A stretch of DNA of 64,000 nt from Ensifer adhaerens (GTDB lineage Bacteria; Pseudomonadota; Alphaproteobacteria; Rhizobiales; Rhizobiaceae): positions 186,001 to 250,000 of the forward strand of contig NZ_CP118612.1 of the NCBI RefSeq assembly GCF_028993555.1, given 5' to 3'. Positions 1 through 64,000 of this stretch are shown here, piece by piece. Position 1 is the first letter of the stretch; each line of letters starts with the position of its first letter. Made by a program: the position numbers and the translations under genes. Below the pieces are notes generated by a model. That model saw nothing but the letters and a program-made list of their open reading frames with translations. It did no database searches and was not told the origin of the DNA.

Positions 1-671
1 CGCAACGCCAAGGATTGTGGGTATCGCTGCGGTGATGCCGATCATCATGATGAGGGCGATCATCGCGCAAAGGGTAAAAATGATGGCAATGAGATTGAGC
101 CTGAGAAACCCACGCTTCTCGACTTCCTGGTAGGCAACATTCATCGCGTCGAAAATCGCGAGCGTACCGCTTCGGGCACTCCAAAGGGTAACGGCGAAGC
201 TGATGAAAAAGGCAAGACTCAAGGTCGCGTCACGCATTTGGACGAGCGCGCGAACCTGGGTCGCGACAATGTCGAATGCCCCCGGGGGGAGGACATAAGC
301 GAGCGTTCTCAAATGCTCCGCTATATCGACAGGATCGGCGAGCAGTCCATAAAGGGCCACGATCGCGCCCAGTGCTGGAAACAGGGCAAGAAGTAGATAA
401 AACGTGACGCCAGCTGCAACGAATGCGACCCGGTCGTTGGAGACTTCGTTTATGACGCGCCAAAGCACATCATAGAGCCCCTTGGGAGGTATTTCCTCGG
501 GTACATTGGCGTTGCGGCCGCGACCTTGGTCAATATCGTCGCCTGGGGGATACAGCGTTTCGCCTTGTCTCGCGCTCAGAGTGCGCCCTTTAAGCGGAGC
601 AGCCAGAGCGAGAGCACCGCGATCGCACAAAAGCTGACGACGACTTGACGATCGGTTGACTTTAAGGCCAT
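1..671 (-). CDS. YihY/BrkB family inner membrane protein, 3' end cut by window edge, probable frameshift near the start
   Basis: Reading the minus strand gives a hydrophobic protein with the family's pattern: a short RGR-containing linker, then IPPKGLYDVLWRV, then AAGVTFYLLLALFPALGAIV and further membrane helices running off the window edge. This family (YihY/UPF0761, formerly called ribonuclease BN) is of unknown function. The frame holding the conserved part has no ATG upstream of it; a TTG at 630 is the only plausible start. A second frame begins with ATG at 671, encodes MALKSTDRQ and a membrane helix, and stops at 576. Rhizobial homologues as I recall them begin with such a helix followed by the linker, so a frameshift between about 576 and 600, real or from sequencing, would join the two. 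It lies 96 bp downstream of the next gene on the same strand. Confidence 0.75.
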
Positions 672-767
672 CGGCAAAGTTCCCCCCAGTTTTCCTTTCT
701 AACGGCTGCCACGCAGAATGGATGCGCAGGAAACCGTTTTTCGCCTGTGCGGCGTGATCCTGAAGGC

Positions 768-1097
768 TCAGCGGGGCCGCACGAACGCGGTCCAGACGTA
801 TCCCACAACACCAGCCATAACGAGAGCGGGAACGAAGTGGCGTCTGACCTTGTTTTCTACCGCTTGGATGGCGACATTTGCCTCTAACACGGCCAATCGC
901 GAACTTCCGGCTGCGATGGTGGCGAGTTCTGTGCGAAGCCGGATTACGTCTGTCCGCAAAGCCTCTAGCTGCGCCGCGCGAGTGAGATGGTAGGATTGGA
1001 CGTTAGTGCTGCCCGCCGTCTCGCGATCAGTTCCTTCCCGTGTCGTGTCGGTCAACTGCGATGCTTCAACACTGTCATCGCGTGTCTGATCCATCAT
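768..1097 (-). CDS. Small hypothetical membrane-anchored protein
   Basis: A 109-aa protein (108 aa if the second Met at 1094 is used). The first half is polar and rich in Asp, Glu and Thr. Residues about 40-85 are likely helical (AQLEALRTDVIRLRTELATI, possibly coiled coil), and a single C-terminal membrane helix follows (FVPALVMAGVVGYVWTAFV). The layout suggests a C-tail-anchored or single-pass inner membrane protein. A strong AAAGGAGG ribosome binding site lies just upstream, and an EcfG-like promoter sits at 1124-1148, so it is probably a stress-induced envelope protein. I do not recognise a named family. Confidence 0.75.
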   Translation of the reverse strand: MMDQTRDDSVEASQLTDTTREGTDRETAGSTNVQSYHLTRAAQLEALRTDVIRLRTELATIAAGSSRLAVLEANVAIQAVENKVRRHFVPALVMAGVVGYVWTAFVRPR

Positions 1098-1123
1098 GGC
1101 GTAGTCCTCCTTTGGTTCCTTTC

Positions 1124-1148
1124 AACCGAGGAGGATGACCGTTGTTCC
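1124..1148 (-). promoter_or_regulatory. EcfG/RpoE2-like promoter
   Basis: On the minus strand: GGAAC (1148-1144), 16 bases, GGTT (1127-1124). This fits the alphaproteobacterial general-stress consensus (GGAAC-N18/19-TT). It is placed 27 bp upstream of the start at 1097. Confidence 0.65.
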
Positions 1149-1299
1149 ACCATCGCGCTTCTCAGCCGCACCGAAGACGCTGAAACATTATTACTTCGGG
1201 GAGGCAATGCGGTTTGACCGGGGAAGACTGGACGAGGGCTCCCGTCGTTGCCGCCGCTCTCTGCGGGATCGAACGCCCTCTCGGATCCGCAGCGAAAAC

Positions 1300-2079
1300 T
1301 TAGTTCTTTTTCTTGGCGCTAACCGTAGCCTTCGTCGTGAGCCGGAAATCGGCCATCTCCTGCGCCGTCAAATAGTAGAGATGATCCGGCGGGGTTTCCA
1401 AAGCGTGGAACCAAAGGCCCGCAGAAATTCCCATTGTGTCGAGATGGCGCGCGACCCGGGCAGTGGCAGACTGGGCTGCAGACATGGCTTCCTCTGCAGT
1501 CGGCCGGTCATTGGTGCCGCTGAATAGCTGGTGCACACCAACTACCGCGTCAGATTCCACAAGGCGCTCGACACCGCCTGATAGGATAATCGGGCAGGAG
1601 GATGCGCACAGCGCTCTCGATGCCACCTTGGTGCGAAGTCTCTTGTCTCTGATCAGCTTGGAGATCGCCAACGCGTCGTCGACCGAACCGCCCGGGGAAT
1701 TGAGCTCAACGGTTTCGACATATTCACCGCGTTGTTGGATCTCGCGGGCAAATCGCAAAGCTGCGCCTAAGTCGAGCGTCCCCTCCGCAAGCAAGGAGCC
1801 GCCTGGGCCAAGATCGAATGTCATGGCCTTCGCTAAATCTTCGATCGGGCTTGCCGGAGTTGCCGTAGGCCTGTTCGGATCCACATTGGTTCCCGCAGGT
1901 GGCAAGAAGGGTGGCGTGTGGGATGGATCGAAGGCTGGCAGCTGCGTCTTCGTCGCGATTTCGCGAACGTCGATAAGGAGAAAAATTACCGTCAACGCCA
2001 GCAGCAGCAGGAAGGTGCCCCGCATCAACGCGCCATCGTCCAGGCGCTTCAGCACCCTGATCGGTTCATCGATCCTCAT
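1300..2079 (-). CDS. Membrane-anchored periplasmic Clp-like (COG3904-type) serine protease
   Basis: About 259 aa. One N-terminal membrane helix (LMRGTFLLLLALTVIFLLI), then a Pro-rich linker, then a ClpP/crotonase-like domain. The oxyanion motif VELNSPGGSVDDAL and the motif ALCASSCPIILSGG, carrying the likely serine nucleophile, match periplasmic ClpP-like proteins. These are predicted to act in envelope protein turnover or membrane protein quality control. I chose the ATG at 2079 because AAAGGA lies about 10 bases upstream and it leaves only a 14-bp overlap with the stop of the upstream gene (ending at 2066); the longer frame to 2166 would overlap by 101 bp. The overlap argues for translational coupling with the membrane protein encoded just upstream, probably a partner. 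The C-terminus is basic (SAKKKN). Confidence 0.8.
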   Translation of the reverse strand: MRIDEPIRVLKRLDDGALMRGTFLLLLALTVIFLLIDVREIATKTQLPAFDPSHTPPFLPPAGTNVDPNRPTATPASPIEDLAKAMTFDLGPGGSLLAEGTLDLGAALRFAREIQQRGEYVETVELNSPGGSVDDALAISKLIRDKRLRTKVASRALCASSCPIILSGGVERLVESDAVVGVHQLFSGTNDRPTAEEAMSAAQSATARVARHLDTMGISAGLWFHALETPPDHLYYLTAQEMADFRLTTKATVSAKKKN

Positions 2080-3379
2080 TCGATCGATCCTTTGGACGAG
2101 TTCGTGGATCGAGACTGGTGATGTTGTTTTGCTCCTCCGGTCTTTTCTCTGGTTCCAGCTCTGCAACAGCCTCTTCGAGGTTTATCCCGTTTTTCGTCAA
2201 GGCGCGCTGCACTTCCAAAGCCTGCAAAAGTTCGGCTGCCGTGATGCGCTCCGCAAAGGGCATGCTTTCCTCCTGTTTGCGGATTGCACCATGGGCGACG
2301 GCGAGAATGAAGACCAAGACGCCGGGCAGCAGATCGATGGAGATGGCGCCGGCCCAGGCGGGAATAAAGTCTGCGGCGTAACGCAGCACAGCTTCTGCGG
2401 AAGATAGCGGCACAAACCTGCGTTCCGTCACCGGTGTGCGCGCAAGGATTTCGTCGGCGGCGTCGGAAAGAACCTTTGACTGGGCGGCGACCGAAGCACG
2501 TACCGTTGCCATTACCCTGTCCTGACGGTCGACAAGGTCTGCATCGCCACCGTCGGCAACAGGAGCAATAAAGCCGAGAGAAAGATCGTCGGCCGCGCGG
2601 CGGATCGAAGGGGCGATCGACGTCTGGCCGAGCGAGGCTATGACGCCCGTGAGCGCTACGACTTCTGAGGAAAATTGATCGGCGCGCGGCTCGATTGCGC
2701 CGGGTGCCGACACCAGGGTGCGCATGATCCCCAGCCGCTTTTGTCCCTGATTGAACAAGGTGGTTACTTGTTCGCGCGAAGCGTTGATTCCGCTCTCAAG
2801 ATCTTTCATCTGCGCTGACATTTGAGACAGCAGCTGCACGACGCTTCCAGAGCCTGTCGTGCCGGTGAGAGCGCCTGATTGCCGTTCAGAAAGGGCAAGC
2901 TGAGCGAACCGTTCGGATGCGCGCTGGATGTCGGGCAGAAGGCTCTGGGCGGCCAGCGCGTTTTGGTGCGCCTGGTCAAGGTCGGCGGTATAGTCCTCGA
3001 CGGTTTCTGCAAGATGCTGCTCGAGTGCGGCAGAACCGGCGAGTGCCGCCGCATTCAGCCAGCTGGACATAGCGACGATCATGGCCGCGCCTAGGGCCAT
3101 GACGCCGAGCATGGAGGCGCGACCCGTATGGGTGGTGATATGCGGATAAAAGCGGGCCATATAGGACCAGAACGCGTAGATGCCGACTGAAACGGAAGCC
3201 GAGTAGATGATCGCAGCAAAGAACACCGCGGTCGGCGAGCCATCGAGGATGCTGCGGACGCCGAGGTAGGTGTACACGCCTGACGCCAGGGCCAGCACTG
3301 CTACGGCAAACCGCGTCATCGTCTCGACGGCGGCAACCCCGTCGTGCAAACGTTGGGATGCGCCGGTCGCCATGGGCAA
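2066..3379 (-). CDS. Multi-pass membrane protein with large extracytoplasmic helical domain, partner of Clp-like protease
   Basis: A 437-aa protein not assigned to a named family. Three hydrophobic helices occupy about residues 22-115 (FAVAVLALASGVYTYLGV; VFFAAIIYSASVSVGIYAFW; MLGVMALGAAMIVAMSSWL). They are followed by about 240 residues of Ala/Gln/Glu-rich helix (for example LEQHLAETVEDYTADLDQAH) that is likely coiled coil and extracytoplasmic. A last membrane helix near residue 375 (LLPGVLVFILAVAHG) leads to a charged cytoplasmic tail. The topology resembles a scaffold or sensor. Its 3' end overlaps the Clp-like protease gene by 14 bp, so the two are likely made together and may form a membrane protease complex. 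This is inferred from context only. Confidence 0.75.
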   Translation of the reverse strand: MPMATGASQRLHDGVAAVETMTRFAVAVLALASGVYTYLGVRSILDGSPTAVFFAAIIYSASVSVGIYAFWSYMARFYPHITTHTGRASMLGVMALGAAMIVAMSSWLNAAALAGSAALEQHLAETVEDYTADLDQAHQNALAAQSLLPDIQRASERFAQLALSERQSGALTGTTGSGSVVQLLSQMSAQMKDLESGINASREQVTTLFNQGQKRLGIMRTLVSAPGAIEPRADQFSSEVVALTGVIASLGQTSIAPSIRRAADDLSLGFIAPVADGGDADLVDRQDRVMATVRASVAAQSKVLSDAADEILARTPVTERRFVPLSSAEAVLRYAADFIPAWAGAISIDLLPGVLVFILAVAHGAIRKQEESMPFAERITAAELLQALEVQRALTKNGINLEEAVAELEPEKRPEEQNNITSLDPRTRPKDRSNEDR

Positions 3380-3553
3380 GTCTCCGCAAAAGGAATGTAT
3401 TCCTTAAAAGAGGATGAAGAAACAGGCGGAATAAAGGCCGGCTTCTTTGCGGTGGCGTGTGGTTTAGAGCCCGTCGTCAGGTAGCTCGCACTCAAGAAAG
3501 CGCAAAGGCAGGCCGTCAGACCTCACCATCGGCTTACGAATCCGCGTCTTTCC

Positions 3554-4180
3554 TCACGATTTGATGGAGCCTTGGGCGAGTGAAGCACGCACCTTGGCAT
3601 GTACCGGCACGGTCAGGTAGCGATGGATGAGATCAGGAGACGCCCTCTTGCCGTGATGCTTCATCATCTCAGACAGCAAGATCCGATCTCCTTCGAATGG
3701 CTCATATTTCAATGACGACCCGGCAGCGATGCGGCCGCTTTCTATGACCCGACAGTAAAATCCGGGGCGGGCGGCTGTCAGATATCTCTTGGCGAAGGCA
3801 GGGTCACCTAGCCACTCACACAAGGTACGACACGGCATTCTTGGCGCTGTCGCTTCCAGCACGACGTTTCCAATGGAGAAATGGTCGCCAAGCGCGACAA
3901 TCCGGTTATCCAGCCCTTCGATGCATAGATTTTCTCCGAAAAACCCCGGCGGGATGGCTTTGTTCAATAGGCCTTCCCACCAAAGACGGGTTATGTTTCC
4001 CTCCACGCACAGCGCCTGCTCGGGGCCGCCATGATGCTTGCGGTTGCAAACGGCGTCGTCTTCAAGGCCCTCAGCGGTCACTGACATAGCGAAGTTGATA
4101 GGTTGCTTGTGGATTCCCGTCCGGACCGTTTTGCCAGGTCGATCCTCGGGTATTCCCACGCATACGGCCAGCACCCTCAT
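3554..4180 (-). CDS. MOSC domain protein (YiiM-like)
   Basis: About 208 aa from the ATG at 4180. MOSC domains bind sulfur carried on a conserved cysteine and occur in molybdenum-cofactor sulfurases and in YiiM-type proteins that help detoxify N-hydroxylated bases. Visible family signatures are KHHGGPEQALCVEGN, PPGFFGENLCIEGL, LEATAPRMPCRTLCEWLGD (with the conserved Cys) and a C-terminal helical extension. The start at 4180 has GGAAGG about 7 bases upstream and begins directly on the conserved MRVLAVCVGIP strand. The same frame stays open to 4321, but the extra 47 residues look unlike the family. It stands alone on the minus strand. Confidence 0.85.
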   Translation of the reverse strand: MRVLAVCVGIPEDRPGKTVRTGIHKQPINFAMSVTAEGLEDDAVCNRKHHGGPEQALCVEGNITRLWWEGLLNKAIPPGFFGENLCIEGLDNRIVALGDHFSIGNVVLEATAPRMPCRTLCEWLGDPAFAKRYLTAARPGFYCRVIESGRIAAGSSLKYEPFEGDRILLSEMMKHHGKRASPDLIHRYLTVPVHAKVRASLAQGSIKS

Positions 4181-4337
4181 GCGTCCGCCTTCCGCAACGA
4201 CTTGCAACTCGCTGTCAGAGTTCAGAGCAGGGCCACCATCGCAGCGATCGATCGCGAGTGCCGCCAAGGCCGCATCCAGCAGGACCGCACGGCTGGCTTT
4301 GTTTCGATATGCTCGAGACATGGTCTCACCTCAAATA

Positions 4338-4548
4338 TCAGGGAACGCAAAACTTCAACGCGTCATCGCAAGATCCGAAGGACAGACGCCCAGCATTTGC
4401 ATCGGTGCATTCGTCGAGCGCCTCCGCGTACGCAATTCCGTGATCCACCGGCCAACAGTCGCTGAGCAAATGCGCCGCTTGAACACCGGTGTCCAAACGA
4501 TCTGCACCCGTCGAGCGCGGGCAACTGAATGATGATGCATTCGTCCGA
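4338..4548 (-). pseudogene. DUF982 family pseudogene (frameshifted paralogue of the gene at 5360)
   Basis: Three minus-strand frames together rebuild a DUF982 protein: DECIIIQLPALDG in one, VQIVWTP in the next, then AAHLLSDCWPVDHGIAYAEAL and ECTDANAGRLSFGSCDDALK in the third, up to a stop at 4338. The intact copy at 5360-5605 has the same segments in one frame. Compared with that copy, a G is missing in the run at about 4507-4510 (GGG instead of GGGG), and two extra bases lie between the VWTP and the LLS segments. DUF982 proteins are about 80-90 aa and of unknown function, and they are abundant in rhizobia. Confidence 0.75.
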
Positions 4549-4698
4549 AGTAACATCGCCCGATCCTCTGTCCTTGGGCATAACGAGGGGATAGCCCGTT
4601 CGTTCCCGTCCACATGTCGAAGCGGGCCACGGCCCAGTCAGGCAGTGGATGCGGAACAATCCCGTGCGCTGTCTATTGTTGACTGAAGGAGTCTACCA

Positions 4699-4926
4699 AT
4701 GACGCGGGATATTAGAAACGCCACGTTTTACGTATTGAAGCAGGACGACCCTTCAACGCTTGGCGATGCAGTTCCGGTTGGGTTTGACGAGGCTTACGAG
4801 GAGGCCAAGAAGCTCACGGAAAACGGTGGAGCCGTTCACGTTCTTTATACAGAGGACGCAACCCAGATGCAGCTGACACGGTTCGCCGAGGCCGGCATCA
4901 GAACCAGCCTGGCTTCTCAAGGGTAG
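4699..4926 (+). CDS. Small hypothetical protein
   Basis: A 75-aa soluble acidic protein with no membrane segment or signal peptide. It starts at an ATG with a clear GAAGGAG site 8 bases upstream. The body alternates predicted strand and helix (TFYVLKQDD; FDEAYEEAKKLTENGG; VHVLYTEDATQMQLTRFAEAG), consistent with a small folded alpha/beta domain. It sits between the DUF982 pseudogene and a Pro-rich small gene in a run of stress-type genes. A GGAAC is present upstream (at about 4651), but the spacing to a downstream TT box does not fit well, so I do not call a promoter. Function unknown. Confidence 0.75.
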   Translation: MTRDIRNATFYVLKQDDPSTLGDAVPVGFDEAYEEAKKLTENGGAVHVLYTEDATQMQLTRFAEAGIRTSLASQG

Positions 4927-5052
4927 GAGGCAAAAAAGCGACTGCTGATCAAGGGCCGTGATGAAGCGCGATTGGCATGCGGGCGTAATTCCCGGATGGA
5001 CTGAGGCACCCCGCGCAAAAGTCCAACGTGCCTATCGACACAACCAACTCCC

Positions 5053-5078
5053 GGAACAAACACAGCCAGCTATCGGTT
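5053..5078 (+). promoter_or_regulatory. EcfG/RpoE2-like promoter
   Basis: GGAAC (5053-5057), 17 bases, GGTT (5075-5078), 23 bp upstream of the ATG at 5102. Confidence 0.65.
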
Positions 5079-5101
5079 TGCCTCATGAAGAGGAGCCCAG
5101 T

Positions 5102-5272
5102 ATGAATACGATGCCGACTGAACCGATCCCGAGGCCCCCTGACCCTAAATTCCCGCCAGGAATGCCGCCGGACGTGCCGTGTCCACCGATCGAGGAACCA
5201 GAGCCCGACATCCTTCCGGACGAGGTTCCCAATCCGAACCCGGATGAGAATGATCGGCCACCGAAGCAGTAA
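5102..5272 (+). CDS. Small Pro/Asp/Glu-rich protein
   Basis: A 56-aa protein made largely of Pro, Asp, Glu and Asn (for example PRPPDPKFPPGMPPDVP), so most likely disordered. I use the ATG at 5102, which has GAAGAGGAG about 7 bases upstream and lies directly below an EcfG-like promoter; the frame is open further up to 4958, but that part overlaps the promoter. It recalls the disordered acidic protein at 27368 in composition and promoter type, though I see no clear alignment between them. A hydration or desiccation role is conceivable but not shown. Confidence 0.65.
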   Translation: MNTMPTEPIPRPPDPKFPPGMPPDVPCPPIEEPEPDILPDEVPNPNPDENDRPPKQ

Positions 5273-5308
5273 GCGTGACTGCGGTGCAGACAGCGCAGCA
5301 AGCGGAGC

Positions 5309-5333
5309 GGAACGATGGCCGCAACCCGGAGTT
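5309..5333 (+). promoter_or_regulatory. Possible EcfG/RpoE2-like promoter (weaker)
   Basis: GGAAC (5309-5313), 16 bases, AGTT (5330-5333), 26 bp upstream of the DUF982 start at 5360. The downstream box has A in place of the usual G or C. Confidence 0.4.
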
Positions 5334-5359
5334 ATGTTCAAAGAGAAAGGGAGCCGGCG

Positions 5360-5605
5360 ATGATCGAAAGTTGGAACGAATGCGTGATCATCCAGCTTCC
5401 GGATCTGGACGGGGTGCAAATAGTATGGACACCCGGCCGCGCAGCCACGCTGCTTAGTGAGAGTTGGCCGATCGATTACGGAGTCGCCTATTTGGATGCC
5501 CTCAACAAATGCACGGACGCAATGCTAGGCACCTACCCATGGGAACAAGCGCGAGACGCATTCCTGGAGGCCATTGCCGAGGCTAAGGTCGCAAAGCTGC
5601 GCTAA
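5360..5605 (+). CDS. DUF982 domain protein
   Basis: An 81-aa protein filling the whole DUF982 domain. The core matches the family: VIIQLPDLDGVQIVWTPGRA, LLSESWPIDYGVAYLDAL, CTDAMLG, and WEQARDAFLEAIAEAKV at the C-terminus. The family is small, soluble and of unknown function, and is common in multiple copies in rhizobia. The start at 5360 has GGGAG 8 bases upstream; a longer frame begins at 5315 but adds no family sequence. A decayed paralogue lies at 4338-4548 on the other strand. Confidence 0.85.
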   Translation: MIESWNECVIIQLPDLDGVQIVWTPGRAATLLSESWPIDYGVAYLDALNKCTDAMLGTYPWEQARDAFLEAIAEAKVAKLR

Positions 5606-5724
5606 ATCGCAATGCCGCCGCCGGGAGAATAGTATCGGCGTGCCCCTTGAAGTGAACATTTCCCTGAGAGCTCGCTGGATGTCCCCTTAATGGCGGCGCC
5701 CAGTTGTCAGTGGGACATCTAGTC

Positions 5725-5958
5725 CTAAGGCTGAGGCTCGTTGGCCTTGTACCTAAACATACAGACATCAGTGGGCTGGCTACGGGATTGGGAAGTTTCC
5801 GATCGCGTCGCCCCTGGCTGTAGTGGCAAGACGTCTTGACCATGGGCGAGGCGGTGCAGGATGAGGTCCATCGCTGCCCGAAGATTGGCGCCGGTCACGT
5901 CCAAGCGGGCGGCCAGACTGTTATCGTTCGGCATGGATCTCATGCAACCCCGAGACAA
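5725..5958 (-). CDS. Hypothetical small protein
   Basis: An open frame of 77 codons, or 72 from an internal Met at 5943. The middle part (LAARLDVTGANLRAAMDLIL, HRLAHGQDVLPLQ) looks like a plausible helical segment, while the C-terminal third is low in structure. No promoter, membrane helix or family signature is visible. It could be a real small gene or a chance frame; base composition alone does not decide this. Confidence 0.35.
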   Translation of the reverse strand: MSRGCMRSMPNDNSLAARLDVTGANLRAAMDLILHRLAHGQDVLPLQPGATRSETSQSRSQPTDVCMFRYKANEPQP

Positions 5959-6133
5959 TTAGCCCAGCGTTTGCGTTCGATTCGGTCGCAGGTGAGGTGA
6001 ACGCTTCACCATGCCATCTCCCTGTGCATGAACCATGAAGCGTTGAAAGCGCAGCGGCTCACTCACCACCAGCCTGAGGTTTTCCAAAGCCGTGATCAAG
6101 CTTCGTCGGTAATTCACCGTTCGGCCCGTCCAA

Positions 6134-6158
6134 GGAACAAGGTTCAGACTTGCTGGTT
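6134..6158 (+). promoter_or_regulatory. EcfG/RpoE2-like promoter of the holin-like/DUF3618 operon
   Basis: GGAAC (6134-6138), 16 bases, GGTT (6155-6158), 48 bp upstream of the first gene of the operon at 6207. Confidence 0.65.
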
Positions 6159-6206
6159 TGAGGCACAATGACTTGGTGCTCCTGCCCGATTGAAGAGGAG
6201 GCGCAG

Positions 6207-6776
6207 ATGATCGACGACCCAAGAGATCGCACACCCCAGCAACAACAAAGATTTTTACTGCCCGACGAAAATAACCGGGACGCGGAGAGTCTTGGCGATA
6301 ATTCCGCCGATTGGCAGAGCGAAGGCCGGGGCGGCGAAAGTCCGCGCCGTGATGATCAGACCAGTCAGGCTAAAGAAGCCGCGGCGCGCGCCGTGGAGCA
6401 CGAGAAGAATGCACTGGCGCGCCAACTACGCGGCCTGGCAGGCGCCATGGAAAAGGTCGGGTCCGAACTTCGCCAATCAGAGCAACCAGCGCTTGGGCGC
6501 TACACCCAGCAAATTGGGAGCTCGATCGGACGGCTGGCGCACGATTGTGAAGATCGAGAGCTCGGCGAAATTGCCGCGATGGCAGAAGATTTCGGGCGAA
6601 AGCAGCCTCTCGCCTTCCTCGGCATGGCGGCAATAGCAGGGCTAGCAGCGAGCCGTTTCCTTTCGGCCTCAACACAGCGATCCCACACCAATCCGGAAAG
6701 GGCACGGCCGAACGCTCCTCCCGCGCGCGCCAGGGACGGTGATTGGGACTTTGAGAAGGAGTTGCGAGATGCTTAA
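6207..6776 (+). CDS. Hypothetical protein, first gene of a stress-type envelope operon
   Basis: A 189-aa protein. It has a polar, disordered N-terminus, then a long amphipathic helical region (AKEAAARAVEHEKNALARQL; MEKVGSELRQSEQPALGRYT) and a short hydrophobic stretch (PLAFLGMAAIAGLAASRFLS) near residue 145, which would anchor it in the inner membrane. The ATG at 6207 has GAAGAGGAGG just upstream. Its end overlaps the start of the holin-like gene by 8 bp, and that gene in turn overlaps the DUF3618 gene, so the three are one operon. This trio is often found together in rhizobia, with members annotated as nutrient-deprivation-induced proteins. The exact role is unknown. Confidence 0.8.
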   Translation: MIDDPRDRTPQQQQRFLLPDENNRDAESLGDNSADWQSEGRGGESPRRDDQTSQAKEAAARAVEHEKNALARQLRGLAGAMEKVGSELRQSEQPALGRYTQQIGSSIGRLAHDCEDRELGEIAAMAEDFGRKQPLAFLGMAAIAGLAASRFLSASTQRSHTNPERARPNAPPARARDGDWDFEKELRDA

Positions 6777-7188
6777 CCCCCGCGATGACCGCCCTCTTTC
6801 GGAACTCATGACAGTCTTGGTCACTGACATATCCGGGCTTTTCCGGAAAGAAATCGATCTTGCAAAGGCCGAGGCAGGAGAAAATCTGGATCGCGCTATC
6901 GGCAGTCTCGAGACGCTTCTTGTGGGGCTCATTTTCGCCATCGCCGCCATTGGCGTGCTTTTGAGCGCCGTGGTGCAGGGTCTCAGCGCGTTCCTCGTCG
7001 GCCAGGGCATGCAGGAGGCAAACGCCGACGCCTTGTCAGCCGTAATCGTCGGCGTCCTCGTCGCTTTACTCGCATGGGCAATGATCTCGCGCAGCCTTGC
7101 CAAACTGTCGAACCGCACCATGCGCTTCGACAAGACAACGGCGTCCCTCCAGCGTGATCTCGAGGTAGCCAAGGAGACAGTACGATGA
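6769..7188 (+). CDS. Phage holin family / DUF1469-type (Phage_holin_3_6) membrane protein
   Basis: A 139-aa protein. The N-terminal part (LSELMTVLVTDISGLFRKEI) is the typical amphipathic start of this family, followed by two membrane helices (LLVGLIFAIAAIGVLLSAVV and ALSAVIVGVLVALLAWAMI) and a charged tail. Despite the name, chromosomal members are not shown to be phage holins; they are thought to be envelope proteins of stressed cells. The ATG at 6769 has AAGGAG upstream and overlaps the preceding stop by 8 bp. Its own stop overlaps the next start (ATGA at 7185). Confidence 0.85.
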   Translation: MLNPRDDRPLSELMTVLVTDISGLFRKEIDLAKAEAGENLDRAIGSLETLLVGLIFAIAAIGVLLSAVVQGLSAFLVGQGMQEANADALSAVIVGVLVALLAWAMISRSLAKLSNRTMRFDKTTASLQRDLEVAKETVR

Positions 7189-8120
7189 CCACCGATACGC
7201 ATTCGCCTGCCGAGTTAGAGCGGGAGATCGACGCCGACCGACAGAGGATCGAAGAGACGCTTCACGCCATCCAGGAGCGGATGTCGCCCGGTGAGTTGAT
7301 GGATGAATTTCTGGATTACGTGCGGCGCAGCGGCGGAGCTGAATTTCTCAAGAACCTCGGCGGTGCGATGAAAGCCAATCCAATTCCAGTGGCCCTGACG
7401 GGTGTCGGCCTTGCATGGTTGCTGGCGGATCCTGCGTCGCGCGCACCTCAAACTCTACCCCCAGACAATGGTGCAGACAATTATCCACTCGCGTCTGTCA
7501 GTGGCACTTTACGGCGCGTTGGGCCGGTCGAGGCAAATTTTGGCGAGCGCTACAGCCACTTCGCAGACGACAATGGCAGTCGCTTCCGCGCCCGTACCGA
7601 TACCGCCGGCCGTCGAGCCGGACATTTCGTCGATCCGACCGGTACCGTCTATCGTGGCTTTGCCGACACCGCCGGGCGAGCGATCACTGATATTCGTGAC
7701 GAGAGGGGAAATTTGTTCGATGAAGCGTCTGGCTGGGCATCGGCAACGTGGCGAGAAATGAAGGGCGCGGCAAGCGGACTTTCCGATACCATTGCTGGTA
7801 CCGGCCGGTCAGTGGCAGACGGCGCTCGCGATGTTGGCCAGGCGGCACATGCCCGCGGAGCGCAGTTGAACGCGGCCATTCTAAGCAACTTTCGCGACCA
7901 GCCGCTGGTTGGAGGTGCGCTTGCGTTTGCCATCGGCGCCGCGATTGGCGCCGCACTGCCTGCGACCGCACTGGAGGATGAGGTGGTCGGCGAGACTGCG
8001 GACCGAGTTCGCGATCAACTCGCGGCCACGGCCGATGCCGCGGCAGAGGGGGCAATCGACGGTGTAAAAGGAGTTTTGGACGAAGCAAAGAAGGCGAGTG
8101 AGGCACGTTCTCCCGGATGA
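7185..8120 (+). CDS. DUF3618 domain protein (nutrient deprivation-induced type)
   Basis: A 311-aa protein. Residues 1-60 match the DUF3618 pattern (LEREIDADRQRIEETLHAI) and are followed by a short hydrophobic stretch (PIPVALTGVGLAWLLA). The central region is Gly/Ala/Arg-rich with repeat-like segments such as AGHFVDPTGTVYRGFADTAG. A second hydrophobic segment (LVGGALAFAIGAAIGAALP) lies near residue 250, before an acidic helical tail. Start and upstream stop overlap by four bases, so it is translationally coupled. A 45-bp piece of its 3' part (about 7974-8018) recurs almost unchanged at about 20229-20273, inside a decayed region. Confidence 0.85.
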   Translation: MTTDTHSPAELEREIDADRQRIEETLHAIQERMSPGELMDEFLDYVRRSGGAEFLKNLGGAMKANPIPVALTGVGLAWLLADPASRAPQTLPPDNGADNYPLASVSGTLRRVGPVEANFGERYSHFADDNGSRFRARTDTAGRRAGHFVDPTGTVYRGFADTAGRAITDIRDERGNLFDEASGWASATWREMKGAASGLSDTIAGTGRSVADGARDVGQAAHARGAQLNAAILSNFRDQPLVGGALAFAIGAAIGAALPATALEDEVVGETADRVRDQLAATADAAAEGAIDGVKGVLDEAKKASEARSPG

Positions 8121-8124
8121 ACGC

Positions 8125-8573
8125 TCAACCTTCGCGTGGCGCGCCGCCCAGGGCACGCCGCTGCGGATGGCGGCTCGTGCTTTCACGTCCTTCGCGAAGT
8201 GACCGCAAGAGCAGCGGTGAAACGAGCACAAATCCGGCGGTGGGTTTCCGAAGACATGTCAGGCGCCGCACGAGAGCCATCGGACAAAAAGGGTCCGGGT
8301 GAGGACTGGGACGTCCGATCTTCTTGTGACGGCCTCCGTGGGACGGGACACCGTGAAAGAACCATCGCAGTCGTGGATTGCCGGCTTTCGACACCCCTTG
8401 TTCCCGGTCGGTCGCCCTGGTCTGGCATGGCATCGGCGCCAAGCCCGCATAGGCGGCGACCTGCCTGCGATTATCAAAATGCCGCGACAACCCTTCGGTC
8501 CAAAGTACCGCCGCACAGCGTTTCGCCAATTCGGTCTGGAACGGAATGACTTTTCACTGGTTAGACATCCCAA
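8125..8573 (-). pseudogene. IS110-family transposase remnant (C-terminal part)
   Basis: The minus strand encodes the conserved C-terminal Transposase_20-type signature of IS110 elements: FDNRRQVAAYAGLAPMPCQ, then DREQGVSKAGNPRLRW. A further piece, ALVRRLTCLRKPTAGFVLVS, resembles the last helix of the family. Most of the transposase, including the N-terminal DEDD domain, is missing, and frameshifts and internal loss are evident between the segments. No terminal repeats can be seen. It lies between the DUF3618 operon and a small-protein gene, so it marks an old insertion. Confidence 0.7.
8538..8562 (+). promoter_or_regulatory. EcfG/RpoE2-like promoter
   Basis: GGAAC (8538-8542), 16 bases, GGTT (8559-8562), 22 bp upstream of the ATG at 8585. 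It lies at the edge of the IS110 remnant. Confidence 0.65.
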
Positions 8574-8584
8574 AGGAGAACGTC

Positions 8585-8659
8585 ATGAATCAGTTGATCT
8601 ACCTTGTGGGCCTTGTCGTAGTCGTCATCGCGATACTGTCTTTCTTCGGATTGCATTAG
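8585..8659 (+). CDS. 24-aa single-helix membrane microprotein
   Basis: A very short gene: ATG at 8585, stop at 8657-8659. The peptide is nearly all one membrane helix (LIYLVGLVVVVIAILSFFGL) with Met-Asn-Gln before it and a single His at the end. The start has a strong AAAGGAG 6 bases upstream, and a well-formed EcfG-like promoter lies at 8538-8562, so this is more than a chance frame. Similar tiny hydrophobic proteins occur in rhizobia. It probably inserts into the inner membrane; its partner is unknown. Confidence 0.75.
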   Translation: MNQLIYLVGLVVVVIAILSFFGLH

Positions 8660-8861
8660 ATCGCACTCAACCGCTGCGAGGAGCGAGAGGGTTCCGCCTT
8701 CCCCGTCATTGCCGTGACGAGGCCTTTCCAATAGAGCAGCCCCACTGACGGCGTTGCATTCGGGCAACATCGGCGCATACTGCTGCCATCGCCGAGCTGT
8801 TAATACGGGCCTCGGCGGCTGGAAGATAGTCCGCGCTTTCGCCCCAACAGGAGGTCGCGCG

Positions 8862-9359
8862 ATGTCTTCCACGACCAGGCAAATGGCGCTTCTCCCTCAC
8901 GAACTGAATAAGATCGACCAGGTCTTCCAAGACATCCTGCAGGAGCGCGGGTTGCCGCGGAATTGTGAGGCAGCTGAAGTCATAGCAAGACGCCTTCTCG
9001 GTTACTACCAGAGAGGCATCCGAGAAAGCGGCGCCCTGAAGTACATGACCGCATCTGACAAGAGACCGGAAGCACTGGGCGCGTTCCTCCTTGGAAACAA
9101 CCCAGAAGTCTCAACGCACAGGGTTGCAGCAGACCCAACCATCCACATCAGCCCTGACGAACTCGACATGCTACAGCGGACATTCGACCGGGTGTGTCTC
9201 TGGTGTAGCATTCCACGCTATGGGAAACGCGCGGAACGGCTAGCCCGGCACCTTACCAATCAATTCCGCGACGGCGTGAACGATGAGGCAGCGCTATTCG
9301 ATAGCGCCATGTGGCTCGAGCAGAATTCCGACCGCGATCGATATCGATCGGATGCATAG
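8862..9359 (+). CDS. Hypothetical protein with two copies of a short helical domain
   Basis: A 165-aa soluble protein. Two homologous helical units can be seen. The first runs over residues about 8-60 (ELNKIDQVFQDILQERGL, AEVIARRLLGYYQRGIRESG). The second runs over about 95-150 (ELDMLQRTFDRVC, AERLARHLTNQFRDGVNDEA). The pattern is F--I, then AE--A--L---Y--GI-(D/E)---L. The single-unit protein at 25708 shares it (AEILAVRLLNLYQNGIRERD). The ATG at 8862 has ACAGGAGG 8 bases upstream. The frame is open to 8754 but without a start signal. Function unknown. Confidence 0.8.
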   Translation: MSSTTRQMALLPHELNKIDQVFQDILQERGLPRNCEAAEVIARRLLGYYQRGIRESGALKYMTASDKRPEALGAFLLGNNPEVSTHRVAADPTIHISPDELDMLQRTFDRVCLWCSIPRYGKRAERLARHLTNQFRDGVNDEAALFDSAMWLEQNSDRDRYRSDA

Positions 9360-9927
9360 AAATACTTTTGAGTCACTCGGCGGAACGTTATCTGCGCCCG
9401 TACGTTCCTGTATCGCCAGCGCCACTCTCCGCTGCGCAACACGAGGCCGGGCTCCAAGTCTTCAAGTCCCAAACCTTGGAGCCCGTTGAGTACCATCCTG
9501 CTTGGCCCCACCTGACGGCGGGGCCATTGCTTTTTCCCCTGCCCCAAATTTCTTAAGAGCACTTTGCGCCCGGCGACCTGGCCGCGTCTCGCCTAGGTCA
9601 AACGAGGACCTGATATGTCTAAATGACGGCAGTCGTCGACGTGATCGAGGTTGGGTGCGGCATCAGCGCCGTTGGCCACGACATGTACGTAATTGGCGAT
9701 GCCGACGAGCAGCAAGCCAGGATCGAAGAACCCAGCCGTATCGGCGAGAAATACAGTAATCGCGAGCCAACTCAAGTTGGAGATCGTCCCCTACCTTCAG
9801 TCGATTGGAAGGTTCGTGGGACTTAGCTTGGCCTGAAACACGGCACTAGCAGCGGCAGCCTTCCGCGAGGGCCATCAGACAATGGTCGGAAGCGCTGCCA
9901 GACGAAGGTCGAACATCATTGATTTCG
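9360..9927 (+). other. Gene-poor stretch, contains a hairpin
   Basis: No convincing gene. The frames here are short, have no start signals and show no family resemblance. The only structure seen is the hairpin at 9504-9525. Confidence 0.5.
9504..9536 (+). terminator. Rho-independent terminator candidate
   Basis: Six-base GC arms GGCCCC (9504-9509) and GGGGCC (9520-9525) with a 10-base loop, followed within 4 bases by a run of T. It lies 145 bp after the gene ending at 9359. Confidence 0.5.
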
Positions 9928-9952
9928 GGAACGAAAGATCCCCAGCAAGGTT
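9928..9952 (+). promoter_or_regulatory. EcfG/RpoE2-like promoter
   Basis: GGAAC (9928-9932), 16 bases, GGTT (9949-9952), 57 bp upstream of the DUF1236 gene. Confidence 0.65.
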
Positions 9953-10009
9953 GGTCAGAGGTTCCCCGCATCGCGAGTGGAACAGCTAAACACAAGATTG
10001 GAGAAGAAG

Positions 10010-10315
10010 ATGAAAAAGCTTGTCAGCACCGCCCTTGCAGGGATGTTCTTGGTGGGTACTTCTGCCGTCGCCCTGTCTCAAACGGTGGTGATCACGCCAG
10101 AACAGGAAACAGTCGTTCGCGAATATGTGAAGAAAAAGCCGATTGCTTCCATCAATCTTCCAGGCGTGGAGCTAAATGTCGGCTCGGTGCTCCCAGAAAC
10201 GGTCGAGCTGCACACGATTGATGCACCGGACATTACCTACAGATATGTCGTCGTTGACAACCGAACGGTGCTGGTAGACCCAGGAACTCGCAAGGTCGTT
10301 CAGGTTATCAACTAG
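10010..10315 (+). CDS. DUF1236 domain exported protein
   Basis: A 101-aa protein with a clear signal peptide (MKKLVSTALAGMFLVGTSAV, cleavage expected after VALS or near it). The mature part is one DUF1236 domain: VREYVKKKPIAS, GSVLPETVELHTI, then YRYVVVDNRTVLVDPGTRKV. The family is periplasmic and of unknown function; it is frequent in rhizobia, often stress-linked. The ATG at 10010 has GGAGAAG just upstream. The frame is open to 9977, but the added residues would spoil the signal peptide. It is transcribed alone, from an EcfG-like promoter. Confidence 0.85.
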   Translation: MKKLVSTALAGMFLVGTSAVALSQTVVITPEQETVVREYVKKKPIASINLPGVELNVGSVLPETVELHTIDAPDITYRYVVVDNRTVLVDPGTRKVVQVIN

Positions 10316-10462
10316 CTCGACGCTGCATCAAAGCAGCTTTTTTCCAAGCCGCGTGGCAGCAACGCGTAGCTGTCTTGTCTTGGTGGGCAACGGCGCCCGA
10401 GCATTCCTTGGCCGCATGGAACCAGCTTTGGTGCCGTTGCTCGATTGCGGGAGGACTTACCA

Positions 10463-10645
10463 GTGCATGAACGACATCTTTACCGAGCGTCAGAGAAAAA
10501 ATTCACGACAGGCCTCCCCATCGCACTGATGCTTTTGTCCATGATGGTAATCGTTGCGTACCTGCTTGTCGGCGCTACCTTGAGCGACGGAGATCAGACG
10601 GTCGCCATCGTTCTTCCGAAGCCGATTGTAGCCAGCTCGCGATAG
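10463..10645 (+). CDS. 60-aa single-pass membrane protein (paralogue of the gene at 25082)
   Basis: A 60-aa protein starting with GTG at 10463, chosen because GGGAGGA ends 6 bases before it. A TTG at 10445 would lie upstream of that ribosome binding site. A short polar N-terminus (HERHLYRASEKKFTTGLP) precedes one membrane helix (LMLLSMMVIVAYLLVGA) and a polar tail ending VLPKPIV. The protein at 25082-25264 has the same length and plan (KFTTGLP, MLLSM, AYLLVG, TVLPKP). Function unknown. The short bases just upstream (TGGTGCCGT) also occur upstream of the paralogue. Confidence 0.7.
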   Translation: MHERHLYRASEKKFTTGLPIALMLLSMMVIVAYLLVGATLSDGDQTVAIVLPKPIVASSR

Positions 10646-10681
10646 GCGCGGTTGTCCGATCAACGCCAGTGAGGAAGCAGC

Positions 10682-10807
10682 ATGGGTTTGATTGGCGATG
10701 GCGCTACCACGTACCGCCAACAGCTTCGCGAAACCAGAGATCAAAAGCTCGTTGCTCTGTTCGAGTCCTATGACCTGGCTTCATCGAAGCTCAACGACCT
10801 GGTGTGA
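10682..10807 (+). CDS. Possible 41-aa small protein
   Basis: An ATG at 10682 with GAGGAAG 7 bases upstream opens a 41-codon frame that ends at 10805-10807. The peptide is polar and partly helical (YRQQLRETRDQKLVALFES, then YDLASSKLNDLV). It begins 36 bp after the 60-aa membrane protein gene and may be co-transcribed. No family recognised; a short real gene is plausible because of the good start signal. Confidence 0.45.
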   Translation: MGLIGDGATTYRQQLRETRDQKLVALFESYDLASSKLNDLV

Positions 10808-10840
10808 GAAGTCCCGCGGCAAGAAGGATCTGATAGGCGG

Positions 10841-10892
10841 ATCGAACGCTCAGACGGAAGGGCCTGGATTCTACCCGTTTCGGATCTGGGGT
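10841..10892 (+). repeat. 52-bp dispersed repeat, copy 1
   Basis: This segment matches 22532-22583 at all but five positions. Shared blocks include ATCGAACGCTCAGAC and GGATTCTACCCGTTTCGGAT. Both copies lie outside genes. Nature unknown: it could be the tail of a decayed repeated gene or a small mobile or regulatory sequence. Confidence 0.7.
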
Positions 10893-10988
10893 CTTTCTTG
10901 TCATATCGAGGCAACGGCGGCAGCCGCCCCGCTTGAAATCCTTGGAAAGGGACAGCCGTTCGATCTCGTTGTGACCGATTGCTCGGCG

Positions 10989-11375
10989 TCAGGCGTCCGT
11001 ATCGGGTTGCGCCCGTCCTGCGGGGATGGTGCTGCCAGTGGCAGACGGTGGATCGCTGGCGGGAAATGAGTTCTTCAAGCCTTCGACGAGCTGCTCTTCC
11101 AAGGTGCCGGTATCCTTGGCGCTACGAGCACTTCGCAATGATTGAACGGCAGGCGAACCGGTAGCGTCGACTTCATCGGCGTCGTCGTTCTCGACCTCAC
11201 CGAAGGTAGCCACTTGCACCATCAAGGCTTTCGCCTTTGTCACGGCGTCGTCAACGCTGAGATTGTCCGTCGAGCTTTGAAGACGGACCGAAATCACGTC
11301 GCCGCCTTCAGCGACCCATTCGACCGTCTTTATGCCGCCTGCATCGGATAAGACCTGTTGCCCGACGATGTTCAT
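10989..11375 (-). CDS. Hypothetical small soluble protein
   Basis: A 128-aa acidic protein. The first half looks like a small beta-rich fold (EWVAEGGDVISVRLQ, VDDAVTKAKALMVQVATFGE). The C-terminal part has a short motif, GLKNSFPASDPPSATGSTIP, that recurs at the end of many small proteobacterial proteins. The ATG at 11375 has GGAGG 8 bases upstream, and the EcfG-like promoter at 11407-11431 lies just above it. It is transcribed alone. Function unknown. Confidence 0.75.
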   Translation of the reverse strand: MNIVGQQVLSDAGGIKTVEWVAEGGDVISVRLQSSTDNLSVDDAVTKAKALMVQVATFGEVENDDADEVDATGSPAVQSLRSARSAKDTGTLEEQLVEGLKNSFPASDPPSATGSTIPAGRAQPDTDA

Positions 11376-11406
11376 GGTAGCTACCTCCAATGACTTCCCA
11401 GGCTAG

Positions 11407-11431
11407 AACCCGCTTGAACGTCAGTTGTTCC
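11407..11431 (-). promoter_or_regulatory. EcfG/RpoE2-like promoter
   Basis: On the minus strand: GGAAC (11431-11427), 16 bases, GGTT (11410-11407), 31 bp upstream of the start at 11375. Confidence 0.65.
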
Positions 11432-12055
11432 GGGAGAGGGAAGATTGGAAAAGGATGCCACCACGCAGGACAATGACGTCACGGTAGACTTCCGCGCGAA
11501 AGGGAACGGCTGCGATTAGGCCAAATGCTACTGGCGACTGGCGCGACAGATAGTGTTGCCACTGCCGACAATTGCAGACGCTGGGCGGCTTTACATTTCA
11601 TTGGCAGCCAACGCGCAGGCTCACGTGGTGCGGACCACCATCTTGCCGCCTTGCCGATGGTGTCGGCCACATGCGACCCCCGAATTGGAGACTTCGTGCG
11701 CGCGCGAATGCACATCCTGCCGAAGCCGGCCGGAAGGGTGGAAATCCTGGAGCGGCCACTCGGGCGCCGGAGGTTGTTGTGATCTCCGGCGTCCGTTCTT
11801 TGCGCTGGCGCGGCCGTCTACGATCGCGCAAGCCATCGATGGAGACGATGATCATTGGGAACGTTTACGCCGCCTCGACATTTCCTTTAAAGGTCGCAGG
11901 CCGTGTCAAACGGACGCGATGGAGATGGAGAACAGGAGGATTTTTCCGTTTTCTCCTTCTGGCCAACGCAGTGGCAGTCGAGCTCCCCACCCATCAGGTC
12001 TGCGACCGACTGAAATCCCTGCGCCTCTCCGAAATGCAGAGCATAGTTTTGAGTG
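11432..12055 (+). other. Gene-poor stretch
   Basis: Several overlapping frames exist on both strands, but none has a ribosome binding site, a promoter or recognisable protein sequence. I see nothing that can be supported. Confidence 0.4.
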
Positions 12056-12550
12056 TCACAACTCGGACGAGACATGGGCCCTCAGCGAGAACGAATGAGC
12101 GAAACGCAAAATCTGCTGTCGAAGGGAAGGCTCAGCCACACGGCGCGCAGCTTCGCTGTACTCGAACCAGACAAGTCTGCGCTCGCCTTTCTCGGGAAAA
12201 TTCCGTCGCAACCTCGAGACTTCCATGGTGTGGATCTGAACTTTGCAGGCGATCTTAAGACCACTGTCCAGTCGCTTTCTGTAGACATAATGGCCAAACG
12301 GAACCCTCTTGCATTTGCCCTCTACGCCCGCTTCCTCGTATGCTTCCCTTGCCGCTACCTCATGGGCTCGTCTTCCCCTCATCGGCCATCCCTTCGGGAT
12401 GACCCAGCGGCCGGTATCGCGGCTCGTGATGAGAAGAATTTCCAGAGGTTGACCTGGGCGGGTACGGTAGCACAGGGCGGCGTATTGCAGCCGCGGCGGA
12501 CGGCGAAGCATTAGCTGCACGTCGGAAAATACCCTGTGCAGCAGGTGCAT
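12056..12550 (-). CDS. Nudix hydrolase
   Basis: About 164 aa. Nudix enzymes hydrolyse nucleoside diphosphates linked to another group, such as oxidised nucleotides, ADP-ribose or diadenosine polyphosphates. The Nudix box is seen as GWPMRGR, then AHEVAAREAYEEAGV; the REAYEEAGV half is intact. The first Glu of the classic box is Arg here, as in a subfamily that begins IPKGWPM. The ATG at 12550 has GGGAG 8 bases upstream and lies below a near-perfect EcfG-like promoter. Longer starts up to 12700 would run through that promoter. The substrate cannot be told from sequence; a housecleaning role under stress fits the context. Confidence 0.85.
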   Translation of the reverse strand: MHLLHRVFSDVQLMLRRPPRLQYAALCYRTRPGQPLEILLITSRDTGRWVIPKGWPMRGRRAHEVAAREAYEEAGVEGKCKRVPFGHYVYRKRLDSGLKIACKVQIHTMEVSRLRRNFPEKGERRLVWFEYSEAARRVAEPSLRQQILRFAHSFSLRAHVSSEL

Positions 12551-12603
12551 CGCTTTGTCTCCCAATTTGCGGGGCACCCATGGCCCACTCGCGACAGGAA
12601 AGA

Positions 12604-12628
12604 AACGAGGACATCGACGATTGGTTCC
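12604..12628 (-). promoter_or_regulatory. EcfG/RpoE2-like promoter
   Basis: On the minus strand: GGAAC (12628-12624), 16 bases, CGTT (12607-12604), 53 bp upstream of the Nudix start. Both boxes match the consensus. Confidence 0.75.
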
Positions 12629-12704
12629 GTGACTACACTTGCGGCGGCTCGCCAACCGGACTGCGTCTACCCGCGCGCATTGAGCTACACCGTCCCCCAC
12701 CGTC

Positions 12705-12729
12705 GGAACCCCAAACCGGCAAACGAGTT
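12705..12729 (+). promoter_or_regulatory. Possible EcfG/RpoE2-like promoter of the SDR-ligD operon (weaker)
   Basis: GGAAC (12705-12709), 16 bases, AGTT (12726-12729), 31 bp upstream of the SDR start. It would drive the SDR, ligD, HARP-like and DUF4334 genes. Confidence 0.45.
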
Positions 12730-12760
12730 TATGGAGTAGAAATCACCCGAGGACTGCCTA

Positions 12761-13654
12761 ATGACCGATCGTCTGACCATGCAAGATCCCCGAACGCAGT
12801 ATCCGTCCCCACCCTTCGATCCCCACCCGCAACGCGCGCCAGGTCTCGTTGCCGAAATGAACCCCAGGCCTGATCACGGCGAACAGAGTTACCGTGGGGC
12901 AAATCGGCTGAGGGGGCGAAAGGCCCTGATTACAGGCGGTGATTCAGGGATCGGACGGGCCGCAGCCATCGCATTCGCGCGGGAGGGGGCGGATGTCGCC
13001 ATCTCCTTTCTGCCGGAAGAGGAAACGGACGCAAAAGAAGTCATTGAATTGGTTCAGGCGGAGGGCAGAAAGGCTCTAGCACTGCCCGGTGACGTGAAGA
13101 ATGAAGACTGGTGCCGTGAGTTGGTTTCGCGAACATTGCGTGAGCTTGGTGGCATTGACATCTTGGTGATCAACGCGGCTCGCCAACAGTTTCGCAAGGA
13201 TGTTTCATGCCTGAGCTCGCAGGATTTCGATGCGACGCTGAAGACCAATCTTTATGCACTGCACTGGATTGCCCAGGCGGCCGAGCCGCACTTGCCTCCC
13301 GGCGCCGCCGTGATCACCACCGCATCCATTCAGGCATATCATCCCTCTCCAATCCTGCTTGATTACGCCACGACAAAGGCGGGGATCGTCGCCTACACCA
13401 AGGCGCTGGCAAAGCAATTGATCGAAAAAGGGGTGAGGGCCAATGTCGTGGCGCCAGGCCCGTTTTGGACTGTGCTGCAGCCGAGTGGCGGGCAGCCTGA
13501 CGAAAAAGTGAAAGATTTCGGGAAAGACAGCGATTTTGGCCGACCCGGCCAGCCCGTGGAACTGGCCCCGATCTACGTGTTCCTCGCGTCGCAGGAGGCA
13601 AGTTTTGTCAACGGCGAGGTTTACGGTGCAACCGGCGGCAAAGGCGTCGACTGA
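12761..13654 (+). CDS. SDR family oxidoreductase (YghA/YhdF-like)
   Basis: A 297-aa short-chain dehydrogenase/reductase with an N-terminal extension of about 45 residues typical of the YghA/general-stress subgroup. The Rossmann motif is TGGDSGIGRA near residue 60, NAA stands where NNAG is usual, and the catalytic Tyr-Lys pair lies in YATTKAG, with Ser in TTASIQAY upstream. The usual N-terminal beginning (QYPSPPF) is also seen. Substrate unknown; such enzymes are often induced by salt or starvation. It is separated from ligD by only 19 bp, so both are likely on one transcript. Confidence 0.9.
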   Translation: MTDRLTMQDPRTQYPSPPFDPHPQRAPGLVAEMNPRPDHGEQSYRGANRLRGRKALITGGDSGIGRAAAIAFAREGADVAISFLPEEETDAKEVIELVQAEGRKALALPGDVKNEDWCRELVSRTLRELGGIDILVINAARQQFRKDVSCLSSQDFDATLKTNLYALHWIAQAAEPHLPPGAAVITTASIQAYHPSPILLDYATTKAGIVAYTKALAKQLIEKGVRANVVAPGPFWTVLQPSGGQPDEKVKDFGKDSDFGRPGQPVELAPIYVFLASQEASFVNGEVYGATGGKGVD

Positions 13655-13673
13655 CAGCTGGCGGGCGTAATAT

Positions 13674-16310
13674 GTGAGCATGTCGATGACTGAAGACAGA
13701 CTGTCGATCTACAAGAACAAGCGAGATTTCAGGCAAACGCAGGAGCCGAGCGGCAAGACACGGGTGGTGTCGTCGAACCGTCGGCGCTTCGTCATCCAGA
13801 AGCACGATGCCTCGCGACTGCATTACGACCTGAGGCTTGAGCTGGACGGCGTCTTTAAATCCTGGGCCGTTACCAAAGGCCCTTCCCTTGACCCCCATGA
13901 TAAGCGGCTCGCCGTCGAGGTAGAGGACCACCCCCTCGATTATGGCGACTTCGAAGGAACGATCCCGAAGGGTCAGTACGGTGGCGGGACGGTGATGGTG
14001 TGGGACCGTGGCTATTGGGAGTTCAAGGGAAAAAAGTCTCCGGAAGCGGCATTGAAGAAAGGCGAGCTCAAGTTCTCGTTGGAAGGAAAGCGGCTCAACG
14101 GCAGTTTCGTTCTCGTTCGCATGCGCAATGACCGAAATGGCGGGAAACGATCAAACTGGCTGCTGATCAAGCACCATGACGATCATTCTGTCGCGAAACA
14201 GGGCGCGAAAGTGCTGGAAACGAACACGACTTCCGTTGCCTCCGGCCGCAGCATGGACCGTATCGCGACTGGCAAGGGCCGAAAGCCGCGTGCCTTCATG
14301 CTGGCAAAGGGAGTAATAGAGGCGGATGCGGTCTGGAACAGCAAACAAGGACTTGCCGCGGTGGAGCGGACAAAATTGCGAAGGGGAACGCCGACATCGC
14401 CGATTGGGGTTCTACCGGAATTCATAGCCCCGCAGCTTTGTGAAACGGTCGAACGCCCGCCCGCCGGTGACAGCTGGGTGCACGAGATCAAGTTCGATGG
14501 CTACCGACTGCAGTTGCGCGTCCTTGATGGACAGGCGACGCTGAAAACCCGAAAGGGGCTCGATTGGACTGGCAAATTCGGCGAGATCGCTGAGGCCGCG
14601 TCTGCGCTTCCTGACTGCATCATCGATGGCGAAGTCTGCGCGCTCGATGAGAACGGGGCCCCGGATTTTGCTGCACTCCAGGCAGCACTGTCGGAAGCAA
14701 AGACCGGCAATCTCATCTATTTTGCCTTTGACCTTATGTTTTGTGGCGCCGAGGACCTGCGAGCCGATTTACTGGCCGAACGCAAAGGCCGACTTCAGAC
14801 GATGCTCCGCGACGCTGGAGACGACCCTAGACTCCGTTTTGTCGAGCACTTCGAGACCGGCGGCGATGCGGTGCTAAGATCCGCGTGCAAGCTGTCGCTG
14901 GAGGGGATCGTATCCAAAAGGAACGATGCTCCCTACCTGTCGGGTCGGACGGATACCTGGGTCAAATCGAAGTGTCGCGCGGGCCACGAAGTGGTGATCG
15001 GCGGCTATGCCAAGACCAATGGCCGGTTCAGATCTCTTTTGGTTGGCGTCTACAGAGGCGACCATCTTGTGTACGTCGGACGTGTCGGCACGGGGTTTGG
15101 AGCGAGCAAGGTTTCAAGCCTGCTCCCAAATCTGAAAAATGCAGAGGCAGAAACGTCTCCCTTCTCTGGCATCGGCGCACCCAAGAGGAAAGGTGAGGTT
15201 ATCTGGCTGAAGCCGGACCTTGTTGCTGAGATCGAGTTTGCCGGGTGGACGGCGGATGGGCTTGTACGGCAGGGCGCCTTCAAGGGCCTTCGCCAAGACA
15301 AGCCGGCGAGGGAAGTGAAGACCGAAAAGCCGGCATCGCCGGGAAGAACGCCGACGCCGAAAGCGTCGAAGCCGACCTCTTACCGCAATGGCCAAAAAGC
15401 AGAGATCATGGGTGTGTGGATCTCCAGTCCCGACAAACCCCTGTGGCCAGACGCCGGTGACGATGAACCGGTCACCAAGGAACAGCTTGGACACTACTAC
15501 GAGGCGGTCGGGACGTGGCTCATCGAGCATGTCCGGGGAAGGCCCTGTTCGATTATCCGTGCACCGGACGGAATTGCAGGCGAACAGTTCTTCCAGCGCC
15601 ACGGGCTGCCCGGCACGTCGAACCTTCTTGAACTTGTGAAAGTCTTCGGAGACAAGAAGCCGTATCTGCAGGTTGATCGCATAGAGGGCCTCGTCGCGAT
15701 TGCCCAAATTGGCGGTGTCGAGCTCCACCCCTGGAACTGTCGGCCAGGCCATCCTGAAATTCCCGGTCGTTTGGTGTTTGACCTCGACCCTGGAGCCGAC
15801 GTGCCATTCTCCGCAATTGTTACCGCCGCAAGAGAAATGCGCGACCGGCTTGCTGGCCTCGGCCTTGTCAGCTTCTGTAAGACGACAGGTGGCAAGGGGC
15901 TTCACGTTGTGACGCCCCTTGCGGCTAAGGACCACAAGCCGCTTTCATGGGCAGAGGCGAAGGGATTTGCCCATGACCTGTGCCGGGAAATGGCTGCGGA
16001 CAATCCGGATCGATATCTGACCAAGATGACCAAGAGCCTGCGTGAGGGGCGTATTTTTCTCGACTATCTGCGAAATGATCGAATGGCCACGGCAGTCGCT
16101 CCGCTATCGCCGCGGGCCCGGTCCGGTGCAACCGTGTCGATGCCACTTACCTGGACGCAGGCCAAGGCCGATCTCGATCCGAAGCGCTATACAGTCCGTA
16201 CAGTACCGGCGCTGCTTGCCAAAACCAAAGCGTGGGAAGATTACTGCGACAGCGAGCGGCCACTCGGCGAGGCCATCAAACGGCTTGCAAAGGTCAGACG
16301 AGCAGCGTGA
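13674..16310 (+). CDS. ligD: LigD, multifunctional ATP-dependent DNA ligase of non-homologous end joining
   Basis: An 878-aa protein with domains in the order 3'-phosphoesterase, ligase, polymerase. Phosphoesterase (about 20-180): [20 protein letters not shown], then [20 protein letters not shown]. Ligase (about 245-550): adenylated Lys in HEIKFDGYR (near residue 273), then [20 protein letters not shown] and WVKSKC. Polymerase/primase (about 590-870): [20 protein letters not shown] segments, and the metal site [13 protein letters not shown] near residue 700. It seals and fills double-strand breaks held by Ku. The GTG at 13674 or ATGs at 13680 and 13686 could serve as start. It lies in an operon with the SDR gene before it and a HARP-like gene 6 bp after it, facing two Ku genes. 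Confidence 0.95.
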
Positions 16311-16316
16311 TCTGTT

Positions 16317-17219
16317 ATGGACGAGAAAGAAGACGTCAAAGCCAGGCCGACAGAAAGCGCGCGCATCGGTGCTACGGCCGACTTGCCGCACGACCGCGTA
16401 ACTATCGAACAGTTTCGAAAGACGTTTCCACGCGCGCGGTGGAGCGACCGATTGAATGCCTGGTTCGTGCCGGGTCGCACGGCTGCGCGTCGGATCGGCC
16501 GCTGGCGTGCGGAGATGGAGGCGCAGCAAGGCAGTTTTGCCGATGAGAAGGGCAGGGACGCGTTCGTGTTCGAGCCGATCCAGAGCCCATATCTTAGCGC
16601 CGGCGCCGCGGCGTTGGAGATCCGTACGCCCTATTCACCGTCCATCGTCAACGACATCCGCGAGATCCCATTTGCGCGATGGGATGCCGACCGCCGCCTT
16701 TGGACCGTCCCCTATCGTTCGCTCTTTGAACTTCGTCAACGCTGGCCGGATATTGAAGCCGAAGCCGAGCGCAGCGAGCCTGACGCCAGAAAAGCAAGGC
16801 GAGACGCGCTCAAAGGCACGAAAGAGGAGTGCGACGCAAGGTCAAAGGCAAGGGAGAGGCGTCGCCAACGCTACCCGGTACCCGGGGAGCACATCCCGCC
16901 CTTCGAGCGCGCAATCGCCACGCATAGGGGAGTGGTCTTTTTTATAGGAACCAACGGTGAGCTTGCCGATGCCGGAACAGTCAGCGATTTCTATTTTCCA
17001 GTGCGGGAGAGCGATGGATTTGTCTGGGCTACCTGGCGGCGAGGCTCACTGGAAGAGCTTGTGAGGACCTGGCCCGAAAGAACACTGCCGACGACGACCG
17101 AACTTGAGCAGGGTTGGTGGTTCCCGACGCTTGATGACTTGCGGCAGGCGCGTCGCCAAGCCCGATCGAAGCGAAATACCGGAAGCCGCAACGGTGCGAA
17201 GACCCAAACCGATGGATGA
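16317..17219 (+). CDS. HARP-like hypothetical protein encoded in the ligD operon
   Basis: A 300-aa soluble protein. Two related units are seen. The first (about 27-70) reads IEQFRKTFPRARWSDRLNAW, then FVPGRTAARRIGRW. The second (about 100-148) reads PYSPSIVNDIREIPFARWDA, then DRRLWTVPYRSLFELRQRWP. The pattern (a start strand, a helix, then a W-D--(R/L)-(W)-VP block and a second helix) resembles the HARP domain of SMARCAL1-type annealing helicases, which bind forked or single-stranded DNA. A Lys/Arg-rich stretch (about 158-190) and a C-terminal domain (VVFFIGTNGELADAG, FVWATWRRGSLEELV) follow. Only 6 bp separate it from ligD, and it overlaps the next gene by 8 bp, so a role in end joining or DNA handling is likely but not shown. 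Confidence 0.8.
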   Translation: MDEKEDVKARPTESARIGATADLPHDRVTIEQFRKTFPRARWSDRLNAWFVPGRTAARRIGRWRAEMEAQQGSFADEKGRDAFVFEPIQSPYLSAGAAALEIRTPYSPSIVNDIREIPFARWDADRRLWTVPYRSLFELRQRWPDIEAEAERSEPDARKARRDALKGTKEECDARSKARERRRQRYPVPGEHIPPFERAIATHRGVVFFIGTNGELADAGTVSDFYFPVRESDGFVWATWRRGSLEELVRTWPERTLPTTTELEQGWWFPTLDDLRQARRQARSKRNTGSRNGAKTQTDG

Positions 17220-17715
17220 GCAGCAACGGGCATTGCAGCGATTTCGGCAGCTGTCACCTTTAGACCTATATGAACTTGAAGGCCTGTGGGTTGGCCGGCA
17301 TATTCCGACGGGTCATCCATTCGACGGCGTTTTGGAGAACCTCGGCTGGTTCGGCAAGCGTTTTACGCCAGATCTGCGCGCAGACGCATTGCTCTTTCGT
17401 ACCGGAGATCGAAGGCTTCGGGCGATCGATCCGAAATGGATACCGCTTGGTCTTGCGCTCCGCTTGCATGCGTTTGGGAGGACGGGGCTTGCCCGATCGC
17501 TCTTCTCCTGGGGTCAATGCGCTTTTCAGGCAAAGGCCCCTGTCGCCTCAGTCAAGACACTCACCTTTGAGGGCGTGGCAAGTGCGGCGATGATCTATGA
17601 CCGCCAGCCGATCATCGACCATTTTCGGAAGGTCAATGACAACAGGATCATGGGGCTGATGGTGATACGAAATGACGATCGCCTGTTTGCGTTTGAGCTG
17701 GAGCGCGTGACTTAA
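17212..17715 (+). CDS. GXWXG and DUF4334 domain protein
   Basis: A 167-aa protein. The N-terminal GXWXG domain appears as LYELEGLWVGRHIPTGHPFD, with GVLENLGWFGKRF after it. The DUF4334 part is LRAIDPKWIPLGLAL and, at the C-terminus, MIYDRQPIIDHFRKV. The two domains are usually paired in one small protein of unknown function. The ATG at 17212 overlaps the upstream stop by 8 bp. The gene closes the SDR-ligD-HARP-like operon and ends 24 bp from the convergent Ku gene. Confidence 0.9.
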   Translation: MDEQQRALQRFRQLSPLDLYELEGLWVGRHIPTGHPFDGVLENLGWFGKRFTPDLRADALLFRTGDRRLRAIDPKWIPLGLALRLHAFGRTGLARSLFSWGQCAFQAKAPVASVKTLTFEGVASAAMIYDRQPIIDHFRKVNDNRIMGLMVIRNDDRLFAFELERVT

Positions 17716-17739
17716 ACGGCGACTGGGGTTTGCGCGCCG

Positions 17740-18552
17740 CTATTTCCGCCCGCGATTTTCCGCAGCGACCGACTTTCTCAAGGCATCCATGATGTTGACG
17801 ACATTGTTCGGCGTTGCCTCTGAACGCGCCGATCCGGACTTTGCCTTAGTCGGTCGCTTCAAGGCCTTCTTCTTGGCAGCAATGATCTCGACCAGACGTT
17901 CCTGTACCGGATCAGCGACCATCGTGGGGTTCCAGTCTTTCGTCAGCTTGTTGATCAGGCGTTGCACGAGCGGCATCATTTCGGTGTCCGCCTTTATCTC
18001 GCTGGCTGCGGTAAAATAAGTGGCTTCGCTGCGAACCTCGTCGCCGTAGCGAAGCGTCCACAGGACAATGCCCTTGCCACGAGGCTCAAGCATGACGGCG
18101 CGTTCGCGGCGTGAAATCACCAGCCGGGAAATTCCGACCATTTTCTGCGCCTCCATGGCGTCTCGGATGACCGAAAACGCTTCCTCGCCGACCGGTTCAT
18201 TCGGAGACAGGTAGTACGGCGTGTCGAGCCAGATCCACTCGATGCTGTCGCGCCGGGTGAACGTCGAAACGTCGATTGTCTTTGTGCTGTCCAATGCGAC
18301 CGTCTCGAGCTCCTCGTCCTCGAGGATGACGTACTCGTCTTCCCCGCGCTGGTAAGCCTTGACCTCGTCTTCGTCCCTGACCTCTTTTCCGGTTACCGCA
18401 TCGACGAAGCGGCTGACGACGCGATTTTGAGTTTCGCGATTAAGGGTATGAAAACGAACCTTCTCGCTTTCCGACGTCGCCGGCATCATCTGGACCGGGC
18501 AAGTCACGAGCGATAGCTTCAGATAGCCTTTCCAATAAGGGCGAACAGCCAT
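17740..18552 (-). CDS. ku: Ku protein (non-homologous end joining)
   Basis: A 270-aa bacterial Ku. Ku forms a ring on DNA ends and recruits LigD. Family signs are WKGYLKLSLVTCPVQMMPAT at the N-terminus, FHTLNRETQNRVVSRFVDAV, EDEYVILEDEELE, and PYYLSPNEPVGEEAFSVIRD; a basic C-terminal tail (KKKALKRPTKAKSGSAR) is present. The ATG at 18552 has TAGGAGG 8 bases upstream. It lies 14 bp after the other Ku gene on the same strand, so both are co-transcribed. Two adjacent Ku paralogues, as in several rhizobia, may act as a heterodimer. Confidence 0.95.
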   Translation of the reverse strand: MAVRPYWKGYLKLSLVTCPVQMMPATSESEKVRFHTLNRETQNRVVSRFVDAVTGKEVRDEDEVKAYQRGEDEYVILEDEELETVALDSTKTIDVSTFTRRDSIEWIWLDTPYYLSPNEPVGEEAFSVIRDAMEAQKMVGISRLVISRRERAVMLEPRGKGIVLWTLRYGDEVRSEATYFTAASEIKADTEMMPLVQRLINKLTKDWNPTMVADPVQERLVEIIAAKKKALKRPTKAKSGSARSEATPNNVVNIMDALRKSVAAENRGRK

Positions 18553-18566
18553 ATCTCAACCTCCTA

Positions 18567-19454
18567 TCAGCTCGCACGACGCGATGGCACCGACGGTTTC
18601 GCCTTGGCAGAAGGCTTTTCCGCTCGTGAAGCGCCTTTGTTGGCATTGGTGGCCTTTCGTTTGGAGTTGGATCTGCCCACCCTCAGGCCTGCACTCTCGC
18701 GAAGCGCCTTGAGCAGATCGCCCGGTTTGGAAGCGACGGGCGCTTTCTTCTTCGGCAGGGAGCGCCCCTCGATTTTCGCCTTCACCAGTTCCGCAACGGA
18801 AGCCTCGTAACGGTCATCGAAGGCGCTGGCGTCGAAACTGCCTTTCTTGGTACCGATGATATGTTCGGCAAGCTCGAGCATCTCTCCCTCGATCTTGAGG
18901 TCGGGAAGGTCCGCAAAGGCTTCCTTCGCCGATCGCACTTCATAGTCGAAATTAAGGGTCGCTGCGATCAGCCCCTTGCCATGCGCGCGGATGAGTACGG
19001 TTCGCATCCTGCGAAAGAGCACAGTCTTGGCGATCGCAGCGACCTTGGCCTTCGCCATCCCGTCACGAAGGAGCGCAAAAGCCTCGCCGCCCATTTTGTC
19101 GGGTGCAAGATAATACGGCTTGTCGAAGTAGGTCGTGTCGACCTGCGAGCAGGGAATAAAGGCTTCGATCTTCAGCGTCTTGTCGCTATCTGGAACTGCG
19201 GCGGCAACCTCTTCGGGTTCCAGAACGACGTATCGTCCGTCATCGACCTCATAGCCTTTTACTTGATCATCACTCGCTACCGGCTCCCCGGTTTCGCTAT
19301 CGACGAACTCACGCCTTACGCGATTACCTGTCTTGCGATTGAGGGTATGGAAGCTGATGCGTTCCGATGAAGAGGAGGCCGTGTAAAGTGCCACCGGGCA
19401 GGTGACTTCTCCAAATTTGATATAGCCTTTCCAGTTCGCTCTTGGGGCCACCAT
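18567..19454 (-). CDS. ku: Ku protein, second paralogue
   Basis: A 295-aa Ku homologue with the same core as its neighbour (NWKGYIKFGEVTCPVALYTA, FHTLNRKTGNRVRREFVDSE, GRYVVLEPEEVAAA, KPYYLAPDKMGGEAFALLRD) and a longer Lys/Arg/Ala-rich C-terminal tail that probably contacts DNA. I start it at the ATG at 19454, preceded by GAGAGG. The frame is open to 19505, but that part lies inside the EcfG-like promoter at 19488-19513. It is the first gene of a two-gene ku operon, convergent to the ligD operon. Confidence 0.95.
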   Translation of the reverse strand: MVAPRANWKGYIKFGEVTCPVALYTASSSSERISFHTLNRKTGNRVRREFVDSETGEPVASDDQVKGYEVDDGRYVVLEPEEVAAAVPDSDKTLKIEAFIPCSQVDTTYFDKPYYLAPDKMGGEAFALLRDGMAKAKVAAIAKTVLFRRMRTVLIRAHGKGLIAATLNFDYEVRSAKEAFADLPDLKIEGEMLELAEHIIGTKKGSFDASAFDDRYEASVAELVKAKIEGRSLPKKKAPVASKPGDLLKALRESAGLRVGRSNSKRKATNANKGASRAEKPSAKAKPSVPSRRAS

Positions 19455-19487
19455 CACACCATTCCTCTCTTCTGCCGAATAAAACTC

Positions 19488-19513
19488 AACCCAGTCAGCG
19501 GCCAAAACGTTCC
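19488..19513 (-). promoter_or_regulatory. EcfG/RpoE2-like promoter of the ku operon
   Basis: On the minus strand: GGAAC (19513-19509), 17 bases, GGTT (19491-19488), 33 bp upstream of the start at 19454. Confidence 0.65.
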
Positions 19514-19669
19514 ACGCCTCGTCACTGGAGCTGGTCTGCTTGCTGTGCAGCGAAGGATCGGGTTCTTTACAAAAAAAATGGTCCCATGTAGGACCGAATT
19601 GGAGTTCTAGGGCTTCATCCTAAACACACCGGGACTCGTGTGGTTCCGGCACAGAAGCAACACGCTCCT

Positions 19670-19694
19670 GGAACCGCATGCGGTTCTGCCCGTT
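19670..19694 (+). promoter_or_regulatory. EcfG/RpoE2-like promoter, probably of a leaderless gene
   Basis: GGAAC (19670-19674), 16 bases, CGTT (19691-19694). Only 8 bases separate it from the ATG at 19703, about where transcription should begin. Confidence 0.65.
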
Positions 19695-19702
19695 GTAGCT
19701 TT

Positions 19703-19903
19703 ATGACCGGCGCACTCAAAAGCCATGAACGGAAGCTGGTCGCAATCCTGCGCGCTTCCGCCAGATTGCATTTTGCCGACGCCGACAAGGCCGACGCCGA
19801 AGTTGAGCGGGTGTTGCGTTTCGCGATCTCAGAAGCCGAGCAAGGGCGCTCCAGAGTTGATAAGAAACGGTGGCTTCTTCGTATGATGCATGTGCCATCG
19901 TGA
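19703..19903 (+). CDS. Hypothetical small helical protein, possibly translated from a leaderless mRNA
   Basis: A 66-aa, charged, helical protein (SHERKLVAILRASARLHFAD, DADKADAEVERVLRFAISEA, then RWLLRMMHV). No ribosome binding site precedes the ATG at 19703, but a consensus EcfG-like promoter ends 8 bases before it, which places the expected transcription start at or next to the ATG. A leaderless message explains both facts. The same frame is open back to 19640, which would overlap the promoter. Function unknown. Confidence 0.55.
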   Translation: MTGALKSHERKLVAILRASARLHFADADKADAEVERVLRFAISEAEQGRSRVDKKRWLLRMMHVPS

Positions 19904-19906
19904 CCC

Positions 19907-20230
19907 TTACCTTGCGGTCAAGTTGCCGCCATCGTTTGCAGCACGGGCTTGCTGGCGTGCGGCTCTCTGCCAAAATCTGTCCGGACGCAGACGAAGTGCG
20001 GTCAAGTAATGTTGCTCCGCCCAGCGCTTATTATGCGCTTCGGCAAAACCCCGAAGGCGGATGGTTTCATTATAATCTAGTTCGGCTCCAAATCGGTCAC
20101 CGGCGATATGGAGGGGCCGGACGTAGTTTGATCGCCTGATCGTAATGGATCGCTGCCTCGGCTCGATTTCCCATGGTCTCCGGGAGAATGGCTAGATTGT
20201 AGTGCGCCTCTGGATATTGCGGCACACGAG
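19907..20230 (-). pseudogene. TPR protein remnant
   Basis: Reading the minus strand from about 20230 gives a typical tetratricopeptide unit, YPEAHYNLAILPETMGNRAE followed by AAIHYDQAIKLRP, then a stop. In another frame the protein continues (DYNETIRLRGFAEAHNKRWA, EQHYLTALRLRPDRFWQ) to a stop at 19907-19909. The two parts fit together as consecutive TPR repeats with one frameshift near 20085-20100. The 5' part is lost where a DUF3618 fragment begins at about 20229. Confidence 0.65.
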
Positions 20231-20330
20231 GATGAGGTGGTCGGCGAGACTGCGGGTCGAGTTCGCGAAGTGGCAACGCATTGGGGCGACGAGGGTGCGC
20301 TCCGGGATTTAAAGGCCGCCATGGCAGGGA
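20229..20330 (+). pseudogene. Fragment of a DUF3618-type gene
   Basis: The plus strand matches the 3' part of the DUF3618 gene at 7974-8018 for about 45 bases with a few changes (shared EDEVVGETA-RVR). It then continues as a diverged frame (DEGALRDLKAAMAG) resembling the helical tail of that protein. No start is present. It appears to be a leftover of a second copy joined to the TPR remnant. Confidence 0.6.
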
Positions 20331-20361
20331 GATGTCGCCATGAAGCTGTGTCAGTCGACTG

Positions 20362-20386
20362 GGAACCCTATTTTGTGTTGCCGGTT
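20362..20386 (+). promoter_or_regulatory. EcfG/RpoE2-like promoter
   Basis: GGAAC (20362-20366), 16 bases, GGTT (20383-20386), 67 bp upstream of the start at 20454. Confidence 0.65.
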
Positions 20387-20453
20387 GGAATAGTCCGCAA
20401 GGCTGGCGCGGTATTGTCCCTGAAATGCGCCGCCGAACCGCTGGAGCGACCCG

Positions 20454-21773
20454 ATGACATGTTTCGTGATGCGCATGTCTGTTCTGTGTCTCGCTGTGCT
20501 GGTGGTGGCATGCACATCACCACAACGGGCAACGATCGCGAGCGGCCAGGGCTACGGTCCCGATCCGACACTGCCGAAGCCACGACCGACCCTGATCCCG
20601 ATTGTCAACATCGCCGAAGCAAAGGGGTGGTCCAGCGGTGAGACTCCACACGTAGCCAGGGGGCTTCGTGTGAATGTCTTTGCCAGTGGGCTCGATCACC
20701 CTCGTTGGCTTTACGTGCTTCCAAATGGAGACGTTCTCGTCGCGGAGACCAATGCCCCTGCAAAGCACGACGACGGCTTCAGCCTGAGAAAGGTTTTCAT
20801 GGCGCAAGCCATGAAGCGAGCAGGGGCTGCGACGAAGAGCGCCAACCGCATAACGCTTCTGCGAGACACGAACGGGGATGGTGTCGCCGACCTACGGAGG
20901 CCGTTCCTCGAGGGCCTGAACTCGCCTTTTGGCATGACGCTGTCGAAAGGAATACTTTACGTCGCCGCAACTGACGCCCTTGTCGCCTTTCCCTATTCAA
21001 ACGGCCAGTCACGAATAACCGCGGCGCCGCGAAAAATCGCGGACCTGCCAGCGGGTGAGATAAACCACCATTGGACAAAGGACGTGATTGCTAGCCGCGA
21101 CGGGACAACGCTGTACGTCACCGTGGGTTCGAACAGCAATGTCGGTGAGAACGGCATATCAGCCGAAAGGAATCGGGCCTCGGTTCTCCAAATCGACCCG
21201 TCGAGCGGACGGACGCGCGTGTTCGCCTCGGGACTGCGCAATCCAAACGGGCTTTCCTTTGAACCGCATACCAGGGCGTTATGGGTGGCGGTCAATGAGC
21301 GTGACGAGATCGGCGACGATCTGGTGCCCGACTACATGACGTCGGTGCGAGACGGCGGCTTTTATGGGTGGCCCTATAGCTACTATGGTCAAAACATCGA
21401 TGCTCGAGCCAAGCCGCCAAGACCGGATCTCGTCGCAAGAGCACTCAAGCCTGACTACGCCCTCGGTTCCCATACGGCATCGCTAGGGCTGACCTTTTCT
21501 GAAACCTCGTCTCTGGGATCGGCGTATCGCGACGGCGCCTTTATTGGCCAGCACGGCTCTTGGAACCGGCGCGAACACAACGGTTACAAGGTCATTTACG
21601 TGTCGTTTCGAAAAGGAAAGCCGGCCGGCAAACCAAGAGATGTTCTTACAGGTTTCATTGGTCGGGACAACCGGGCACGGGGACGGCCCGTCGGTGTCAC
21701 TTTCGACAAGAGTGGCTCTTTGCTTGTGGCCGATGACGTCGGCAATATCGTTTGGCGGGTAAGCCGAAAATAG
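20454..21773 (+). CDS. PQQ-dependent sugar (sorbosone/glucose) dehydrogenase-like lipoprotein
   Basis: A 439-aa protein with a lipoprotein signal (SVLCLAVLVVAC, lipobox VVAC), so anchored to a membrane facing the periplasm. The rest is a six-bladed beta-propeller of the sorbosone dehydrogenase/GSDH type: FASGLDHPRWLYVLPNGDVL, GLNSPFGMTL, EINHHWTKDVIASRDGTTLY, VFASGLRNPNGLSFEP, GGFYGWPYSYYG, FIGQHGSWNRREHNGYKVIY. Members oxidise sugars with PQQ, although many have unknown substrates. The ATG at 20454 has GGAG 8 bases upstream; another Met lies at 20469. It stands alone under an EcfG-like promoter. Confidence 0.9.
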   Translation: MTCFVMRMSVLCLAVLVVACTSPQRATIASGQGYGPDPTLPKPRPTLIPIVNIAEAKGWSSGETPHVARGLRVNVFASGLDHPRWLYVLPNGDVLVAETNAPAKHDDGFSLRKVFMAQAMKRAGAATKSANRITLLRDTNGDGVADLRRPFLEGLNSPFGMTLSKGILYVAATDALVAFPYSNGQSRITAAPRKIADLPAGEINHHWTKDVIASRDGTTLYVTVGSNSNVGENGISAERNRASVLQIDPSSGRTRVFASGLRNPNGLSFEPHTRALWVAVNERDEIGDDLVPDYMTSVRDGGFYGWPYSYYGQNIDARAKPPRPDLVARALKPDYALGSHTASLGLTFSETSSLGSAYRDGAFIGQHGSWNRREHNGYKVIYVSFRKGKPAGKPRDVLTGFIGRDNRARGRPVGVTFDKSGSLLVADDVGNIVWRVSRK

Positions 21774-22145
21774 CAGGCATTGGCCGAAATTGTGCAACCC
21801 GCTTGTCGCGCGCAGCAGCGCGATGACTCGGGCGTTCTGGCGTTGCCTGGCCGCTTATCCGTTGCTGGCGCTCCGGCGAGGGCGCTTTCTTTAGGGTTGC
21901 GGTGCATCATTTCATTCTGGAAGGGAGGGAACCTAAAGCAACGCCGGATGTTTGACGTCCACCTAATCGTTGTTCGACGATGCGAGAACAAAGGCGCGAG
22001 AGGAAGTTCGTTTCGATGCTGGAACTTGCACTTGCCGTACATCTCGCAGTCTCAGATTGGGCCAAAAGGCGATGGAGGCTGTCCGGACAACAGGACCGAT
22101 GCACTGCAAGACGATGCAGCACCTGCACGGAAAAGAGAAAAGGCC

Positions 22146-22460
22146 GTGAAACTTAAGTCCTCAACAGACTGCTGTATGATCACGCTGGCTTCGATTGAGC
22201 GCGGCCTGCTGCTGGCAGACTGCCAGGTGGAGGCCACCGAGCGCCACGTGGCGTCGCAGCGAGAAATCGTCGGCGCTCTTGAAGAAGTTGGGGGCGACCC
22301 GCGCGTTGCACGCAATTTGCTCAACACCTTCGAAGACTTGCAGGCTTTTCATATCAAAAATCGTGACCGGCTGTGGGAGATGAAGACCGAGGTGGAGACG
22401 ATGGCGCTGCAGCGGCTACTAATCAATCAACGGCTTGGCCGCCTCGGCCGATACAGGTGA
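22146..22460 (+). CDS. Hypothetical small helical protein
   Basis: About 104 aa from a GTG at 22146 (AGAAAAGG just upstream) or 94 aa from the ATG at 22176. The body is almost entirely helical (ASIERGLLLADCQVEATERH, REIVGALEEVGGDPRVARNL, LNTFEDLQAFHIKNRDRLWE). This looks like a small soluble coiled-coil protein. The frame is open to 21780, but the earlier part has no protein-like character. No family recognised. Confidence 0.6.
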   Translation: MKLKSSTDCCMITLASIERGLLLADCQVEATERHVASQREIVGALEEVGGDPRVARNLLNTFEDLQAFHIKNRDRLWEMKTEVETMALQRLLINQRLGRLGRYR

Positions 22461-22531
22461 GATCGCCGAATTCAACGACAATCGCAACATCGGTCCGCCG
22501 CACCGCAGTCGTAGATAGCGCCGTCTGTGAA

Positions 22532-22583
22532 ATCGAACGCTCAGACTGAAGGCGCTGGATTCTACCCGTTTCGGATCCGGGGC
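22532..22583 (+). repeat. 52-bp dispersed repeat, copy 2
   Basis: Matches 10841-10892 with five differences. It lies in the gap before the HWE kinase promoter. Confidence 0.7.
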
Positions 22584-22638
22584 CAAACGCCGACGATCGA
22601 ATAGGTTCCGGCATGGTGGGCGGACTATCTTCTCATCT

Positions 22639-22664
22639 GGAACAAGGATCTTTCCCCGTACGTT
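22639..22664 (+). promoter_or_regulatory. EcfG/RpoE2-like promoter of the HWE kinase
   Basis: GGAAC (22639-22643), 17 bases, CGTT (22661-22664), 47 bp upstream of the kinase start at 22712. Both boxes fit the consensus fully. Confidence 0.75.
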
Positions 22665-22711
22665 GTTGGGTTTAGAATCGTGATTGCTGCAGTTGACAGG
22701 CGGGATTGACA

Positions 22712-23698
22712 ATGAATCTCGAAGATCTTTACCGTTTGCTGCGGAACGGCCACCTCGAAGCCCAGGGGATCATCGACACGGTCCCTGATCCCTTGCTTTT
22801 GCTCGATCAAAACCTACGCGTCCGTACCGCCAGCCGGGCGTTCTTTTCAACTTTCAAAGTCGGCCACGACGATACAATCGATGAATACCTCTACGACCTG
22901 GGTGACGGCCAATGGGACATTCCCGAGCTGCGCCGTCTCCTCGAAGAGGTGATCCCGAAAAGTGCCGCTGTCGTGGATTATGAGGTTCAACACGATTTTC
23001 CGAGGATTGGCCGTAGGACGATGCTGGTGAGTGCGCACCGTCTGTTCCGTCCCGAAAACAACAGCCGATTTTTGCTGTTATCGATCGTTGACGCCACGCA
23101 GCAACGCAAGCGGGAGGCCGAGCAGGCGGTGCTTCTTGGTGAGATCCGGCATCGGATGAAGAACCTTCTCGCGCTCGTCCAGGCGCTTGCCCGGCAAACA
23201 ACGGCCGAGGGTCGATCTGGCGAGGAGTACCGGGATGCCTTCCTCGGCCGCTTCAATACGCTGGTGCGAGCCCATGATGCGGCTTACGCACAAGAAGATC
23301 AGGCAGATCTGAAGGAGGTCCTGGAACGAACCCTCAACCCGTACTCGGAAAGCCCTGGGGGAATTCTGATTGAACCGGGGCAGCCGGTTCTCTTGGAACC
23401 CGGTCAAGTCGTATCGCTGAGCCTAGTCTTGCACGAACTGGCGACCAATGCTGTGAAGTATGGTGCGCTCTCGACCAAAGCGGGAAAAATCAAGATTCGA
23501 TGGAAGACAGAGTCGGCGAGCCCACCGCGCCTACGTTTGATATGGCGGGAGAGTGGCGGCCCACGGGTCAAGTCGCCGGTCACGATGGGCTTCGGCACGC
23601 GGCTCGTCCAATTTGCGGTGAGCCAAGAACTTCGCGGGCGGGTGGAACTGAATTACAGACCAGGGGGTTTGGTGGTGGAGATCGTATCCCCACTCTGA
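22712..23698 (+). CDS. HWE-family sensor histidine kinase with N-terminal PAS domain
   Basis: A 328-aa soluble kinase. A PAS domain covers about residues 15-125 (IIDTVPDPLLLLDQNLRVRT; FLLLSIVDATQQRKREAEQA). The HWE domain follows: phospho-acceptor His near residue 147 in LLGEIRHRMKNLLALVQALA, N-box VLHELATNAVKYGALS, the diagnostic WRE motif in LRLIWRESGGP, and the G-box GFGTRLVQFAV. HWE kinases in alphaproteobacteria often control the PhyR-NepR-EcfG general stress switch. The ATG at 22712 is used rather than a TTG at 22706. A single-domain response regulator follows after 28 bp, and an EcfG-like promoter precedes, which suggests feedback on the stress response. Confidence 0.92.
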   Translation: MNLEDLYRLLRNGHLEAQGIIDTVPDPLLLLDQNLRVRTASRAFFSTFKVGHDDTIDEYLYDLGDGQWDIPELRRLLEEVIPKSAAVVDYEVQHDFPRIGRRTMLVSAHRLFRPENNSRFLLLSIVDATQQRKREAEQAVLLGEIRHRMKNLLALVQALARQTTAEGRSGEEYRDAFLGRFNTLVRAHDAAYAQEDQADLKEVLERTLNPYSESPGGILIEPGQPVLLEPGQVVSLSLVLHELATNAVKYGALSTKAGKIKIRWKTESASPPRLRLIWRESGGPRVKSPVTMGFGTRLVQFAVSQELRGRVELNYRPGGLVVEIVSPL

Positions 23699-23726
23699 TC
23701 GGTCTCGTGGCTTCGAGGCTGGTTTC

Positions 23727-24083
23727 ATGTCCAAAACCGTGCTTCTCGTCGAGGACGAGTTCCTGATCGCGCTGGACCTTACGCTTGTGCTCGAACGGCA
23801 TGGGTGGATCGTGATCGGGCCTGCGGCAACTGTGACAAAAGCCCTGGCGCTGTTGAAAATACAACGGCCATCCGTCGCACTGCTCGACGTGACGCTCAGG
23901 GATGGTTCGGTAACCCCGGTTGCGGAGGCACTTCGCGCAAACAATGTACCGTTCGTAATAGCCAGTGCCTACGAAACGCCAGAGGATGTCGGGGGCGAAG
24001 TTCTGGCGGGGGCAATCAACGTCGGTAAGCCAACAGACGCGCAGGATCTGCTTAAGACCCTCGAGCAGGTAATACAATCCTGA
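23727..24083 (+). CDS. Single-domain response regulator (receiver only)
   Basis: A 118-aa receiver domain with nothing attached. The acidic pocket is Glu9-Asp10 (VLLVEDEFLIAL), the phosphorylated Asp is residue 54 (VALLDVTLRDG), Ser79 stands at the switch position (VIASAYETP) and Lys101 is in NVGKPT. In the general stress response such stand-alone receivers, for example SdrG types, act as phosphate shuttles or sinks for HWE kinases. It lies 28 bp after the HWE kinase gene, so the two are most likely a cognate pair on one transcript. Confidence 0.92.
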   Translation: MSKTVLLVEDEFLIALDLTLVLERHGWIVIGPAATVTKALALLKIQRPSVALLDVTLRDGSVTPVAEALRANNVPFVIASAYETPEDVGGEVLAGAINVGKPTDAQDLLKTLEQVIQS

Positions 24084-24117
24084 TTGATTGCGATCTTCCT
24101 TGACGTCGTCTCCTACA

Positions 24118-24246
24118 ATGACTTGTGATGAAGCGCGGACGTCCAAGGCTATGAATATCGGTGCGCTGGCCGTGACCGGTGTAGCGGCGATGGCGCTTGG
24201 TGTGAGCGTTGCCGAGGCGATCAGGCGGGTGGTGTTCGGATCATAG
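24118..24246 (+). CDS. Possible 42-aa small hydrophobic protein
   Basis: A frame of 42 codons from an ATG at 24118, or 31 codons from 24151, ending at 24244-24246. The main part (IGALAVTGVAAMALGVSVAE) would form one membrane helix, followed by the basic tail RRVVFGS. It begins 34 bp after the response regulator. No strong ribosome binding site is visible, so a chance frame cannot be ruled out. Confidence 0.35.
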   Translation: MTCDEARTSKAMNIGALAVTGVAAMALGVSVAEAIRRVVFGS

Positions 24247-24292
24247 CGAAGGGTAAACGGCCGCAGATCACGACGATGTGTCCTCGCCGCGG

Positions 24293-24317
24293 GGAACGTC
24301 AGTTTCGTCCGTGGGTT
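24293..24317 (+). promoter_or_regulatory. EcfG/RpoE2-like promoter
   Basis: GGAAC (24293-24297), 16 bases, GGTT (24314-24317), 36 bp upstream of the ATG at 24354. Confidence 0.65.
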
Positions 24318-24353
24318 GGTTCGACATTCAACGAAGCCGAAGAGGAGATACCA

Positions 24354-24608
24354 ATGCTGAAGACACTACTGACGGCGACAGTGCTATTCGCGCTTGCTGG
24401 GCCTTCTGCCTTTGCCTTGTCCGATATCGTGTGTGATCAATCGAACATGTCGAAGCTGGAGCGTGACGTCAACGGCATGAAAGACGCGATGAAGAAGGAC
24501 TACGCCAACAAGGAATTGGCGATGGCCAAGAAGGCACTTGCATCGAACGAGAGCGACAAATGCAAGACGCATATGTCGAACGCCATGGAGGGAAATGACC
24601 CGATGTGA
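24354..24608 (+). CDS. Small exported helical protein
   Basis: An 84-aa protein with a signal peptide (MLKTLLTATVLFALAGPSAF, cleavage likely after AFA). The mature part has two cysteines (VCDQ and KCKT), which could form a disulfide, and a Lys/Met-rich helix (GMKDAMKKDYANKELAMAKK). The ATG at 24354 has GAAGAGGAG upstream and the EcfG-like promoter just above. A hairpin at 24631-24657 follows the stop. Function unknown; periplasmic location inferred. Confidence 0.8.
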   Translation: MLKTLLTATVLFALAGPSAFALSDIVCDQSNMSKLERDVNGMKDAMKKDYANKELAMAKKALASNESDKCKTHMSNAMEGNDPM

Positions 24609-24630
24609 CGGGTCGAGGCAGCCCGAAAGA

Positions 24631-24657
24631 ATGGCTCCGCGGGTAGGACGGAGCCAT
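24631..24657 (+). terminator. Hairpin after the small exported protein gene
   Basis: Nine-base perfect arms ATGGCTCCG (24631-24639) and CGGAGCCAT (24649-24657) with a 9-base loop. No T-run follows, so it is either a weak terminator or an mRNA-stabilising structure. Confidence 0.5.
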
Positions 24658-24764
24658 AGAGTGTGGGCCCCATTGGAGAAGAGCGCGGAGCCGAGCCGAT
24701 AATCCGGCATCGTGGCTCACCGACAAAGCCAGCACAGCCTCCGAACCAAAATGTTCCCTATGCG

Positions 24765-24992
24765 TCAGCGCCGGTCCTGAGCAGCGTGTCCTGAGCGGCG
24801 TGCTGTCCGTCGGGGCGACGAGCATGTGAGCACTTCGACGACGTCAGTCTGCAAGTCGAGATAGATTTGCTGATATTCGCAGATCTTCGCGTCGGGGGAC
24901 CTCTCGCAAAAGATTGTCGCGCTTCGTTGAAGCCAGAAAAGTCTCTGGTTTCTGGTTTCGCGGAGCTGCCGGCGATGACGCGGCAGCGCCAT
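24765..24992 (-). CDS. Possible hypothetical small protein
   Basis: A 75-codon frame from the ATG at 24992 (GGAAAGG 12 bases upstream; a longer form starts at 25028). The central part (CERSPDAKICEYQQIYLDLQ, TDVVEVL) reads like a real helical protein, while the C-terminal 20 residues are Arg-rich and less convincing. No promoter or family match seen. It may be real or a partly decayed gene. Confidence 0.35.
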   Translation of the reverse strand: MALPRHRRQLRETRNQRLFWLQRSATIFCERSPDAKICEYQQIYLDLQTDVVEVLTCSSPRRTARRSGHAAQDRR

Positions 24993-25081
24993 GGCCAGTC
25001 GGGCCCTTTCCAAATGCATCAAGCCCATACTGATCTGATCTTTTGGTTGAGTTCGCCCGAGAGCTTCGCCGATCCGTCCTG

Positions 25082-25264
25082 CTATTGCGAGTTGGACACC
25101 GTAGGCTTGGGAAGGACGGTGGTCATCGGTCGGTCACTATCGTTCGAAGCACCTCCTACCAGCAGGTAAGCAGTGATCGCCACCATTGACAGAAGCATCA
25201 TCCCGACGGGTAGACCGGTGGTAAACTTTCGTTCCGGCACGACGTATGTGTGTCGTTTGTACAT
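25082..25264 (-). CDS. 60-aa single-pass membrane protein (paralogue of the gene at 10463)
   Basis: A 60-aa protein from the ATG at 25264 with GAGG 8 bases upstream. It aligns without gaps to the protein at 10463: KFTTGLP before the membrane helix, MLLSMVAITAYLLVGG as the helix, and TVLPKPTV at the end. The much longer frame up to 25534 lacks any homologue support beyond this part, so the paralogue fixes the start. Function unknown. Confidence 0.7.
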   Translation of the reverse strand: MYKRHTYVVPERKFTTGLPVGMMLLSMVAITAYLLVGGASNDSDRPMTTVLPKPTVSNSQ

Positions 25265-25707
25265 TTGCACATCCTCGGTTCCATCCATCGGGCGACGGCA
25301 CCAGACCAGTGGCTGACCTGGAAGGAGTGCTCCGGCGCCGTGCCCCCCAAGACAGAAAAGAGCTGTGCTGCTTGGGCAAACGCGAAAACTAACGCGAGCG
25401 TACGGTGAGACAACGAACCTAGGACTTTTGCGCTGGCCGTTTGGGACTGAAGTCCAATGGAGGAACCTTTTCCGCCGCCTTACGTTTGGTGATGCTCTCG
25501 ATCCTCGACCCGATCGAGGCCCTCTAGGCCCCACTTGCCATTAGTGTCCCCGCTAGCCGTGGGGCCTACCGAGGGAGTTGGGTAGTCAACTTCTTGATCG
25601 CTCGCCAAACCGAAGGGCGACGGTCACCTCAACGGCTCCGCACTGTCGAAGTCGTCTTTTTACCCAGAATGGATGAGTTGTGGCATTAGCGCTGAGGTGT
25701 GCGTGAC
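25265..25707 (-). other. Gene-poor stretch
   Basis: No gene can be supported. A frame on the minus strand continues upstream of the 60-aa gene but shows no protein character. Confidence 0.4.
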
Positions 25708-25926
25708 CTAAAAAGCTGTCCCTCGTGGCCATAAAAATTCGGCCATCTGACGGAGATCATCTCTTTCGCGGATGCCGTTTTGGTAAAGGTTCAACAACCG
25801 AACCGCCAGGATCTCGGCTTCATCGCTGGAACGATCCAGCTGACGTGAACGAATTAGTTCGCAAAATACGAGGTCTATGACTGTCCTGGAAACAGGGAGG
25901 ATAGGGTCGGTGCGGCGACGTGCCAT
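25708..25926 (-). CDS. Hypothetical protein, single copy of the helical unit found twice at 8862
   Basis: A 72-aa soluble protein starting at an ATG with GAGG 5 bases upstream. It holds one helical unit (VIDLVFCELIRSRQL, then DEAEILAVRLLNLYQNGIRE, then DLRQMAEFLW) matching both halves of the 165-aa protein at 8862-9359, especially its first half (AEVIARRLLGYYQRGIRE). The unit seems to be a small domain spread in this genome. Function unknown. Confidence 0.7.
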   Translation of the reverse strand: MARRRTDPILPVSRTVIDLVFCELIRSRQLDRSSDEAEILAVRLLNLYQNGIRERDDLRQMAEFLWPRGTAF

Positions 25927-26210
25927 CGCTACCTCCTCAAATGGGCGAAGGCGATGATCTTCAGATGGAGCCTCAACGTCATCCGGAGGGAACCTCGATC
26001 ATCGGCAACCAGACGAACGCGCATCGTGCCAAATGGTTCCAGTGTCGCTATTCAGCTGACCCACCAACTTCAACGGGATCAGGCACAGTCGCGTTAAAAA
26101 TATCCATGACGCTCCGGCGCGTCGTAGGTGAGTTGGCACCAAGCTTCTCGAAACCAGGTGAACGGGCGCTTCCGCGTCGGTCGCAGCTGCCACCGCTTTT
26201 GCTTTCGGCG

Positions 26211-26309
26211 TCAGCGCCTCTTGGCGGGTGCCTCATCCTTCGTATCCACCGGATGATCTCGCTTTTTTTCGGCCGTATGCTCGATGGACGCGACCTGCTT
26301 CTCTTCCAT
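26211..26309 (-). CDS. Possible 32-aa charged small protein
   Basis: A short frame from the ATG at 26309 to the stop at 26211-26213. The peptide is strongly charged (MEEKQVASIEHTAEKKRDHP, then VDTKDEAPAKRR) and looks disordered. There is no clear ribosome binding site, and the frame continues open upstream, so this may also be the end of a longer decayed gene. The surrounding 25927-26642 holds nothing else that I can support. Confidence 0.3.
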   Translation of the reverse strand: MEEKQVASIEHTAEKKRDHPVDTKDEAPAKRR

Positions 26310-26642
26310 CACGGGCGCACGCAGGAGGGCCAACGGACGAGTCTCCGCTCTGGGCGTACTCCGGAGTCGTCTTGACGAGGCTGTTAGCGGCGCTTTCAGC
26401 CCATCTAGCTAGCTTTTAGCTAGCGGAGTGCAAAGACGAGGCAGTGCGCCCTGCTCTCGTCAGCCCGTGGAGCTTCTACTCATCGTGATCGTACAACAGA
26501 GATTGAGCGCGACGGGCGCCCCAACGAGCCGGCGGCCACAGACGAGAAGCCGCCATGCGAGCAAGGCATGAGACTGAGGGTTCAAGGTATCTGCCTGCCG
26601 GGTTTTGGTATAGATTAGAAATAGGACAGAGGGAGAACCTGA

Positions 26643-27008
26643 ATGGTCTCCGTTCGATATATAGTCGCCGACGTTGATGAGGCGGTCGCGTTCTATCGAG
26701 ACCAACTCAATTTCAACCTCGACAAACACAATCCGGGCAAATTCGCAGCGCTTGTGCGGGACGAACTGACGCTGTATCTCAGCGCCCCAGGCGCGGGAAG
26801 CGGTGGTCAAGCGGGCGGCAATCCGAAGCCAGGAGGGTGGAACCGGTTTATGATCGTCACGCATGAGCTCGATGCTCTGATCGAGCGGTTGCACCGGGTT
26901 GATGCAAAATTCCGCGGCGACATAAGCGATGGCGGCGCCGGTCGGGCCATTCTGCTCGAAGATCCGTCGGGCAACCCCATCGAACTGTTCGAGTTCAAAA
27001 AGGACTGA
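26643..27008 (+). CDS. VOC (glyoxalase/bleomycin resistance) family protein
   Basis: A 121-aa protein forming one vicinal-oxygen-chelate domain. The beta-alpha-beta-beta-beta pattern is seen as VRYIVADVDEAVAFYRDQLN, then ALVRDELTLYLSAPG in the first half and RFMIVTHELDALIERLHR, then AILLEDPSGNPIELFEF in the second. VOC members bind a metal and catalyse isomerisation, dioxygenation or drug binding; the substrate here is unknown. The start has GGGAG 7 bases upstream. It is a single gene with no close neighbours. Confidence 0.88.
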   Translation: MVSVRYIVADVDEAVAFYRDQLNFNLDKHNPGKFAALVRDELTLYLSAPGAGSGGQAGGNPKPGGWNRFMIVTHELDALIERLHRVDAKFRGDISDGGAGRAILLEDPSGNPIELFEFKKD

Positions 27009-27313
27009 GCCCGGCCAATTCAGCCTCCAGGATGAAGCGCGATTGTGCAATCGACGCGGCAGAACTGAGGCCATCGGTCTGCCTGATCGATCAGCAAACC
27101 GGGCGCTACGATTGTCGGCAACGGGGCCTATCTTTGCGGCGGCACGTCGGCATGTCGGTCAGGACGCGTTGCTCCTGCGAACAATCTGATTTGCAGAGAT
27201 CTTCCGTGGTCACAGCAAAAGGCTCATGTTTCTTTTTAATTCCCGCAGCCGGGAGGCCTTCTGCTGACCGGTGGCTTGGAGCGGTTACACAAACATGGGC
27301 TCACGATCTGCCC

Positions 27314-27339
27314 GGAACCTTCCGTCCGGGCACCCGGTT
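27314..27339 (+). promoter_or_regulatory. EcfG/RpoE2-like promoter
   Basis: GGAAC (27314-27318), 17 bases, GGTT (27336-27339), 28 bp upstream of the ATG at 27368. Confidence 0.65.
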
Positions 27340-27367
27340 ATTCTCACTGAAACGAGAGGAACTGGCT

Positions 27368-27571
27368 ATGTTCAAGAAAATAGTGCGACCACCGAAGACA
27401 GTGGTCCCCAAAGAGCAGCCTGTATACCGTCCCGACGACACGGAAGCGCCGCGGGCGCCTGACGATCACGAACATCCCACGCGAGATACAAGGGAGACGC
27501 CGGCGCCGAATCCGAACGGCGAACATCGTGATCAGCGCGACAGAGGTGCACGCACCGAGCCTGTGACTTGA
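27368..27571 (+). CDS. Small disordered Pro/Asp/Arg-rich protein
   Basis: A 67-aa highly charged protein (YRPDDTEAPRAPDDHEHPTR, then GEHRDQRDRGARTEPVT) with a short basic start (MFKKIVRPPK). It is almost certainly disordered. The ATG at 27368 has GAGAGGAA 8 bases upstream and an EcfG-like promoter just above. It is similar in character to the Pro-rich protein at 5102. Function unknown; hydrophilic small proteins made in the general stress response sometimes protect against drying, but nothing here proves it. Confidence 0.65.
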   Translation: MFKKIVRPPKTVVPKEQPVYRPDDTEAPRAPDDHEHPTRDTRETPAPNPNGEHRDQRDRGARTEPVT

Positions 27572-27609
27572 GCCCAGGCTGTGACGGCCTCATCGGGAAT
27601 CCAGTGTTT

Positions 27610-27744
27610 ATGCTTGGGGAGCGATCGCTTGGCATCGCTGCAATACCGGAGGGGCTGCGAAAAAGAGCGGTGGCTGAAGCGCTTGATGGGAGGCTCAAGC
27701 TGTTTGACGATCGTGTGGCAAATGTCTTGTTCGGCACCGGATAG
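27610..27744 (+). pseudogene. VapC (PIN domain) toxin remnant
   Basis: A 44-codon piece reads MLGERSLGIAAIPEGLRKRA, then VAEALDGRLKLFDDRV. This resembles the middle of FitB/VapC-type PIN toxins, where the pattern is TLGE-x-x-GIA-x-LPEG-R followed by a FD turn. The N-terminal catalytic LLDTN strand and the C-terminal Asp residues are absent, and no antitoxin gene is nearby, so it can only be a leftover. Confidence 0.45.
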
Positions 27745-28011
27745 AGGCAACACTTCGCGTGGGAACCTTTTCGCCCGCGAGACGTTCCCTGTTGTGATCC
27801 CGTGAACCCCCGCTTGGGATCAAGCCAGGCTTCACCAACATCGTCCAGGCCCCGCGCGCCTTCTTCGGCGCCCATGGCTTCGACCGTGACGATCCTTGTG
27901 AGGAAAAATTAGCTAGCAAATGGCTTTTTCGGACAGGTTTGGCGGCTGACCCGTCATTTTTGGAAAGGCGAGAATATGCTCGGAGCGTCTTAGAACATAG
28001 GAGAAGTTATA

Positions 28012-28087
28012 TGGTGGGCCCGGCAGAATTCGAACCTGCAACCAATCGGTTATGAGCCGACGGCTGTAACCATTGAGCTACAGGCCC
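28012..28087 (-). tRNA. tRNA with CAT anticodon (Met or Ile2), divergent
   Basis: A 76-base tRNA on the minus strand with encoded CCA (28014-28012). Acceptor stem GGGCCTG pairs with CGGGCCC (one G-T pair), anticodon stem GTCGG/CCGAT encloses loop CTCATAA, and T-arm GCAGG-TTCGAAT-TCTGC is intact. The D-stem has a C-C mismatch (GCTC against CAGC). The CAT anticodon can mean elongator Met or, after lysidine modification, Ile reading ATA; the arms resemble Ile2-type tRNAs more. It is not an initiator because position 1 pairs with 72. Confidence 0.85.
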
Positions 28088-28570
28088 CACCAGAAAGGTT
28101 TCTAGGGACAGCAAACCGATTGATCAAGAACAGGACGCAATGGATATCGCGAACTCTAGCGCAACGGGCAACCCATCTTCCCCGTCCGCCCACCGGTTCG
28201 TCTCCCTTCAAGAAAGAGCCGGCCGCGTTTGATCTGGTCGGCAAGGTGGTGGCTCGCCAAGCGAACTTACTGTTCCGCCTAAAAAGTTTTGTGTTGGTTG
28301 GACTTATGATGACGGGGTCGACGGTTCAAGGCAAAGGATAGGGGCGATTTCTTAATTGGGGACCGAAAGGCGTCGGTCGACTTCCGTGCTGCGACTTTTG
28401 AAAGCAGACCTTGAGCCTGGCGAGGCGTGATCTGACGCGAGGTGGACGTTTGGTCGCCCTCGGCCGATCGTACACGGGCCGGCGCGCCGTTTGGAAGTCC
28501 GAAATCCTTGGTTTCAGTCCCATCACTTCAGCTATAAGGTGGGAGACATCGCTTAGAGGATTCAAGACCC
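28088..28570 (+). other. Gene-poor stretch between the tRNA and the methyltransferase
   Basis: No supported gene. A 73-codon plus-strand frame at 28120 has no start signal or family resemblance. I see no integrase gene next to the tRNA. Confidence 0.4.
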
Positions 28571-29242
28571 ATGCCCACGGAAAGGGAGGACCGTTCGCCT
28601 GTTGCGCTGGAACAGCGCGAGGTAAGCGCCGACCACCGCATGTTCTCGCCTTCCGTAGCGCGAAATGCGGCGCCGATCCTCGCGGTTCTAAAACGTGTCC
28701 TTCCAACACATGGGGCTGTGCTGGAGATTGGTTGCGGGACCGGCGAGCACGCCGTGTGTTTTGCGGGAGCAATGCCCAGCCTAACCTGGCAGCCGAGCGA
28801 TCCGGATGCCGACGCCCGCGCCAGCACGTCCAGCTGGATCAAATTCGCAGGGCTGAAGAATGTGCTGGCACCGCGAGATATTGATGTGTGCTCAGAACAA
28901 TGGGGCGTCGAACAAACGGGGCATTTTGACGCCATCGTGTCGATCAATATGATCCATATCGCGCCATGGGCCTCGAGCTTAGGATTGTTCGCAGGAGCTG
29001 GCCGTTTGCTTCGCGCTGGTGGGCTTCTTGTTCTCTACGGCCCATTCATGCGCGACGGCGCATACAACGCCCCCTCGAACGCTGCTTTCGACGCGGCTCT
29101 AAAGGAGCGAAATCCATCCTGGGGTTTGCGTGATATCGCTGATCTTGAACAAGTGGGGGAGGCCGCTGGACTTAATCTCCGCGAGACGATCGAGATGCCC
29201 ACCAACAATATGTTGCTGGTCTTCTCCACCGGTAGTGCCTAA
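28571..29242 (+). CDS. DUF938 family SAM-dependent methyltransferase
   Basis: A 223-aa class I methyltransferase of the DUF938 type. The SAM-binding glycine loop is LEIGCGTGEHAVCFA near residue 52, with family-specific RMFSPSVARNAAPILAVLKR, WQPSDPDADARAS, FDAIVSINMIHIAPW and LLVLYGPFMRDGAYNAPSNA. Such proteins are cytoplasmic; their substrate is not known. The start at 28571 may be replaced by a later Met (residue 24), but the earlier residues fit the family. It is a single gene between the tRNA and a long gene-free region. Confidence 0.9.
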   Translation: MPTEREDRSPVALEQREVSADHRMFSPSVARNAAPILAVLKRVLPTHGAVLEIGCGTGEHAVCFAGAMPSLTWQPSDPDADARASTSSWIKFAGLKNVLAPRDIDVCSEQWGVEQTGHFDAIVSINMIHIAPWASSLGLFAGAGRLLRAGGLLVLYGPFMRDGAYNAPSNAAFDAALKERNPSWGLRDIADLEQVGEAAGLNLRETIEMPTNNMLLVFSTGSA

Positions 29243-30296
29243 ACGACAATGGTCCCAGACACCCGGAAGATGGCCGGACACAAAGGTGCCACAGTTGTTG
29301 GCGCCGGGAGTGGATCTCGACGTAGTCGGACGCTCGTTTAGAGTCTGCCGTCGGTAGGGGGCCTGCGCTTCGGGACACGATCTGGCAACGTAGACAATCC
29401 GATGTCGGCTTTCGGGTGATAAGAACTTCGGCTCAACGGCCAAGATGGCGGCGCAATGCTGTCGTTTGCAGACCTAGCGTGGATGCGCCTCACGGGCCGA
29501 ACAGACTGTGCTTCCACGAGCCCTGCAAGCCCTATTGCTGTGATGTTCACTCTTTGGGGCAGTTTCTGGTCGCAGTGGCCGCCAGTCTGAAGGTAGCCGA
29601 TTGCTACGCTAAATTGCGTCGCCGAACGATCTGACACGCACGAGCGCCGCGACTTGATGCTGGCGTGTTCCGGGACGTCGGAGAGCACGGTTGGTTCGAA
29701 GAAACTCCAAAGGGAGTGCTAGTACTGGACAACTGAGACGAGCGCCGCTGCGCCGAAAATGTCTCGTCATAAGATATTCGCGGGGGGCCTACGAAGGCGG
29801 GAGGGCGTCGAACAACTGCTCCCGACCGCTCAAGGTCATCGATGCTCTGTCGCCTATGCGCTTTGAAATTTGAAATAAATCCGAAGCACCCAAGAATGGT
29901 CAATTGCGCTGCTATTGGCGTGTGCTAATCCGCGGATATGCCAGACCAAACCACGGCGAGCGCCGGGCGACTCAATCAAAATTTAGGAGATGAGCAGCGG
30001 CCATCATCTGGGGATTGCGATCTACGTTGGGTTGAACTAGGTGCCAAGAGTTGGGGGCACTTGTCATCTGAAGACGCGGTAGGCCGCGGACAGCACCCTC
30101 ATCGTGTGCTTGTGTCGGACATCCGTTAACTGTGATGGTTAGCCATCTGTTAAAAAAGGGATCGGAGCCAAGTGACAGTAGTCCGAATTCATGGCAATAG
30201 GCTTTGTGTGAAGTTGCTAATTAAGGATCGCCAATATCAGCTGCAAGCTGCATAAGCAGGTCGCAATTTAATAGATGAGGTTGGCAGTCCAAAATG
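29243..30296 (+). other. 1.05-kb gene-poor region upstream of the first type I secretion locus
   Basis: No convincing gene. Frames at 29338, 29604 and 29938 lack start signals. The last 250 bases are AT-rich compared with the rest and probably hold the promoter of the substrate gene. Confidence 0.4.
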
Positions 30297-30329
30297 CCAC
30301 GCGAGCGGCGTTAAGCCACGTTCGCGTGG
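30297..30329 (+). promoter_or_regulatory. Inverted repeat upstream of the secreted substrate gene
   Basis: Perfect 8-base arms CCACGCGA (30297-30304) and TCGCGTGG (30322-30329), 17 bases apart, ending 30 bp before the start at 30360. It may be an operator or a leader hairpin. Confidence 0.4.
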
Positions 30330-30359
30330 AGTTTAGAGGAAAAATGGGGGCCTTTAACA

Positions 30360-31583
30360 TTGTCGACTTTTGATTACGCACATGAACTCAGTACGCCGCT
30401 TAACTCTAACCAGTCTATTCAGGGCACGCTGTCTTCGAAATACACCAACTGGGTGCAAGACCAGGTTCACGACGCCGCGGATGCGATCGCCTATCAGTGG
30501 TTTCAGGCGCATGGGGACCTCGACGCGGCCATTGCTATCCGTGACGCGCTCGAGGGCGGGCAGTTCTCCGTCGAGGACCTTTTCCTGTCGGCAAACGGAA
30601 AGTCTAGCCTCGGTTCCAACCTGGCGGGCGATCCGCATCCGAAGCTCGTGGTTGCCGGTCAGGTCATCGACCTCACCTCTTTCTTCAGCGGCACGCACGT
30701 TACGGAGTGGACCTCGGGCAACGCCAAGAACGTGCAGTACCACGCCCGCGAATATTACACGGACTTCCATGCGGACGATGCGCCGGCCAACTGGGATCAC
30801 CCGGCGACGGAGAACCATCAGCCGACGGCCACGGCCATCCATGTGGACGTGACCGAGACGCAGTCGATATATAACGACGCTCATCAGATCACGAACCTCG
30901 CCCCCGATGTCGAGACCGTCCAACTCATCAACGGCGTCGCCAGCGATGTGGACGGAGATGTGCTGCACATCGTGGACGGCAGCGTGGTCTGGGACGGCGG
31001 TGTAAACTTACCCTCCTACATCACGGTCGTTGGGGATACGATCGCGATCGACAAGAACAGCCGTGAGCTCGACGAGCTCCTGAATGGTGGGGTTAAGGAG
31101 ATCAAGCTCACCTACCAGATTACCGACGGCCATACCGACCCGATCACCAACACGGTAGCGATCGATATTACCGGCACGGCCGATCAATATCATGTGGAGG
31201 GCGAAGGCTCCGTTTCCGCTACTCACTACCGCTCGGATTCGACTACTGGCGGCGGAAATATCAACGGCAACGTCCTGTCCTTCGCCAATCCGCTTCCGAG
31301 TGACGCCTTCGATTTCCATTTCGGTGGAACCCTGAAGGCACAGTCGGCAGGCCTGACAGGCAACGAAAATGGTGGCGTGAGTGATAATACTGCAGGGGTC
31401 GACTGGACCAGCGGGGCTATCAATCTGGATGCAACGCATCAGTCGGGGCAGGCGAACCTGACCTCGACCGCGTTGAACGATCACCAGGTTGATTACAATG
31501 TTCACTTCAACGGCCAGGCGGATCCTAGTGACTCGATAAAAGTGACGCTCGATTACCAGTACGACTACTGGCACATGGCCTGA
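30360..31583 (+). CDS. Type I secretion substrate, VCBS/cadherin-like surface protein
   Basis: A 407-aa acidic protein without a signal peptide, as expected for type I secretion. It has a helical N-terminus (WVQDQVHDAADAIAYQWFQA). A VCBS/cadherin-like beta region follows (about 180-280: INGVASDVDGDVLHIVDGS, ELDELLNGGVKEIKLTYQIT, DGHTDPITNTVAIDITGTA). A Gly/Asn-rich part then leads to a C-terminus ending in aromatic residues (DYQYDYWHMA) rather than RTX nonapeptides. The start is a TTG at 30360 with GGGGG 9 bases upstream; no ATG is in frame after the stop at 30312. Its own ABC transporter and adaptor lie downstream, with a hairpin between. Confidence 0.75.
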   Translation: MSTFDYAHELSTPLNSNQSIQGTLSSKYTNWVQDQVHDAADAIAYQWFQAHGDLDAAIAIRDALEGGQFSVEDLFLSANGKSSLGSNLAGDPHPKLVVAGQVIDLTSFFSGTHVTEWTSGNAKNVQYHAREYYTDFHADDAPANWDHPATENHQPTATAIHVDVTETQSIYNDAHQITNLAPDVETVQLINGVASDVDGDVLHIVDGSVVWDGGVNLPSYITVVGDTIAIDKNSRELDELLNGGVKEIKLTYQITDGHTDPITNTVAIDITGTADQYHVEGEGSVSATHYRSDSTTGGGNINGNVLSFANPLPSDAFDFHFGGTLKAQSAGLTGNENGGVSDNTAGVDWTSGAINLDATHQSGQANLTSTALNDHQVDYNVHFNGQADPSDSIKVTLDYQYDYWHMA

Positions 31584-31605
31584 GCGAGGTCTTTAGCGGG
31601 CTTTG

Positions 31606-31631
31606 ACAAGGGGCGTGTCTGCGCCCCTTGT
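31606..31631 (+). terminator. Hairpin between substrate and transporter genes
   Basis: Perfect 10-base arms ACAAGGGGCG (31606-31615) and CGCCCCTTGT (31622-31631) with a 6-base loop, no T-run. It likely attenuates read-through or protects the substrate mRNA, so that substrate exceeds transporter. Confidence 0.6.
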
Positions 31632-31681
31632 TGCAAGTCCCGAAAGTTCAGCCAGCGGGGGCGGCCTGGGCCGGGCGAAGC

Positions 31682-33400
31682 GTGAGCGTCAAACCAAAAT
31701 CCGAGGAATTGAATGCGGCCTTTTCGGCCTGCCGCCGCTACTTCGCGACGGCGGCGCTATTCAGCCTCGCCATCAACATCCTGTACCTGGCCTCGCCACT
31801 CTACATGTTGCAGGTCTACGACCGGGTCATCAACAGCGGCAGCGAAGTCACGCTGGTGATGCTGACGCTGGTTTTGCTTGTGGCACTGGGCGCGCTCGCT
31901 GCGCTCGACATGGTGCGCGCGCGCATTCTGTCGCGCGCCGGGGTTCGTCTGGACAGCCTGCTGGCGGGGCGCATCGTGGGCGCCACTTTCGACGGCGTAT
32001 TGCGGCGCGGGCGCGCGGCGCATCCGCCGCTGCGCGACTTCGACACCTTCCGGCAATTCCTCACCGGGCCGGGCATCCATGCGCTGTTCGATCTGCCCTG
32101 GGCGCCGATCTATATCTTCGTCATCTTTCTGCTTCACCCATATCTGGGCGCTTTCGCCCTGTGCTGCGCGCTCCTGCTGGTCGGGATGACGGTGGCCAAC
32201 GAATGGCTGGTGCGCCAGCCGATGGTCGATGCCAACGAGGCGGCGTCGCGAAGCTACAATTTCACCGAGGCCAGCCTGCGCAACGCCGAGGTGATCCAGG
32301 CCATGGGCATGTTGCCCGGCCTTCTGCTGCGTTGGCGGCGCGACCGCAACAGGATGATCGACCGTCAGCAGCTCGCCAGCGACCGCTCCGCGGCGGCGTC
32401 GAGCCTGATACGGTTCCTGCGATTGACGATGCAGTCCCTCATTCTGGGCGTTGGCGCCTATTTGGTCATCGAACGCATGGCGACCAGCGGTGCGATGTTC
32501 GCGGCCTCCATCATGCTAGGGCGCGCCTTGCAGCCGGTGGAACAGATGGTCGGTTCGTGGCGCAACCTCGTATCGGCGAGCAGCGCCTATGAGCGCATCA
32601 AGCTTATGCTCCTGAATAATCCGGTGCAGGAGCAGAATTTGAGCCTGCCGCGCCCGGAAGGACACCTGGCGCTGGAAGCGGTGGGTTTCGCGTTGCCGGG
32701 CAACGGCAAACCCATCCTGCGCGGCATCAGCTTCGGCATCGGCGCCGGCGAGGTGCTGGGCATAGTCGGCCCCTCGGGCGCTGGCAAGTCGACGTTGGCC
32801 CGCCTTATCATCGGGGTCACGGCGCCCTCCGCGGGCGTTGTGCGATTGGACGGCGCCGACGTTTCCGTTTGGCCTCGCGCCTTGCTCGGCCGCCATCTCG
32901 GCTATCTTCCGCAAGATATCGAACTGTTCGCCGACAGCGTCGCCGCCAACATCAGCCGCTTCCGTCGCGAGGGGGACATGCGGGTCATCGAAGCCGCCAG
33001 GCTTGCCGGCGTGCATGACATCATCCTGCGCCTGCCGAAGGGCTACGACACCAATCTGGGGGAGGGCGGGGCTGTGCTTTCCGGCGGCGTGCGCCAGCGC
33101 ATCGCCCTGGCGCGCGCCGTTTATGGCAATCCCAGCCTCGTTCTTCTCGATGAGCCGAGTTCGAACCTGGATGCGGACGGCGACGCCGCGCTTCTTGCCT
33201 GCATTGCGGAGCTGAAGCGGCGCGGGACTACCGTTGTCATGGTGACCCACCGGCCCAACACCTTGTCAGTGGTGGACACCTTGCTGGTGCTGAAAGACGG
33301 CATGGTGGAGGCCATTGGGCCAAGGCAGGAGGTGATGGCTCGGCTGGTGCGCCCGACCGTGCCCAATGCCTTGCAGGACGGCAACAAGCGGGGGGCATGA
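31682..33400 (+). CDS. Type I secretion ABC transporter/permease (PrtD/HlyB-type)
   Basis: About 572 aa from a GTG at 31682. It has no peptidase domain. A six-helix membrane region (about 30-300; FSLAINILYLASPLYMLQVY DRV is the typical PrtD start) precedes an ATPase. The Walker A is GPSGAGKSTLARL near residue 363, the Q-loop lies in YLPQDIELFADSV, the signature is LSGGVRQRIALARA (Val in place of the usual Gln) and the Walker B is LVLLDEPSSNLD; the H-loop is VTHRPNTL. It exports the upstream substrate in one step with the adaptor encoded one base after its stop. An outer-membrane TolC is not encoded here. Confidence 0.92.
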   Translation: MSVKPKSEELNAAFSACRRYFATAALFSLAINILYLASPLYMLQVYDRVINSGSEVTLVMLTLVLLVALGALAALDMVRARILSRAGVRLDSLLAGRIVGATFDGVLRRGRAAHPPLRDFDTFRQFLTGPGIHALFDLPWAPIYIFVIFLLHPYLGAFALCCALLLVGMTVANEWLVRQPMVDANEAASRSYNFTEASLRNAEVIQAMGMLPGLLLRWRRDRNRMIDRQQLASDRSAAASSLIRFLRLTMQSLILGVGAYLVIERMATSGAMFAASIMLGRALQPVEQMVGSWRNLVSASSAYERIKLMLLNNPVQEQNLSLPRPEGHLALEAVGFALPGNGKPILRGISFGIGAGEVLGIVGPSGAGKSTLARLIIGVTAPSAGVVRLDGADVSVWPRALLGRHLGYLPQDIELFADSVAANISRFRREGDMRVIEAARLAGVHDIILRLPKGYDTNLGEGGAVLSGGVRQRIALARAVYGNPSLVLLDEPSSNLDADGDAALLACIAELKRRGTTVVMVTHRPNTLSVVDTLLVLKDGMVEAIGPRQEVMARLVRPTVPNALQDGNKRGA

Positions 33401-33401
33401 A

Positions 33402-34937
33402 GTGACGCCGACCAATGTCAGCACTTTGAAATCGCTTCTGGGCCGCCTTGACGGCCGGCCGCGGCCGGCTGTGGCCGATGCCGTGCGGACGGCGCCTCTG
33501 CAGGAGAGGGCCCAGCAGGCCGGACCGGTTCGTGCGATACCGGTGGTGCGGGCGGCCACTTCGCAACCGGACACTCACCGCATGCGCGTCCAGCATGTGG
33601 AGGTTGGCGCGGCGGGCGACGACGGCCAAGACGGGAACGAACCGCCGCCGTCCGACTCGATCCGCCAGCTGTCGCTGTGCGGCTGGACCATCATCTTCTT
33701 GTTCTTCGGCGTGCTGGGCGGATGGGCCTTGTTCGCTCCACTGCGTGGCGCGGTGGTGGCCAACGGTGTCGTCAAGGTGGAGGGAAACCGCAAGAGCGTC
33801 CAGCATCTGGACGGCGGCATCGTCAAGAGACTGTCAGTGAAGGAAGGCGACCACGTAAACGCGGGCGACCTTCTTTTAACGCTCGACGATAGCCAGGCGC
33901 GCGCCGAGTTCCAGGTGCTGCGGCAACAGCTGTATGTGCTGCGGGCCACTGGTGCGCGCTTGAAGGCGGAACTCGCGCGCGCGGACGGCCTTGTCATGCC
34001 CGCAAATTTGAAGGTCGCGCAGAAACTCGACGCGGAAGTGACCGATATCTGGAACGGGCAGGTGCAGCAGTTCGAAAGCCGACAGGCAGCACTTGAAGGG
34101 CAGCGCAGCGTTTTGCGGGCGCGTATCGCGCAATATGAAGCCCAGATCGACGGTAGTGAGGCGCAGGTCAACGCTTACCGGGCGCAGCTCCTGTCCGTCC
34201 GCGAAGAGCTGAAAAGCATCGACCCGCTCGTCAAGAAAGGATTGACCTCGAAACCCCGCCAGCTCCAGCTCGAACGCACCGGCGCCCAGCTCGAAGGCGA
34301 GGTAGCGGATATGATTTCCGCGACAGCAAAAGCGCGCCAGGCCATTGCCGAGCAAAATCAGCAGATCGTGCAACTGGACAACGAACGGTTCTCCGACGCC
34401 TCGAAGGAGTTGGAAGCCACGCAGGCCAAGGAATTGGAAATCCTGTCGCGCCTGGACAATGCCAAGGCCGTGTTCGCGCGAACCGAAATTCGGGCGCCCT
34501 ATTCTGGGCAGGTGGTCGGGTTGACCGTGTTTTCCGTCGGCGGCGTAATCATGCGCGGAGAGAAGATCCTCGATCTGGTACCGGACCGGGATTCGCTGGT
34601 GATCGACGCTCAGATCGCAGTTGACGAAATCAGCGATGTCCATCCCGACATGCTGGCTGAGGTTCACCTGACGGCCTACAAGCAACGCATAACGCCTATG
34701 GTGCAGGGCCGCGTCGTCAATGTCTCGGCCGACAGGCTGGTGGATAACCGGACAAACGCGCCATACTATGTCGCGGAGATCAGAATAGACCAGAACCAGC
34801 TTTCCGAACTTCCGCAGGTCAAATTGTATCCGGGCATGCCGGCGAATGTGATCATCCCGACCGTCGAGCGCACGGCGTTCGAATATATCGTCGGCCCGTT
34901 GACCATGACGTTCAACAAGGCGTTCAGGCAAAAATAG
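33402..34937 (+). CDS. Type I secretion membrane fusion (adaptor) protein, HlyD family
   Basis: About 511 aa from a GTG at 33402, one base after the transporter's stop. The first 95 residues are an unusually long, Arg/Pro-rich cytoplasmic segment. One membrane helix (GWTIIFLFFGVLGGWALFAP) follows, then the periplasmic part: a lipoyl-like hairpin (GNRKSVQHLDGGIVKRLSVK), a long coiled coil (QLYVLRATGARLKAELARAD; EVADMISATAKARQAIAEQN) and the beta-barrel (EIRAPYSGQVVGLTVFSVGG). It ends with the conserved KLYPGMPANVIIPTVERTAF. It links the ABC pump to an outer-membrane channel. Confidence 0.92.
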   Translation: MTPTNVSTLKSLLGRLDGRPRPAVADAVRTAPLQERAQQAGPVRAIPVVRAATSQPDTHRMRVQHVEVGAAGDDGQDGNEPPPSDSIRQLSLCGWTIIFLFFGVLGGWALFAPLRGAVVANGVVKVEGNRKSVQHLDGGIVKRLSVKEGDHVNAGDLLLTLDDSQARAEFQVLRQQLYVLRATGARLKAELARADGLVMPANLKVAQKLDAEVTDIWNGQVQQFESRQAALEGQRSVLRARIAQYEAQIDGSEAQVNAYRAQLLSVREELKSIDPLVKKGLTSKPRQLQLERTGAQLEGEVADMISATAKARQAIAEQNQQIVQLDNERFSDASKELEATQAKELEILSRLDNAKAVFARTEIRAPYSGQVVGLTVFSVGGVIMRGEKILDLVPDRDSLVIDAQIAVDEISDVHPDMLAEVHLTAYKQRITPMVQGRVVNVSADRLVDNRTNAPYYVAEIRIDQNQLSELPQVKLYPGMPANVIIPTVERTAFEYIVGPLTMTFNKAFRQK

Positions 34938-35158
34938 GTTTCAGACAATCTCTTCCATATGAACCAGAACAGTCTGCAGCATCATCAACGATTTTCGCGT
35001 GAGCCTCGTCGAGATCATCTGAGATCGCCATGAAGGCGAAGCAATCGAGCGGCGCAGCGCGAGGAACAACATGTTTCTTGTGTCTGCCATTGAGCAGATT
35101 GTCGCTGGGGGCAATCTCGGGACGGGGTCACCGACGTTCGGCGACCTCAACCGGGGCC

Positions 35159-36490
35159 TTATTTCTCCCGCAACGCCCGGCGGAAGTTCTGCGTGATCGG
35201 CTCGGCCAAGTAGGCAAGCACGGTGCGAGCGCCTGTGCGGATCATTGCTTCGCTGGTCATGCCCGGTAACATTTTGCGGCCATCGAGTTTTGCGAGCTCG
35301 CCCCTGTCGATCAAAACCGTGGCGGCGAAATATGGCGCCCCGCTGCGCTCCTCTATCATACGGTCGGCCGAAACGATGTCCACGACGCCGTCGAGCGGCG
35401 GCAGGTTGTAGCGGGCAAAGGCCGGGAAGCTAATGCGCGCCGGTTGTCCCGGGGCGATCGTCTCGACATCTTCCGGTTTGACCATGGCTTCGACCACGAG
35501 CTGCTGTCCGAGCGGAACGACGGTCATCAACGTTTCCCCGGGTTTCACGACGCCTCCGGTTGTGTGGACCTTCAGGTCCATGACGATACCATCAACCGGT
35601 GCAGCGACGTTGGTGCGGGCAAGCACGTCGTTGGCGGAACGCTCCTGCTGTTTGAGGTCAAACAATTCCGCCTCCACTTTGCTCAACTCCTCGACCGCAT
35701 CTTTCAACCGCACGGTGTCAAGGTTGAGTATCTGCGCGTCAATCTCGGACATGGCGCTTCTGGCACGCGCGATCGCCGCGACATTGGTGGCGCGCTCGCC
35801 CTCGATCTCGCGCTGTTGTCGTTTCAGCAGCAGGTTTCGCTCGCGGGTGGTCAGCGCCTTCTTGAGAAGAGTATCAAGATCCCTGGTTTCATCTTCGAGT
35901 GCCGCGATCTGCTTGTCCTCGGTCGCAACCAGTTTTTCAAGCCCCGTTATTTCCTCCGCGGCCTGGTGGCGGCGCTGCCCGAGAATAGTACGCCCGTCGT
36001 GCAGGTTGTGGCGCTTTGCCGCAAACACGTCACGCTGTGTGACGACTGCGTCCCTGGCGGCGGCCGAGGGGTGTGCGATTAACGCCGGATCAAAGTCTAT
36101 CTCGGCTTTGTCGTCGCGCTCGGCCCTTAGCCGCGCTGCCAGCGCCTCACGCGTTGCGATCCGGTTTTGGACCAGATCCAGTTGCGCTTTGGCTTGGGTG
36201 TCGTCGAGGCGGATGAGAACTTTCCCGGCCTTCACGATGTCACCGTTGGCGGCATTCAACTCCGAGATGATGCCGCCTTCGAGATGCTGGATAAGCTTGC
36301 GGTCGCCAGCAACCTTGACAACACCCGGGGCCACTGCGGCGCTGTCCAACGGCGCCAGCGCGGCCCACCCCCCGGCGGCGCCGAAAAAGAGGACCATGAT
36401 TGTGAAGCCCGCCCAGGTTATTCCCGCAAGCCGTAAAGGTATTGGCTGAGGCGCTGCGGGTGGCGGGGCGGGTAACGGGACAACGGTCAT
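35159..36490 (-). CDS. Type I secretion membrane fusion (adaptor) protein, HlyD family, second system
   Basis: A 443-aa HlyD-type adaptor with a short N-terminus. Membrane helix WAGFTIMVLFFGAAGGWAAL, lipoyl hairpin DRKLIQHLEGGIISELNAAN, coiled coil (QRRHQAAEEITGLEKLVATE; RNLLLKRQQREIEGERATNV), beta-barrel VAAPVDGIVMDLKVHTTGGV, and the C-terminal KMLPGMTSEAMIRTGARTVL are visible. It overlaps the transporter gene by four bases (ATGA at 36487-36490), so the two are translationally coupled. It shares the plan of the protein at 33402 but differs in sequence, so this is a distinct system and not a recent duplication. Confidence 0.93.
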   Translation of the reverse strand: MTVVPLPAPPPAAPQPIPLRLAGITWAGFTIMVLFFGAAGGWAALAPLDSAAVAPGVVKVAGDRKLIQHLEGGIISELNAANGDIVKAGKVLIRLDDTQAKAQLDLVQNRIATREALAARLRAERDDKAEIDFDPALIAHPSAAARDAVVTQRDVFAAKRHNLHDGRTILGQRRHQAAEEITGLEKLVATEDKQIAALEDETRDLDTLLKKALTTRERNLLLKRQQREIEGERATNVAAIARARSAMSEIDAQILNLDTVRLKDAVEELSKVEAELFDLKQQERSANDVLARTNVAAPVDGIVMDLKVHTTGGVVKPGETLMTVVPLGQQLVVEAMVKPEDVETIAPGQPARISFPAFARYNLPPLDGVVDIVSADRMIEERSGAPYFAATVLIDRGELAKLDGRKMLPGMTSEAMIRTGARTVLAYLAEPITQNFRRALREK

Positions 36491-38337
36491 ATCTGCTTCC
36501 GTTCCGACGATAGAGGAGTGCCTGTGTCCGCTCCGGAGACACTGCTGGTTACAAGGCCGGGGCTAAGTGACAGGTCGCGGACCGGAAACCGACGTGTCGA
36601 ACCACCGCCGCTGTCCTGGTTCGCTGCTACCGTCGAAATCTGATTTATGCCGCTGCGTCGCGCGAGCTCAGCGAACACCGAGTCACGCGGACCGAAGAGG
36701 TCTTGTTGACCACGATTGAGGACCAATACCTTGTCGACCTTGTCCATGATGTTCGGTCGGTGGGCGATCAGGATAATCGTCGTACCGGCGGACTTGATTG
36801 ATCCAAGCGCCGCGACCAATGCTTCCTCACCCTCGCGGTCGAGATTGGAGTTTGGTTCGTCCAGGATAATGAGTGCTGGATCGCCGTAAAGTGCCCTCGC
36901 TAGTCCGATGCGTTGACGTTGCCCGCCGGATAAGGCAGCGCCAGACTCACCGATCTCAGTGGCGTAGCCCTTCGGAAGTCCCTTAATCAGATCGTGGACG
37001 CCGGCCAATTGCGCGGCCTTGACGACATTCTTAAAGCTCGAGGCGTCCAGCTTTGCGAAACGGCAGATGTTTTCCGAGACCGTGCCGGCGAAGAGTTCAA
37101 TATCCTGCGGCAAGTAACCGACATAATGACCCCTGTCCTCCGCTGCCCATTGGGCGACGTCCATGCCGTCAAGCAGCGCTCGTCCCCCTGAAGCGCGCCA
37201 GGCCCCCGCTAGTATCCGTGCCAGACTTGTCTTGCCGGCCGCACTCGGGCCGATCAACGCCATTACCTCGCCCTGCTTTAGCTGGAAACTGATGCCTTTG
37301 AGTATTGGTTCGCCTCCCTGGCGGGCGAGCGAAAGGTTGTCGGCCTCGAACCTACCTTTGGGGCGTGGCAGTGGCAGAGCTGGTGTGGCCTCAGGATACT
37401 GTCCGGCGACTGCAGTCAGGCGGCGGTAAGCGGCCCGGGCTCCAACAGTTGCTTTCCAGGTGCCGATCGCCTGCTCGACCGGGGATAATGCGCGTCCCAT
37501 GAGGATCGAGGCAGAGATCATGATGCCGGGTGAGGCCTCATTACGAAGGACGAGATAAGCCCCAAGGCCTAGAATGGCCATTTGCAAGGCCAAGCGATGG
37601 CATCGGGCGATGGCCGCGATCACGCCGCCACGATTGGCTGCGAGAACCTGCCCTCGGTTAGCCTCGTCCTGCTGCGCCCTCCAATTCTCCAGCAGCGGCT
37701 TCAGCATGCCCATTGCCTGCACCACTTCCGCATTGCGGATCGTCGCTTCAGCCTGGATGTATGCGCGCGACTGGGCGCTTTGGGCTTCCGTCAGCGGCTT
37801 GCGGGTGATGAATTCGTTGAGAAATGCCAACGCGAAAAGAACGATCCCGCCGCCAAGCGCAAGCCAGCCAAGCCAAGGATGCATGAAGAATATGGCCCCG
37901 AAAAATAGCGGCGCCCAGGGCGCGTCAAGGAGCGGGAAGATGCTGGGGCTAGTGAAGAAATTGCGAACCTGTTCCAGGTCGCGCAACGGCCGCGCATTTA
38001 CGTGGCCGGGCACTGAAGCAGAATATTCGACCGCTGCGGTCAAAAGCACCGGCGCCAACCGGGCATTCATCCAGGATCCGACTGTTGCAAGTAGACGCCC
38101 GCGCACGATTTCCAGCGCTGCCATCGTGGCAAGCGCTCCTGCCGCCATCAAGGACAGCATCCCCAGCGTTTCCAAACTGTGGCTGGACAGGACACGATGA
38201 TAGACTTGGAGCATGTAGATCGCTCCGGTCAGCATCAGGACGTTGATGCCGGCACTGAACCAGATAAGCGGCCGAATGGCCCGGCTGGCTTCTTTCATGA
38301 CTACTTGCAGGGCAGGGCGCTGTTGACTGGTTTTCAT
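36487..38337 (-). CDS. Type I secretion ABC transporter/permease (PrtD/HlyB-type), second system
   Basis: A 616-aa transporter with a PrtD-type membrane region (IRPLIWFSAGINVLMLTGAI; YMLQVYHRVLSSHSLETLGM) and an ATPase: Walker A GPSAAGKTSLARIL, Q-loop YLPQDIELFAGTV, signature LSGGQRQRIGLARAL, Walker B LIILDEPNSNLD, H-loop IAHRPNIM. A C-terminal tail of about 60 residues rich in Ser, Arg and Gly is longer than usual. It lies 101 bp after the giant adhesin gene, with a hairpin between, and overlaps the adaptor gene. It presumably exports that adhesin. Confidence 0.93.
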   Translation of the reverse strand: MKTSQQRPALQVVMKEASRAIRPLIWFSAGINVLMLTGAIYMLQVYHRVLSSHSLETLGMLSLMAAGALATMAALEIVRGRLLATVGSWMNARLAPVLLTAAVEYSASVPGHVNARPLRDLEQVRNFFTSPSIFPLLDAPWAPLFFGAIFFMHPWLGWLALGGGIVLFALAFLNEFITRKPLTEAQSAQSRAYIQAEATIRNAEVVQAMGMLKPLLENWRAQQDEANRGQVLAANRGGVIAAIARCHRLALQMAILGLGAYLVLRNEASPGIMISASILMGRALSPVEQAIGTWKATVGARAAYRRLTAVAGQYPEATPALPLPRPKGRFEADNLSLARQGGEPILKGISFQLKQGEVMALIGPSAAGKTSLARILAGAWRASGGRALLDGMDVAQWAAEDRGHYVGYLPQDIELFAGTVSENICRFAKLDASSFKNVVKAAQLAGVHDLIKGLPKGYATEIGESGAALSGGQRQRIGLARALYGDPALIILDEPNSNLDREGEEALVAALGSIKSAGTTIILIAHRPNIMDKVDKVLVLNRGQQDLFGPRDSVFAELARRSGINQISTVAANQDSGGGSTRRFPVRDLSLSPGLVTSSVSGADTGTPLSSERKQI

Positions 38338-38401
38338 CTTCTATAACTCTGGTACGCGGAACAGAAGAAACACGACGGGACGGCATTCCGTGGGGCGTGA
38401 C

Positions 38402-38423
38402 GGGGGCAAGCTTGGCTGCCCCC
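38402..38423 (-). terminator. Hairpin between giant substrate and transporter genes
   Basis: Perfect 7-base arms GGGGGCA (38402-38408) and TGCCCCC (38417-38423) with an 8-base loop, 15 bp past the substrate stop. It is placed as in the other secretion locus (31606-31631). Confidence 0.55.
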
Positions 38424-38438
38424 GCCCGAGGGGAAGCG

Positions 38439-41400
38439 TCAGGTGACGTCCACGTTCACCAGAATATGCTGCGTCGCTGTCGTATCGCCGTCGGCGTCGG
38501 CGACCTGGAAGGCGAAGTCGAGGTTGGCAGGGATCGTGCCCGACGTGTTTTGAACGAAGCCGATGTCCACGATCTTCAACACGTCGTTGTCGCCGATGGG
38601 CTGACCCTTGGAGTTGAGATTATTGTCCCAAGTCTGGGTTCCGGATGAGAACCCATTAGCCCCGGTAACGCCATTGAAGTTGATAGCGCTGCCGGTCAAC
38701 CCGTTGCCCGACTGCATGATCTGTACCCCCTGTATCTGCCACTTCTTGCCGGCATCGAGGTTGTAGTCATTGCTCTCGATGATCACGAGCCCATCGTTGT
38801 TGTCCAACGAGAACTCGGTGCTGTAGGGGAAGGGGACATTGGCATTACCCTTGATGATATCGATGTTGTCCACCCTGATCGCCCTGGTGGTTTCGGTGTC
38901 GGCATTTAGGCCGGTTCCACCAACCTTGCCGTCAGCGCCGTAGTCGATCAGATTGAGGATCATCATAAGATCCTCACTGGTGCCGATGCCGTCGAACTTC
39001 AGAACCACACCGCTGGCCGTTTGGTCCGGATCGGTTGCCTCGGTTGCAATGCCGACGTTGTGGTCGAAGAAGCGCAAGGTCAAAACCTCGCCAAGCTGGA
39101 TGGTGTCGCCGGCCACCCCATTGGTGGTTTGCGTTGCGGACACCCAGTCCGGATGGTTGTTCGCGACAAAGTCACCATTATCGAAGGCTTTGTCACTGCT
39201 GTTGGTGTCCGCGCCCGTCGTGTTAAACGAGAAGCCAACCTGAGACGTGGTCGAGTTCGCCGTGAATTGCACGAAGAGCGGATCGGGATCGTTGTTCGGC
39301 GTCAGCCGCTCGGTGACGATGTTCGGGTGACCGGAGTTGCTAGTCGGCTCCTTCGACACCAACTCCGCAGTGTGCAGAACATCAAAGCTAAACCCGTCGA
39401 TTATGTCCGTCAGGGTGAAGGTATAGGTGTCTGCCACCTTATCAAAGACGAGCGTGCCGGCAGCCGTGGAGTCCTGCACACCGGCCGTGATCGGGTCCTT
39501 GTCGTAGTGGAATGAGAAATTGAAGGTGGCGGAGGTATCGGTCTCACCCGTAAGTGTTGCGACGGCGTTGGTGATGTTCGGATTCTGCGCGTTATCGACC
39601 GTGCCGGTGAGCCCAATCTGAATGCCACCCAAAGCACCGTTAGCATCGACGAAGTCGCTGATGCCCGCCGTATACTCCGCGGCTGTGTGCTTATCCGTCA
39701 TATCGTAGCCAAAGACGCCGCTCGCGGTTGCCTGCGCAACATTGTTGAGATGCTCCGGCGTTTGAATGCCAGCCGTGCCGGGGTCGGCATCGAACGGCTT
39801 CGTAATTGTCGGATCGGTGTCGTTGAAGGTGAGCGACAGAGCGGCACTGGTGCTTTGCTTGACTATGGCATCCTGGTCGCCGTCCGTCGTCGTGACCGTG
39901 GCCACGACCTTGATCAGGCCGTTGAGGTCGAGGGTATTGTCCTCGCCGGCACCTTGCGAGTTATCGTGCTCCAGGGCAACCAGAGACGTCAGGGTCACGG
40001 TGGTGCCGGACAGCGTTACCGTGAATGCGGTCGCATCGAGCGAACCATTGCCGTCGCTGTCGTACTTGCCCGAGATCGAGGTGGCCGAGTCAGCCACCAG
40101 CGTGATGGCGTGGTTGCCGTCGGTCGTTTGCAGCCCGGTGGCAGTCGGGCCCGTCAAGGTCAAAGCGTAGTCCACACTCGTCGTCTTGCCGTCGACCGCG
40201 CTGGCGTCGAAGGTCGGCGCCGTGATCGTTGCCTGGTTCTGTCCGCCGGCACCACTGGCCTCATCGACCGCGGCGGCAGCAACCACAGGGGCAGCGGTGA
40301 TCGAAAGCGTCGGATCGGTGTCGTTGAAGGTGAGCGACAGAGCGGCACTGGTGCTTTGCTTGACTATGGCATCCTGGTCGCCGTCCGTCGTCGTGACCGT
40401 GGCCACGACCTTGATCAGGCCGTTGAGGTCGAGGGTATTGTCCTCGCCGGCACCTTGCGAGTTATCGTGCTCCAGGGCAACCAGAGACGTCAGGGTCACG
40501 GTGGTGCCGGACAGCGTTACCGTGAATGCGGTCGCATCGAGCGAACCATTGCCGTCGCTGTCGTACTTGCCCGAGATCGAGGTGGCCGAGTCAGCCACCA
40601 GCGTGATGGCGTGGTTGCCGTCGGTCGTTTGCAGCCCGGTGGCAGTCGGGCCCGTCAAGGTCAAAGCGTAGTCCACACTCGTCGTCTTGCCGTCGACCGC
40701 GCTGGCGTCGAAGGTCGGCGCCGTGATCGTTGCCTGGTTCTGTCCGCCGGCACCACTGGCCTCATCGACCGCGGCGGCAGCAACCACAGGGGCAGCGGTG
40801 ATCGAAAGCGTCGGATCGGTGTCGTTGAAGGTGAGCGACAGAGCGGCACTGGTGCTTTGCTTGACTATGGCATCCTGGTCGCCGTCCGTCGTCGTGACCG
40901 TGGCCACGACCTTGATCAGGCCGTTGAGGTCGAGGGTATTGTCCTCGCCGGCACCTTGCGAGTTATCGTGCTCCAGGGCAACCAGAGACGTCAGGGTCAC
41001 GGTGGTGCCGGACAGCGTTACCGTGAATGCGGTCGCATCGAGCGAACCATTGCCGTCGCTGTCGTACTTGCCCGAGATCGAGGTGGCCGAGTCAGCCACC
41101 AGCGTGATGGCGTGGTTGCCGTCGGTCGTTTGCAGCCCGGTGGCAGTCGGGCCCGTCAAGGTCAAAGCGTAGTCCACACTCGTCGTCTTGCCGTCGACCG
41201 CGCTGGCGTCGAAGGTCGGCGCCGTGATCGTTGCCTGGTTCTGTCCGCCGGCACCACTGGCCTCATCGACCGCGGCGGCAGCAACCACAGGGGCAGCGGT
41301 GATCGAAAGCGTCGGATCGGTGTCGTTGAAGGTGAGCGACAGAGCGGCACTGGTGCTTTGCTTGACTATGGCATCCTGGTCGCCGTCCGTCGTCGTGACC

Positions 41401-44075
41401 GTGGCCACGACCTTGATCAGGCCGTTGAGGTCGAGGGTATTGTCCTCGCCGGCACCTTGCGAGTTATCGTGCTCCAGGGCAACCAGAGACGTCAGGGTCA
41501 CGGTGGTGCCGGACAGCGTTACCGTGAATGCGGTCGCATCGAGCGAACCATTGCCGTCGCTGTCGTACTTGCCCGAGATCGAGGTGGCCGAGTCAGCCAC
41601 CAGCGTGATGGCGTGGTTGCCGTCGGTCGTTTGCAGCCCGGTGGCAGTCGGGCCCGTCAAGGTCAAAGCGTAGTCCACACTCGTCGTCTTGCCGTCGACC
41701 GCGCTGGCGTCGAAGGTCGGCGCCGTGATCGTTGCCTGGTTCTGTCCGCCGGCACCACTGGCCTCATCGACCGCGGCGGCAGCAACCACAGGGGCAGCGG
41801 TGATCGAAAGCGTCGGATCGGTGTCGTTGAAGGTGAGCGACAGAGCGGCACTGGTGCTTTGCTTGACTATGGCATCCTGGTCGCCGTCCGTCGTCGTGAC
41901 CGTGGCCACGACCTTGATCAGGCCGTTGAGGTCGAGGGTATTGTCCTCGCCGGCACCTTGCGAGTTATCGTGCTCCAGGGCAACCAGAGACGTCAGGGTC
42001 ACGGTGGTGCCGGACAGCGTTACCGTGAATGCGGTCGCATCGAGCGAACCATTGCCGTCGCTGTCGTACTTGCCCGAGATCGAGGTGGCCGAGTCAGCCA
42101 CCAGCGTGATGGCGTGGTTGCCGTCGGTCGTTTGCAGCCCGGTGGCAGTCGGGCCCGTCAAGGTCAAAGCGTAGTCCACACTCGTCGTCTTGCCGTCGAC
42201 CGCGCTGGCGTCGAAGGTCGGCGCCGTGATCGTTGCCTGGTTCTGTCCGCCGGCACCACTGGCCTCATCGACCGCGGCGGCAGCAACCACAGGGGCAGCG
42301 GTGATCGAAAGCGTCGGATCGGTGTCGTTGAAGGTGAGCGACAGAGCGGCACTGGTGCTTTGCTTGACTATGGCATCCTGGTCGCCGTCCGTCGTCGTGA
42401 CCGTGGCCACGACCTTGATCAGGCCGTTGAGGTCGAGGGTATTGTCCTCGCCGGCACCTTGCGAGTTATCGTGCTCCAGGGCAACCAGAGACGTCAGGGT
42501 CACGGTGGTGCCGGACAGCGTTACCGTGAATGCGGTCGCATCGAGCGAACCATTGCCGTCGCTGTCGTACTTGCCCGAGATCGAGGTGGCCGAGTCAGCC
42601 ACCAGCGTGATGGCGTGGTTGCCGTCGGTCGTTTGCAGCCCGGTGGCAGTCGGGCCCGTCAAGGTCAAAGCGTAGTCCACACTCGTCGTCTTGCCGTCGA
42701 CCGCGCTGGCGTCGAAGGTCGGCGCCGTGATCGTTGCCTGGCTTTGTCCGCCGGCACCACTGGCCTCATCGACCGCGGCGGCAGCAACCACAGGGGCAGC
42801 GGTGATCGAAAGCAAGGGGCCCGAGTCATCGAAATTGATGAAGGAGCCGACCTGTTCGGTGTAGGCATTTGAGGTTTGCGATGTGAAATGGAATTCGGTG
42901 ATGTCGCAACCTTCGTTAGCGTCGACCCCCGTAACCGTCAGCCGATCCATCTGTGTGGCTGTCGTGATATCGACGGTCGTGACGTTATCCAACCCGCGGA
43001 TAGTGACCGCATTGCCCGTACCGGTAAGGCCCGAGATAATGACGTTGCCGCTCCCCGTGGCATAGGTACCATCGGCGGTGATAGTCGTGGCGAACCCGGA
43101 CACACCGGTCAGCTTGATGCTCACGATGTCGACCGGGTTGGTCGCAGTGCCGTCGAAGAAATTCGACCCCTGCTCATTGCCGGTGTTATCGAAGGCTTTG
43201 ATTGTGATGTCCACACGCAGGTTCGGATTGGAGGGTGTGATCTGGTTGATCGTAAACCCGGCCTGAGTGACATTGTTCAGGTGGCTGCCGTACTGGATTT
43301 GCGATCCGCTGCCGGCAGCGATATTGCTGCCGGTGACAAAATCCACCTGGACGGTTTCAGTGGGATTTATGCTTTGATTATCAACGCCGAACCCCTGTGT
43401 ACTCACGTTAGCGGTGGCATTGGCCCCGTTCAGGAAGCCCGTCACGAGCAACTGCTTGGATGCATCAGTGGACGAGTTGATAACATAGAAGTCGTGATTA
43501 CCTGGTGCTGCATTCTGCCCCAAGAAACTAAGCACGGTTGTTCCGGACACGGACGCAAAGACCTTGTCGGTGAGGTCGATCCGTTCGTCGATTTGGTCCG
43601 GGTCCGGATGGGACAACGCCACGTACTGGACCAGATAGAGGTCCGCTTTGGTGCTGCTAGTTGGATCAAGCCCAAAAGCGAAGGCAAGAGAACCATCGGC
43701 AGCCGGCGCGGCTGCGGGATCAGCTGTGCCAATGACACCAATTACGACGTTTGGATGCGTCGGATCCTGGAATAGCCAAACATAATTGCCATCGGCGGTA
43801 AGAATACCGCTGTTCACGCCCACAGTCGTGGAGAAGGGAGTCCCGGAGGCACTCTGTGTCAGAATGATCGAGTTGATGGTTTCCCCCGCACTTGCCGAGG
43901 CTTGTACGAAGTTGGCCTGGTAAGCGACTTCAGGTGAAATGAGTCCACCTGGGTCGTCGAGGCTTAGGAGATACACAAGCGTGGCGTTGGTGTTGGACGA
44001 AGAATCAATATCGTTGTCGGTAAGACCAGTGCTCTCGTCAACGATGATGTCTTGAGTCAAAATGTCCAGTGCCAT
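38439..44075 (-). CDS. Giant repeat-containing adhesin, type I secretion substrate (BapA/DUF5801-like)
   Basis: About 1878 aa, without a signal peptide. The N-terminal region (to about residue 420) is a series of beta-rich segments (FLGQNAAPGNHDFYVINSST). Then come six copies of a 167-aa unit, each with LSITAAPVVAAAAVDEASGA, DYALTLTGPTATGLQTTDGN and SGKYDSDGNGSLDATAFTVT, the latter with a DxDxNGxxD calcium-loop pattern. The unit matches the T1SS-143/DUF5801 type of repeats-in-toxin domain. A distinct C-terminal 460 residues end with ADADGDTTATQHILVNVDV, the usual type I export end. I start at the ATG at 44075, which has GGAGG 7 bases upstream. It likely forms a cell-surface or released biofilm adhesin. 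Confidence 0.9.
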   Translation of the reverse strand: MALDILTQDIIVDESTGLTDNDIDSSSNTNATLVYLLSLDDPGGLISPEVAYQANFVQASASAGETINSIILTQSASGTPFSTTVGVNSGILTADGNYVWLFQDPTHPNVVIGVIGTADPAAAPAADGSLAFAFGLDPTSSTKADLYLVQYVALSHPDPDQIDERIDLTDKVFASVSGTTVLSFLGQNAAPGNHDFYVINSSTDASKQLLVTGFLNGANATANVSTQGFGVDNQSINPTETVQVDFVTGSNIAAGSGSQIQYGSHLNNVTQAGFTINQITPSNPNLRVDITIKAFDNTGNEQGSNFFDGTATNPVDIVSIKLTGVSGFATTITADGTYATGSGNVIISGLTGTGNAVTIRGLDNVTTVDITTATQMDRLTVTGVDANEGCDITEFHFTSQTSNAYTEQVGSFINFDDSGPLLSITAAPVVAAAAVDEASGAGGQSQATITAPTFDASAVDGKTTSVDYALTLTGPTATGLQTTDGNHAITLVADSATSISGKYDSDGNGSLDATAFTVTLSGTTVTLTSLVALEHDNSQGAGEDNTLDLNGLIKVVATVTTTDGDQDAIVKQSTSAALSLTFNDTDPTLSITAAPVVAAAAVDEASGAGGQNQATITAPTFDASAVDGKTTSVDYALTLTGPTATGLQTTDGNHAITLVADSATSISGKYDSDGNGSLDATAFTVTLSGTTVTLTSLVALEHDNSQGAGEDNTLDLNGLIKVVATVTTTDGDQDAIVKQSTSAALSLTFNDTDPTLSITAAPVVAAAAVDEASGAGGQNQATITAPTFDASAVDGKTTSVDYALTLTGPTATGLQTTDGNHAITLVADSATSISGKYDSDGNGSLDATAFTVTLSGTTVTLTSLVALEHDNSQGAGEDNTLDLNGLIKVVATVTTTDGDQDAIVKQSTSAALSLTFNDTDPTLSITAAPVVAAAAVDEASGAGGQNQATITAPTFDASAVDGKTTSVDYALTLTGPTATGLQTTDGNHAITLVADSATSISGKYDSDGNGSLDATAFTVTLSGTTVTLTSLVALEHDNSQGAGEDNTLDLNGLIKVVATVTTTDGDQDAIVKQSTSAALSLTFNDTDPTLSITAAPVVAAAAVDEASGAGGQNQATITAPTFDASAVDGKTTSVDYALTLTGPTATGLQTTDGNHAITLVADSATSISGKYDSDGNGSLDATAFTVTLSGTTVTLTSLVALEHDNSQGAGEDNTLDLNGLIKVVATVTTTDGDQDAIVKQSTSAALSLTFNDTDPTLSITAAPVVAAAAVDEASGAGGQNQATITAPTFDASAVDGKTTSVDYALTLTGPTATGLQTTDGNHAITLVADSATSISGKYDSDGNGSLDATAFTVTLSGTTVTLTSLVALEHDNSQGAGEDNTLDLNGLIKVVATVTTTDGDQDAIVKQSTSAALSLTFNDTDPTITKPFDADPGTAGIQTPEHLNNVAQATASGVFGYDMTDKHTAAEYTAGISDFVDANGALGGIQIGLTGTVDNAQNPNITNAVATLTGETDTSATFNFSFHYDKDPITAGVQDSTAAGTLVFDKVADTYTFTLTDIIDGFSFDVLHTAELVSKEPTSNSGHPNIVTERLTPNNDPDPLFVQFTANSTTSQVGFSFNTTGADTNSSDKAFDNGDFVANNHPDWVSATQTTNGVAGDTIQLGEVLTLRFFDHNVGIATEATDPDQTASGVVLKFDGIGTSEDLMMILNLIDYGADGKVGGTGLNADTETTRAIRVDNIDIIKGNANVPFPYSTEFSLDNNDGLVIIESNDYNLDAGKKWQIQGVQIMQSGNGLTGSAINFNGVTGANGFSSGTQTWDNNLNSKGQPIGDNDVLKIVDIGFVQNTSGTIPANLDFAFQVADADGDTTATQHILVNVDVT
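39808..42813 (-). repeat. Six tandem 501-bp repeats within the adhesin gene
   Basis: Six copies of exactly 501 bp, each one in-frame 167-aa unit. Boundaries fall at 39808, 40309, 40810, 41311, 41812 and 42313. The copies are nearly identical in DNA; the one difference I found is in the copy nearest the gene's start, where GGTTCTGTC reads GGCTTTGTC at about 42741-42749 (Asn to Ser). Such sameness points to recent expansion or gene conversion. Confidence 0.92.
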
Positions 44076-45089
44076 CAAGAAATCCTCCGAGGAAATGAAT
44101 TGTAAAAATAGTGATGCTCCGGACACTCAGAAGATAAGGCCGAATCCACGTCAGATACTGAAAATGTTCTTTGTGTAATCCCCATTGCATGTGTTTTCCG
44201 GTCGCCAATGTTTCTGTTCGACTTTGCGGCACATGCTCTAAATTCGGACGCTACGCCGCTTCCACAGACCCTTCAAGTAATCCTTAATAACTATCTGATA
44301 TATCTATGGTTGCATAATATTAGTAAAGCCTTAAGTGTTGGCGGGCCTCCGCCTTGCGCCCTGTTCTGTTGACTCTGCAAGCATGCATTCCCTTCGCCGC
44401 ATTCCAAAACGGTACCCGACCCGCTCCATTTCCCGGCAATCTGTGGCGGCCGCAAACTGTTCTTCTGTGAACCACAGTGGCATTCTCAAGCAATTGAAAG
44501 TGGGATGCTAAACTCATAGGTTGTGCTCGAGGATCAACTCGCAAAGGTATCTGTGTAGGACCTATTCCAGATTCCATCAGACTTAGGTCCTATACGCGCC
44601 GCTGCTCGGCGCCCAATCTCAGAACTTTCTGGTGCTGTCCATTCAGCTTCGATGTAACCCGAGGTGATTATTGCTAGCCCGCTTTCAGCGCACTGCCTGC
44701 TGAGAAGGCGGCGTCACTCTTTTCGTCATGATTGATCCTAGAGCCAGTCCAAGCTGCAATCGCATACGTGGCAAGTTTTCGATAGGGATTTGTGATGGAG
44801 GCCCAAGCTGCTCACCATCGGCGAATCTTCTTCCGTTCGCGTCCAATGCAGCCATTAACTTTTCCAGCCTCCTACGACCGAATGCAATGCTCGTCAGCTC
44901 CAACAACTGTGTCGCTGGGAACAGTATTCGGCGATCCCGTGGTGGCAGGCACGATCGGCTTCGCGGCACCGCCTTCGGGAAGGCGTTGCGCTCGTTCTCC
45001 ACCGCAGCAATTTAACCGGGAACTATTGCCAAGAGCTCGCATCGGGGCCAAATTGCGCGATTGCTAATAATATAAAGGTGGAGCAGCCG
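44076..45089 (+). other. About 1-kb intergenic region between adhesin and solute-binding protein genes
   Basis: No supported gene. The part near 44100-44340 is AT-rich and should hold the adhesin promoter. A frame on the minus strand at 44685-45002 looks partly protein-like but has no start signal and no recognised family. An inverted repeat lies at 44556-44592. Confidence 0.45.
44556..44592 (+). promoter_or_regulatory. Inverted repeat, possible operator
   Basis: Perfect 9-base arms TAGGACCTA (44556-44564) and TAGGTCCTA (44584-44592), 19 bases apart. Each arm is itself almost a palindrome (AGG-A-CCT), as in sites bound by two dimers. It lies 480 bp upstream of the adhesin gene and 500 bp upstream of the solute-binding protein gene. 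Confidence 0.4.
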
Positions 45090-46868
45090 ATGCGAGACGC
45101 TTCACGGCGGGGGGTGGGGTTATCACATGAACTTAGCGCTAGAGGGGCGTTCTTCCTGATGATAATCGCGTTGCTGTTGGTGTGTATCCCGCAACGCGCA
45201 ATGTCGACGGACTTGGACAGCGAAACGCTGAGACTGTTGTTGTGGCAGGCGCCGAGCACACTTAACCCTCATTTGGCGCCCGGTATCAAGGATCAGACCG
45301 CCAGTCGAATAGTCTATGAGCCGCTGGCGAGTTTTGACAGGGAAGGTAACCTGGTCCCCTTTTTGGCTGCCGAGATTCCATCCCGCGAGAACGGTCAGGT
45401 CGCTGCCAACGGCAGATCTGTGACGTGGAAGCTGAAACCGAACATCAAATGGTCGGACGGCGTTCCCTTCACAGCGAAGGATGTCCTGTTCACCTTTGCC
45501 TACATCACCAACGGAGACGTGGGTTCGTCGAGCAGCGGATCGTATAAGTCGGTCGAGAGGGTTGAGGCCCTCGACGAGTTGACGGTGAAGGTCACGTTCA
45601 AAAACGTCAATCCCGCGTGGTCGCTACCCTTTGTCGGTGTGCAGGGGATGATCATTCCGGAACATGTGTTCGCCGCATATAACAACAAAGACGCCACCAA
45701 TGCTCCAGCCAATTTCGCGCCAATCGGAACCGGCCCCTACCGCCTCAAGGAATTCCGTACGCAAGATGTACTTCTTATCGGCGAAGACGTCGTCAACACG
45801 GTCAAGATCATCTTCGAGCCAAATCCCGAGTATCGCGACCGCGCCAGCTTGAGTTTCAAGGAGGTCACGCTCGAGGGCGGCGGCGATGCCAACACTGCAG
45901 CGAACGCGGTGTTGAGCGAAGGCATCATCGATTTTGCCTGGAACCTCCAAGTGGGCGAGGCTGAACTCCGCCGGCTCGAGGCCAAGGGAATCGGCAGGGT
46001 CGCTCTTTATTGGGGCTCCTATGTCGAGCGCGTGATGCTCAACTTCAGCGATCCCAGACACGAGACGGCCGATGGCGAACGCTCAAGCACGCAGTTTCCC
46101 CATCCGATCTTGACCGACAGGCGCGTTCGACAGGCGCTGGCTGTTGCGATTGACCGCGGGAAGATCGCCGAACTTTACGGGAGGAGCGGCCGTGCCGCGG
46201 CCAATCTTCTGGTCGCACCGGCTCCCTTCGCCTCGCAAAATACACGATGGGAATTCAATGCCGACAAGGCTCGCGCGCTGCTCGATGAGGCGGGCTGGCG
46301 CGACAGCGATGGCGACACCGTTCGGGACAAGGACGGCGTTCCGCTCACGTTGGTTTTCCAGACTTCGTTCAACTCGATGCGAGAGGCAACCCAGGACATC
46401 ATCAAGGCAGATTTGGCCTCGGTCGGAGTCCGGATAGAAAACAAGCTGATCGATTCAAGCATCTTCCTGGGGGCGACTCCAGACAGCACCAACACAAGAC
46501 GGCACTTTTATTCCGATTTGGAGGAATTTGCCTATGGAAACAAAGGTCCCGATCCCGGCAGTTACATGATCGGCTGGACCTGCGCTGAAGCCGCGCAGAA
46601 GACGAACAACTGGTCGGGATCGAATTGGGCCCGCTACTGCAATGCTGACTACGACGCGCTGTTCCGAGCGTCGGCAATCGAAATCGATCCGGAGAAACGA
46701 CGCAGACTTTTCGTAGCGATGAATGACCATGTGATCAACGACGTCGCTGTCATTCCGCTCGTCGAGTGGGCCTACGTCTCGGGCCTTCGCAACGACATTG
46801 CCGGCTATGATCCGACGCCCTGGGACTCCGAAACCTGGAACATTGCGAGCTGGCACCGCGAGAAGTGA
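45090..46868 (+). CDS. Peptide/nickel-type ABC solute-binding protein (SBP_bac_5) coupled to a cyclase
   Basis: A 592-aa extracytoplasmic family 5 binding protein. After an unusually long N-terminus comes an export helix (AFFLMIIALLLVCIPQRAMS). Family signs are APSTLNPHLAPGIKDQTASR, VTWKLKPNIKWSDGVPFTAK, DVLFTFAYI, IIPEHVFAAY, IGTGPYRLKEF, and RVRQALAVAIDRGKIAELYG. The ATG at 45090 has GGTGGAG 5-8 bases upstream. No permease or ATPase genes follow; the next gene, almost overlapping, is a membrane adenylate cyclase. It therefore seems to work as a ligand-binding subunit for signalling rather than uptake. Ligand unknown (peptide, opine or similar). Confidence 0.9.
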   Translation: MRDASRRGVGLSHELSARGAFFLMIIALLLVCIPQRAMSTDLDSETLRLLLWQAPSTLNPHLAPGIKDQTASRIVYEPLASFDREGNLVPFLAAEIPSRENGQVAANGRSVTWKLKPNIKWSDGVPFTAKDVLFTFAYITNGDVGSSSSGSYKSVERVEALDELTVKVTFKNVNPAWSLPFVGVQGMIIPEHVFAAYNNKDATNAPANFAPIGTGPYRLKEFRTQDVLLIGEDVVNTVKIIFEPNPEYRDRASLSFKEVTLEGGGDANTAANAVLSEGIIDFAWNLQVGEAELRRLEAKGIGRVALYWGSYVERVMLNFSDPRHETADGERSSTQFPHPILTDRRVRQALAVAIDRGKIAELYGRSGRAAANLLVAPAPFASQNTRWEFNADKARALLDEAGWRDSDGDTVRDKDGVPLTLVFQTSFNSMREATQDIIKADLASVGVRIENKLIDSSIFLGATPDSTNTRRHFYSDLEEFAYGNKGPDPGSYMIGWTCAEAAQKTNNWSGSNWARYCNADYDALFRASAIEIDPEKRRRLFVAMNDHVINDVAVIPLVEWAYVSGLRNDIAGYDPTPWDSETWNIASWHREK

Positions 46869-46891
46869 TCCGCTGGAGTGGGAGCGGCGGC

Positions 46892-49588
46892 ATGGCGTCT
46901 GAAGAGCTGAGCATCAAGAAAACCCGCCAAACGCACCTTGCTCTCTGGCGGATGCTCACGCGAGCGGTCGCGCCGGCTATGCAACGACTCAACATCGGCG
47001 GCAAGCTGACAATCGGCTTTGGCGTTCTACTGGCCCTGCTGCTGTTTGTCGTCGGATTGAATTATCTCGTTAGTATTGAAGCCGTCCGCAATATCAATAG
47101 AACCACCAATCTGAGTGCGCCAAGCGCAGTTGCGTCGGCGCGGGCGCAGGCGAACCTGCTGCGCATGCTGGGGGAAGTCAGGGGCTATCTGGCTTTGGGT
47201 GATGAGTCTTACCGGGATCGGTACCGGCTGGCGAACGACGCATTCCGGGCGGACATGGGTACGCTCGAAGCCCTCTTGCGCGCGAAAGGCGTGTCAGCGA
47301 CGAGAGCCGCAGGCGGCGATGTTGAGCAGGCGATGCGGGAGTTCAGCGCTAAGCTCGCGGCGTGGAAACCACTGCCTGATCAACTGTTCGAACTGAGAAA
47401 CGATCAGTTGCGCAGGGAGCCGGCACTCAAAATCCTCATTACCGATGCCAATCCGCTCATCGCAACGATCGTGGCATCGGCCAAGGCCATGATGCTGACC
47501 CAACAAAACCGGGAAGCAACGCCGACCAACACGGCGCTCCTTGTAGAGGTCGCGTCGTTTCAGAGCTCGTTTTACGCAATGGTCGCGGGGCTACGTGGTT
47601 ATGTAACAACCGGGAGGGAAAGTTTCAAATACGAGTACCAAACAAATCTTACCGTCAACGAAACTGCGTGGTCACACATAGCCAAGAGCAAGGTATTGGC
47701 GCCCAATGAGTTCACGTTGGTCGAAAAGATTTCGAAAAGCCGCACTGCTTTCCTAGAGCTTGCGCCCAGAATGTTCGACGCGGTGGAAGGCGAGCACGCC
47801 CGTGAGGATCTTTATCTTTTCCGCACAGAGGCCGTTCCTCTTGCGGAAAGGATGCTTGAGATCTTGGACAGCGTTGCCAAGCATGAGCAGCAACGTCTGC
47901 AAGTCGACCTGGGCAGCGGCAGGGACCAGCTCGTAAGAGCGCAACGGATAATAATTTCTGTTGGCGCATCGGCTGTCCTGCTGGGGCTGCTCCTCGGCAC
48001 ATTATTTCGTGAGAACATTGCCGGTCCAGTCCAGCGGCTAACTCGGGTGGCCGATCGGGTACGCAAAGGAGACTTTGCGGCGCGTGCCAAAGTCGAGTCC
48101 GGAGACGAGATAGGAAAATTGGCGGCGACCTTCAACAGCATGACCGCGCAGCTGGGCGAAAACCTTGAGGATCTGGAGAGCCGCCGCAAAGAGCAGGAGA
48201 CTGCGGCAAGAAGATTTCGCCGCCAGAGTGAGTATCTAGGTGCCTTGCACGATACCTCGCTCGGCTTGATTGCCCGCCTGGACCTTACCGAGCTTCTGTC
48301 AGATCTTACTGCCCGGGCAGCGCAATTACTTGGGACCGAACATGGCTACGTCTATCTGGTGGAGGATTCGGGCGAGGCGCTCAAGCGCATGGTTGGGGTC
48401 GGGGTATATACCACACACATTGGCCAGAGGTTGATCAGGAGCGAGGGCGTAGCTGGAACCGTCTGGAACACCGGTGAAGCGCTCGTGGTCAACGACTACC
48501 AGAACTGGTCGGGGCGCGCCGCAGCAGCGGCTCAGATGGATGTGACCATCCGGGCGATCATGGGTGTGCCGCTCAAATCTGGCGAGACCATCGTAGGCGT
48601 GCTCGGCATCGCGTATGACGATGCCTCAGCGCTCGAGTTTGGCGCTGAAGAAGTTGAATTGCTGAAGCGCTTCGGTCAACTCGCCTCGATTGCCCTAGAG
48701 AACGCACGACTCCATACAGCGACGGAAAGCGCCAGGTATCAAACCGAGGAAGCGAGCAAACGCGTGCGTGAGCAGAACCACATGCTCGAATCCTTGTCCA
48801 GTAAGCTGTCCAAGTACCTTTCCCCGCAGGTCTATGCGTCGATCTTCTCGGGCAAGCAAAATGTAGAGATCTCCTCAATACGAAAAAAGCTCACCGTCTT
48901 TTTCTCCGACATCGCTGATTTCACAGCGACTACCGACAAGCTCGAATCCGAGGAACTGACCGAGTTGCTTAATCATTACCTCACTGAGATGGCTAGGATC
49001 GCACTGGGGCACGGCGCAACGATCGACAAGTATGTTGGCGATGCCATCTTGGCCTTTTTCGGCGACCCGGAATCGAAGGGTACTAAGCAGGATGCGCTCG
49101 CCTGTGTCAGGATGGCGATAGCAATGCAGAAGCGGATGCAGGGGCTGCAGGCGGAATGGGCCAACGCTGGTTTTAAACTGCCGTTCCATCTGCGCATCGG
49201 TATCAATACTGGATATTGCACCGTCGGCAATTTCGGCAGCGAGGATCGAATGGACTATACGATCATTGGCGGCGAAGTTAATCTTGCCTCGCGCCTTCAG
49301 GCGTATGCCGATCTGGGAGGCATTCTGCTGGCGCACGAGACCTACGCGCTCGTCAGGGACGAGATTGAGGCTGAAGAGCTGCCCCCGCAGACGATCAAGG
49401 GTTTTTCGCACCCTGTTCCGTCGTATCGGGTTCTTGGGATTCGGGACGATCAACAAGTTCCCGCAGGAGTGGTTTGCCACATTCAGGAGGGATTACGGCT
49501 TGAGATCGACGTCGCAGTACTGAGGGGGGCCGGCCGTGCCGATGCTATTAAGGTGCTCGAGAAATATATGCGAGAGCTGCGCGGTTAA
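46892..49588 (+). CDS. Membrane adenylate/guanylate cyclase with HAMP and GAF domains
   Basis: About 898 aa. An N-terminal membrane helix (LTIGFGVLLALLLFVVGLNY) and a second one near residue 370 (RIIISVGASAVLLGLLLGTL) frame a large periplasmic helical sensor. A HAMP domain (REN IAGPVQRLTRVADRVRKG), coiled coil, GAF domain (about 470-610, LLGTEHGYVYLVEDSGEAL) and a class III cyclase domain follow. Catalytic residues are present: metal Asp in FFSDIADFT and YVGDAILAFFG, substrate Lys in IDKYVGDA, and Asn/Arg in GGEVNLASRLQ. The ATG at 46892 has GGGAG upstream; a GTG at 46865 overlaps the previous stop. It should turn ligand binding by the upstream protein into cAMP. Confidence 0.93.
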   Translation: MASEELSIKKTRQTHLALWRMLTRAVAPAMQRLNIGGKLTIGFGVLLALLLFVVGLNYLVSIEAVRNINRTTNLSAPSAVASARAQANLLRMLGEVRGYLALGDESYRDRYRLANDAFRADMGTLEALLRAKGVSATRAAGGDVEQAMREFSAKLAAWKPLPDQLFELRNDQLRREPALKILITDANPLIATIVASAKAMMLTQQNREATPTNTALLVEVASFQSSFYAMVAGLRGYVTTGRESFKYEYQTNLTVNETAWSHIAKSKVLAPNEFTLVEKISKSRTAFLELAPRMFDAVEGEHAREDLYLFRTEAVPLAERMLEILDSVAKHEQQRLQVDLGSGRDQLVRAQRIIISVGASAVLLGLLLGTLFRENIAGPVQRLTRVADRVRKGDFAARAKVESGDEIGKLAATFNSMTAQLGENLEDLESRRKEQETAARRFRRQSEYLGALHDTSLGLIARLDLTELLSDLTARAAQLLGTEHGYVYLVEDSGEALKRMVGVGVYTTHIGQRLIRSEGVAGTVWNTGEALVVNDYQNWSGRAAAAAQMDVTIRAIMGVPLKSGETIVGVLGIAYDDASALEFGAEEVELLKRFGQLASIALENARLHTATESARYQTEEASKRVREQNHMLESLSSKLSKYLSPQVYASIFSGKQNVEISSIRKKLTVFFSDIADFTATTDKLESEELTELLNHYLTEMARIALGHGATIDKYVGDAILAFFGDPESKGTKQDALACVRMAIAMQKRMQGLQAEWANAGFKLPFHLRIGINTGYCTVGNFGSEDRMDYTIIGGEVNLASRLQAYADLGGILLAHETYALVRDEIEAEELPPQTIKGFSHPVPSYRVLGIRDDQQVPAGVVCHIQEGLRLEIDVAVLRGAGRADAIKVLEKYMRELRG

Positions 49589-49874
49589 TGCCCGAAAGCT
49601 GCTGTCGTTTGGCACTTCTGTGGTTGCCTTCCGTTTGGCAAGACGTTTCTGACCAGGAGCGAGTGCGCAGTGGAACTGTGACGCGAGGCGATTTCCGTCG
49701 ATAACGTTGGCGACCAAACGACAGCTTGCGCGAGTAAACCGCGTCGTACTCCTGTAGGTTACAGTTACGTACCTTGCGCCTTTCCTGCCAGCGCTCACGA
49801 TGGCAGAAAAAGCAGCGCCGAAATTTGGCATCGCCCTTCCTTGAATTTAGGCACCACACAAACGGATAGATCAA

Positions 49875-50141
49875 ATGGGAAAGGGTGTTGAATTCGTAAC
49901 GAGCTACTTCAAAACGAGCGGTCAGGCGATCGAGGAACTCGCCGCCCAATGCGAGGCCTTCCGCGACCTCTGTGACGATTTCGCGATAGCTAACGAGGAG
50001 AAGAACCGATGGCGGCGCTCCACATCTTCCGATCGGCAACAGCGGATCGCTGAGTATCAGGAACTCATAGACAGCATCCTTATCGACATCGAGCGGGAGC
50101 TGGAAAGGTTCGGCAAGGGCCCTTTCGCAAAGCCATCCTAA
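49875..50141 (+). CDS. Hypothetical small soluble protein
   Basis: An 88-aa charged helical protein (FVTSYFKTSGQAIEELAAQC, EAFRDLCDDFAIANEEKNRW, then RQQRIAEYQELIDSILIDIE). No membrane segment, signal peptide or known domain. Two cysteines are close to Phe-Arg-Asp. Only a weak ribosome binding site is visible. Proteins of similar length and pattern occur in rhizobia, without known function. It stands alone. Confidence 0.65.
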   Translation: MGKGVEFVTSYFKTSGQAIEELAAQCEAFRDLCDDFAIANEEKNRWRRSTSSDRQQRIAEYQELIDSILIDIERELERFGKGPFAKPS

Positions 50142-50298
50142 TCCGAGGAAATCATCTTTCAGATCACGCGACAGGAGGCAGTTTGATGATGAACGCGAGT
50201 GACCGACTATGCTGTGTCAGAGGACGATAGGTGCGCGCTGCTAATTCAATCTGAGGCTCCTGTAATAGGGCCAACTGGGACAAGAGGGAGTGATACAG

Positions 50299-50979
50299 AT
50301 GAACAAATTATCCGGCGTATGCCTGGTCGCCCTGGCGGCGGGCATGCTATCCACCGCGCCAACGTTCGCTCAGGACGCCATCTCAGCGCCGGCGCAAAAG
50401 ACGATCGGCGCGACAAAATCGCAAATGGTACCGTCTCTGGCCGTTCTCAATTCTGCGGGGGCAAAACTCGAAGACGGCAAGCTCACGATGTCCGGCATCA
50501 CCGCCAATTCGATCGTCTTTGCCGATCGGCCGGTGCGATCTGCAGGTCACGTCCTGACCTCCGAGTTCATCAAGCAATGGGGTGAGGGAACGGACAGCTT
50601 CGCCAAGGACCCCCCTAATGCGACAATTTCAGTCCTGAGCAGCAAAGGCGATTCGGTCGCTGATGCGGTAGTCGTCTTGAAGACCCCCAAGCTAGAGGGT
50701 GGCAATCTGACTTTCGACGTTGCCGTCCTGGAAGGTGATCTGGCCGGGGCGGACGGCCCGGCATCGCTGTTTATCGACTGGTTTGCTGCACGAGGCCCGT
50801 ACGGCGGAGTAGCGGTTGGTGGTCGCGCCCCCGTCTGGCGCGGTGGATGGTATGCGCACCCGGGAGCCTATTACGGTGCGGGCGTTGTCGCCGGGGCTGC
50901 CGTCGGCGCGGCGGCTGCCGAGCGTCGCTACTACGCTCCTCCGGCCTGTGGCTACTATCCCTATCCGCCCTGCTACTAA
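50299..50979 (+). CDS. Exported protein with Gly/Tyr-rich C-terminus
   Basis: A 226-aa protein with a signal peptide (MNKLSGVCLVALAAGMLSTA, cleavage after FAQ). The mature part is beta-rich (AKLEDGKLTMSGITANSIVF, RSAGHVLTSEFIKQWGEGTD, PPNATISVLSSKGDSVADAV, VVLKTPKLEGGNLTFDVAVL). The C-terminal 60 residues are rich in Gly, Ala and Tyr (AYYGAGVVAGAAVGAAAAER). The ATG at 50299 has GAGGGAG 8 bases upstream. Probably periplasmic or outer-membrane associated; function unknown. Confidence 0.8.
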   Translation: MNKLSGVCLVALAAGMLSTAPTFAQDAISAPAQKTIGATKSQMVPSLAVLNSAGAKLEDGKLTMSGITANSIVFADRPVRSAGHVLTSEFIKQWGEGTDSFAKDPPNATISVLSSKGDSVADAVVVLKTPKLEGGNLTFDVAVLEGDLAGADGPASLFIDWFAARGPYGGVAVGGRAPVWRGGWYAHPGAYYGAGVVAGAAVGAAAAERRYYAPPACGYYPYPPCY

Positions 50980-51267
50980 GAGAGAGCCTTGGGCATCAGC
51001 AAACACTAATCGTATACGAGGGAATGGCTTCGAGAGAGCCATCCCTTTGCATTCCCTGGTAGGGCGTTTGGGCACTACGCAGCTTCTGACGCAACAGGCG
51101 ATGGTGCGCGACGGGCGATTACCATTCAAGCGCCACCAACGGGCCTGCTTGCACCGCCTCAACAAAACATAGCCATCCGGCGCCGTTCCCGTGCAGTCGC
51201 GACGGGACAGGCCGGTAACCATGCGTTTCGTTGCCGCTTGGCCGCGAGCGCAACCCAAGAGAGGAGC

Positions 51268-51621
51268 ATGACAATGAAACGCATCGCAACTTTTTCCGTG
51301 ATCGTCGCCCTGTCCGCTTTGAGCTATGGCGGAACAGCTTATGCTCAGGCCGAAATGAACTGGCCAGCCAATATCGAAAAATCGGTGAGTGAATTCAAGG
51401 GCGACAAAGTCAGCGTCGTTCAGATCAGCACACTGGCGGAACAGAATCAAACCCGCTTGTGGGTGGAAAACGCGACGCCGGAACAACGTAAAGCCCTGCT
51501 CACGGCGATCGAAGCCAACAAGCCCCTCGTCGAACAGTTGAAGGCGCAAAATGTTGAGATAGAAAATATCGGCGGCGCCGAACAGGCCACTGACGGCGGA
51601 CTGACAATCTACGTTCGCTAA
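51268..51621 (+). CDS. Small exported protein
   Basis: A 117-aa protein (115 from a second Met at 51274) with a signal peptide (KRIATFSVIVALSALSYGGT, cleavage after AYAQ). The mature part holds VSVVQISTLAEQNQTRLWVE and a helical LTAIEANKPLVEQLKAQNVE, a small alpha/beta domain. The start has AGAGGAGC upstream, and a strong hairpin at 51635-51673 ends the unit, so the gene is a single transcription unit. No recognised family; periplasmic. Confidence 0.8.
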   Translation: MTMKRIATFSVIVALSALSYGGTAYAQAEMNWPANIEKSVSEFKGDKVSVVQISTLAEQNQTRLWVENATPEQRKALLTAIEANKPLVEQLKAQNVEIENIGGAEQATDGGLTIYVR

Positions 51622-51634
51622 CCGTCCTTTGCCG

Positions 51635-51673
51635 ATGAAGCGGGATACGGAAATATACCGCGTCCCGCTTCAT
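51635..51673 (+). terminator. Strong hairpin terminator candidate
   Basis: Perfect 11-base arms ATGAAGCGGGA (51635-51645) and TCCCGCTTCAT (51663-51673), 13 bp after the preceding stop, followed by a short T-containing stretch. Confidence 0.65.
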
Positions 51674-51885
51674 TCTCACTCCACAATCCAACTTCCGTGC
51701 TAATTCCTCCGGGACAGACATCACGAAGCTGCGCGCCATATCTATAGGCCTGAGGATTGCAGAACATGCAGGGCAGCTTACGCCGGCGCCACTGCCGCTA
51801 CATGCTGTGCGGGATGCCAATGGCAACATGATCCCGTGTGGATGCCGAGGCCGCCGGATATGAGGCTAACTAAGCGCGATAAGCC

Positions 51886-52677
51886 CTAGAATTTTACGGC
51901 GAGCCCGAGGATTGGACCCTGCTGGACCGCATCAAACAGGAAGCCATCGTTGTTGTAGTCGACACCCAGCGCACGATAGCCGGCGATTGCCGATATTCGA
52001 TCGTTGAACTCGTAGCCGATAGCCATCGCAACATCCCAGTCGATGTCGGCGCCACCTCCACCCACCAGTCCCCATCCCGTCAGGTAAACGTGCGGGGTCA
52101 GGGAATATCTGCCGCGCAATCCAACTATGCCATCAAGCCAGGAGGCATCATCGTTCCGTTCGATGCCGCCCAGGATGCCACCGTTGAAGCGGATCGTGGT
52201 CTCGACCGACCAGATCCGAACCCCACCAACGAGGTCCAAATGCCCCTGCGGCGCATCGATGACAGCGTATCCAACGCCCAACAGGCCGGAGAATGTCTGC
52301 GAAGTCACATCGACGCCGGTTGCCAGGATACCATCGGGCGTGTCGCCGTCGGCTCCTAGCTTCGTGTACATAATGTCGCCGATAACGCTAAAGCGGCCGT
52401 TGCGAGCCTCGCCTGCAGCCATAAAGGCGAAATCGAGATTGCTGAGAATATCCCCGAAGTCTGCGTCCATTTCCACGGTCGGTAGTCCGAATTGCTTCGT
52501 TTCTCCCGACAGCCCTGCCATCCAAAAATATGGCGCAACGGAAAACGACCATCCGCTCGGGCCTTCGGCCGTCTGCGGATCTTTCGTGAGAAGAGGGGAA
52601 ACGTCGGCGGCAAGCGCATTCCCGCCAACCATTGTCACGATTGTGGCCGCCAAGCCGAGATTGATATAGCAATTCAT
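51886..52677 (-). CDS. Outer membrane beta-barrel protein
   Basis: A 263-aa protein with a signal peptide (MNCYINLGLAATIVTMVGGN, cleavage after ALA). The mature protein alternates short beta strands and turns as in an OmpW/OmpA-type porin-like barrel: WSFSVAPYFWMAGLSGETKQ, VIGDIMYTKLGADGD, FSGLLGVGYAVIDAPQGHLD, LVGGVRIWSVETTIRF, VGLRGRYSLTPHVYLTGWG, ISAIAGYRALGVDYNNDGFL. It ends in Phe (VKF), the usual outer-membrane assembly signal. It starts 9 bp after the neighbouring esterase gene, so both may form one operon. Confidence 0.88.
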   Translation of the reverse strand: MNCYINLGLAATIVTMVGGNALAADVSPLLTKDPQTAEGPSGWSFSVAPYFWMAGLSGETKQFGLPTVEMDADFGDILSNLDFAFMAAGEARNGRFSVIGDIMYTKLGADGDTPDGILATGVDVTSQTFSGLLGVGYAVIDAPQGHLDLVGGVRIWSVETTIRFNGGILGGIERNDDASWLDGIVGLRGRYSLTPHVYLTGWGLVGGGGADIDWDVAMAIGYEFNDRISAIAGYRALGVDYNNDGFLFDAVQQGPILGLAVKF

Positions 52678-52686
52678 AGCCGATCC

Positions 52687-54012
52687 TTACTTTTGGTGCG
52701 AGCGACACGTGGGAGCGCGCTCTAAGCTCTGATTTGAAACACACTCCTTGGCTGCGACCTTCTCCTTGGCGCCCGACCGGCCCGCTAACCCACTAAGGTG
52801 GTGAGCGTAGTTTTCGCGTGTCGCTTGATCGACAACGGCGACCGGTGCAGCGAGGACCAGGCCCGCAGCGCTGCCCGCCGCCGCCGCAACCCCCGTCGTT
52901 CCAGCGATGAGGTGATCCCCAAGGCCCATCTTGCTGTCGGTCAACGTCTGGCCCTCGGAAATCCGGGTGCCGATCAATTGGACAACTTGCGGCGATTCCG
53001 CGAACTTGCCATGGTGCATGCTGTCTCCGGCCTTCACCTTGGTCAGATCAATGACGGTGATATCGTGGTCGGCCAACTCCTGCTTGTAAGGGGCCTGCTC
53101 CGGATCGATCGATCCCAGTCGGGGAATGTCACCCCAGACCCTGCGCGAGAAAGCCAGTGCCCGGTCGTCCTGCGACACGAAAAGAGTGAACCGCGGGTGC
53201 TGATTGCCCATGTCCTCGATCTGCGAGCGGAACACATCGACGTCAACGTCGGGGGCTGCGAGCATCACGTTCTTGAACTTTGCCGGCAGGCGACCATTAC
53301 GGATTGCCATCTGGCGAAGCGCTTCCAAGGTAAGCCAGTTCCCCATCGAATGAGCAAGGATCGAGACATCCTTCACCTCCTCGTCCGCAGCCAGATATTG
53401 GAACAGAGATTCCAGCGCGTTGCGGGTATAGTTGGTGCTTTCACGGTCATAGCCGTAAGCCAAGAGGCTGCCCCGCGATGGCCAGGTCACAAGAACGGGC
53501 GCGCTCGTGACGCCGGAATCATGAACGATCTGAGCAAAACGGTAGACGGAGTCTTCGAAGCGATTGTTGAACCCGTGGATGAACACGAGCACGCTTTGGT
53601 CGGGACTCTTCCTGACCGAAGCGTTCAGCCAGGCCTTAGCTTCAGTCTTTGTCAATTCGTCCGCTTTCACAGTTGCAAAGTCGGTCGCCGGGTTGGCGGG
53701 CAGCTTCTTTGGCCAAGCCACCTCACCGACCTTCCGCACAGCGGGGATGGATACGGCGATGTCCGCAAACGTTGGCGCACGCGCCCGCTCGCCCGAGAAC
53801 ATTTCACCGGGCACTTTTGAGCGGTCACGCGTCGTCGTGATCAACATTTCCACCCGGCTTGCATCGGCTGACGTCTCGGCGACGGGCATCAAAACACCCT
53901 TCGGGTGGCCGCCGCATCCCGAAACCGTGATGAGCGTCAAGCAAAGGATCATCCGGCGCAGGCGACTTGAGAATGAAGCGACGTGTGCATCGCTGGTTTC
54001 AGATTTGATCAA
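52687..54012 (-). CDS. DUF900-type alpha/beta hydrolase lipoprotein
   Basis: Up to 441 aa. A lipoprotein signal with lipobox VSGC (residues about 30-33) is seen after RRMILCLTLIT. The hydrolase core has the oxyanion-loop motif VLVFIHGFNNRFEDSVYRFA, the nucleophile elbow in ILAHSMGNWLTLEAL (GHSMG-like, with Ala for the first Gly) and an acid/His part near the C-terminus (HDITVIDL, SMHHGKF). DUF900 proteins are esterase-like and mostly uncharacterised. The start is a TTG at 54012 (GGAAGCG upstream) or an ATG at 53952. It precedes the barrel gene by 9 bp. Confidence 0.88.
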   Translation of the reverse strand: MIKSETSDAHVASFSSRLRRMILCLTLITVSGCGGHPKGVLMPVAETSADASRVEMLITTTRDRSKVPGEMFSGERARAPTFADIAVSIPAVRKVGEVAWPKKLPANPATDFATVKADELTKTEAKAWLNASVRKSPDQSVLVFIHGFNNRFEDSVYRFAQIVHDSGVTSAPVLVTWPSRGSLLAYGYDRESTNYTRNALESLFQYLAADEEVKDVSILAHSMGNWLTLEALRQMAIRNGRLPAKFKNVMLAAPDVDVDVFRSQIEDMGNQHPRFTLFVSQDDRALAFSRRVWGDIPRLGSIDPEQAPYKQELADHDITVIDLTKVKAGDSMHHGKFAESPQVVQLIGTRISEGQTLTDSKMGLGDHLIAGTTGVAAAAGSAAGLVLAAPVAVVDQATRENYAHHLSGLAGRSGAKEKVAAKECVSNQSLERAPTCRSHQK

Positions 54013-54039
54013 AACGCTTCCGATTCCTGAATCTTGGCT

Positions 54040-54236
54040 CTAGCAATAATAGACGCCGACGGCACAACGTCTCACGGTCCGCCGAGCCACGCCCGCGACG
54101 CTCACAGGCGTCAAAGGGCGACCGACACGAGCCTCGGCGTGCTTGGCAAAACCGTAGAGTCCACGGATCGACATCTGCTCTGCGACAACGATCGCGGGAA
54201 GCAACAGCGCGGCAATAAACAGAACGAGCGGATCAT
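54040..54236 (-). pseudogene. Small secreted protein gene with frameshift in the signal peptide
   Basis: An ATG at 54236 has GGAAGG 9 bases upstream but its frame soon leaves the protein-like one. In the next frame an evident signal peptide and mature part appear: LVLFIAALLLPAIVVAEQMS, then GLYGFAKHAEARVGRPLTPV, then RRCAVGVYYC and a stop at 54040-54042. One missing or extra base within the first 10 codons explains both. The gene may be decayed, or the sequence may hold one error here. Confidence 0.5.
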
Positions 54237-54385
54237 AGGCCTATGCCTTCCAGGTGCTTGCAAGCGTCAGTCGCCGGCTGGCGTCTGATATCGGCAAACT
54301 GTAGATGCCGCTGAGAATGAACACCCGTAACGTCTGGTAGGCTCTGTGGGGGCAGACTGTAGGATCTGCCCGCTGTGGAAAAGCC

Positions 54386-56200
54386 TCAGGGGATTTTGCC
54401 TGCGGCGGCGGCCAATACCTTCGCTTCGACTTCCTCGGCGCTCGGCACGGGAAGACCCGCCTTGCGCAGCGACGCGATCATCCGCAGATTGTCCATCGGC
54501 TGAATGTTGCGTTTCCTGTGCTCCTCGATGATGTTCGGTATGTAGTCCGGACGCATCTTCATGAAGATTTCTCCCTCGCGCCTCGCGTCCTCCAACAATC
54601 CAGCGTCGGCGTAGATGGCGGTTGCGACGAGGTGAAACAGAGGGAACTGTTGCAGGTTAGTCTTGCGGATGAGGCTCACCGCTTTATCAGTATCGTTCAG
54701 CATATAGGCCGCGAGTGCCCGCGCTCCGTGATAGAAGCTTGCGCCACCAGGATTAAGCGCAAGAGCTCTGTCGAGGAGATCCGCGCCACGCTGCCACTGG
54801 CCGCCGATAGCGAGTCGCGTTCCAAACTCACCCAATAGCTCCGTGTCGTTCGGGTTGATTGCCAGGGCCTCCTCGCCGACCTCAAGCGCTTCGGTGAGCT
54901 GTTGGTTGAAGAACAGTGCGACCATCAGAGATTGAAGCGCCCGAGTGTTTCCTGGTTCCAGTTCAACTGCCCGGCGGGCCGAGCGCAACGCCCGCTCCAG
55001 CGGCGTCGGCTCACCAATCCTGAGGTTGAAGCGGAAGCGATCTTCATCCAGGTAGACGATGGACGACATTGCCCATGCTGTCGCATAACTTGGGTAACGT
55101 GCAACGACGCTTTCAAGACACTCTCGGGCGTTGAGATGGGTCTCCGGGCTGAGTTCTGAACGATAGGCATAGAAGCGGAGTGTGCAGTTGTAGATCCCGA
55201 GGTCGTCTGGTGGAGGGTTCACCGTTGCAGCATGCGCGATGACGCCATATGGCTGGGCTACAGCGGCCGCAACCTTGTTCGCGACGTCGGATTGGATGGC
55301 GAAAAGTTCCCGGCTTGTTAGGTCATCGTCGTAGGTCTGCGACCAGAGGATTGCTCCGTCGGATGTGTCCAATAGACGCGCCGTCACTCGGATCTTAGAA
55401 CCAGACACCCTCACGCCGCCAGCAAGCAGATAACGAGCACCGAGCCCACCACGAATTTCGGAAGCTTCAACCTGTGGGGAGAGAGTTTTCGACGTTTCAC
55501 GGCCGAAGACCATGATCTCCTTGAACCGGGGCAGGGCGGTGAGCAATTCCTCTGTCAGCCCGGCTGCGTACAGATGAGCCTGCGGGCCGTCGCCGAGATT
55601 GGCAAAAGGTGCGATGACCAGTGTCGGTTCATCAGGCGACTTTGCTGTTCCACCCTGTTTCGCGGCCTCGATCAAACGCTCGCTCCCCCAGTAGGTCGGC
55701 GCGACAAGACCGATGAGGCCAACAATGCCAAGCACCAGCCACCCACGACGCGCCCGGGATTGGCGTAGCTGCTTATCTCCCTCCTCGACAGAGGCAGAGA
55801 CGGCGGCCGTGGACATCGGGCCGTTCCAGGCGAACGAGGGCGCGTAGCGTCCTTTTGGAATATCTATCCTGACGGGATCGTCCTGTCCGGCAACGAGGTA
55901 ATAGCGCTCGAGCGCTCGCCTTAGCCGCCCGGCCTCGATGCGAACAACCGGGTCATCCTGGGTGAAGTCTTCCTTCCGTTTGAATACCTCGACCGCGATC
56001 GTGTAGCCCTTTAAGCGATGGGCTCGTCCCGCAAGGGCCTCCTCGACGACGAAACTGAGAAACGCCGGGCCTCGGCCTCCTTTTGGAAACTCCGCACTGG
56101 AAATGATGCGTGCAAGTTGGTCACGAATATCTGTCGGGCTCGGCACAGACCCAGACGATTCCGCCATATTTTCCGATCCGCGTGGCACAAAGGTGTCCAT
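54386..56200 (-). CDS. CadC/TolB-like TPR regulator with membrane helix
   Basis: About 604 aa. The N-terminal 130 residues form a winged-helix-like region (FLSFVVEEALAGRAHRLKGY, TIAVEVFKRKEDFTQDDPVV, RIEAGRLRRALERYYLVAGQ) as in the rhizobial adenylate-cyclase-like regulators. A single membrane helix (WLVLGIVGLIGLVAPTYWG) follows near residue 160. A TolB/FlgO-like domain (LVIAPFANLGDGPQAHLYAA, GLGARYLLAGGVRVSGSKIR) and several TPR units (ALRSARRAVELEPGNTRALQ, ALEVGEEALAINPNDTELLG) complete it. No cyclase catalytic domain exists. The ATG at 56200 has GGAGCG upstream. Likely a membrane-bound regulator sensing periplasmic cues. Confidence 0.82.
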   Translation of the reverse strand: MDTFVPRGSENMAESSGSVPSPTDIRDQLARIISSAEFPKGGRGPAFLSFVVEEALAGRAHRLKGYTIAVEVFKRKEDFTQDDPVVRIEAGRLRRALERYYLVAGQDDPVRIDIPKGRYAPSFAWNGPMSTAAVSASVEEGDKQLRQSRARRGWLVLGIVGLIGLVAPTYWGSERLIEAAKQGGTAKSPDEPTLVIAPFANLGDGPQAHLYAAGLTEELLTALPRFKEIMVFGRETSKTLSPQVEASEIRGGLGARYLLAGGVRVSGSKIRVTARLLDTSDGAILWSQTYDDDLTSRELFAIQSDVANKVAAAVAQPYGVIAHAATVNPPPDDLGIYNCTLRFYAYRSELSPETHLNARECLESVVARYPSYATAWAMSSIVYLDEDRFRFNLRIGEPTPLERALRSARRAVELEPGNTRALQSLMVALFFNQQLTEALEVGEEALAINPNDTELLGEFGTRLAIGGQWQRGADLLDRALALNPGGASFYHGARALAAYMLNDTDKAVSLIRKTNLQQFPLFHLVATAIYADAGLLEDARREGEIFMKMRPDYIPNIIEEHRKRNIQPMDNLRMIASLRKAGLPVPSAEEVEAKVLAAAAGKIP

Positions 56201-56847
56201 CAATCGCTCCAATTACGCCCACAGTCGCAGCAATCACAGATTTAGTTCGCACTACTTCATGTAACCTACGCTACCGAGGTCAGCTCGTCCAGAATCAGGC
56301 CGACAGCCCTGAGGTTCTTTTGCGCGCAGCCGCCGGTTTCCGACGTCGCGCGCGGAAATGCTAGTCGAGTCAATTTAGGCGGATTCGCAGAAAATATTTG
56401 ATGGAGCTTCGCAGTCGACACGGTGAATGAGGGGCGTTCGCGCGGCCGTGCAAGGGCTGCGCAACTGGTACAGAAAGCCTCGCTGAGGCTCCCCTGTCGC
56501 TGGATGCGGCGCATGGAAACCGCAGCGATAGCCGTTCGTGATTGCTTTTCGCAGATCAATGGAGCGCTCCTGTCGGAAAGTGGCTACCGCGCGCGATGGC
56601 GCTGATGGGCAACGATGTCATCAGCCCAAGAATCTCTCTTGATTGGCTGCCGTGCCCGAGACCGGCATGTCGGCGAATTGCCACCGTCTAGCCTCCGTTC
56701 CTGCGAGAATGCCGACCGTAGCAGGGGCGTTGGATACTGTAACCTACTTCCCTTTTGGCGATCGCATTGAGCATGTCAACGCTGGCTCACGCCTCGGCTA
56801 TTGGGCCGGGCAGCAGAGTTTAACGCCGTTTTCGATCGGACTTGCCA
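56201..56847 (+). other. Gene-poor stretch
   Basis: No gene with support. Frames at 56266 (minus) and 56423 (plus) overlap each other, have no start signals and no family resemblance. Confidence 0.4.
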
Positions 56848-57273
56848 ATGACGAACAGAATTGCAGTTTTCGGAGGAACGATAGTTCTCACTGTTCTTGC
56901 CCTCGCCACCGATGGTCGAGCAGACACCATCAGCTATGCCGATGCGGTGAGTTTGCTCGCCAACGACTGCGGCTCGGATATCCGGAAGTACTGCAAGGGG
57001 CTCAACCTCGGCGGCGGCCGTATCCAGACCTGCCTTGAGCAGAACGAGGGCAAGGTCTCCCCGGCCTGTACCGTGACACTGGCGAACGTGATCACGTCGA
57101 TAAGTCAGCGTCAGTCGGCGCAGTCGTCCTTTGCGACGATTTGCAAACACGACATCGCCCAGTACTGCAAAAGCGTCAAAGGGGAGGGCAATGTTCTTTC
57201 CTGTCTGAACAAGGCGACGCGCGTGAACGAAGGGCAATGCGGCCAGGCCATCATCGACGCCGGATGGCGTTGA
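56848..57273 (+). CDS. Exported cysteine-rich protein with GLG1-type repeats
   Basis: A 141-aa protein with a signal peptide (NRIAVFGGTIVLTVLALATD). Two cysteine-rich units resemble the Golgi GLG1/Cys-rich FGFR repeat (C-x-x-D-I-x-x-Y-C, then C-L): LANDCGSDIRKYCKGLNLG with GRIQTCLEQNEGKVSPACT, and FATICKHDIAQYCKSVKGEG with NVLSCLNKATRVNEGQC. The cysteines should form disulfides in the periplasm. An OmpA-like gene follows 29 bp downstream, probably in the same operon. Function unknown. Confidence 0.85.
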   Translation: MTNRIAVFGGTIVLTVLALATDGRADTISYADAVSLLANDCGSDIRKYCKGLNLGGGRIQTCLEQNEGKVSPACTVTLANVITSISQRQSAQSSFATICKHDIAQYCKSVKGEGNVLSCLNKATRVNEGQCGQAIIDAGWR

Positions 57274-57302
57274 GACCTTTTTTGAGCACGAAAGGCAAGA
57301 CG

Positions 57303-57872
57303 ATGAAGGGGATTCAATTTAGCGCGTTGCTGACGATGGGGCTCATGATGTCCGCCAGCGAGGGGGTGGCGCAGGAAATCAATGACAAGCAACTTGTACG
57401 TACGCTGGGTAGGGTGGAAAGTGCTGCGCCCGCAATCGACGTTGCGCTCCTCGCAGAGGAGGCATCGGCAAGTGCGGGCAAAGGTGTCGCCAACCTTCCG
57501 AACTGGCAGAAACTTTCCAAGTTGTCGCAACTGATCGTAGATATCGAATTCGAAAATGGCTCCGTCGCCATCGAGCCGAAATCTTACCGCACGGTTGGTC
57601 TGATCGCCGACGCGTTGCATCATCCCAACCTGCGGCGCTACAAATTTCTCGTCGTCGGTCACACGAGTTCGACGGGAGACGCGCAACACAATCTCGAACT
57701 GAGTGCGCAGCGTGCGAACGCCATAACTGAGGCGCTTTCCACCACTTTTGCGATCGCACCAGACCGCTTGTATTCGATCGGTGTGGGCGAGGAGTGGCCG
57801 CTGGATACAGCCAACCCGAAAGCGGCGGAAAACCGGCGGGTCCAATTGATAAACCTTGGTCTCGTCAAATAG
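57303..57872 (+). CDS. OmpA-family protein
   Basis: A 189-aa protein with a signal peptide (FSALLTMGLMMSASEGVAQE). Its C-terminal 110 residues match the OmpA/MotB peptidoglycan-binding domain: VDIEFENGSVAIEPKSYRTV, FLVVGHTSSTGDAQHNLELS, QRANAITEAL, and RLYSIGVGEEWPLDTAN with AAENRRVQLINL at the end. The two residues that hold diaminopimelate (an Asp in TSSTGDA and the Arg in ENRRV) are present. No barrel is attached, so it is a periplasmic peptidoglycan-binding protein. The start has AAAGG upstream, 29 bp after the cysteine-rich gene. Confidence 0.9.
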   Translation: MKGIQFSALLTMGLMMSASEGVAQEINDKQLVRTLGRVESAAPAIDVALLAEEASASAGKGVANLPNWQKLSKLSQLIVDIEFENGSVAIEPKSYRTVGLIADALHHPNLRRYKFLVVGHTSSTGDAQHNLELSAQRANAITEALSTTFAIAPDRLYSIGVGEEWPLDTANPKAAENRRVQLINLGLVK

Positions 57873-57958
57873 CTCGCGCTAGCCAGCTTTAATCCTGGAG
57901 TGGGCGACGAGATTTTCTGCTTCGCTTTTCGTTACACAAATTTTTTGGAGGGATAGTA

Positions 57959-59401
57959 ATGGATATCACGCGTCGTGAGTTGACGGTTGCCGGTCTTGGT
58001 CTGATGGCTGCCGGTTCTATGGGGTCTTCGGCTGACGCCAACGATGGACTGGTGGCAAATTTGCCGGAAGGTCTAGACGAATTTGCCTCGGCGGTCGAAG
58101 CCTACATCTACGCCTATCCGCTCGTGACAATGGAGATCACCCGCCGCGTGATCACCAACGTCGCCGAGGTCAAAGGAACCCGAGGTCCGATGGGGCATGT
58201 CATCAAACTGCGCCAGTATCCGGATGCCAAATTCCGCGACGTGACGGCGCCCAACGCCGATACGCTCTATACGACCGCCTTCTTCGATGTGGGTGATGAA
58301 CCCTGGGTGGTCAGCCTGCCCGACCTCAAAGATCGTTATGCTCTGTTTCCGATGCTGGACGGCTGGACGACGGTATTCGACGTTCCTGGAAAGCGGACGA
58401 CCGGTACAGGGGCGCAGACCTTCGTGGTGACAGGACCTGGATGGGAGGGGACGCTCCCGGACGGAGTGAAGGAATACAAGTCGCCAACAAGCATCGTCTG
58501 GTTGCTCGGGCGCATCTACTGCACGGGCACCCCGGAGGACTACGCGGAGGTTCACAAACTGCAGGATGAAGTGAAGCTTTACCCCTTGAGCGCATGGGGC
58601 AAGGATTGGACCCCATCCAAGGGCAAGGTCGATCCGTCGGTCGACATGAAGACCGCCGTTCGCGAGCAAGTCAACAAGATGGACGCCGTCGAATACTTCA
58701 GCCTGTTTGCCGAACTTCTAAAAAGAAACCCGCCGAGCGAGGCAGATGCACCCATGGTGGCCAAGCTCGCCGAGCTGGGGATCGTTCCCGGCAAGGACTT
58801 CGACAAGACCAAGTTCGACCCCGCATTTGCAAAGCGCGTCCCTGAGCTCGGTTTTGCTCGCATCATGCTGCATTTCAAATTTAGCGACGGCGACGTTCAG
58901 GACATCGACGGCTGGGGCTTCACAACTAAGACCGGCATCTACGGCACCAATTATGTCCAGCGTGCCTTGATAACTGCAATCGGTCTTGGAGCAAACCGGC
59001 CACAGGATGCAATCTACCCAACGTCGACGAAGTCGGGAGGTGGGCTGATCAAACGGGCCTACAATGGGTCCGAGAAGTATGTGCTGACGTTCAAGAAAGG
59101 CCTTACTCCGCCGGTTGGGGGCTTCTGGTCACTGACTATGTATGATGCGGGCTACTTCTTTGTCGACAACCCGCTGAACCGTTATTCGATCAGTGCAAGG
59201 GAGCCGCTCAAGGCCAACTCGGACGGCTCTATCGACCTGTTGATCCAGCACGAATCTCCGGGAGCCGACATGGAATCAAACTGGCTGCCTGCTCCTACGG
59301 GGAAATTTATCCTCATGATGCGTCTGTATTGGCCGAACGAGGCCAATCCCTCCATCATCGACGGCACGTGGACGATCCCGCCGGTGAGAAATGTGAGCTA
59401 A
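57959..59401 (+). CDS. DUF1254/DUF1214 domain exported protein
   Basis: A 480-aa protein with a twin-arginine-like signal (TRRELTVAGLGLMAAGSMGS), so exported folded by the Tat route. DUF1254 lies at about 50-190 (EAYIYAYPLVTMEITRRV, GHVIKLRQYPDAKFRDVTAP, NADTLYTTAFFDVGDEPWVV). DUF1214 lies at about 365-475 (LTFKKGLTPPVGGFWSLTMY, NRYSISAREPLKANSDGSID, NWLPAPTGKFILMMRLYWP). The pair is usually found together and has no agreed function. The start has TTGGAGGGA 7 bases upstream. Single gene. Confidence 0.92.
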   Translation: MDITRRELTVAGLGLMAAGSMGSSADANDGLVANLPEGLDEFASAVEAYIYAYPLVTMEITRRVITNVAEVKGTRGPMGHVIKLRQYPDAKFRDVTAPNADTLYTTAFFDVGDEPWVVSLPDLKDRYALFPMLDGWTTVFDVPGKRTTGTGAQTFVVTGPGWEGTLPDGVKEYKSPTSIVWLLGRIYCTGTPEDYAEVHKLQDEVKLYPLSAWGKDWTPSKGKVDPSVDMKTAVREQVNKMDAVEYFSLFAELLKRNPPSEADAPMVAKLAELGIVPGKDFDKTKFDPAFAKRVPELGFARIMLHFKFSDGDVQDIDGWGFTTKTGIYGTNYVQRALITAIGLGANRPQDAIYPTSTKSGGGLIKRAYNGSEKYVLTFKKGLTPPVGGFWSLTMYDAGYFFVDNPLNRYSISAREPLKANSDGSIDLLIQHESPGADMESNWLPAPTGKFILMMRLYWPNEANPSIIDGTWTIPPVRNVS

Positions 59402-59666
59402 TTGCAAGCTGGCACTGGGCGGCTTCACGCCGCCCATTCGTTGCCGTCACCTGGGCGCGTGATCAATTCGGCCCTCAAAGGCCGGTCTCACGCTCAGCTC
59501 GGTCCCTGCAGCGAACCAGCGCCTGGTAGCTACACGCCGTCACAGTTCGGCCTGGCTCGGAAGTTTGACAAATGACCAAGTTGAGCCGGGTTGGCAAAGG
59601 CAACGGAAGAAATGGGGAGGGCAACCACATCCTGCCCAGCTCGGATTCATGGGAAAGGGTCTCTGC

Positions 59667-61061
59667 ATGAAGCATGCGGAGTTCGTGACGTACATTCGTC
59701 AAACCTATGCTCGCCTTTTCGATCCAGATACGAGCGAGGAGACATGGTCTCTTTTCCTGACTGCCAATACGGGTTGGAACGGCTTGATCGAGGAGTATCT
59801 ACGGCGCGTCGAAATGTACCTCAGCAAACGCGGGCTGCTTTCCAAGGTCTACATTCGACAAATAGAGGAAAAATGGGGCGGTCTACGCTGCTACCTCAGA
59901 CCGACGAATGACTTTCGCCTTTCGGCAGAAGCGACCGCTGCGCTTGGCGGCATCTATCACGATATAGCGGGCCGGTCGTACCATACCTGTGACGTGTGCG
60001 GTGGAACCGGACGATTGAAGTCCATCAACGGCACATACCTCACCCGATGCAACGATCACATCTCTGACCGCAGGTTCATGACGGGTCTTGCGAGTGTCGA
60101 GGATGTGGCGAAGGTATTGGATAGCGCTACCAGCGCACCCCATGGGAACGGCGAGGTCGCGGCTCCACTCCCTTGGGAGGCCAACCTTGTTGACGGTTTC
60201 GAAGGTGACCGCTTCTCGCCCATGGGTGGTCTCTACTATCGCGATAATGTCGAGCAACGCGCAGGTTCAGTGGAATTTCAGCGCGACGTCACCTTTGGCA
60301 GTGCCGGCGCGTTGAAGCTAAGCGTCCGACCGCTCTTTGACGGCGAAGCCCATCGAAGCGAGCGGGCGGAGGTGTGGGAACGCACGGCTCTGCGCGTACC
60401 CTATGACAAGGCAGTCTGGTACGGCTTTTCGGTGAAGTTTGCCGACCCAATCCCGCAGCGGGATCACCGCCATCTGATTGCCCAATGGAAGCGCGAGATC
60501 GGCCCGGAGGCGAGGGGTGACTATAGTCCCTTCCTGGCACTTCGTCTGGTTCGGGGTCGCCTTTTTGCGACGGTTGAGACCACTTTTCCGGTGATCCCTG
60601 GGATGTTTTTGCCAACTGGCGCACCGGTTCTCACGCCGGTTTGGCTGCGGCCGGGAAAGCGGCAGATGCGTGCACTGGTTGCCACCGACCTTGGCTGGAC
60701 GCCAGCAGATGGGCACCTTTTCACCGCCTACACGGACCGCATCACTGTCATCCCCAGGGGGCATGAGCTGCCAGCGCCGCATAGTGGCTGGATTGACTTT
60801 GCAGTGATGACCCGGCCCGGGCCGGATGGTACAGGGCATATCGAACTCTTTGCCAACGACCGTTGGGTCGTGACGGTCCGAGGCCATATCGGCCATGATG
60901 AACAAGGGCTGGGCACTAGGCAGTATTTCAAGTTCGGCCCCTACCGCTCGGCATCTCAGGGCGAATGGACGCTTTACTTCGACAATTTTCGACGCTCCAC
61001 ACGCAGCGAAGATGTTCTCGGACCGGCTGGACTTGCGGCGCTACGCTTAGCAGGCTTGTAG
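59667..61061 (+). CDS. Polysaccharide lyase (heparin lyase I-like) fused to a zinc-ribbon-like N-terminal domain
   Basis: A 464-aa protein without signal peptide. Residues 1-150 form a separate domain (FVTYIRQTYARLFDPDTSEE, YIRQIEEKWGGLRCYLRPTN, then HTCDVCGGTGRLKSINGTYL with TRCNDHISD), in which two CxxC/C-H sites could bind zinc. Proteins with this EKWG-LR-Y pattern alone are seen in phage and mobile DNA. Residues about 190-450 match the Polysacc_lyase (PF14099) fold: RAEVWERTALRVPYDKAVWY, DHRHLIAQWKRE, WIDFAVMTRPGP and YFKFGPYRS. The ATG at 59667 has GAAAGGG 8 bases upstream. Lack of an export signal is odd for a lyase. Confidence 0.75.
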   Translation: MKHAEFVTYIRQTYARLFDPDTSEETWSLFLTANTGWNGLIEEYLRRVEMYLSKRGLLSKVYIRQIEEKWGGLRCYLRPTNDFRLSAEATAALGGIYHDIAGRSYHTCDVCGGTGRLKSINGTYLTRCNDHISDRRFMTGLASVEDVAKVLDSATSAPHGNGEVAAPLPWEANLVDGFEGDRFSPMGGLYYRDNVEQRAGSVEFQRDVTFGSAGALKLSVRPLFDGEAHRSERAEVWERTALRVPYDKAVWYGFSVKFADPIPQRDHRHLIAQWKREIGPEARGDYSPFLALRLVRGRLFATVETTFPVIPGMFLPTGAPVLTPVWLRPGKRQMRALVATDLGWTPADGHLFTAYTDRITVIPRGHELPAPHSGWIDFAVMTRPGPDGTGHIELFANDRWVVTVRGHIGHDEQGLGTRQYFKFGPYRSASQGEWTLYFDNFRRSTRSEDVLGPAGLAALRLAGL

Positions 61062-61542
61062 AACCTGGGAGGCGCAACACAACGATGTCATGCCGCTGGA
61101 AATTTCCTCAAAAGTGCCGAAATAAAATTTGCCAGTTATGCCGAGGTGGGTAGCAAGCATACGGGCGGAGTGATGAGGGCTTTGGAACGGATGTGCTCTG
61201 GCATCAGTTCCGCATCGATCGGAGGTGAGGGTCACAGCACCGCGTTCGTAGCGACCGTTGGCGAGCTGGAGAAAAGGTTAACGCTGCTCGCGACGACCGG
61301 CAGATAAGCCCGTCAGGGTTTTGATGGTCGCGAGCGTGCCCAGCTGCAATGCCGTTCTTGATACGACTGTTCTCGCGCAGCGTTAGTTCTTCCGATAGTA
61401 GAATGTCGGACGAACCTCGCACTCTAAAGGCGTGGTTGAACAGGCGATTGGTAGAGTTGTCCGACCATACTGATCGCAACCGAAGTCAGACCGCGATTTG
61501 CCATGCTGCCGTCTGCGATCGTTTGACCTTGGGGAATTGTTC
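61062..61542 (+). other. Gene-poor stretch
   Basis: No supported gene between the lyase and the toxin gene. Minus-strand frames at 61047 and 61204 show no family resemblance. Confidence 0.4.
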
Positions 61543-61875
61543 TCACCTTGTTGCTCGAAACAAGTGTCGTTCAAGCAACGACTGCATGTCTCGGCGCCCG
61601 TCGGCGACGCAGTAAATGATGACATCCGATCCGAGGATGCGGTAGATCATCCGCCACGGTTTGTGATGTAGCTCGCGGTATTCGGTAATTCCGATCGGTG
61701 CGAGTTCCTTTGGGATGTTCCCTCGAGCTGGCATATCTTCTAGGCTCGAGGCGGCTGCCTCGACTTCGCCAAGTATCCGTTCGGCTGTTTCGACTCCGTC
61801 GCGACCGGCAATGAACCGGTAGAGATCCTCGATATCTTGTTCCGCATCTTCGGAGAGTAAGACGGTGTAAGGCAT
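61543..61875 (-). CDS. ParE/RelE-family toxin
   Basis: A 110-aa type II toxin. The fold is recognised from YTVLLSEDAEQDIEDLYRFI, the helix ETAERILGEVEAAASSLEDM, PARGNIPKEL, and the C-terminal strands YRELHHKPWRMIYRILGSDV, with VIIYCVADGRRDMQSLLERH. ParE-type members poison DNA gyrase and RelE types cut mRNA; which applies here cannot be told. Its ATG overlaps the antitoxin stop (TGATG), so it is translated after the antitoxin. Confidence 0.92.
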   Translation of the reverse strand: MPYTVLLSEDAEQDIEDLYRFIAGRDGVETAERILGEVEAAASSLEDMPARGNIPKELAPIGITEYRELHHKPWRMIYRILGSDVIIYCVADGRRDMQSLLERHLFRATR

Positions 61876-62150
61876 CAGGACCGGGAAACGCGTTGCCGGA
61901 TCCGCTTGAATGATTCGGATGCGCGATCGAACTTGCCCGCTTCGACTTGCTTATTGGTGAGGGCCAGCACCTTCAACAAAGCGATTGTCTCTTGGGTTTC
62001 CTCATACACGGTAACGTCCTGGAGCACGGCTCTTGCCTCGCCATGCACCGTGAGCACGACAGGCTCACGATTTTCAGCCAGCGAACGAACGATCTCGGGC
62101 GCATGCGCCTTGAGATAGCTGATAGGTTTTACCTGCTGCGAGAGCTTCAT
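61875..62150 (-). CDS. Phd/YefM-family antitoxin
   Basis: A 91-aa antitoxin. The N-terminal DNA-binding part shows VKPISYLKAHAPEIVRSLAE, then NREPVVLTVHGEARAVLQDV, with a helical C-terminal toxin-binding arm (ETIALLKVLALTNKQVEAGK). It blocks the downstream toxin and should repress the operon. The gene precedes the toxin with a one-base overlap. Confidence 0.92.
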   Translation of the reverse strand: MKLSQQVKPISYLKAHAPEIVRSLAENREPVVLTVHGEARAVLQDVTVYEETQETIALLKVLALTNKQVEAGKFDRASESFKRIRQRVSRS

Positions 62151-62589
62151 ACACCGATCTCCAATTTGACCAGAAGATAGACCTTTAAATGGTCGAAGGC
62201 AATCTCTCGGGCTCAGCTCCTAGCGGACGCTTGATCGGCTTGATTTTACCGACACATACTGTTCGGCCTTCGTATCCCATCAAGGCGAGGGATCGTGTGG
62301 CCTTCAGGTCTCAGCTGGATCATAGACAAGTGGGTATTTCTTCCCCCCAAAGAGGCCTCACGCGCAGCGAGGCCGGGGTGACTCCAACCACGCTGTGTGC
62401 GGTCCCGTGGAACTTTTTGGCGTCAGATCTGATTTTACAGTCACTTCAACGGATGGAGCGAATTAATGGCGAGACCCCAAGTGCAGTGATGCATCGACGA
62501 GTGCCACAGCTGCTATTCCGTGGCTGACATGAGCGCTTATGCCGAGGCTTGCCGCAGTTGCATGGAAGTCCGTCGCTAGCGTTGGACAG
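62151..62589 (+). other. Gene-poor stretch
   Basis: A 112-codon plus-strand frame (62189) is open but has no ribosome binding site or family resemblance, so I do not call it. Confidence 0.4.
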
Positions 62590-63702
62590 ATGGTCATTGA
62601 GGTAAATACGCCTGCGAAAGGTGTGCGATGGTTGGCTATTATGGTGATCTGCGCCTGCTGTGCTACCTGTACGACCACGCAAGCGCCCAACACGAACCGC
62701 AGCAAAGCATATATCTCCGAAAAGGTATACGGAGTGAAGGCTAACCCGGTCGCCTACCACAAGAATGTCGCCAAGGGCGGTGGCCGCTATGTGGTTGGCA
62801 AGCCCTATGTAGTGAAAGGCAAGAGTTATTTTCCGAAGGAGGACCCGAACTACGACATGAAGGGGGTAGCTTCCTGGTACGGCTCCGCTTTTCGGGGGAG
62901 GCGGACCGCAAACGGCGAAGATTATGACCCGAAACACCTGTCCGCCGCACATCCGACCCTTCCCTTGCCCAGCTATGTTCGGGTGACCAATCTTGAAAAC
63001 GGTTCTTCGCTCATCCTGCGTGTCAACGATCGCGGACCTTATCGAAAGGGTCGCATCATCGACGTTTCCAGCAAGGCAGCAGACATGCTGGACCTGAAGC
63101 ACCGTGGCACGGCATCCGTTCGGGTGCAGTATGTGGGGCGCGCCCGCTTGGGTGGAGACGACATGCCCTACCTCCTAGCCTCCTACCTCAAGAAGAGGGA
63201 CGGTTTTCCAGCCGTCAATCCTGAGCCTCAAATCACAACCGGCGTGATGGTGGCCTCGGATCGGTCGATTGGCGACCCGTTGCGAAGCGACAGTCAGTCT
63301 TTCTCTCCGACGCGGACGAACTTTGCCGGAACAACGCGGAGCGCCTCTTACCAGACTGGGACGAACTCCGCGGTCACATCGCAGACATCTAACCAACTCG
63401 CGATGTTGCGTGAGACTGGCCACCTTAATTCTGATTGGCTGTCCGAATACACACCGTCGATGTCACGAAGCGCCAAGATTGCACCACAGACTCACGAAAT
63501 ACGCTCCCTGACGGGGTTTGGTGTCAAATATTGCCTGGACGAGGACGGCGATGACGGTTTGCGCGACATGTGTGGGGTTCAAGTTCTCCCTCTCGCGGCC
63601 GGCAGCGGCACCAAGCGTCTTACCGGGATATTCTCCATAAGGCGACGCCGCTCTTGCCAAAGAGACGGTCGCTGGTGGGGCACAACGTTAGGTCTTACCT
63701 AA
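62590..63702 (+). CDS. rlpA: RlpA-like septal ring protein (double-psi beta-barrel)
   Basis: About 370 aa. An N-terminal hydrophobic segment (WLAIMVICACCATCT) contains Ala-Cys-Cys and Thr-Cys sites and probably acts as a lipoprotein signal. Next is a segment typical of alphaproteobacterial RlpA (KPYVVKGKSYFPKEDPNYDM). The barrel domain then reads GVASWYGSAFRGRRTANGED, LSAAHPTLPLPSYVRVTNLE, and LRVNDRGPYRKGRIIDVSSK. The last 170 residues are Ser/Thr-rich with no SPOR domain. RlpA cleaves naked glycan strands in Pseudomonas. Several starts are possible (62539, 62590); I use 62590, which gives a signal-like N-terminus. The last 30 residues are Arg-rich and may reflect a 3' frameshift. Confidence 0.85.
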   Translation: MVIEVNTPAKGVRWLAIMVICACCATCTTTQAPNTNRSKAYISEKVYGVKANPVAYHKNVAKGGGRYVVGKPYVVKGKSYFPKEDPNYDMKGVASWYGSAFRGRRTANGEDYDPKHLSAAHPTLPLPSYVRVTNLENGSSLILRVNDRGPYRKGRIIDVSSKAADMLDLKHRGTASVRVQYVGRARLGGDDMPYLLASYLKKRDGFPAVNPEPQITTGVMVASDRSIGDPLRSDSQSFSPTRTNFAGTTRSASYQTGTNSAVTSQTSNQLAMLRETGHLNSDWLSEYTPSMSRSAKIAPQTHEIRSLTGFGVKYCLDEDGDDGLRDMCGVQVLPLAAGSGTKRLTGIFSIRRRRSCQRDGRWWGTTLGLT

Positions 63703-64000
63703 CTCGCAAAGGTTCATCACAGGACGTGCCCGGCAGATTGAGCGTTAAAATTCGAAACGAGGATCAGAAGTTCGATCGGGCCGAGCGATTGACGTTCGCG
63801 CCGAGACACCTATTCACCGGCAGGTAACCTCCGACGTCATCCCTTTGGGTCGAATTCGGATTGTCGCACTCGGCTTGCTAGGCGATCGGGAGACGCAGGA
63901 TGGCATGGGTTTTGGTGAGCGGGCGCGAGCTCAAGCGGTTGTCGAATTTCATTGACGATCGTCATCGCCCGGCGCGATGAGGCCTCGCTATCCGCTAAGC
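63703..64000 (+). other. Gene-poor end of window, with a possible transposase start
   Basis: At 63901 an ATG opens MAWVLVSGRELKRLS, preceded by GGGAGACGCAGG. This resembles the first residues of ISNCY-type transposases (a W-V-M-S-E-R-E-L pattern), but the frame stops at 63978-63980. It can at most be a remnant; the rest cannot be judged as the window ends. Confidence 0.25.

Follow-up and report, generated by a model that had tools for sequence, protein, structure and literature searches.

A probable plasmid-borne general stress response island of Ensifer adhaerens, with predicted small RNAs behind EcfG-type promoters

Background

The closest described counterpart of the locus reported here is the RpoE2 regulon of S. 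meliloti, which, in the available portions of the published accounts, includes histidine kinase-response regulator pairs, rpoE5 and 23 sRNAs with sigma-E2 motifs (PMC3616915; PMC6180224), and in which RpoE2 induces Ku and LigD (PMC12844678, available in part). Control of NHEJ and RpoE2-dependent sRNAs are thus already known in that species. Small RNAs of the general stress response (GSR) are exemplified by GsrN of Caulobacter crescentus and its predicted Rhizobiaceae homologues, described in excerpts of PMC5869019 as transcribed from an EcfG-type promoter and as exposing a C-rich loop close to the 5' end; GsrN-like sRNAs typically lie near core GSR genes, with C. crescentus an exception. Extracts from the literature also describe two multicopy sRNA families, namely SmelB126 of S. 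meliloti and S. medicae, which is assigned to RpoE2 and ends in a terminator hairpin (PMC3927594, PMC7143759), and SmelA075/SmelA099, which is stress-linked and carries C-rich hairpin loops CCUCCUCCC (PMC3927594).

The DNA analysed here (the window) is a 64,000-nucleotide stretch of E. adhaerens contig C3. Its sequence indicates that positions 1-28 kb are very probably the left part of a plasmid-borne Ensifer GSR island, whose genes, together with two or more small RNAs, would be read from sigma-EcfG (RpoE2-type) promoters. As far as the excerpted accounts go, the island resembles the S. meliloti regulon in sigma group and in comparable target genes (Ku/LigD, kinase-regulator pairs, rpoE5), but the two differ in density: 4 sites of the strict motif, defined as GGAAC-N16/17-[GC]GTT, occur in 45 kb of pSymA around the Ku/LigD homologues, whereas 34 of the 49 sites on C3 fall in 54.5 kb, made up of the window block and a second block. 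The predicted sRNAs share with GsrN an EcfG-type promoter and a C-rich loop near the 5' end, exposed according to predicted folds; unlike GsrN, they have many paralogs on one plasmid, and unlike typical GsrN-like sRNAs they do not lie near core GSR genes. Similarly, the sRNA B family described below is multicopy with a terminator hairpin, as the extracts describe for SmelB126, but SmelB126 does not match its model (R2) and by eye has no C-rich loop; multiple copies and C-rich hairpin loops are shared with SmelA075/SmelA099 as excerpted, but CCUCCUCCC occurs in 0 of 16 family members here. In the titles, abstract openings and passages that made up a partial coverage of the literature, no description of the sRNA B family or of a comparable island was found, and the site density and the sRNA B family look new.

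Distribution of the sites

The strict motif occurs 21 times in window positions 1-28000, against a mean of 0.99 in 300 dinucleotide shuffles (SD 1.05, maximum 7), and twice in 28001-64000, where shuffling predicts 1.28. The sites have the form of sigma-EcfG (RpoE2) promoters, with a -35 GGAAC, a -10 GTT and 16-17 bases from GGAAC to the base before GTT; the spacer is N16 in 16 of the 21 and N17 in 5, and every other spacer from 8 to 26 gives 0-4 matches in the same region. A listed gene start lies 28-125 nt downstream on the same strand for 16 of the 21 (base rate 5.25%, P 5e-17), as compared to 6 of 66 for GGAAC without a -10 partner. One of the 21 (23644) is probably coding sequence.

A preliminary description of this DNA had listed 15 sites, all of which are present (Table 1), 13 with [GC]GTT and 2 with AGTT (5309, 12705). 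Their placement before gene starts holds, but the range given, 8-70 bp, is slightly too narrow, since 8-89 nt separate the end of GTT from the start codon at the 16 gene-proximal strict sites. Eight strict sites had escaped the list: 4606(-), 9382, 9408(-), 23644, 25462, 26040(-), 27762 and 27788(-). The statement that the right-hand 36 kb has no site before a gene is borne out, as its two strict sites (49187- and 61211-) precede none. Over the whole genome the motif shows no excess over a reversed control (287 vs 281), and the pattern by itself is therefore weak evidence outside dense blocks.

Table 1. Putative EcfG-type sites and associated features in the window
Feature	Position	Strand	Remarks
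109-aa protein	768..1097	-	No Pfam family; hydrophobic C-terminal stretch by eye
Promoter, GGAAC-N16-GGTT	1124..1148	-	26 bp before ORF 768-1097(-)
Promoter	4582..4606	-	Newly listed; precedes 72-aa ORF 4338-4556(-), DUF982-like by eye
Promoter, 56-aa proline-rich protein (5102-5272)	5053..5078	+	Kept in Ensifer sp. Root278
Weak (AGTT) site, DUF982 gene (5360-5605)	5309..5333	+	GGTT in Root278 ortholog
Promoter, operon 6207-8120 (189-aa protein, holin-like, DUF3618)	6134..6158	+	
Promoter, 24-aa hydrophobic microprotein (8585-8659)	8538..8562	+	
Palindromic site before predicted sRNA A	9382..9406	+	Also - strand, 9384-9408
Predicted sRNA A, about 120 nt	9413..9534	+	Start inferred; hairpin and intrinsic terminator (9503-9526 and T-run)
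Promoter, DUF1236 gene (10010-10315)	9928..9952	+	
Promoter, 128-aa protein (10989-11375, -)	11407..11431	-	TGTT version in Casida A
Promoter, Nudix hydrolase (12056-12550, -)	12604..12628	-	TGTT version in Casida A
Weak (AGTT) site, SDR oxidoreductase and LigD (12761-16310)	12705..12729	+	AGTT also in Casida A
Promoter, two Ku genes (17740-19454, -)	19488..19513	-	GGTT in Casida A; TGTT in E. adhaerens E-60
Site before 66-aa ORF (19703-19903)	19670..19694	+	8 bp before ORF
Promoter, glucose/sorbosone dehydrogenase-like gene (20454-21773)	20362..20386	+	
Promoter, HWE histidine kinase and single-domain response regulator (22712-24083)	22639..22664	+	
Match inside kinase gene, before response regulator	23644..23669	+	Probably conserved coding sequence
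Promoter, 84-aa protein (24354-24608)	24293..24317	+	Kept in E. adhaerens W2-B9
Promoter, predicted sRNA C	25462..25486	+	
Predicted sRNA C, about 168 nt	25494..25661	+	Start inferred; terminator 25632-25655 and T-run
Promoter	26016..26040	-	Newly listed; 72-aa ORF 25708-25926(-)
Promoter, 67-aa protein (27368-27571)	27314..27339	+	
Palindromic site of degenerate sRNA B copy	27762..27786	+	Also - strand, 27764-27788
tRNA-Met (cat)	28012..28087	-	Second copy C3:183486-183561(-)

The block had been described as a 27-kb island, a view upheld by its density but not by its end, because a second block of 13 sites (C3:250,968-276,486), with an RpoE5-like sigma gene inside it, follows about 37 kb further on. 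The first block is bracketed by the two tRNA-Met copies, contained in 231-bp direct repeats that are 87% identical, so that tRNA gene direct repeats stand at both ends, as in an integrative element; no integrase was found by Pfam among the 27 block proteins or by eye in C3:183.6-186 kb. The suggestion of many unnamed stress proteins agrees with a Pfam scan at E<=0.001, in which 11 of 28 proteins (the 27 in the block and one just beyond) had no family.

Conservation in relatives

An orthologous island is found on Ensifer adhaerens pCasidaAB, where a site is kept at 5 of 7 orthologs (as NGTT, two of them strict), as compared to 2 of 7 orthologs of window genes that lack a site. An 80-kb region of Casida A holds 21 strict sites, against none in a single arbitrary 50-kb stretch, and a Shinella plasmid region has 17 in 50 kb. 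In Shinella, LigD keeps an EcfG-type site, and a protein that by eye resembles the 128-aa protein has one. The DUF3618 operon promoter (6134) is kept in Root278, E. adhaerens W2-B9 and Casida A, and the HWE kinase promoter (22639) in E. adhaerens M8. Sites precede transcription units and are kept in orthologs, with exceptions. Of the 4 other plasmids checked for the kinase ortholog, 3 lack a site in front of it (those of S. fredii GR64, Sinorhizobium sp. K101 and S. americanum). In Casida A no site precedes the homologue of the sorbosone-dehydrogenase gene, and none lies 200 nt or less from the DUF982 ortholog; nor is there one upstream of the Ku genes on one plasmid of R. rhizogenes. The 24-aa microprotein gave no tblastn match in plasmids, and a degenerate pattern run on 151 family genomes recovered only its own genome and genome G071, where the ORF is again accompanied by a site, read by eye.

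Predicted small RNAs

A single stress regulon of protein genes, as first proposed, is supported by the sequence, but part of the putative regulon looks non-coding and had been overlooked. Predicted sRNA A has a second copy at C1:2566168; it was rejected as a broad family, as BLAST in the genus gave only 32-44 base matches beyond its two own copies. Copies of sRNA C occur at C3:257598(-), at C1:2564711(-) and in Root278, which keeps the site and was the single named genome obtained when loci were collected via the 165-aa protein.

The sRNA B family is characterized by C-rich loops and a terminator. The window copy, a degenerate member, retains a hairpin with a CCCCC loop, and no terminator was found for it; an intact copy on C1 (L072) had no match in the plasmid collection. 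Model R2, which excludes the promoter, matches 38 places, spread over 8 of the 16 genomes of the genus; 12 of these places are on one replicon, a plasmid. Outside the genus, a 247-genome family search gave only weak matches (E 4e-4 to 9e-3), in 9 genomes, none with an EcfG-type site. In the 16-pair structure of R2, 97.3% of cells pair; sliding the structure lowers this to 30-47%. Double changes occur at 3 pairs only, so covariation is limited. A C run of at least 4 lies within the first 45 nt of all 16 aligned members (500 shuffles: mean 5.5, maximum 11). An EcfG-type promoter directly precedes 16 of 16 training members, a count biased because these were chosen with a promoter-including model; among the other genus matches read, a site was present in 5 of 14 and 3 of 6 (8 of 20 in total), one of them 40 nt away. 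Rfam 15 at gathering scores gave no sRNA match in the window, L006, L011 and L012, a search that covered sRNA C, and at E<=1 no family lay over the sRNA in 10 sRNA B family members and both sRNA A copies. The 4 Rfam matches listed at E<=1 were all to miRNA models, elsewhere in the loci.

It is unlikely that sRNAs A-C are unannotated short-ORF mRNAs or repeated elements instead of independent RNAs. Copies of sRNA C are still alike beyond the terminator, the window copy of sRNA B has no terminator that could be found, and small ORFs do exist here, the 24-aa one among them; however, no ORF of at least 20 aa whose start codon has a ribosome-binding site was found within 120 nt of 9382, 25462 or 27762, and the hairpins, terminators and C run are conserved.

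The sigma factor

EcfG, NepR and PhyR are all encoded on contig C1, in agreement with the EcfG/RpoE2-type assignment first made, for which form, spacing, gene-proximal placement and conservation are as expected. nepR-ecfG lies at C1:2838 kb; a PhyR-like ORF is divergent from it, with EcfG-type sites on both strands between the two, and a second nepR accompanies the HMM-identified PhyR at C1:409 kb; members of the predicted sRNA family lie at C1:2564 kb, at C2:1101 kb and on C3. EcfG scores 385.7 bits against NCBIfam PRK12516 (cut-off 321), and its closest solved structure is 5uxx (1.9e-80), an entry described only as RNA polymerase sigma factor. EcfG control of the island is what we infer from these features.

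Quite improbably, transcription from the sites might instead depend mainly on the RpoE5-like ECF factor encoded on the plasmid itself, which would make the island a self-contained regulon. Its gene (C3:270043-270234(-)) sits within the second block, its product is the nearest to EcfG (38%) among 19 other sigma-domain matches, and in R. etli a plasmid-borne EcfG2 is described, in the part of the source available, as controlling its own genes plus shared ones. Against this, the sites near phyR and nepR-ecfG on C1 do not differ in form from those of the island; the RpoE5-like gene is itself preceded by GGAAC-N16-CATT, like the rpoE5 promoter of S. meliloti; and in that species, according to the same partly available source (PMC6180224), RpoE5 has one putative target versus 320 for RpoE2, and rpoE5 is itself an RpoE2 target. 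The RpoE5-like factor could read some of the sites. That the block is a GGAAC/GTT-rich stretch without promoters, a chance or compositional artefact to which the near-equal genome-wide counts might point, is hardly credible in the face of spacing specificity, the shuffles, gene proximity and ortholog conservation.

Possible function and spread

Under EcfG control, and from known GSR biology, stress would lead HWE-type kinases to phosphorylate PhyR, which would strip off the anti-sigma factor NepR and free EcfG to transcribe the island. Ku and LigD would then repair double-strand breaks, the Nudix product would clean up nucleotides, and other products would alter envelope and small-protein content, while the HWE kinase and response regulator of the window and the RpoE5-like sigma gene of the second block may feed back on signalling. 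In predicted folds the sRNAs expose C-rich loops, and by analogy with GsrN the likely partners of these are mRNA stretches that are G-rich or bind the ribosome.

With a sigma-factor regulon so densely gathered on accessory DNA, a single step could suffice to acquire, lose or enlarge the general stress response. Tentatively, at slightly less than an even chance, we suggest that Ensifer plasmids carry an expanding EcfG-driven, GsrN-like sRNA family (12 model matches on one plasmid, no Rfam match) inside mobile general-stress islands, such that copies of promoter-plus-effector modules spread the regulon, with its post-transcriptional arm amplified into an sRNA array. The locus yields a defined list of small proteins, among them the 24-aa one, whose promoter a second species retains. 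It also yields an sRNA family, the members of which are directly testable as GSR effectors in soil bacteria.

Palindromic promoters (GGAAC...GTTCC) were rejected as a special class, since 11 places genome-wide, as compared to 12 matches for each strand of the reversed control, amount to no enrichment. Four of the 11 lie before a predicted sRNA, namely A, B and the second copy of each.

EcfG-type sites in the left block

A preliminary description read this DNA as a stress regulon driven by promoters of the EcfG/RpoE2 type, and all 15 of the sites that it listed occur in the window sequence. Because genome-wide counts of the strict motif (GGAAC-N16/17-[GC]GTT) show no excess over the reversed control (287 versus 281 occurrences), the evidence rests on density and placement rather than on the word itself. 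Strict sites number 21 in window positions 1-28000, the left block, versus two in 28001-64000; across 300 dinucleotide shuffles of the left part the count averaged 0.99 and never exceeded seven, and the Poisson estimate for 21 sites in 28 kb at the genome-wide rate is about 1e-20. When identical half-sites were counted at every spacer from 8 to 26, spacers 16 (16 sites) and 17 (five sites) were exceptional, the remaining spacers giving zero to four sites each. A same-strand gene start lies 28-125 nt downstream of 16 of the 21 strict sites, versus a base rate of 5.25% and six of 66 control GGAAC words without a -10 partner (equivalent downstream range), using a gene list built in this analysis from ORFs, ribosome-binding sites and Pfam. 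Density, spacing, gene proximity and ortholog conservation together support the stress-regulon reading at the level of sequence, and the reading is extended below; we infer that the island would be transcribed in an ecfG-dependent manner and that its predicted sRNAs would act in the cell.

Conservation of sites in related strains

The DUF3618 operon has an upstream site in its Root278, Casida A and E. adhaerens W2-B9 orthologs, and in Root278 sites also precede orthologs of the 56-aa gene and of DUF982, the latter with GGTT versus the weak AGTT of the window. Sites are likewise kept upstream of orthologs of the 84-aa gene (W2-B9), the kinase (E. adhaerens M8) and a microprotein (genome G071), and one precedes the LigD ortholog of Shinella; no site precedes three of four other kinase orthologs or the Ku genes on one R. 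rhizogenes plasmid. Seven site-bearing window genes have orthologs of at least 60% identity on the Casida A plasmid pCasidaAB (1230-1310 kb), and GGAAC-N16/17-NGTT lies within 200 nt of five, with GGTT for Ku and the DUF3618-operon gene, TGTT for Nudix and the 128-aa gene, and AGTT for SDR-LigD. Those of DUF982 and sorbosone dehydrogenase have none within that distance, and the control, equally similar orthologs of window genes themselves lacking a site, gave a site in two of seven.

Clustering recurs as well. Plasmid pCasidaAB carries 21 strict sites in the 80 kb at 1230-1310 kb, versus 3.4 expected from control spacers, and none in one arbitrary 50-kb stretch; on a plasmid of Shinella zoogloeoides, a region that holds Ku, LigD, response regulator and sigma genes carries 17 in 50 kb, all GGTT, versus 1.9 expected. 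Root278 has seven in 16.5 kb, and eight other compared stretches have one to eight in 32-50 kb.

Candidate regulators

The ORF divergent from nepR-ecfG has a PhyR-like first 25 residues, as judged by eye. Among paralogs of EcfG, the nearest (38%) is encoded by a sigma gene at C3:270043. Plasmid genes of E. adhaerens and S. meliloti share 85% and 72-73% identity with this gene, which is taken here as RpoE5-like. S. meliloti RpoE5 is described as a member of the ECF group of RpoE2, activated by RpoE2 and with one putative target (PMC6180224). The window also encodes an HWE kinase and a response regulator, which recall in kind the RpoE2-dependent pairs SMa0113/0114 and exsFG of S. meliloti (PMC3616915).

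Extent and layout of the island

The genome comprises 7.77 Mb in four contigs, with the window at C3:186001-250000, and the 49 strict sites of contig C3 (623,840 bp) fall into the left block (21), a second block at C3:250,968-276,486 (13) and the other 569 kb (15). Between the blocks, about 37 kb without gene-proximal sites includes genes for two type I secretion pairs and for a repeat-rich 1895-aa protein. The tRNA-Met genes flanking the left block sit in 231-bp direct repeats, 87% identical. At E<=1e-10 the tRNA is matched in all 16 genus genomes, several with more than one match, and the full repeat stretch is matched in this genome only. No integrase was seen among the 27 block proteins scanned with Pfam or, by eye, in C3:183.6-186 kb, so that excision of the block through recombination of the two repeats is conjectural.

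Coordinates of features of the island and related loci (window positions unless a contig, C1 or C3, or other sequence is named)
Feature	Location	Strand	Remarks
nepR-ecfG and divergent ORF	C1:2838 kb		EcfG-type sites on both strands of the gap
Second nepR	C1:409 kb		Adjoins PhyR gene (NCBIfam identification)
RpoE5-like sigma gene	C3:270043		GGAAC-N16-CATT upstream
Predicted sRNA A	site 9382		Second copy C1:2566168, 82%
Predicted sRNA C	site 25462		Copies C3:257598, C1:2564711, Root278
Predicted sRNA B	site 27762		Degenerate; intact copy C1:2564271, another in Root278
Atu_At1 (Rfam RF02496)	11894-12001	+	104 bits; near Nudix gene
Possible fourth sRNA type, this genome's C1	L012:13776	+
Possible fourth sRNA type, G071	L014:1650	-
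sRNA B-like match, S. meliloti 1021 pSymB	NC_003078 1402632-1402747	-	E 0.057
1895-aa protein, DUF5801 repeats	38439-44126	-	Near-identical 501-bp tandem repeats at 39800-42813; adjoins two type I secretion pairs
CHASE3-HAMP-GAF adenylate/guanylate cyclase	46865-49588	+	Adjoins family-5 solute-binding protein gene
tRNA-Met(cat)	C3:183486-183561	-	Flanks left block
tRNA-Met(cat)	28012-28087 (C3:214012)	-	Flanks left block
Inverted duplication	24303-25700 / C3:258720-257367		1.4 kb, 77.5%; spans 84-aa gene and sRNA C

Predicted small RNAs

Three gene-less sites run into sRNA-like sequence (A, B and C), closed in A and C by intrinsic terminators. EcfG-driven sRNAs are a known kind, since sigma-E2 motifs are reported at 23 sRNAs of S. 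meliloti, with an rpoE2 response in eight intergenic regions holding sRNA genes (PMC3616915), R. etli ReC64 is under EcfG control (PMC3892343), and GsrN, whose predicted Rhizobiaceae homologues share a C-rich loop, offers a functional precedent (PMC5869019). Regulation of NHEJ by RpoE2 is also published (PMC12844678); no description of the dense plasmid island or of the paralogous sRNA family treated below was found in the part of the literature that was searched. The Atu_At1 match has no listed EcfG-type site directly upstream.

R1, a covariance model of sRNA B that included the promoter, picked out 24 places in seven of 16 genus genomes. Sixteen of these places, aligned with promoters removed, were the basis of a second model (R2), which found 38 places in eight of the 16 genomes; a single replicon, corresponding in position and identity to E. 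adhaerens pCasidaAB, accounts for twelve. Upstream inspection covered the 36 of the 38 that had a locus: an EcfG-type site lies 0-3 nt upstream of all 16 training members, a figure biased by how members were selected, and accompanies eight of the remaining 20, once at 40 nt. By eye, a further place carries its site within the aligned sequence, another has a near-site of spacer 15, and two are one base off. Outside the genus, a family search of 247 genomes in 109 genera gave nine weak R2 matches, none with an EcfG-type site.

A run of at least four C falls within the first 45 nt of all 16 aligned members, whereas in 500 shuffles the number of members with such a run averaged 5.5 and peaked at 11; CCTCC occurs in seven and CCTCCTCCC in none. 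Across both helices of the consensus, 97.3% of cells form pairs, versus 30-47% when slid, and double changes affect three pairs, a level reached by three of 500 shuffles, so that covariation is suggestive, not strong. Ten members matched no family in Rfam 15, and R2 does not match SmelB126. In a search of three plasmids, R2 gave a single weak match, on S. meliloti pSymB; a strict EcfG-type site precedes it, and its end resembles a terminator. Two further loci each show, by eye, an EcfG-type site, a hairpin rich in C and a terminator-like GGCCCC...GGGGCC end, and possibly represent a fourth sRNA type.
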